Shown here: one piece after another, positions 1-21,558 of the stretch
Position numbering within the stretch: position 1 is the stretch's first letter
Layout: each line of letters starts with the position of its first letter
DNA from: an archaeon
Lineage (GTDB): Archaea; B1Sed10-29; JAJSAI01
Assembly (NCBI GenBank): GCA_024274695.1
Contig: JAJSAI010000015.1
Coordinates: 1-21,558, forward strand
DNA: 21,558 bases
Direction of reading: 5' to 3'
Translations under genes and position numbers: made by a program
Notes under the pieces: generated by a model
Seen by the model: the letters and a program-made list of their open reading frames with translations, nothing else
Database searches by the model: none
Told to the model about the DNA's origin: nothing

Positions 1-207
1 CACTTTTTCAGCATCAGAAGCTATCTGGCCCGCGGCCCTGTGCGCCACGACATCCTCCTTGCCCTCGTCCGTTTTCTCGGCAGCCGTGAAAACCACGAGA
101 CACTCTTCTACCCTCTGCTCTTTTCCCTTGATTTCCTCGGCCGCTTTCAGGGCTTTTTCCTTGGCCTTGAAGTTTATGTAGTCCGCGTGCACCAGCAGCA
201 GCCTCAT
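1..207 (-). CDS. thrS: Threonyl-tRNA synthetase, N-terminal editing domain (5' part only)
   Basis: The first 69 codons of a minus-strand gene that leaves the window at base 1. The protein opens MRLLLVHADYINFKAKEKAL and continues with LVVFTAAEKTDEGKEDVV. This matches the archaeal threonyl-tRNA synthetase editing domain, a D-aminoacyl-tRNA-deacylase-like fold that removes serine wrongly attached to tRNA(Thr); the family usually opens with a 'MR(v/l)LLIH(a/s)DYI' strand. The catalytic, tRNA-binding and anticodon domains would lie beyond the edge. The ATG at 207 is preceded by GGGTG (216-220) at 8-base spacing, a modest ribosome binding site. No TATA box is visible in the 45-base gap to the upstream gene, so co-transcription with the EF-Tu-domain-like gene (253-498) is likely. 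The family call is firm; that the rest of the gene is intact is assumed. Confidence 0.9.
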   Translation of the reverse strand, partial: MRLLLVHADYINFKAKEKALKAAEEIKGKEQRVEECLVVFTAAEKTDEGKEDVVAHRAAGQIASDAEKV

Positions 208-252
208 GCTTCATGCACCCTTCCCAAGGTCTAGCGTGAAGGAAAAGAGGGA

Positions 253-498
253 TCATTCGAAGGAGTACTCCTTCAGCTGAACGTCTTCTGGGGTGACTCC
301 TTCCACGAGCGCTCCGACCTCCATCCCAGGAGTACCCTCTGGAACATCCTGCCTGTTCACCTGCAGTGACTTCACAGTGGCCTTTTTACCGTCAAAGTCT
401 ATGACGCTCCCTGGCTTGAGCGTGCCTTCTTTTATTCTTGCCGCGATCACGAGACCTACCTTGAGGTTGAACTTTTGGAAGACTTCCAGAACGCCCAT
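253..498 (-). CDS. Stand-alone EF-Tu domain-II-like (translation-barrel) protein
   Basis: An 81-residue protein that is essentially one beta-barrel of the type found as domain II of EF-Tu, EF-1A and IF2. The pattern 'G.V...RI..GTLKPGS.I...GKKATVKSLQV.....PEGTPGMEVGALVEGV..EDV' follows the usual order: entry strand, a turn where the GTPases have L.pGd.i, the VKS(I/L) strand, the G..vG strand and the final gv..(e/d)(d/v) strand. There is no GTPase domain: no P-loop, no NKxD. Small archaeal proteins of this kind are known from genome annotation, with no settled function that I can recall. The ATG at 498 has an excellent Shine-Dalgarno AGGTGAT (504-510) 5 bases upstream and a TATA box at 534-540. 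It probably heads an operon with thrS. A role in translation or tRNA handling is inference. Confidence 0.78.
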   Translation of the reverse strand: MGVLEVFQKFNLKVGLVIAARIKEGTLKPGSVIDFDGKKATVKSLQVNRQDVPEGTPGMEVGALVEGVTPEDVQLKEYSFE

Positions 499-503
499 CC
501 ACT

Positions 504-540
504 ATCACCTGCAGGATTTTACTCTGCATGAGCATATAAA
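504..540 (-). promoter_or_regulatory. TATA box and Shine-Dalgarno of the EF-Tu-like gene / thrS unit
   Basis: On the minus strand, TTTATAT (534-540) is centred 39 bases before the ATG at 498, which puts the start of transcription near 511. AGGTGAT (504-510) matches the archaeal 16S rRNA 3' end. The predicted leader is only about 13 bases. Confidence 0.55.
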
Positions 541-563
541 GGTTTTGCGCTGCCTGCAAACGC

Positions 564-571
564 ATAAAAAG
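564..571 (+). promoter_or_regulatory. TATA box of the 595 gene; leaderless spacing
   Basis: ATAAAAAG is centred about 27 bases before the ATG at 595. Archaeal transcription usually starts 25-27 bases after the box centre, so the mRNA would begin at or next to the start codon. No Shine-Dalgarno sequence is present, which agrees with this. Confidence 0.5.
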
Positions 572-594
572 GTATTCTGATAAAGACTTTTTGT

Positions 595-897
595 ATGAGC
601 ATCCTCAGACCAAAGAAGGAGAAAAAACACCCCTTTTTCGTGAAAAGGCTTTCTGAAAAGATTCCTGGAAAGAGGGAATGGTCTAAGGAGTACTCTCTCT
701 TGCTCGAAAAGGCGCGGGCAGAGGGGCTCAGGCACAGGGTCCCGAAGAAACTGGTTGAAGAGTTTCTTGAAAGCGTCCGGCTCATTGACCAGGGGGAAAG
801 CCTGGAGAAGGTCATAAACCGGCTCAAGCAGAAGGGGATAAACGACCCGAGGATGTTCAGGGTCCTCGCAGAGAGGGCTGAGAAAAGAGGAGAATAA
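595..897 (+). CDS. Small basic helical protein of unknown function
   Basis: A 100-residue protein that I do not recognise. It is rich in Lys, Arg and Glu. The N-terminal third is very basic (RPKKEKKHP near residues 5-13), followed by amphipathic helical stretches such as VPKKLVEEFLESVRLI (about 49-64) and SLEKVINRLKQKGIND. There are no cysteines, no signal peptide and no membrane segment, so it should be cytoplasmic. The charge pattern would suit a nucleic-acid- or ribosome-binding protein, but that is only inference. It is transcribed away from the EF-Tu-like/thrS unit, with both TATA boxes lying in the 96-base gap between them, and it converges with the radical SAM gene, 15 bases separating the two ends. 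The start is supported by the TATA box at leaderless distance. Codon pattern and tight packing argue that it is real. Confidence 0.7.
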   Translation: MSILRPKKEKKHPFFVKRLSEKIPGKREWSKEYSLLLEKARAEGLRHRVPKKLVEEFLESVRLIDQGESLEKVINRLKQKGINDPRMFRVLAERAEKRGE

Positions 898-912
898 AAG
901 GGGTCTGAGCCC

Positions 913-2499
913 TCATTTCTGGTGTTCTCTGCACCACTTGCACAGCTTCAGGTGCTCTTCCATGTTAATGTTTCTCTTGTACTTCTCGTCCTCCAGCTTG
1001 TGGCCGACCCTTTTCTCGTACTCTTCTGCTGGGATTGAGTACTGTTCCTGGACCTTGTCCCTGTACTCGTGCGGCAGGACGTTGAACGCGCAGAATGGCA
1101 CGATCCTGCCGTCAGGCTGGATGTAGTGTATGGTGCACCTTTCCACCCTGTGCACGTCGTAGTTGTACGGGTCCTGGAAGTGCATCATGCCCACGAACAG
1201 CGTCTTGTAGTGGAATTCTCCCAGGGCTTTGTAGTCGTGCTTCACGAGCGCGTTGAACAACAGCCTGCCCAGGCTGAGGCCCTTAGGCGCTTTCTCTTTG
1301 TCTATGAAAGAGTTTATCTTGAGCAGGAGCTTTGCTCCCGTGAGGTACTTGTTGGACCCTGACCTCATTTCTTCCGCTCTTTCGTTCAGGTACTCTAGGA
1401 AGCCGTCAACGTCAAAGAACTCGGGCATCGCGACTATCCTGCCGTTGTCATTGAACAAATATGTGGCCATCCCGCACGCGAAGTGGTTGGTGAGCTTGTA
1501 CTGCTGTTTTTTGGTGAACGCTTCCACGAAGTTGGTGACTGCGTACGTGCTCGGGATCGGGAAGAAGTCGTCTTCCGTGAGCTCCCAGTCCTCGGGCACC
1601 TGCTCTACTATCTTGTGTATAACATCAGGGATCGTGATCCTCTGTTTCTCTCTTTCTGTTCTGGGCATCTGGCCGACGAGGGACACTGGCTGGTAGTCAA
1701 CTCCCCTTACTATGTCCATGTTCTCAACAGCGAACTGGAGGATGTCCCCTATCTCGTGATCGTTCACTCCCCGGATGACGGTGGGCACGAGCACGACCCC
1801 CAGCCCTGCCTTCCTGAGGTTGTTCAGGGCCAGGGGGACCTCGTAGTGGTTCTTGGGGTTCGTCTGGGGACTGACCCCGTCAAAGGACATGTACACAGTG
1901 TTAACCCCTGCTTCCCTCACCTGCTTGGCTAGGTCCGGCTTGAACGCCAGGTTTATTCCGTTCGTGTTAAGCTGCACGTGAGTGAACCCCTCTTCTCTTG
2001 CTATGCGGATTATGTCAATAAGGTCTTCCCTGAGGGTGGGTTCTCCTCCTGTCAGTTGTATTGCGGTCGGGGGCACGGGCTTTTCCGCCCTGAGTATCCT
2101 GAACATCTCCCTTATTTTCTCAAGCGAAGGCTCGTAAACGGGATTCCCTTTTTTAGCGTAGAAGAAGCAGTACCAGCATGAGAGGTCGCACCTGTTGGTC
2201 ACGGCGATGTTCGCAAGGTTCGTGTGGGTCTTGTGCCTCTTGCACAAGCCGCAGTCGTGAGGGCAGTTTTCTCCAGTGTTCCTCACGTTAGGGTTCATCA
2301 CGCCCTGCCAGCCGTCAACCTTGTACTGTTCTGCCTTGTGGTACATGTTAGCGTCGGACCAGTACACTTCCTCGAACTTCCCGTGTTCAGGGCACTCTTT
2401 TCTTATGAATATTTTTCCGTCCCGCTCGAAAACCTCTGCGGGCAGGGTCTTGTAACACTCTGGGCAAATAGAATGTGTTTTCTCGAGCACTACTTCCAT
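913..2499 (-). CDS. Radical SAM enzyme of the MJ0619 / tetraether lipid synthase (Tes) type
   Basis: A 528-residue protein. The radical SAM signature CX3CX2C is C104-C108-C111, followed by the SAM-binding GGEP at 151-154. In front of it lie an N-terminal Cys pair with a third Cys (C12, C15, C36; rubredoxin-like spacing) and an extra cluster motif C79-x3-C83-x2-C86 in 'NCPHDCGLCKRHKTHT'. This arrangement directly before 'VTNRC' is typical of the MJ0619 family. C-terminal cysteines (CTIHYIQPDGRIVPFC; C520 and C523) could bind another iron-sulfur cluster. Family members include Tes, which joins the phytanyl chains of two archaeal lipids to make membrane-spanning tetraethers, and MJ0619 was also proposed to methylate a pterin. 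The substrate cannot be read from sequence; Tes is the favoured guess. The ATG at 2499 has GGAGGT 8 bases upstream and its own TATA box. Confidence 0.78.
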   Translation of the reverse strand: MEVVLEKTHSICPECYKTLPAEVFERDGKIFIRKECPEHGKFEEVYWSDANMYHKAEQYKVDGWQGVMNPNVRNTGENCPHDCGLCKRHKTHTNLANIAVTNRCDLSCWYCFFYAKKGNPVYEPSLEKIREMFRILRAEKPVPPTAIQLTGGEPTLREDLIDIIRIAREEGFTHVQLNTNGINLAFKPDLAKQVREAGVNTVYMSFDGVSPQTNPKNHYEVPLALNNLRKAGLGVVLVPTVIRGVNDHEIGDILQFAVENMDIVRGVDYQPVSLVGQMPRTEREKQRITIPDVIHKIVEQVPEDWELTEDDFFPIPSTYAVTNFVEAFTKKQQYKLTNHFACGMATYLFNDNGRIVAMPEFFDVDGFLEYLNERAEEMRSGSNKYLTGAKLLLKINSFIDKEKAPKGLSLGRLLFNALVKHDYKALGEFHYKTLFVGMMHFQDPYNYDVHRVERCTIHYIQPDGRIVPFCAFNVLPHEYRDKVQEQYSIPAEEYEKRVGHKLEDEKYKRNINMEEHLKLCKWCREHQK

Positions 2500-2507
2500 C
2501 TCACACT

Positions 2508-2553
2508 ACCTCCGAACAAAGCCAAGGAAAAGAGTGGAAAAGAGTTTTTTAAA
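2508..2553 (-). promoter_or_regulatory. TATA box and strong Shine-Dalgarno of the radical SAM gene
   Basis: On the minus strand TTTAAAAA (2546-2553) is centred 50 bases before the ATG at 2499, and GGAGGT (2508-2513) sits 8 bases before it. The TATA-like box overlaps the stop codon of the upstream surface-protein gene (2549-2551), so the two same-strand genes probably have separate promoters despite a gap of only 49 bases. Confidence 0.5.
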
Positions 2554-5500
2554 GGGTTTTGTTGCTCCTGCCGCAACAGACCGCGAACAGGGCGAGGGCG
2601 AACAGGAACGCGGTCAGGAGCGCGTCGTACCCTGGAGCGCTGACGACGGTCGTTGCCCCGGTGGTGCCCGTTGTTATGGAGCTTCCTCCCAGGAGTATTG
2701 GAGACAGGCTTGAAACGTTAGCCTGTATGCTGTTAGCGTTGGTGTCCAGGCTTCCTGCGACGGTCACCTCCTCCCAGGTCGCTCCGTTCCAGTGGTACAC
2801 CTTGAGGCTGTTCTCGCTAACTCCCGCCGCGCTGAGCTCCGCGTCAGTATAGTATATTGTTATCAGCGCCCCTCCACCGCCGTCGTTGATGACGTCAAAG
2901 TACTTTACGGCGGTGACAGGAGGCGTGACTCCTGTTGGGTTATAAGACCCGAGGACTGCTATGCTGGCATTACCCGCGGCGGTAAAGTTGGCTTCTATGA
3001 CTCCCGTTATGTTCAGCGTGCCTCCTGCTGAAACCGTCGCGTTAACATACTGGCTGGCAGTGTAGAATGTGTCCGATGCTGAAGCGCACGAACCGCAGTC
3101 GTTGCACATCGTGACATTGTACGAGTACTGTGTTCCAGGGGACAGCCCAGAGCACGAGACAGTGGCAGTGCCCGCTGCAGGGGACGTGTCCTGAGTGCAC
3201 AGGTTTCCGTTCACGTACACGGTGTAGTTTGCGGTTATACTGGACACTCCTATGTCAAGCCAGAGGGTGTCGTTCGAGACTGTGTTCACTGAAACAGCTG
3301 TTGAAACGCTTGGCGTTGGACAGAGCACGGTTATGCTCGTGTTTGTTGAGTTTGTGTTCCCTCCTGAGTCAGTACAGAGCGCCCAAGCGTAAGCGCTGTC
3401 AGGTGTTAACACTGTGTAGTTGTACTCCCATGTCCCGTTGGTACTGTTACCAGAGACCAGGGACATGTTGCCCACGGGCGTCCCGTTCCAGTAGAATTCA
3501 CATGAGAGCACACCGTAGTCGTCGGTCACGTTAACCCGGAAGGCGGTTGTTGAACCGTACGTTGCTGTGGTCGGCAGAAGTCCTGGCACCTGCGGTGGGT
3601 TAACGTCGGACGGGGCGGTGAGAGAGTAGACTTCTTTCATGCCGTAGTCTCTTGAAACCTTTATGTTGGAGATATTGAATTTTGCCTCCAGCTGCACGTA
3701 GGCGTCTACAAGGGCGGACACGCCCACGGTTATGTTCACGTTCTTGCAGTAGAACGGGTAGTTGGAAGCTGACGTCCACCCGCCTTTTGACGTGTTCCAG
3801 CAGTATACCGCGGCCCCGTTGTGCAGGTCCATTCCTAGCAGCGCGTCAGGCACGTAGTCTCCGTCAAAGTCAAGGAACCTGACGTCCCCGTTGTTGCTGC
3901 CCGTCTCCGCAGATGTGGCGTTACCGTAGGCGATGACCATCTCGCCGGATCCTACCGACGGGGTCACAGCGTAGTCGTAGTAGTTGCTCCAGAAGTTGTT
4001 CGTGTCGTAGTCGTCTGAGGAGGAGTACTCTCCGGCTTGTATTCCTCCTCCGACCGTGACAGTTCTTGCTTCAAGGGTCTTGCCGGTCTCGTTCCTGGTC
4101 ATGCTCGCCGAGATGTTGTACCCTATCCTCATGCTGGACATGTTTGAGATTACTATGTTCTCTACTGGGAACAGGAACTCTCTTCCTGACGCGCTCACCC
4201 ACACGGGTTGCATGTTGTTTCCGTTGGCCAGCGAGTACCTGAGGCTGTACGGCTGCCAGTTGTTGTTAGAATCCCTGTAGAATGTTTCCAGCTGCGCGGT
4301 GGACACCCTGATCATGAAGTCAGGATAGTAGTCCCCGTTGAAGTCAAAGTACCTCTCCTGCTGGTCAGCAGAGTTTATGTAGAATATCAGCATGCCGTGG
4401 TTTGATTTCGCGTACTCTGTCGCTGTCCAGTACCCGTTAGTGTCGTAGTCGTCTGCAGACGTGTACTCAGAGTAGTTTCCGTCAAAGACATAGTCTGAGA
4501 TTGTGAGTGACTCTGATGAGACGTTTGAGATCCAGGTAAAGTTCGCGAAAGACGAGCTAATCCCAGAGGTTGACCAGCCAGGGATAATGTTTCCTGTGAT
4601 GTTGTATGTTCCTGAGTCAACCTCGTAGGTGCTCCCTGTAACGCTCGTGTCATCATAGGTGTAATTGAACCACGCGTTCTTTGTTATCACGTGCCCGCCG
4701 TAGTCAGTAAAGTACCCTTCAATGAAGTAGTCCTCAAACTGCGGGTAGCACGACGCGAACACAAAGTACGGGGCTATCCCTGTTTCCTGCGGGCATGATC
4801 CGTACTTTGTTGAGGTGCTTTCGTTCCACGTCTGGTACCACTGGAAGTCAAGGGTCTCCGCGCCGAAGTTGTACCCTGACGCGAGGGTGTTCCCAGCATC
4901 ATCCACAACGTCTGAGATCATGGTCACCTGGAGTCCAGGCAGGGGCTTGTAACCGTCAGTTGTTTTGACAACGTGGTCAACAAGCCAACTCTGCTCGAAC
5001 ATGTGCGGCTGGGTTGACCCGTTCTGCAGGAAGAAGTCGTTGTTGTTGACGAGGTCAGTGTAGTTAGTGCCCCCTTCTGCGCCGAGCTCGTACCCTATGG
5101 CCTGCACCGCTGTAGAGTCGGTTATGAAAACGTTGCCGTCTACCACTACACCTGTTATGTTCCTGTGGTTCATTGCAGGATACCCGTTAACCTCCAGCAC
5201 GAGGGCGTTGTCCCCTGTGGAGTTTATCTCGTTGTTGGAGATCAGGATGTTCCCTGAAGAGGCTCCCTGGGAGACAAGGAGCACGTGAACGGTGACTCCA
5301 GGGCTCCCGAGAGTGTTTGACTCAAGGTATACGTTGGACGAGTCGTATATGCTGAGAAGGTCTCCTGTGGCGGTTGATGTCGCCACAGCGCGTGTGTTGT
5401 TGAGCACGAAGTACTGGGAGCCTTTCACGTTAAGAGCATCAATGTTGAGTACTGAGTCCTTGATCTCCGCCAGACCGAAGACGGTCATTACCTTCGTGTA

Positions 5501-6367
5501 CGTGGCTGAGGAGGATATAGTACTCCCATCATACATCTTCAGGCTCCCGCCGCTCCTGACCGTGAGGTACGCTCCTCCGAGCGAGATGTCAGTGTTTATC
5601 AGCGTGAGCGTGCCTGCTGAAACCACCATGTTCTGGGCAGGGTTTACAGCAGTGTTCTGGCATACGGTGTCCGCGTCTATAATCCAGTCTCCCACCCCGG
5701 AGTATGTTGATCCAGTACACCCGCTGGGTATTGTAAGGGTTTCAACAGCGGATATTGAGGAGTTGGGCCACATGTAAAACGGGGCTGGGGGGAGAAGGTC
5801 AACGGTTGTGTTGTACGCGGTGATGTTAGCTTTCCAGCTTCCGACAGCAAGCCCGGAAACGTCTATGGCCACTTCTGCACGCGCAGTCGTGTCAGCGGAG
5901 GTCACGGTCATGGCCCGCACTGGATAACCGTTGCAGGTCGTGGAAACCGATCCGAGAGAGTCCCCTGAGATTACGGTGTCCCACGCGTTTGAGGAGTAGT
6001 TGTAACAGTATACCCAGACACCGTGATTTCCTGAGGAGTTCTTCTGTATCCTCAGGGCAAGGTCAGCGGTACCGTTTGAGTTCAGGTCAATAAGCCTCAT
6101 CACGTTATACACTGTGGGCGGTGTTGAGTTCTCGCCCAGGAACACCCTTATTTTGAGGGTCTTGTACGCGGCATAGTCCTGGCCCCCGTCACTAGCGTAG
6201 ACAGGGGATCCGGACGCGTCAGTGTAGACCACCTGGTCCGCGGAGAGGTACTCTGACGGGCTTGCGTCAACAGCAGCAGAGTCCCTGTAGTTCAAGGTCA
6301 TCGCACCCGCCAGGGGAACAAACACCATTGCGGCAAAAAGGATGAACAGGGCTTTTGTCAGCTTCAT
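2549..6367 (-). CDS. Large exported multidomain surface protein with VVSAPGYD C-terminal anchor
   Basis: A 1272-residue protein. Residues 1-22 form a signal peptide (MKLTKALFILFAAMVFVPLAGA). A calcium-loop-bearing module occurs at about 38-185, 630-760 and 778-905; each carries a Dx[DN]x[DN]xxxD loop (94-102, 675-683, 833-841). Between copies one and two are a right-handed beta-helix (about 210-460) and a segment starting 'GYKPLPGLQVT' that resembles a carboxypeptidase-regulatory-like fold. After copy three come Ig/fibronectin-like domains, then a module with 'ITIYYTDAELSAAGV' and 'SLKVYHWNGATWEEV' of the kind that precedes archaeal CTERM anchors. The end (1241-1272) is VVSAPGYD, a hydrophobic stretch and CCGRSNK. 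Many N-x-S/T sequons suggest glycosylation. The start has GGAGGT 8 bases upstream. It is probably an S-layer-associated or adhesive protein; its ligand is unknown. Confidence 0.85.
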   Translation of the reverse strand: MKLTKALFILFAAMVFVPLAGAMTLNYRDSAAVDASPSEYLSADQVVYTDASGSPVYASDGGQDYAAYKTLKIRVFLGENSTPPTVYNVMRLIDLNSNGTADLALRIQKNSSGNHGVWVYCYNYSSNAWDTVISGDSLGSVSTTCNGYPVRAMTVTSADTTARAEVAIDVSGLAVGSWKANITAYNTTVDLLPPAPFYMWPNSSISAVETLTIPSGCTGSTYSGVGDWIIDADTVCQNTAVNPAQNMVVSAGTLTLINTDISLGGAYLTVRSGGSLKMYDGSTISSSATYTKVMTVFGLAEIKDSVLNIDALNVKGSQYFVLNNTRAVATSTATGDLLSIYDSSNVYLESNTLGSPGVTVHVLLVSQGASSGNILISNNEINSTGDNALVLEVNGYPAMNHRNITGVVVDGNVFITDSTAVQAIGYELGAEGGTNYTDLVNNNDFFLQNGSTQPHMFEQSWLVDHVVKTTDGYKPLPGLQVTMISDVVDDAGNTLASGYNFGAETLDFQWYQTWNESTSTKYGSCPQETGIAPYFVFASCYPQFEDYFIEGYFTDYGGHVITKNAWFNYTYDDTSVTGSTYEVDSGTYNITGNIIPGWSTSGISSSFANFTWISNVSSESLTISDYVFDGNYSEYTSADDYDTNGYWTATEYAKSNHGMLIFYINSADQQERYFDFNGDYYPDFMIRVSTAQLETFYRDSNNNWQPYSLRYSLANGNNMQPVWVSASGREFLFPVENIVISNMSSMRIGYNISASMTRNETGKTLEARTVTVGGGIQAGEYSSSDDYDTNNFWSNYYDYAVTPSVGSGEMVIAYGNATSAETGSNNGDVRFLDFDGDYVPDALLGMDLHNGAAVYCWNTSKGGWTSASNYPFYCKNVNITVGVSALVDAYVQLEAKFNISNIKVSRDYGMKEVYSLTAPSDVNPPQVPGLLPTTATYGSTTAFRVNVTDDYGVLSCEFYWNGTPVGNMSLVSGNSTNGTWEYNYTVLTPDSAYAWALCTDSGGNTNSTNTSITVLCPTPSVSTAVSVNTVSNDTLWLDIGVSSITANYTVYVNGNLCTQDTSPAAGTATVSCSGLSPGTQYSYNVTMCNDCGSCASASDTFYTASQYVNATVSAGGTLNITGVIEANFTAAGNASIAVLGSYNPTGVTPPVTAVKYFDVINDGGGGALITIYYTDAELSAAGVSENSLKVYHWNGATWEEVTVAGSLDTNANSIQANVSSLSPILLGGSSITTGTTGATTVVSAPGYDALLTAFLFALALFAVCCGRSNKTL
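3653..4480 (-). repeat. Tandem pair of a protein module with Dx(N/D)GDYxPD loop
   Basis: Inside the 1272-residue surface protein, residues about 630-760 and 778-905 align. Both begin 'EY(T/S)S(A/S)DDYDTN' followed by a W, both have a strand 'G(M/E)(L/M)(I/V)' and both carry a D-F-(N/D)-G-D-Y-x-P-D loop about 45 residues in. At DNA level the stretch encoding DDYDTN is nearly the same in the two copies, which points to duplication. The loop spacing D-x-[DN]-x-D suits calcium binding. Confidence 0.7.
5813..6256 (-). repeat. Diverged N-terminal copy of the same surface-protein module
   Basis: Residues about 38-185 carry 'SEYLSADQVVYTD', a loop D94-L-N-S-N-G-T-A-D102 and 'VWVYCYNYSSNAW'. These parallel 'SEYTSADDYDTN', the DFNGDYYPD loop, and 'AVYCWNTSKGGW' of the two downstream copies. 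The similarity is weak but runs in the same order. Confidence 0.5.
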
Positions 6368-6375
6368 GACTCACA

Positions 6376-6418
6376 ACCTCCGATCTGGGTCTTTACAAAA
6401 CAAGACAGGATTTATAAA
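6376..6418 (-). promoter_or_regulatory. TATA box and Shine-Dalgarno of the 1272-residue surface protein
   Basis: TTTATAAA (6411-6418) is centred 47 bases before the ATG at 6367, predicting transcription from about 6388. GGAGGT (6376-6381) lies 8 bases before the ATG. Confidence 0.6.
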
Positions 6419-6440
6419 CATAGCGGTCTAACACAACCCT

Positions 6441-6467
6441 TATATATTTTTGTTGCTAAAACAACAA
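6441..6467 (+). promoter_or_regulatory. TATA box and TTGTTG/CAACAA inverted repeat before the 150-residue protein gene
   Basis: TATATATT (6441-6448) is centred about 25 bases before the ATG at 6470, so the mRNA should be leaderless. Between the box and the start lies an inverted repeat, TTGTTG (6450-6455) and CAACAA (6462-6467). AACAA (6466-6470) can also pair with TTGTT (6476-6480) across the start codon. An operator in this place would block transcription initiation. The natural candidate binder is the TrmB-like regulator encoded in the same unit; that is inference. Confidence 0.5.
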
Positions 6468-6469
6468 CA

Positions 6470-6922
6470 ATGGGGTTGTTAAGAGCGCCTCCCAGGGAAA
6501 AGATCCTGGAAGCACTTTCATGCATTGCTGACGGCAGGATACTCGTGTCAGGTAACAGGGCAAAAGTGCTGTCCAGCACTGGAGAAAGGGAATACGAGGT
6601 GGAAATAATTGAGGAAGATAACAGGGTTAAGAGCACTGATCCAGCCACCAGGTGGCAGCACTACTACGGTTATCCTGTGATCGCGCTGCTCATGGAAAAG
6701 GGGATCATAAGCTTTGATCCTGAAGTAGCAGAGTACCTTAAGGGAATCCCCTGGAGAAGGTGGAATGAGGAGAACAAGAAAAAGCATGGCAGAGAATACC
6801 ACGAGGCCTCGTTCCAGCAGGCCCTAAGGCTTGCCAAGGAAAGGGGAGCAGACCCTGGGAGGATAAAGAAGTTTGTTGAAAAAGTCCTGGCAGAACTTGA
6901 CCAACTGGGGATGAGAGCATGA
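6470..6922 (+). CDS. Conserved-looking protein of unknown function, co-translated with a TrmB-like regulator
   Basis: A 150-residue protein that I do not recognise. The first 50 residues look like a small beta-rich unit (ADGRILVSGNRAKVLSST, then YEVEIIEEDNRV). A distinctive core 'RWQHYYGYPVIALLMEKG' (about 62-79) is followed by 'YLKGIPWRRWNEENKKKHG' and two amphipathic helices to the end. There are no cysteines and no signal peptide. The aromatic core suggests a structured cytoplasmic protein, possibly ligand- or nucleic-acid-binding, but I assign no function. Its stop overlaps the next start as ATGA (6919-6922), so it is probably translated together with the regulator. The start is fixed by the TATA box at leaderless distance. 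Confidence 0.8.
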   Translation: MGLLRAPPREKILEALSCIADGRILVSGNRAKVLSSTGEREYEVEIIEEDNRVKSTDPATRWQHYYGYPVIALLMEKGIISFDPEVAEYLKGIPWRRWNEENKKKHGREYHEASFQQALRLAKERGADPGRIKKFVEKVLAELDQLGMRA

Positions 6923-7638
6923 GCGTTGTTGAGGATCTAAAAGAGCTTGGGTTTTCGGAGTACGAGGCCAAAGCGTATGTTGCGCTGGTGAAAGCAGGGA
7001 GCGCGAACGTGACAGAACTCAGCCAGTTGTGCGACGTGCCAAGATCCAACCTTTACGCTGTCATGGAAAAACTCTGCCAGAAGGGTTATGCGGAGATAGA
7101 AAAAAAGAGGCCCCTCGTGTTCAGAGCAGTTGACCCTAAGAGAGCATTAAACGAGGAGGCGGGCAGGAGGATAAAAGCGCTAAAGGAAGCGAGGGACCGG
7201 GCCGTGAGAGAACTTGAGAGTATAAAAGGGGAAAAGGGACCTATGATTCCCGCGATCGTCTGGGGCGTCAAGGGATTTGACGCGGTCCAGGACAAGGCCG
7301 TGGAGATGATAAAACGGGCGAAGAACGAGATAATGATAAACGTTCCCGACCCAGAAATCCTTTCTGACCCTGTCCTGGAAGAACTGAAAAAAGCGGTCAA
7401 GAGAAAGGTCAAGGTGAGGATAGCCACAGAGAACAAGAACCTTGACAGGATAAAGGGGATCGGGATCGTGAGGATCAGGGACAGGATACACGGGTTTGAC
7501 ATGGTCGTTGATGAGAGGGAGGTGATGGTCGCTCCAGCGATTCCTTTTGCTGCAGCGTGGCTTGACAATCCTGAAATGGCGGTGCACGTTAAGGACTTCC
7601 TGAACCTGGTGTGGAAGGATTCAAGAGTATTAAAATAA
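6919..7638 (+). CDS. TrmB-family transcriptional regulator
   Basis: A 239-residue protein. Residues about 1-75 are a winged helix-turn-helix of the TrmB type: 'LGFSEYEAKAYVALVKAGSA', then 'ELSQLCDVPRSNLYAVMEKL' as the recognition helix region, then the wing 'KGYAEIEKKRPLVFRAVDP'. A charged, probably coiled linker follows at about 85-107. The C-terminal half (about 115-239), with 'KAVEMIKRAKNEIMINVPDPE' and 'VKVRIATENKN', matches the phospholipase-D-like regulatory domain of this family, which binds small molecules (sugars in the best-known members) and alters DNA binding. The effector cannot be told from sequence. It shares the unit with the 150-residue protein and faces the 1272-residue surface-protein gene across 102 bases, so control of either or both promoters is plausible. 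Confidence 0.9.
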   Translation: MSVVEDLKELGFSEYEAKAYVALVKAGSANVTELSQLCDVPRSNLYAVMEKLCQKGYAEIEKKRPLVFRAVDPKRALNEEAGRRIKALKEARDRAVRELESIKGEKGPMIPAIVWGVKGFDAVQDKAVEMIKRAKNEIMINVPDPEILSDPVLEELKKAVKRKVKVRIATENKNLDRIKGIGIVRIRDRIHGFDMVVDEREVMVAPAIPFAAAWLDNPEMAVHVKDFLNLVWKDSRVLK

Positions 7639-7655
7639 CGGCTGGGAGAAAAAAC

Positions 7656-7696
7656 AAATATATACTTGTTCTCCGGAATCTTGTCACGCGAGGTGG
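7656..7696 (+). promoter_or_regulatory. Promoter and Shine-Dalgarno of the ACT - ThiS-like - TtuA operon
   Basis: AAATATATA (7655-7663), preceded by a purine-rich stretch suitable as a BRE, is centred about 41 bases before the ATG at 7701. GAGGTGG (7690-7696) is the ribosome binding site. Transcription would start near 7686, just upstream of the Shine-Dalgarno sequence. Confidence 0.6.
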
Positions 7697-7700
7697 TCAG

Positions 7701-8081
7701 ATGAAGGAATTCATCATAAACCTTAAAAACAAACCAGGAGAACTCGCGAGAGTGTGCGATGTTCTCGGAAAACAGGGAGTCAACATAATATCCTTGTACG
7801 GAGAAGGAGAGCAGGAGTCAGGACGAGTTATCGTGATAACAGCGGACGAGAAGACTACAGAAAAAGCACTGGCCCAGAACGGTTTTGAGTTCACCGCGAA
7901 CGAGATAATGCCCCTCAGGATAGCAGACAGGCCAGGAGAGCTTGCAAAACACATCTACAAGCTCGCGTACCACCAGGTGAACATTAACAGGATCTACCTT
8001 GTGGACAAGAAGAACGGGTGGGCAGAGCTCGGTATGATCGTGGAAGACCCGAAAAAAGCGGAAGAAGCTCTCAAGGGTTGA
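7701..8081 (+). CDS. Tandem ACT-domain protein
   Basis: A 126-residue protein made of two ACT domains: residues about 1-65, opening 'MKEFIINLKNKPGELARVCDVLGKQGVNI', and about 68-126, opening 'MPLRIADRPGELAKHIYKLA'. Both carry the classic ACT turn (N/D)(K/R)PGELA, where amino acids bind at dimer interfaces. No catalytic domain is attached. Such free-standing double-ACT proteins are usually taken as amino-acid sensors or regulators. A longer in-frame reading starts at 7611, but I chose 7701 because GAGGTGG stands 4 bases before it, the ACT fold begins there, and the longer version would overlap the upstream gene and run through the TATA box. It leads the operon, with 4 bases to the ThiS-like gene. 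A link between amino-acid level and tRNA thiolation is inference. Confidence 0.85.
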   Translation: MKEFIINLKNKPGELARVCDVLGKQGVNIISLYGEGEQESGRVIVITADEKTTEKALAQNGFEFTANEIMPLRIADRPGELAKHIYKLAYHQVNINRIYLVDKKNGWAELGMIVEDPKKAEEALKG

Positions 8082-8085
8082 TCCC

Positions 8086-8283
8086 ATGAGAGTAACCCTT
8101 TCCCTGAGAGGAGAAAAAAAGGAAGTGGAATTCTCTGGCAGGACCCTTGGGGACCTGCTCTCCTCCCAGGGAATAAACCCTGAAGAGTACGTTTTCTCCA
8201 GGAACGGAGAACTCATTCTTGCTGACGAGCCCCTGCACGACGGGGACGAGATAAAGCTTGTCCCGGTCGTGAGCGGAGGATGA
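8086..8283 (+). CDS. ThiS/MoaD/SAMP-family ubiquitin-like sulfur carrier
   Basis: A 65-residue beta-grasp protein, 'MRVTLSLRGEKKEVEFSGRT' to '...DGDEIKLVPVVSGG', ending in the free Gly-Gly at which ThiS, MoaD, TtuB and SAMP proteins are adenylated and then thiocarboxylated by an E1-like enzyme. The 'L.DGDEIKLVPVVSGG' ending is the hallmark of the family. Its last bases overlap the start of the TtuA-like gene as ATGA (8280-8283), so this carrier very probably donates sulfur to that enzyme, as TtuB does for TtuA and SAMP2 for NcsA. An extra role in protein conjugation, as for archaeal SAMPs, is possible. No E1-like (UbaA/TtuC) gene is in the window. The ATG at 8086 follows the preceding stop by 4 bases. 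Confidence 0.9.
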   Translation: MRVTLSLRGEKKEVEFSGRTLGDLLSSQGINPEEYVFSRNGELILADEPLHDGDEIKLVPVVSGG

Positions 8284-9176
8284 AGTGCAGCAAGTGCGGG
8301 GCAAAGGCTGTCGCCTGGCTTCCCGCAAGCAACGCCGCGTACTGCAAGAAGCATTTTAACTACTACTACGAGAGGAAGGTCAAGAGACTCCTCCCGAAAA
8401 TGCTTGACCAGAAAAAGGATGTTGTAGGTGTCGGAGTGTCAGGAGGAAAGGACTCCCTCGTCATGCTCTGGCTCCTGCACAAAAACCGTTTCAACGTCGT
8501 CCCAATACTCGTTGACGAGGGGATAAAAGGGTACAGGGACAAGACAATCCCGTACGCTGAAAAACTCTGCCGTGAACTGGGACTGGAACTGCACAAGGTC
8601 TCCTTCAGGGAAGAGTATGGGAAAACGCTTGACGAGATGGTAAAAGAAGGGGGGAGGAACGCGTGCTCTTACTGCGGGGTGTTCAGGAGGGACCTGCTGA
8701 ACAAGACCGCCAGAAGGCTGGGCTGCACGAAGCTCGCGATAGGCCACAACCTGGATGACGAGGTGCAGTCCGTGCTCATGAACTTTTTCAGAGGAGAACT
8801 GGAAAGAATCGCTAGAGGCGGGCCGGTGACAGGGATAATAGAAGACCCGAAGTTCGTCCCGAGGGTGAAGCCGCTGAGAATGTGTTCTGAGAAGGAGAAC
8901 GTGATATACGCCCTCATTAACGGGATAGAGTATTCTGACATTGAATGCCCTTACGCTACAACAGCGTACAGGGGAGTCGTCAGGGACGCGGTGAACATGA
9001 TAGAGTCAAGGTATCCTGGCACGAAAATAAGCATACTCCGGACCAGCGACAGGCTTGTTGAAATACTCAGGAGGGAGCTGAAACCGGAGGGCGGGCTCAG
9101 GTACTGCAGTGAGTGCGGGGAGCCCAGCGCTGAAAAAGTCTGCAAGGCCTGCCAGTTCAGGAACGAGATATTCTGA
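8280..9176 (+). CDS. TtuA/Ncs6-family tRNA 2-thiouridine synthase
   Basis: A 298-residue protein with the full TtuA/Ncs6 layout. An N-terminal zinc ribbon has ligands C3, C6, C22 and H25. The PP-loop SGGKDS (54-59) activates the target uridine with ATP. The iron-sulfur cluster cysteines are C129 and C132 (in CSYCGVFRR) and C223 (in ECPYA), matching positions known to be essential in TtuA. 'GHNLDDEVQSVLMNFFRG' (155-172) is typical, and a second zinc ribbon is C276-C279-C288-C291. The family puts sulfur on U54 (TtuA, heat-stable tRNA) or wobble U34 (Ncs6/NcsA); sequence alone does not say which, so no symbol is given. It is translationally coupled to its likely sulfur carrier. All key residues are present. 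Confidence 0.93.
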   Translation: MKCSKCGAKAVAWLPASNAAYCKKHFNYYYERKVKRLLPKMLDQKKDVVGVGVSGGKDSLVMLWLLHKNRFNVVPILVDEGIKGYRDKTIPYAEKLCRELGLELHKVSFREEYGKTLDEMVKEGGRNACSYCGVFRRDLLNKTARRLGCTKLAIGHNLDDEVQSVLMNFFRGELERIARGGPVTGIIEDPKFVPRVKPLRMCSEKENVIYALINGIEYSDIECPYATTAYRGVVRDAVNMIESRYPGTKISILRTSDRLVEILRRELKPEGGLRYCSECGEPSAEKVCKACQFRNEIF

Positions 9177-9190
9177 CCGTTTAGAAGAGA

Positions 9191-9496
9191 TTACCCGTGC
9201 ACTTTTTTGTACTTGTCCACAAACTCTTTTCCCCTGAAACTTAGGAAGTAGATCCATCTTGGGCCTGCCTGCATTTTTTCCAGTATCCCGTGCTTGAGCA
9301 GGTCCTCCATCTTTTTCTTTACCCTGTCGTACGGGAGGCTCATCTCTTCAGATATCTGGTGAGCGCTCTTACCTCCTTCCGAGCCCAGTTTCAGGAGAAT
9401 GTCCACGACCACCGCGTCCTTGGACATGTGAAACAGGTACGGGTCCTGCTGCAGGTACGCCATCCACTCTTCAAAAACGTCTGTCATGGGGGTCAC
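9191..9496 (-). CDS. Winged-helix DNA-binding protein at the end of the gatDE operon
   Basis: A 101-residue protein. From about residue 27 it shows a winged helix-turn-helix: 'DAVVVDILLKLGSEGGKSAHQI' (helices 1 and 2), 'SEEMSLPYDRVKKKMEDLLKHG' (recognition helix) and 'ILEKMQAGPRWIYFLSFRGKEF' (wing), then a short charged tail. It is probably a small transcription regulator acting as a dimer; its targets are unknown. The GTG start at 9496 overlaps the gatE stop as GTGA, which favours it, although an in-frame ATG three codons later (9487) is also possible. Being last in the gatD-kinase-gatE operon suggests autoregulation of that operon, but this is inference. It converges with the TtuA-like gene, 14 bases apart. 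Confidence 0.78.
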   Translation of the reverse strand: MTPMTDVFEEWMAYLQQDPYLFHMSKDAVVVDILLKLGSEGGKSAHQISEEMSLPYDRVKKKMEDLLKHGILEKMQAGPRWIYFLSFRGKEFVDKYKKVHG

Positions 9497-11358
9497 TCGC
9501 CTATCTCTTTTCTTAGTATCATGCTGAGCCTGCTCCCGTCAATCCTTCCGCGGTACTCTTTCATGAGTTCGCCCATGAGCACCCTGAATGCGCGTCTCTT
9601 GTCCTGGAGCAGGTCAGGGTACTTCCCGAGGAGGAGTGCGATGCTCTTCTTAACTTCTTCCTCCGAAACTCTCATGAGCCCTGTCTCTTCAAGGATCTTT
9701 TCAAGGCTTTTCCCCGGGGCCTCAGACCATGCTTTTATCAGGTCCGGGATCGCTTCTTTCGAGAAGAGCCCCGCGTTGAATTCTTTGAACAGTTGGGATA
9801 GGTGATCTTCTGAGAGTCTGTCTGTTGGAACCCCCTGTCTCTTCAGGGACTTGAGGGTCTGTTCAAGGGTCACCGCGATTACTGTTGGGCTGGCACCTGT
9901 CTCAACGAGCTTGTAGAACAGGGGCCTGTTCTTTGATATGACCATCTTGTCCGCGAGCTCCTCGGACAGCCCGTACTTTATCATCAGGTCGTCCTTTATC
10001 TTCTGGGGGTCCGCGGGCAGTCTTTTCCTGAGCGAATCAACCCAGGATGATCTTATCATGACTGGTGGAACGTCTGTTTCAGGGTACATCCTGTGCTCTC
10101 CTGCCATGGGCCGCATGTACTCTGTTGCTCCGCTCGGGAGAGGTCTTCTGGTTTCCGCGGGAACGCCGTCAAACGCCATGTTAATCCGGTTGACCGCTTC
10201 TTTCAAGGCGTTTTCTGCCTTTTCTTTTTCTCCGAGGACGAGCACGAACGCGTCGTCCGGCTTCATTTCAAGCGCCTTGCGGACGGCTTCCGCTTCTTTT
10301 GTTATCGGGTACTTGCTCAGGTCTTCGTCAGAATGGATTATTCCTCCTACGCCTGCTTTCTTGGCGTAGTCTGAGACTTCTGACCCGAACCTCCTTCCCG
10401 GGCCGAGTTCTGTACCGAGAACCCCTTTCCATCCAGGGAGGACTATTGCGAGGATTCTCTGTCCTTTCTGTAGTCCCCTTTTTATGAACTTGCATTCCGT
10501 GTCCCTGAAGTACGCGGTCACGTCAACAGGCCTTGGGCTCACCTTCTGCAGCCGGCCTGTTATCTCCTGTTTTAGTTTTATTAGCCTGGCCTGCCGCTCG
10601 GCCTCAAGTTCCACGACTCTCGCGAGCATTCTTATGTCCTGCAGGCCCTTGACCTCTACTCTCGCGCCCCCCGATATTGAGATGTTAACGTCCTGCCTTA
10701 TGGTGCCAAGGCCTCTTTGAACTCTTCCTGTCACCCTCAGCAGTTTCCCGATTTCCAGCGCGACTTCCTGCACGCTCTTGGGGTCCATTTCCATGATGCC
10801 CGTGGCTATTTCTATCAGGGGGATTCCGAGCCTGTCAAGCTTGTAAACGGCGCCGGACGCTGTCCTTTCCACTATCCCTGAGGCTTCTTCCTCAAGGAAG
10901 GTTCCCTTTATTTCAACATCTTCTCCGTTCACTCTTATCTTCCCTGAGTGGCCTATCATGGCAGTCCTCTGGAATCCGCTGGTGTTGGAGCCGTCTATTA
11001 CAGTTTTCCGCATGAAGTGGACTTCGTCTACTATGCTGCACCCTAGCATTAGCGAGAGGATCACCGCGGTCTCGAGCGCTTCTTGGTTGACCTGGTGGGG
11101 CGGTTCCTCGTCAAGTTCCACCAGGCAGGACGCCCTGTCATAATGGTAGTACTTGTACTCTTTTCCTGCCAGGGCTTCTTTGGCCGCGGCGGGGTCCATG
11201 TACCCCAGTTCTCCTGACACTGGCCTTAGACTGCGTTGGACCACGAGGTCAGGGTCTCCTTCCTGGAGTTCGGACGGGCAGCTGCAGAAGAGCTTGTGAG
11301 TGTCCAGCCTCTGGTGGAACTCAAGCCCCACTTTTAGCCCTAAGCGCTTGTAGTCCAT
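9493..11358 (-). CDS. gatE: Glu-tRNA(Gln) amidotransferase subunit E
   Basis: A 621-residue protein, the normal length for archaeal GatE. The N-terminus 'LKVGLEFHQRLDTHKLFC.CPS' is the GatB/GatE signature. The cradle domain continues with 'VDEVHFMRKTVIDGSNTSGFQRT' and 'GTIRQDVNISI', where the kinase/transamidase active site binds Glu-tRNA(Gln). An AspRS-like GAD insertion is seen around residues 290-400 ('SEVSDYAKKAGVGGIIHSDE'). The C-terminal helical and YqeY-like tail (about 480-621) binds tRNA. GatE phosphorylates tRNA-bound glutamate and adds ammonia delivered from GatD, giving Gln-tRNA(Gln). The ATG at 11358 lies 19 bases inside the kinase gene, with GGGGAGG just before it. It forms an operon with gatD, the kinase and the winged-helix gene. 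Confidence 0.96.
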   Translation of the reverse strand: MDYKRLGLKVGLEFHQRLDTHKLFCSCPSELQEGDPDLVVQRSLRPVSGELGYMDPAAAKEALAGKEYKYYHYDRASCLVELDEEPPHQVNQEALETAVILSLMLGCSIVDEVHFMRKTVIDGSNTSGFQRTAMIGHSGKIRVNGEDVEIKGTFLEEEASGIVERTASGAVYKLDRLGIPLIEIATGIMEMDPKSVQEVALEIGKLLRVTGRVQRGLGTIRQDVNISISGGARVEVKGLQDIRMLARVVELEAERQARLIKLKQEITGRLQKVSPRPVDVTAYFRDTECKFIKRGLQKGQRILAIVLPGWKGVLGTELGPGRRFGSEVSDYAKKAGVGGIIHSDEDLSKYPITKEAEAVRKALEMKPDDAFVLVLGEKEKAENALKEAVNRINMAFDGVPAETRRPLPSGATEYMRPMAGEHRMYPETDVPPVMIRSSWVDSLRKRLPADPQKIKDDLMIKYGLSEELADKMVISKNRPLFYKLVETGASPTVIAVTLEQTLKSLKRQGVPTDRLSEDHLSQLFKEFNAGLFSKEAIPDLIKAWSEAPGKSLEKILEETGLMRVSEEEVKKSIALLLGKYPDLLQDKRRAFRVLMGELMKEYRGRIDGSRLSMILRKEIGE

Positions 11359-11888
11359 GATCCTCCCCTTAGTCTTTCCAGCAGGTTTTCAACATTCTGG
11401 TACAGTTCTTCCAGTGTGCCGTTGTTTTGTATCACGTAGTCGGCCATGTCAAGGACCTTGGCAAGGCCTTTGGTGGCCATGTCGTAGTCGTCCCTGGAGA
11501 AAAACTTTTCTTTCTCCTGAGGGTCCGCTGGGCTCCTTCTCTTGAAACGCAGCGCGTTCTCTGCGTCCACTCTAACCAGCACGAAGTCCATCACCTCGTT
11601 CCGGACGTAGTCAACTTCTTCCGGGGACCTGAACCCGACAATAACGTAGTCCTCTTCAGGGTTTATCCTGGATACGACCATTTTAGCGAGCACAGCGTTA
11701 CCCTTCTCTTCTCTGAGCAGGCTGCCCAGGTATGACAGGGTCATCTTGTCCGTGGGCATGCCTCTCTTTACCGCTTCCTCTTTCAGTAGGTCGCTGAACA
11801 CTATCTTCTTGAAACCGTGCTTTCTGACGAGGTAGTCTGCAACCGTGTCCTTCCCTGATCTTGCCAGTCCAGTAAGGCCTATTATCAT
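11340..11888 (-). CDS. P-loop nucleotide kinase, dephospho-CoA-kinase/UPF0200-like
   Basis: A 182-residue protein with a Walker A motif G7-L-A-R-S-G-K-D14 close to the N-terminus ('MIIGLTGLARSGKDTVADYL'), an adenylate-kinase-like substrate segment 'KIVFSDLLKEEAVKRG', a Walker-B-like strand 'DYVIVGFRSPEEVDYV' (about 80-95) and a lid-like 'RFKRRSPADPQEKEKFFSRD' (about 114-133). It ends with 'MADYVIQNNGTLEELYQNV', a strand-turn-helix ending common in CoaE and related kinases. The archaeal UPF0200 proteins and dephospho-CoA kinase are the nearest families I recognise; the substrate cannot be read off. It overlaps gatD by 4 bases (ATGA) and gatE by 19, so the three are made together. Whether its product is needed for the amidotransferase or merely co-expressed is open. 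Confidence 0.82.
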   Translation of the reverse strand: MIIGLTGLARSGKDTVADYLVRKHGFKKIVFSDLLKEEAVKRGMPTDKMTLSYLGSLLREEKGNAVLAKMVVSRINPEEDYVIVGFRSPEEVDYVRNEVMDFVLVRVDAENALRFKRRSPADPQEKEKFFSRDDYDMATKGLAKVLDMADYVIQNNGTLEELYQNVENLLERLRGGSWTTSA

Positions 11889-13198
11889 ACAAATCCTCCG
11901 GGAAGACTTCTCTTGCTTATCTCTCCGGCGACCGGTTCGAGCATCTTCTTTTTGACTTCTTCTTCCGTGTACTCTTCGTGCCCGAGCAGCCAGCCTAGTT
12001 TCACGTATGCTGTTTCAGGGAGCATGTCTTCCAGGAAGAGCACGCCTTGCTCGTACTCTCTTCTTCCTCTTGAGTACACGAACGGGTTCAGCCTGCCGTA
12101 CAAGGTCTGTGGAGCGATGCACACTATGGCCCCTGATTCTATCGCCCGGGTTATGGGGTCAAGCCAGGGCCTGGGAACGTGCCCTAGTCCTGTGCCTGCT
12201 ATCACTATCCCGCGGTACCCTTTGTCCACCATTGCGTGCAGGGGTTCAGGAGAGCCTGGGAAGGCGTGCAGCAGGCCGGTCTTCTCCTCAAACACTGCAT
12301 CGGCCCTTGCCTCTCCCTTCGTTCTTTTCCTGTAGTCTTTTTTGAGCACTTCTATCCTTCCTGACGGCCACACTCTCGCGAGGGGTGTGTCGTTAATGGC
12401 CTGGAACGCGTCCCTGCGGCTCGTGTGCATTTTCCTGGCTCTTGTTCCCAGTATGAAGTTGCAGTAGTCGTCGTTCATGCTCGCGTGCATGCAGATTCCG
12501 ACGTGAGCGATGTCAGAATGGCCTGCTATTCTGGCGGAGCAAAGGAGGTTCATGGCAGCGTCAGTGCTTGGTCTGTCAGAACTCCTCTGCGCTCCTGTGA
12601 GCACGACCGGTTTGGGAAGGTCTTGTATCATGAAGGACAGCGCCGCGGTGGTGTAGTGCAGGGTGTCAGTACCGTGGGTTATTATAACTCCCTCGGACTC
12701 GTTAAGCGCTTTCACGGTGTCGTTCGCTAGAGCCTGCCAGTTCCACGGCATCATGTCCTCTGACATCTCGTTGAAGGGGTTTCTTACTTCCCTGAGGAAC
12801 ACGATGTCAGCCAGTTCTGGCACTAGGGAGAGGAGCTCTTCAGGGCTCATCAGCGAGACCACCCCCCCTGTCTCGTAGTCAACCCTGCTGGTTATGGTTC
12901 CTCCTGTGGTGATCAGGGAGACTCCGGGCAGGCGGGGGTTGAAGGACAATCTTATCTTGCGCTTTTCCTGAGGGGCTTTTCCAGAAACTTTTTTCACCCG
13001 TGACCCTGGAACAAGCCTGACGCCGATGTTGTACCCGTTGTCAAGTTTTATTATGAGGACTTCAGGATCGGAGAACTCGTGGTTGGGCATCAGGATGCCT
13101 TCGTACGCGGAGTCAGGTCTTTCCACGAGCACCCTGTCCCCTACACTGATCCCCTGCTCGGCCAGTACTCTTTTCACGTTTTCAGAGTATTCTGCCAT
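11885..13198 (-). CDS. gatD: Glu-tRNA(Gln) amidotransferase subunit D (asparaginase-like)
   Basis: A 437-residue protein of normal GatD length. The N-terminal small barrel (about 15-75, 'GISVGDRVLVERPDSAYEGI') is specific to GatD and absent from plain asparaginases. The asparaginase domain follows: first catalytic Thr in 'TTGGTI' (T101), second active-site motif HGTDT (175-179), and 'TGAQRSSDRP' (201-210). GatD releases ammonia from glutamine or asparagine and passes it to GatE. The C-terminal part ('IAGTGLGHVPRP', 'CIAPQTLYGRLNPFVYSRGR') is also as expected. The ATG at 13198 follows the GNAT gene by 17 bases, with AGGCGAGTG just upstream. Its promoter is not clear: either read-through from the GNAT gene or a TATA-like sequence inside it at 13256-13264. 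Confidence 0.96.
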   Translation of the reverse strand: MAEYSENVKRVLAEQGISVGDRVLVERPDSAYEGILMPNHEFSDPEVLIIKLDNGYNIGVRLVPGSRVKKVSGKAPQEKRKIRLSFNPRLPGVSLITTGGTITSRVDYETGGVVSLMSPEELLSLVPELADIVFLREVRNPFNEMSEDMMPWNWQALANDTVKALNESEGVIITHGTDTLHYTTAALSFMIQDLPKPVVLTGAQRSSDRPSTDAAMNLLCSARIAGHSDIAHVGICMHASMNDDYCNFILGTRARKMHTSRRDAFQAINDTPLARVWPSGRIEVLKKDYRKRTKGEARADAVFEEKTGLLHAFPGSPEPLHAMVDKGYRGIVIAGTGLGHVPRPWLDPITRAIESGAIVCIAPQTLYGRLNPFVYSRGRREYEQGVLFLEDMLPETAYVKLGWLLGHEEYTEEEVKKKMLEPVAGEISKRSLPGGFV

Positions 13199-13215
13199 GG
13201 CACTCGCCTAACAGT

Positions 13216-13731
13216 TCATTTCCTCCGCTTCTTAAGGATTTCAAGGGCTTTCCTGCTTATAAACCCGTGCGCGGGGATTCTCGGCCCTTTTGACACCCGC
13301 GCGTGCCACTCAAGGCCTTTTATCTCCCCGTACATGCTCTTAAACATTTTCTCGCTCGCCTTGCTCGCGGGAATGACGACCACTCTTTTCGCGTTCTCTT
13401 CCCTTGCTATGTTGTATACTCGGTTGACCATCATCCTGGCGACTCCCTTTCTTCTCTCGGGTTTTTCAAGGTAAATGAAGTCAACCAGGAGGGCGTCTCC
13501 TCCTTTCCGTTTCCTGAATTGCATGAATCCTTTAATCCGGCCTTTGTCATCGTACCAAAGGAGGAATCTTTTTTCTTCGTCCTTTGCAAGCCTTTTCTCA
13601 AGGCCCCTCTTTTCTTTTTCGGTGTACGGGGTCTGGAACACTTCTTCAAACAGGCTCTCGTACATGTCAAGGAGTTTTTTCTTCTCTTCTTCTGACAGGT
13701 CAGAATACTTTTTTTCTATCAGGGCTCCCAT
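13216..13731 (-). CDS. GNAT-family acetyltransferase, paralogue 1
   Basis: A 171-residue protein with the acetyl-CoA-binding motif A of GNAT enzymes: strand 'LLVDFIYLEKPERRKGVARM', containing the [RQ]xxGx[GA] pyrophosphate-binding turn (RRKGVA). An upstream strand 'RFLLWYDDKGRIKGFMQF' is motif-D/C-like. The tail, 'GPRIPAHGFISRKALEILKK', recurs almost unchanged in the second GNAT gene at 15362-15898. The substrate is unknown; candidates are protein N-termini, polyamines or small metabolites. The ATG at 13731 is preceded by a TATA box at leaderless distance and has no good Shine-Dalgarno sequence. It lies between elp3 and gatD on the same strand and may be co-transcribed into gatD. Confidence 0.85.
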   Translation of the reverse strand: MGALIEKKYSDLSEEEKKKLLDMYESLFEEVFQTPYTEKEKRGLEKRLAKDEEKRFLLWYDDKGRIKGFMQFRKRKGGDALLVDFIYLEKPERRKGVARMMVNRVYNIAREENAKRVVVIPASKASEKMFKSMYGEIKGLEWHARVSKGPRIPAHGFISRKALEILKKRRK

Positions 13732-13754
13732 CCGATTTCCTTAAGGGCCCAGTG

Positions 13755-13762
13755 TTATAAAA
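13755..13762 (-). promoter_or_regulatory. TATA box of GNAT paralogue 1, overlapping the elp3 stop
   Basis: TTTTATAA on the minus strand is centred 27 bases before the ATG at 13731, predicting a leaderless mRNA. The box covers the elp3 stop codon (13755-13757), a compact arrangement seen elsewhere in this window. Confidence 0.5.
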
Positions 13763-14504
13763 CTTTAACGAGGTAGTCTCCTTTGTCCCGATAGCCGAGT
13801 TTTCTGTAGTACGGTTTCACACCAACTCCGGAGATGACCGCGATGCGCGAGTACCCTTTTTCTCTCGCGATTTCCTCCGCCCTTTCAAGAAGGGCCTGGC
13901 CGTAGCCCTTGTGCTGTCCAGTGCCATGTTTTCTTTCACCCAGTCTTGCCTGCTGTCCGTAAACGTGCAGTTCTCTTACTCCAGCACAGCCTTCAAGTTC
14001 CTCTGGCCAAAGTTCGGCGAGCCTGAGCCTCACGAAACCCACGAGCGCGTCATGCGTTTTTTCTTCGGCGGAAATGAAGTATTCTGTTCCTCCTGACGCG
14101 GTGTAACTTGTTTCTTCTATTTCCACACTATTCCAGTCTGGCTCGAAGCCCTCGTCCCTTGACTTTAGGCCTACTTCCCTGCAACGGATGCACTGGCATT
14201 TTACGCCCATTTCCCTCCTTTTCTTGTCCACGAGCTGCCTGAGGTTTGAGTGCCTGGGACCCTCCAGGATCAGCGGGCTCGGGATGTCCCTCTGGACCCG
14301 CATGACCCTAACCCATTTAGGGAAGAACCGGGTGGCCTTCGCGATTATTTCAGCAGTCTCTTCTTCCGAGTATGGAATCCACTCCCCGCAGGAATACTCC
14401 TCGTAAAGTGTTGTCTTTCCGTACTCTGGTTTTATCAGCAGGGTCGGGTATATTTTTATCATGTCAGGCTTGAACCTGTCGTCCGAGAAAATTTTCTTGA
14501 ACAT
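13755..14504 (-). CDS. elp3: Elp3, C-terminal part (acetyltransferase domain), separated by a frameshift
   Basis: A 249-residue reading frame that supplies the second half of Elp3. It begins in 'MFKKIFSDDRFKPDMIKIYP', the conserved 'F.(d)D.RFKPDMLKIYPTL' stretch of the family, continues through 'CQCIRCREVG' and 'FISAEEKTHDALVGFVRLRL', and ends with the GNAT domain, whose acetyl-CoA turn is QHKGYG. It is one base out of phase with the upstream frame (14459-15328). Restoring the base gives a single protein of about 524 residues, which is normal. If the gap is real in the cell, this part could be made only by re-initiation at the ATG at 14504 or by frameshifting, and the enzyme would be split between radical SAM and acetyltransferase halves. 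Confidence 0.85.
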   Translation of the reverse strand: MFKKIFSDDRFKPDMIKIYPTLLIKPEYGKTTLYEEYSCGEWIPYSEEETAEIIAKATRFFPKWVRVMRVQRDIPSPLILEGPRHSNLRQLVDKKRREMGVKCQCIRCREVGLKSRDEGFEPDWNSVEIEETSYTASGGTEYFISAEEKTHDALVGFVRLRLAELWPEELEGCAGVRELHVYGQQARLGERKHGTGQHKGYGQALLERAEEIAREKGYSRIAVISGVGVKPYYRKLGYRDKGDYLVKVL

Positions 14505-15328
14505 CTGCAGGTCCTTTCAGGGCTTGATCCGGGAAGGTTCGTCATCAGGTGATAGTTGATCTTGAACAGCGCGTTCTTCAGGTCCTCGGTTGCCCGGACG
14601 ACGTCTGCGACGGTGTGGCCTCTCCGCACTCTCCCGTAAACCGCGTCGTCAGGGTTCTGCACGCCTAGTTCCACTCTTGTCCCGCCAAGGCGCCTCATGA
14701 GCCTTATCTGCTCGCGCGAGCACTGGTCCGGCCGGGTCTCGAAAGTGAGCCCAACACACCTGTGCCCTGCTCTCTCGTTAAGCTCGTGCGCTTCCCGGAT
14801 AGACCTGGAGCGCGCGCCGTTCAGGCCGTTGAAGCACCCGAGCACGAACTCTTCAACCTCGCGCGCTGGGCGCGCGGGAAAGGTCCCGCCCATGATAATA
14901 AGTTCTACCTTGTCCGTGGGATGGCCTGCTGACTCAAGCGCGTGGAGCCTTTCCCTGACCTGTTTTTCAGGATCGTAGCCGAACTGCCTTCCTCTCATGG
15001 CAGCAGGCTCTCTGCCAGTGTAGGACTGGGGAGTGTCAATCTCGGTGCCGCCGGGACAGTACGTGCACTTTCCGTGAGGGCAGGGGTGGGGAGGAGTCAT
15101 CACCGCGACCACTGCAACGCCTGAGAGGCTTCTCGTGTGCTTTATCCTGAGCCACTCGTACTCTGAGCGCTTTTCTTCAGGGATGAGCATGAGAACGTCG
15201 GCGTCAGAGGGCATTTTGCTCGCGCGCAGTTTCCGGGCTAGCCTTGCCTTTTCCCTGGCCATCTGCTTCTTGTCACTGATTTCTCCTGACAAGACTTTTT
15301 CCGCGAGAACGTGCGCGAGATCGTGCAT
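14459..15328 (-). CDS. elp3: Elp3, N-terminal part (radical SAM domain), frameshifted at its end
   Basis: A 289-residue frame; the true Elp3 sequence ends at codon 272, after 'LMTNLPGSSPER', and the last 17 residues are out-of-frame read-through. The helical N-terminal tRNA-binding region (about 1-80) has 'KKQMAREKARLARKLRASKM' and ends near 'HTRSLSGVAVVAVMTPP'. The cluster motif is CPHGKCTYC (Cx4Cx2C) in 'HPCPHGKCTYCPGGTEIDTP', followed by 'ELIIMGGTFPARP' and 'GLTFETRPDQCSREQI'. Elp3 makes the acetyl/carboxymethyl radical chemistry on tRNA wobble uridine (cm5U34 pathway); archaea use Elp3 alone, without the other Elongator subunits. The ATG at 15328 has a TATA box at leaderless distance. GNAT paralogues lie on both sides. 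Confidence 0.9.
   Translation of the reverse strand: MHDLAHVLAEKVLSGEISDKKQMAREKARLARKLRASKMPSDADVLMLIPEEKRSEYEWLRIKHTRSLSGVAVVAVMTPPHPCPHGKCTYCPGGTEIDTPQSYTGREPAAMRGRQFGYDPEKQVRERLHALESAGHPTDKVELIIMGGTFPARPAREVEEFVLGCFNGLNGARSRSIREAHELNERAGHRCVGLTFETRPDQCSREQIRLMRRLGGTRVELGVQNPDDAVYGRVRRGHTVADVVRATEDLKNALFKINYHLMTNLPGSSPERTCRCSRKFSRTTGSSLT
14510..14521 (-). other. elp3: Single-base frameshift in elp3 (missing G in a GGG run)
   Basis: The minus strand reads CCT GAA AGG ACC TGC. Adding one G (AAAGGGACC) restores P-E-R-D-L-Q-M-F-K-K, the expected Elp3 continuation. The lost base is in a short G run, typical of a sequencing or assembly error or a recent mutation. No X-XXY-YYZ slippery heptamer is present in the zero frame. 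Confidence 0.85.
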
Positions 15329-15350
15329 CCTGGAATGGTTCTGAAAAAAG

Positions 15351-15360
15351 CGTATAAAAG
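15351..15360 (-). promoter_or_regulatory. TATA box of elp3; leaderless spacing
   Basis: CTTTTATACG on the minus strand is centred about 28 bases before the ATG at 15328. No Shine-Dalgarno sequence is needed or seen. It lies between the stop of GNAT paralogue 2 (15362) and elp3, so elp3 has its own promoter. Confidence 0.55.
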
Positions 15361-15361
15361 C

Positions 15362-15898
15362 CTATTTCCCGCGCTTTCTCCCACGGGCCTTTTTGAGGAT
15401 ATCAAGCCCTTCTTTTGAGAGGAATCCGTGCGCGGGCACCCTGGGCTTTTTTTCCACCCTCGCTTCCCATGACTTCACGTAGCCCTCGGCGTGCGTTTTC
15501 CCGTAAGACGCTTCAAAGGCCTTCAGGCCTTCTTTGGAGACCACTACCGCGTTAAGTTTTTTAACTCCCTTCTCGGCCGCCCGGTTGTAAGCCCTGTTTA
15601 GCAGGAGTCTCGCGATTCCCTTGCCCCTCTGGCCTTTTTCCACGTACACTTCTTCAACCTCTGCCTCCTTTCTTCCCGGAGAGTATGATAGGGTGAGGAG
15701 CCCTGAGAGCCTTCCTTTCTCATCGTACCATAACACATATTCCTTGTGTCCTCCGGAAAGCTCTCTTTCGGAGGCGTACTCGCGCGCCAGTGAAGGATCT
15801 CTCCCGAGCTCAAGGTACATTTTCTCCAGAAGCAGCCTCAGCCTTTTTCGATCCTCTGACGAGAGCTCCGCGTACTTTTTTACTTCCACCACACCCAA
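15362..15898 (-). CDS. GNAT-family acetyltransferase, paralogue 2 (TTG start)
   Basis: A 178-residue paralogue of the protein at 13216-13731, aligning from the first residues ([13 protein letters not shown] against MGALIEKKYSDLS) through '[18 protein letters not shown]', the acetyl-CoA motif '[20 protein letters not shown]' and the tail '[20 protein letters not shown]'. The start codon is TTG at 15898. I accept it because GGAGG stands about 8 bases upstream, the N-terminus then matches the paralogue residue for residue, and no ATG is near. GTG codons at 15892 and 15889 are alternatives. Its first 19 bases overlap the end of the surface-protein gene at 15880-18045, so its translation is probably coupled to that gene. 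The substrate is unknown. Confidence 0.83.
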
Positions 15899-18045
15899 CC
15901 TGCTCTCCTCCTATGCAGCATGGTCAGCAGCGCCAGTGCGAGGAGGGCTGACGCGAGAGAAGGGTCAAAGCCCGGGGCGCTGACCACGCTCGTGCTGGAA
16001 ACGTACCCGTTCAGGACGACGGACGAGAAATGAGGGATGCCTGAACAGGATATGTCCGGCCCAGACTGAGCGCAGGAGACGCCTATGTTGCTAGCGCGCG
16101 TGCAGTTGGTCGTGTTGCACCAGTAGACTCCCTCGTAGTCGGACAGGGACCTGTTCTTGAACACGACCTCGGCGGTGTAGTTGCTCGGAGGAAGGAAAGT
16201 TGAAACGTACAATCCGTACTCAGGGTTTGAAAGATTGTACGCTTTCAGGGCGTATAACTCGCTGGAGGAGAGCTCGCGCACGTAGGTTCCTGTCAACGCG
16301 TCCAGTCTTCCCGTGACATTAAAGACTACCCTAAACCCCCTTCCTTCAAATGTGGCGGGACCGTTAAGCATTTTCGGTATCGTGACCGTCACGGCGGCCG
16401 TGCCCGGAGAACTTTTCACTATCCTGTTCACCAGGACAGTTGGTGTTGTCGGGGGATTGTAGAAGAAGGTGATCCTGTGCGGGGGGTTGTTACCGCACTT
16501 CACGTAGTACGTGTTCAGTCCGCTTGAAGCGATAACGTCAAAGACCTTGCTCCCGTTCTCCGTTGTTTGCATGGGAGTCATCTGGTCAAACGTTGCGTTA
16601 GGATCGCTGGAGTACCTGCACTCCAGGCCCTCCTGAGTCTGTATTATTATCCTCTTGGCCCCGTCTTCTATCACGCTCCCTGGAGGAAGATTTTCCCACA
16701 ATAGCCAGGGGTTGCTGCAAGAGTCTCCTCCTGAGCAGTCGTTATCTATCCCGTCGCACTCTATTTCAGTGGCCCCGGGATGCACGCTCGCGTCCAGATC
16801 GTTACAGTCATCACCTCCCACGGCCTGGGAAGCGGACTGGTAACCGTCCCCGTCAAAATCGTACGTGTCCTGACCGTCGCAGTTCTGGTCAACCCCGTCA
16901 AAGGGAACCTCCAGTGCCCCAGGGTTTATGGTGGGATCGTTATCGTTGCAGTCCGCGCCAGAGGGAGTGAGGTTGTACGGAGCAGGAGGGTAGCAGTCCC
17001 CATCCCCATCCTTCCAGATCCACGGCCTGACCAGAGGGCGCGTGTCGTAAGAGAAGGAGGAGTCCGATGCGCAGTCCTTGTCCGCATCAACATGAGACGC
17101 CTGAGCGGCCCAGTAGTTACCGAGCCCGTCCGGGCCCGAGAAGGTGTTCCCAGAGGCGGGAGTGGCTCCTGAAGAGGAAAGGAAATTGTTTGAGTAGACA
17201 GTGTTGCCAGAACCGTACCAGGAGACAGCCCCGTAGACGGTATTATTATAGAAGATTCCCCCGTCCCCTATTCCAAGCGACTGGCTTATGTTGTTCTCCG
17301 CGGCCAGGGACCCGCTGGACCTGAGCATGAGATCCCATCCTGACGTGCTGATATTGTTGCCTGTTACACGGTCCCCTGAACCTCCGTATACCAGCACACC
17401 GTTCCTCAAGTCTCTGACCCGGTTACCTGAAATGGTGTTATTGCCATCGGATGAGGAGAAGTACACGAACGTCTCCTTGTGGTAACCGGGATCAGCATAG
17501 CCAACCACAGTATTACCTGAAATGTTCATGGAACCCGCGTAGTCCATCTTCACCCCGTAAACGTTGTAGTTGTTTTCCCTCGTGTGCAGGAGGAAAGTAT
17601 TGTTCACTATCCTAATATCGTACAAGTACGCGCCCTGGATCGCGTACGTGTATTGATTGTTCGGTTTTCCTCTGAGCAGGAAGGTGTTGTTCTCAAACAT
17701 GATGTTACCTATTTTGCTGGAACTCTGACCGTAAACCTGGACCACAGTGGTGTTAGAAACCAGGACACAGTTTTTCACGACAATATTACTACGGTAGTTA
17801 AGGTTCAAGGCCAAACCTGCCGTGTCAGGGGAAGCGCTTATCTCATGGCCAGCACAGTCTAGGACAACGTTGTTCCACAGTGTTAGGGCCGCTGACGTCG
17901 TGCAGTTCGCGAGACTGTCCGAACTATTCAGCACGCGGGAGGAGGTCATGGTATCACCGCAAGCGCATGGGACGCTTCCACCGCATACTGCGGAAAAAAC
18001 TGTGGACATTAGAACTATCAGGAACAGGATAGGATAAACCCTCAT
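15880..18045 (-). CDS. Exported NosD-like beta-helix protein with MopE-type metal-binding repeats and VVSAPGFD anchor
   Basis: A 721-residue protein. The signal peptide is about residues 1-20 ([20 protein letters not shown]). Residues about 30-340 are a right-handed parallel beta-helix of the NosD/pectate-lyase type, with many 'N.I.NN.F/V' rungs and the NosD-like ending 'GLGNYWAA...D.D.DC...S.SYDTRPL'. Residues 346-443 hold Asp- and Cys-rich MopE-type motifs: 'DGDGDC', '[13 protein letters not shown]', 'DGVDQNCDG', 'DFDGDGY', '[13 protein letters not shown]' and 'CDGIDNDC'. A beta-rich region follows (about 540-680). The end (687-721) is VVSAPGFD, a hydrophobic stretch and [11 protein letters not shown]. 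NosD-like folds often bind carbohydrate; the repeats probably bind calcium or copper. It sits in the surface envelope; the ligand is unknown. Confidence 0.87.
16717..17010 (-). repeat. MopE-type metal-binding repeats
   Basis: Two and a half copies of the MopE-like unit (D-x-D-G-D-G-[CY] ... DCNDxD...[IV][NH]PGA ... DG[VI]D[QN][ND]C[DS]G) within residues 346-443 of the NosD-like surface protein. Cysteine pairs and DxDxDG loops recur about every 50 residues. Confidence 0.8.
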
Positions 18046-18069
18046 GACCTTAAGAAAGAGGGTAAGGAG

Positions 18070-18076
18070 TTTAAAA
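18070..18076 (-). promoter_or_regulatory. TATA-like box of the NosD/MopE surface protein gene
   Basis: TTTTAAA on the minus strand is centred about 28 bases before the ATG at 18045, consistent with a leaderless mRNA. The gap to the upstream surface-protein gene is only 34 bases. The box is weaker than the others in the window, so read-through from upstream remains possible. Confidence 0.35.
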
Positions 18077-18079
18077 GAG

Positions 18080-21000
18080 TTACATTACCCGGGCCCTGGT
18101 AAGGAACGCTGCGGCGGCAGCGAACAATACCGCTACCAGCAGCCGGTCGAATCCGGGCGCGCTGACGACCGCCACGGTCCCGGCCACTTGTCCTGCTGAA
18201 ACCGATCCGACCGTGAACGTTCTGTTCGCCGCGGCGAAGGCGCTGTTCCCGGCCTGGTCGTAGCACTGCACGTTCCACACGTAGAACCCGTTGGTCCAGC
18301 CAGTGGTCTGGAACGTGTTCAGGGTTCCGTTGTCAGGGCTCGTGTCAGTGGCGAGCACCTGCCAGCTTCCCGTCCGGTTCGTCCACAGGCTGCAGTTCGC
18401 CAGGCTCCTGTCGTCCGACGGGGTGTACGTGAAGTTAATGTCCGATGACGTGATGCTGGCCCCGTCCGCGTGAGCGTCAAGCGTCACGGTCGGGGGAGTG
18501 GTGTCCGAGTATCCGAAGATTCCGAAAGCGCTGAAGTTATCAGTGTACAGCTGGATCGTGTTCGCGCCCGTGTCCAGCACGGTGTCGTTCCGCTGGTTCC
18601 ACGCGCTGCCGTTCCACTCGAACACGGTGAGGGTGCTCTCGTTCACTCCCGCGTTCTGCCACGCTGTGTCAGAGTACTGGACGGTCAGGTTGGCTAATGC
18701 TGTTGCTGAAACGTTTTCCACGATCCAGTACGTGCTGATGTTCCTCCACCCGCTCGGGTCAGCAGGAGGGTCTACGGCGGGCCGCGTGCGCACGTTCTTA
18801 AGGGTGCTCTGGGCCACGAGCACGTCGTACAGCGTGCCCTGCCCCTTGAACGTCGCTTGGGACAAGCTTACAGGGACTCCTCCTTCAATATTATTGTCGT
18901 ACTCGTTGTCCTGGTACACCACCTGGGATAGGGTAGAGGACTGTCCTGAACTCCCGTCAAAGTAGTACGCGTAGGCGTCGGCGCCCACCCCCCCATTCCA
19001 TCCTGAGAGTGTGACGTTTTGCAGGGTGTTCCCTCCTGGATCGTACACTCCGGCAGTGAGTCCGGAGGGCGTTGCTCCAAGGTACTGCACGCTCACGTTC
19101 TGGAGGGAGTTTCCTGAGTCCCCGAACAGTACTGCCGCGCCACCCTGGTCATTGTAGTAGTAGATTTTCCCGTTCTTTACGGTAACCCCTCCTGACAAAT
19201 CAAACATAACATCATCGGTGGCGTTGGCAACAAATTTGTCAAGGACAATGCTGGAACTGTCGTACGCGGACAGTCCCACAGTCCCAATATTAACGCTTGA
19301 AAGGGATACTGTGGAAGAATTGTATGCGCTAACAAATAGGTCTGACGTGTTTATTCCCGTGGCCTGCATGGAGTTGTTGAGGGAAAGAGTAATACTCGCG
19401 TTAGAAGATATCTCAGTCATAGCGTTCAGGGTTCCCATGAATGATATCACGTCCAACCCGCTGGAATTGGCCTGCAGGACGAGGTTGTGGAACACCGCGC
19501 CCCAGCAGGTTGAACTTACTCCGCTGCTGCATATGATCCCGTACGACGTGAAGTTTTGCATTGTGGTGTCAGTAATGTTCAGTCCCGTGTACGTGCCGTT
19601 CTGCATGTAGACTCCTGACGACACGTTTTGTATTGTCACGTTCAGGATTTTCAGGTCCTGGACGTCATTGTCGGTGGAATAGACTCCAGTACCCCATCCT
19701 CTGATGACACAGTCTCTTACCGTGATACCCTTGAAGGAGTTCCCCAGGCCTGTTCCTATGACCACTGCCTTCCCCGCGTTGGTTGAATAGTTGCCTTCCA
19801 GCACGACTCCCGGCTCGCACCTGAGGATGGTGCTGTTCGCGGTAAAGTTCATGCACCGTGACGCGTTGGAGTTCAGCACGCTCTCGTTCAGCACGTACAC
19901 GACCGCAGGAGTGTTCAGGTTAGAGCAGGCTTGTATGTACGTTTCGTTCATCCAGAGGACTATTGTCCGGTATTCTGTGGCAAGGCTTGAGTTCACGTTG
20001 AACTGGGTGGTGTTATAGTAGCCGTTCCATGAAGCGCCTGCGGTGTGCGGGTTGTAGTCGCTGACCAGCGAGCCCAGCCCGTTCACGACCTGCTCGATCG
20101 GGATGAGAGTGTTGGAGTCAATCCAGTCGGATGGCGTGAACCCTCCGACTCCTGTCGTGCTGGTGAGGCCATAGGCTCCGTTGGTGGCGTTCAGTTCAAC
20201 GCTCGCCCCGGAGAGGGGGTCCCCGAACTGGTTTTCTACTTTTATTCTCGCGATCCACCGTTGTTCTACTCTGTTCCTGTTGACGTCCACGAAGTTGTTG
20301 GAAGAGTTCAGGCCGAGGATGTCATAGTTGGAAGCGTTTATCAGGACTATCCCGCTGTTTGAGGTTAAGTTTATTATGTTCCCGGTAATGCTGACATCGC
20401 CGTCGTCGTGCACTATTACTATCGCGTCATCGTACAATACTGCCCCGGAAGACCCGCACTCTTGCAGAGTGTTGTTCTGCACGAGCCCTGGTCCGGGCAG
20501 GTAGTACAGGACGCAGGCCGTGCCGAACGATGTTGCCTCGGTCACGTTCCTGACCGTGTTATTGTAGAAGGAGAGGTTCCCCTGGGACACGAATGCAGCG
20601 AGGACCGCCCTGTTCGTGGTCCCAGGCTTCCCGAGATCGTGGAAGGTGTTGTTCCACACCTCCGCAGAGGCGTTTTCCTTAACGTATACTCCAAGCGCCA
20701 TCGGCAGCCCAGTTTCAGGATCGTACCGGTAACCCGTGACAGTGTTGTTCCATGCTCTCACGTTGTACGCGGGTTGTGGAGCATCGCCCTTTCTTGAGGT
20801 AAGGAGACCGCCGTTGTACACCAGGTTGCCCGTGACGTTCACGTCGTGCCCTCCTTCAACGCTGACCGCGCTCCCGTTTATTCCTGAATAAAAGTAGTTG
20901 TGCTCTACCAGCACGTTGTAGCCCTGTCCGTCAGAGCCGTCCACGTGTATTCCTGACCCGCTCTGCGTGTTGTTGAAAAAGTTGTTTCTTATGGTGACGT

Positions 21001-21558
21001 TGTAGCCGTTCAGGTAGACGAGGCTGTTGCTGGACCCGGGGGATTCCACTGTGTTGTTTTCAAAGAGCACGTGGGTCGCCCCACCCATGTTCACGCAAAC
21101 CCCCGCCCCTGGGTCCAGGGCTTTTATCGTGTTGTTGTAGACGTTGTGCGGCCCGGTCACGAACAGGCATAATCCCTCTTCAGTGTTCCCCGAGTTCGCG
21201 CCGAAGTTTGTTATGGTGTTGTACCTAACGGTTGAAGGGCCAAGGGTTTTGACCACGCACGCCTCGTACCCGCTTATGTTGTAGGCCGTGTTGTTTTCTA
21301 TCACTCCCGCCGCAGCGATCCCTCCTTTGAAGGATCCGCCCACGGTCGCGTTAGCGAGGGTGTTCCCTCTTATGATGGTACCGTACACATCGTCCAGCCC
21401 AGAGTATATCCCGTAGCTTGAAAAGTTTGTGATAGTATTGTTTTCAGCCAGCGCAAAGGTTGTCCCGAGACCGTACGAAAAGTTTTTGATTATACAGTTT
21501 CTTACCGTGACGTTAGGGTAAACTGTGTTGTAAACCCCGTACCCTGTACCATTACCTA
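18080..21558 (-). CDS. Very large beta-helix surface protein with VVSAPGFD anchor (5' end beyond window)
   Basis: An open frame that continues without a stop to the window edge: at least 1158 codons, with the start not seen. The stretch above 21388 still reads as beta-helix rungs, so the GTG at 21388 is not the start. From N to C: parallel beta-helix with repeated 'NN(T/F)(V/I).N' rungs (about 21556-20280); a carboxypeptidase-regulatory-like insert, '[20 protein letters not shown]' (around 20260-19940); a second beta-helix (about 19930-18850); a CTERM-preceding module, '[15 protein letters not shown]' and '[14 protein letters not shown]' (about 18740-18500), matching the one in the 1272-residue protein; an Ig-like domain (about 18500-18190); and the tail VVSAPGFD, a hydrophobic stretch and RARVM. 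It has many N-glycosylation sequons. It is probably a cell-surface adhesin or polysaccharide-binding protein. Confidence 0.85.

Follow-up and report, generated by a model that had tools for sequence, protein, structure and literature searches.

SAPG tails on exported surface proteins of an uncultured archaeal lineage are probable archaeosortase-type sorting signals

The window analyzed here is a stretch of 21,558 nucleotides that comprises the entire contig C10 of an archaeal genome (825 kb in 32 contigs, 91% complete), which we call the source genome. Its archaeal gene content includes GatE (750 bits), the tetraether lipid synthase Tes and Elp3. Within the window there are three genes for surface proteins, all on the minus strand. 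The first, w1 (2549..6367), encodes an exported protein of 1272 amino acids with a Sec-type signal peptide identified by eye, weak matches to FG-GAP, Ig and fn3-like domains, and 42 N-x-S/T sites. The second, w2 (15880..18045), encodes an exported protein of 721 amino acids, again with a Sec-type signal peptide recognized by inspection, in which NosD/beta-helix repeats are combined with a MopE-type metal-binding motif. The third, w3 (18080..21556), lies 34 bp upstream of w2 on the same strand; it is open at its 5' end, with the N-terminus missing at the contig edge, and encodes at least 1158 amino acids containing a right-handed beta-helix (Pfam PF13229) and 58 N-x-S/T sites.

The three proteins end in the same manner. 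The C-terminal tail of w1 (2549..2647) consists of VVSAPGYD followed by ALLTAFLFALALFAVCC, GRSNKTL and the stop codon. That of w2 (15880..15987) is VVSAPGFD followed by 16 and then 11 residues before the stop, and that of w3 (18080..18169) is VVSAPGFD followed by 15 residues, TRARVM and the stop. The octapeptides VVSAPG[FY]D reported in a preliminary description at 2624-2647, 15964-15987 and 18146-18169 are all found at those positions on the minus strand, in frame and 21-27 residues ahead of the stop codon. After each come 15-17 residues that form a single hydrophobic span, then a short terminus containing basic residues, and so the three-part form proposed for them (motif, hydrophobic span, basic end) is indeed observed at the extreme C-terminus of w1, w2 and w3.

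The pattern GTNNTNWSNGCNCCNGGNTWYGAY has three matches in the 825-kb genome, all within the window, and none in the reversed control. A stricter form of the pattern gave 22 matches in 257 Gb of other genomes, at which rate 0.00007 matches would be expected in 825 kb; when the 22 were read in frame, none placed the motif at a C-terminus ahead of a membrane span. Chance recurrence is thus ruled out as the source of the three octapeptides, its frequency lying far below that seen in the source genome. The codons of the motif differ between the three pairs of window tails by 12 synonymous versus 2 non-synonymous changes, and the 18 codons that follow by 12 synonymous versus 37 non-synonymous changes (Fisher p = 6e-5 against the motif). 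This preponderance of synonymous changes in the motif and of non-synonymous changes after it indicates that the octapeptide is under selection as a peptide. Selection keeps the motif while the following span has diverged.

The source genome contains at least six tail-bearing proteins, the three of the window and three elsewhere. The latter carry the tails VVSAPGTD (C14:12043, its end having a single basic residue), FVSAPEVD (C20:3056) and VTSAPGYS (C18:18524). Only S-A-P and hydrophobic positions are common to all six, and the invariant VVSAPG.D core suggested previously is not upheld; judged from these alignments, the conserved core is SAP(G) and not the full octapeptide. The bodies to which the tail is attached are of several kinds. 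The three carriers outside the window differ in fold, as PQQ-type propeller or beta-helix. Upstream of their tails w1 and w3 have a common domain of ~49 residues (43% identity, E = 2e-6), about 220 residues are common to w3 and the C14 protein with tails removed, and the C14 and C18 proteins have a PQQ-type propeller in common. When its tail is removed, w2 has no match to w1 or w3. Plain paralogy is therefore rejected for w2 and is partly true for w1/w3 and w3/C14, and the earlier statement that the rest of the proteins differ applies to w2 but not to the w1/w3 pair. The tail would thus appear to be mostly a module, the six carriers combining related and unrelated bodies with one tail.

Other exported proteins of the source genome were surveyed at their C-termini in a 394-kb sample (overlaps included), and at least five end in a plain membrane span that has no motif. 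The SAPG motif therefore marks a subset of exported proteins. Such plain spans also suit an explanation in which the tail is an ordinary uncleaved membrane anchor, spread among surface proteins by domain shuffling, and given the upstream domains common to w1/w3 and w3/C14 some tails may have traveled with neighboring modules. However, a plain anchor needs hydrophobicity and no fixed peptide, whereas here it is the span that has diverged and the eight residues before it that are held by selection; nor does w2 have any detectable upstream relationship to w1 or w3. We consider an ordinary anchor quite unlikely, and that the tail is a sortase-type signal highly probable.

We compared 19 genomes of the class, mostly incomplete MAGs and including the source genome. 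Clear tails are present in three, all of one order: the source genome (G000) with its six, G003, and G002. In G003 the tail VSAPGMD terminates a 751-amino-acid protein, and G002 has the tails TTAPGLE, TPASGIT and TAASGLT. The VSAPG and TAPG tails of G003 and G002 were first found using a model of the source-genome tails, with weak E values of 0.003 and 0.17, and were accepted on their C-terminal position in long exported proteins. Two of the G002 tails, in which ASG replaces APG, were chosen in part by visual inspection, and their later scores, obtained with a model that includes them, are not independent. On comparing the ten tails only the A is invariant, with the G present in nine of them. 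The best matches in 82 other archaeal genomes (E 0.01-0.05) were on inspection not C-terminal SAPG tails, and among GTDB contigs the exact motif occurs at chance level only. In the literature searched, we found no paper on a SAPG tail signal.

The source genome has three exosortase/archaeosortase homologues, and a tree of 33 such enzymes from the class splits into three corresponding types. Type I (contig C12 in the source genome, 234 amino acids) is present in 9 of the 19 genomes, type II (contig C9) in 15 and type III (contig C14) in 9. All three source-genome enzymes score above the cut-off of 23 bits for TIGR04178, at 57.5 (type I), 39.9 (type III) and 34.9 bits (type II). The expectation of a tail family accompanied by an archaeosortase-like protein is therefore borne out by six carriers and three homologues; the further idea that the tail has its own dedicated archaeosortase stands insofar as homologues are present, but there are three candidate readers and not one. 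The catalytic residues C78, R120 and H140 of type II are invariant, as are C71, R113 and H127 of type III. In type I C144 and R186 are invariant and the histidine is kept in eight of nine enzymes; Cys, Arg and His are all present in each of the three enzymes of the source genome. Type I frequently has an inserted outer domain, which AlphaFold modeled with confidence (pLDDT 88 for the type I model). Foldseek with this model matched no solved exosortase, and only the inserted domain showed a weak likeness, to PII/ferredoxin-like folds.

Each of the three types has a conserved genomic setting of its own. A FlaI/TadA-like ATPase gene is found no more than about 3 kb from type II in all 15 genomes that have this type, and the conserved neighborhood of type II also holds pilus-type genes and the gene for a giant protein that does not end in a span. 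The type III gene overlaps or abuts that for CDP-archaeol synthase (CarS) in all nine genomes having type III. A search of the 394-kb sample for tail classes that types II and III might serve gave nothing clear.

Every one of the tail-bearing genomes contains type I, and no clear tail was seen in any of the ten genomes where type I was not found. A tail is detectable in only three of the nine type I genomes (Fisher p = 0.09, uncorrected for kinship among these related genomes); G004, for example, has type I and no clear tail. In G002 three genes follow one another on the same strand: that for a 1022-amino-acid beta-helix protein with the tail, then after 30 bp a 145-amino-acid ORF, then type I, so that the tail gene directly precedes the short type I operon. 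By a rough estimate, such adjacency would be expected by chance in roughly 1% of cases (~three tails among ~800 genes). Co-occurrence with the tail in three genomes, together with adjacency to a tail gene in G002, leads us to favor type I, which we regard as rather likely to be the reader of the tail.

The co-occurrence is also compatible with the same signal being read by type II, on contig C9 beside the TadA/FlaI-like ATPase, since 15 of the 19 genomes, among them all three with the tail, have this enzyme too. Against this, G001 and G005 have type II alone and no detectable tail, and the pilus-type genes and the giant protein lacking a C-terminal span suggest a different client. We regard reading by type II as unlikely. 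The CarS-linked type III on contig C14 might instead read the tail, drawing directly on the CDP-archaeol pathway, as its constant position beside CarS would allow; the source genome, which has more tails than any other, encodes it, and one tail gene lies on contig C14 as well. However, the CarS locus of G003, the genome with the VSAPGMD tail, lacks type III, and the enzyme was not found in G002, which is also tail-bearing, while eight other type III genomes are without such a tail. Type III looks dispensable for the tail, and we consider its role as reader very improbable. Finally, the three-part form is not peculiar to archaeosortase substrates. According to PMC3237569 and PMC11980579, GlyGly-CTERM and MYXO-CTERM have the same form and are read by unrelated proteases, so that a non-homologous sortase, a rhombosortase or a myxosortase-like protease, might be imagined here. 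Since the SAPG tails have neither a Gly-Gly nor an invariant Cys signature, and three archaeosortase homologues are available in the same genome, we think this extremely unlikely. Taken as a whole, the best explanation, and one that we consider probable, is that SAPG tails are exosortase/archaeosortase-type C-terminal sorting signals, read most likely by type I.

Recognition, cleavage site, enzyme assignment and lipid attachment are all inferred by us, in a model drawn by analogy with ArtA (PMC7157517). The carriers would be exported through an N-terminal signal peptide and retained by the C-terminal span. A membrane-embedded archaeosortase would then recognize the S-A-P-G core at the outer edge of the span, and its catalytic Cys, aided by Arg and His, would attack the chain near the motif to form a thioester with the enzyme. 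The hydrophobic and basic tail would be released, and the new C-terminus passed to a nucleophile that may be a membrane lipid or another component of the envelope.

Processing by ArtA in H. volcanii depends on both PssA and PssD, and archaetidylethanolamine is the proposed nucleophile (PMC7157517). PssD (PF02666) was found in none of the 19 genomes of the class; seven control genomes, H. volcanii included, were positive. The sole CDP-alcohol transferase found (PF01066, in the 91% complete source genome) is nearest to archaetidylinositol-phosphate synthase, at 104.9 bits against a cut-off of 180, and scores 23 bits for archaetidylserine synthase. The known ArtA route of lipid anchoring, which had been proposed, is thus not seen. 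Either the nucleophile would be another lipid, or the product would be set free or joined by some other linkage. Synthesis of ether lipids by the organism itself is suggested by CarS, Tes and the archaetidylinositol-phosphate synthase-like protein. By analogy, we put lipid anchoring of the tail-bearing proteins at about an even chance. A more tentative and rather doubtful extension is that the class runs three archaeosortases with separate jobs, type I acting on SAPG-tail proteins, type II in a Tad/pilus-like system and type III linked to CarS by gene overlap, with at least one of them anchoring via a lipid other than archaetidylethanolamine; this last element is suggested by the absence of PssD from the class.

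A SAPG tail would allow anchored surface proteins of this uncultured lineage to be predicted from sequence, and defined enzyme-tail pairs are now available for testing in Haloferax. To our knowledge, the way in which an archaeosortase anchors proteins to lipid has been established for haloarchaeal ArtA alone, in a process that depends on PssA and PssD. With another signal, three archaeosortases and PssD undetected, this small archaeon suggests that the route described there is not general.

The tails had been taken for PGF-CTERM signals read by archaeosortase A. A three-part signal shared across different architectures was correctly perceived, but it is not PGF-CTERM. TIGR04126 (PGF-CTERM) has no match in the source genome at E <= 10, in a search where two of 14 control genomes exceeded the cut-off, with H. 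volcanii and M. acetivorans among the positives. For TIGR04125 (ArtA, cut-off 75 bits) type III scores 31.4 and type I 25.0 bits, and type II is not listed. With the signal model unmatched and all enzymes far below the cut-off, membership of the PGF-CTERM/ArtA system was rejected, and reading by archaeosortase A with it. There is nevertheless a clear likeness to that system of haloarchaea and methanogens: in both, exported surface proteins rich in N-x-S/T sites terminate in a P-G core, a single span and a basic end, and both involve an enzyme of the exosortase/archaeosortase superfamily. Unlike PGF-CTERM, the tails have a SAPG core, after which the three window copies continue with an aromatic residue and then Asp.

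None of the three enzymes of the source genome reaches the cut-off of any named subfamily. The best such scores of type I, 50.6 bits for Exosortase H (TIGR04177) and 48.7 bits for XrtX (NF046081), fall short of the respective cut-offs, 86 and 170 bits. Seven of the nine type I enzymes match pacearchaeosortase (NF033505) at E <= 1e-5, whereas that of the source genome scores 24.9 bits against a cut-off of 80. The enzymes are also far below the heimdallarchaeosortase cut-off, which sets them apart from the Heimdall-CTERM (NF045529) system. Pfam has no model for the tail, and in neither Pfam nor NCBIfam do the tails attain the cut-off of any model. The closest approach is to Loki-CTERM (NF033507), for which the C18 tail VTSAPGYS scores 19.5 bits against a cut-off of 19.9 over its PGY-plus-span part, but the other nine of the ten tails are not listed at E <= 10. 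CTERM signals and archaeosortases are already known; among the former, the SAPG tail would be a new variant.

In all nine genomes of the class that have a type III archaeosortase (9/9), the small gene encoding it overlaps or abuts the gene for CDP-archaeol synthase (CarS). Within the genome of the window (G000) the pair lies on contig C14 (locus L007, 7224-8289), and the others are found at loci L089, L090, L094, L099, L101, L104, L105 and L107. The type III gene is missing at the CarS loci inspected in the relatives G003, G006, G007, G012 and G013. The arrangement is a gene-level link between an archaeosortase and lipid synthesis, of which we found no description in the papers searched.

The type I enzyme of G000 (contig C12, L008, 1661-2365) has an inserted alpha/beta domain in its predicted structure, at about residues 58-132, and comparison of the model reveals a weak likeness to PII/ferredoxin-like folds; the type I enzymes of G003 and G004 lack this domain. 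In one family of the class a gene resembling HMG-CoA reductase, judged by its C-terminus, is directly followed by that of the type I archaeosortase (L088, L098 and L102, in G008, G014 and G016). HMG-CoA reductase is an entry enzyme of isoprenoid lipid synthesis.

In the window itself, the gene for the tetraether lipid synthase Tes (913-2499, minus strand; 726 bits against a family model cut-off of 450) lies 49 bp downstream of the tail-bearing surface protein gene w1, on the same strand. Elp3 (13755-15328, minus strand) is divided between two overlapping frames of 289 and 249 amino acids. These match profile positions 3-279 and 277-522, and the reading frames indicate a frameshift near 14500, whether real or a sequencing error.

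Certain small contigs of G003 (C26 and C35; L165 and L166) look bacterial by their proteins, and are possibly contamination of that genome.

A FlaI/TadA-like ATPase is encoded near the type II archaeosortase in G000 (contig C9, L076, 767-13414) and in 14 relatives (15/15 genomes). A TadC-like protein is often present at these loci, and several encode a very long protein, of 2566 amino acids in G000. The neighbourhood is possibly that of a sortase-linked pilus or secretion system.
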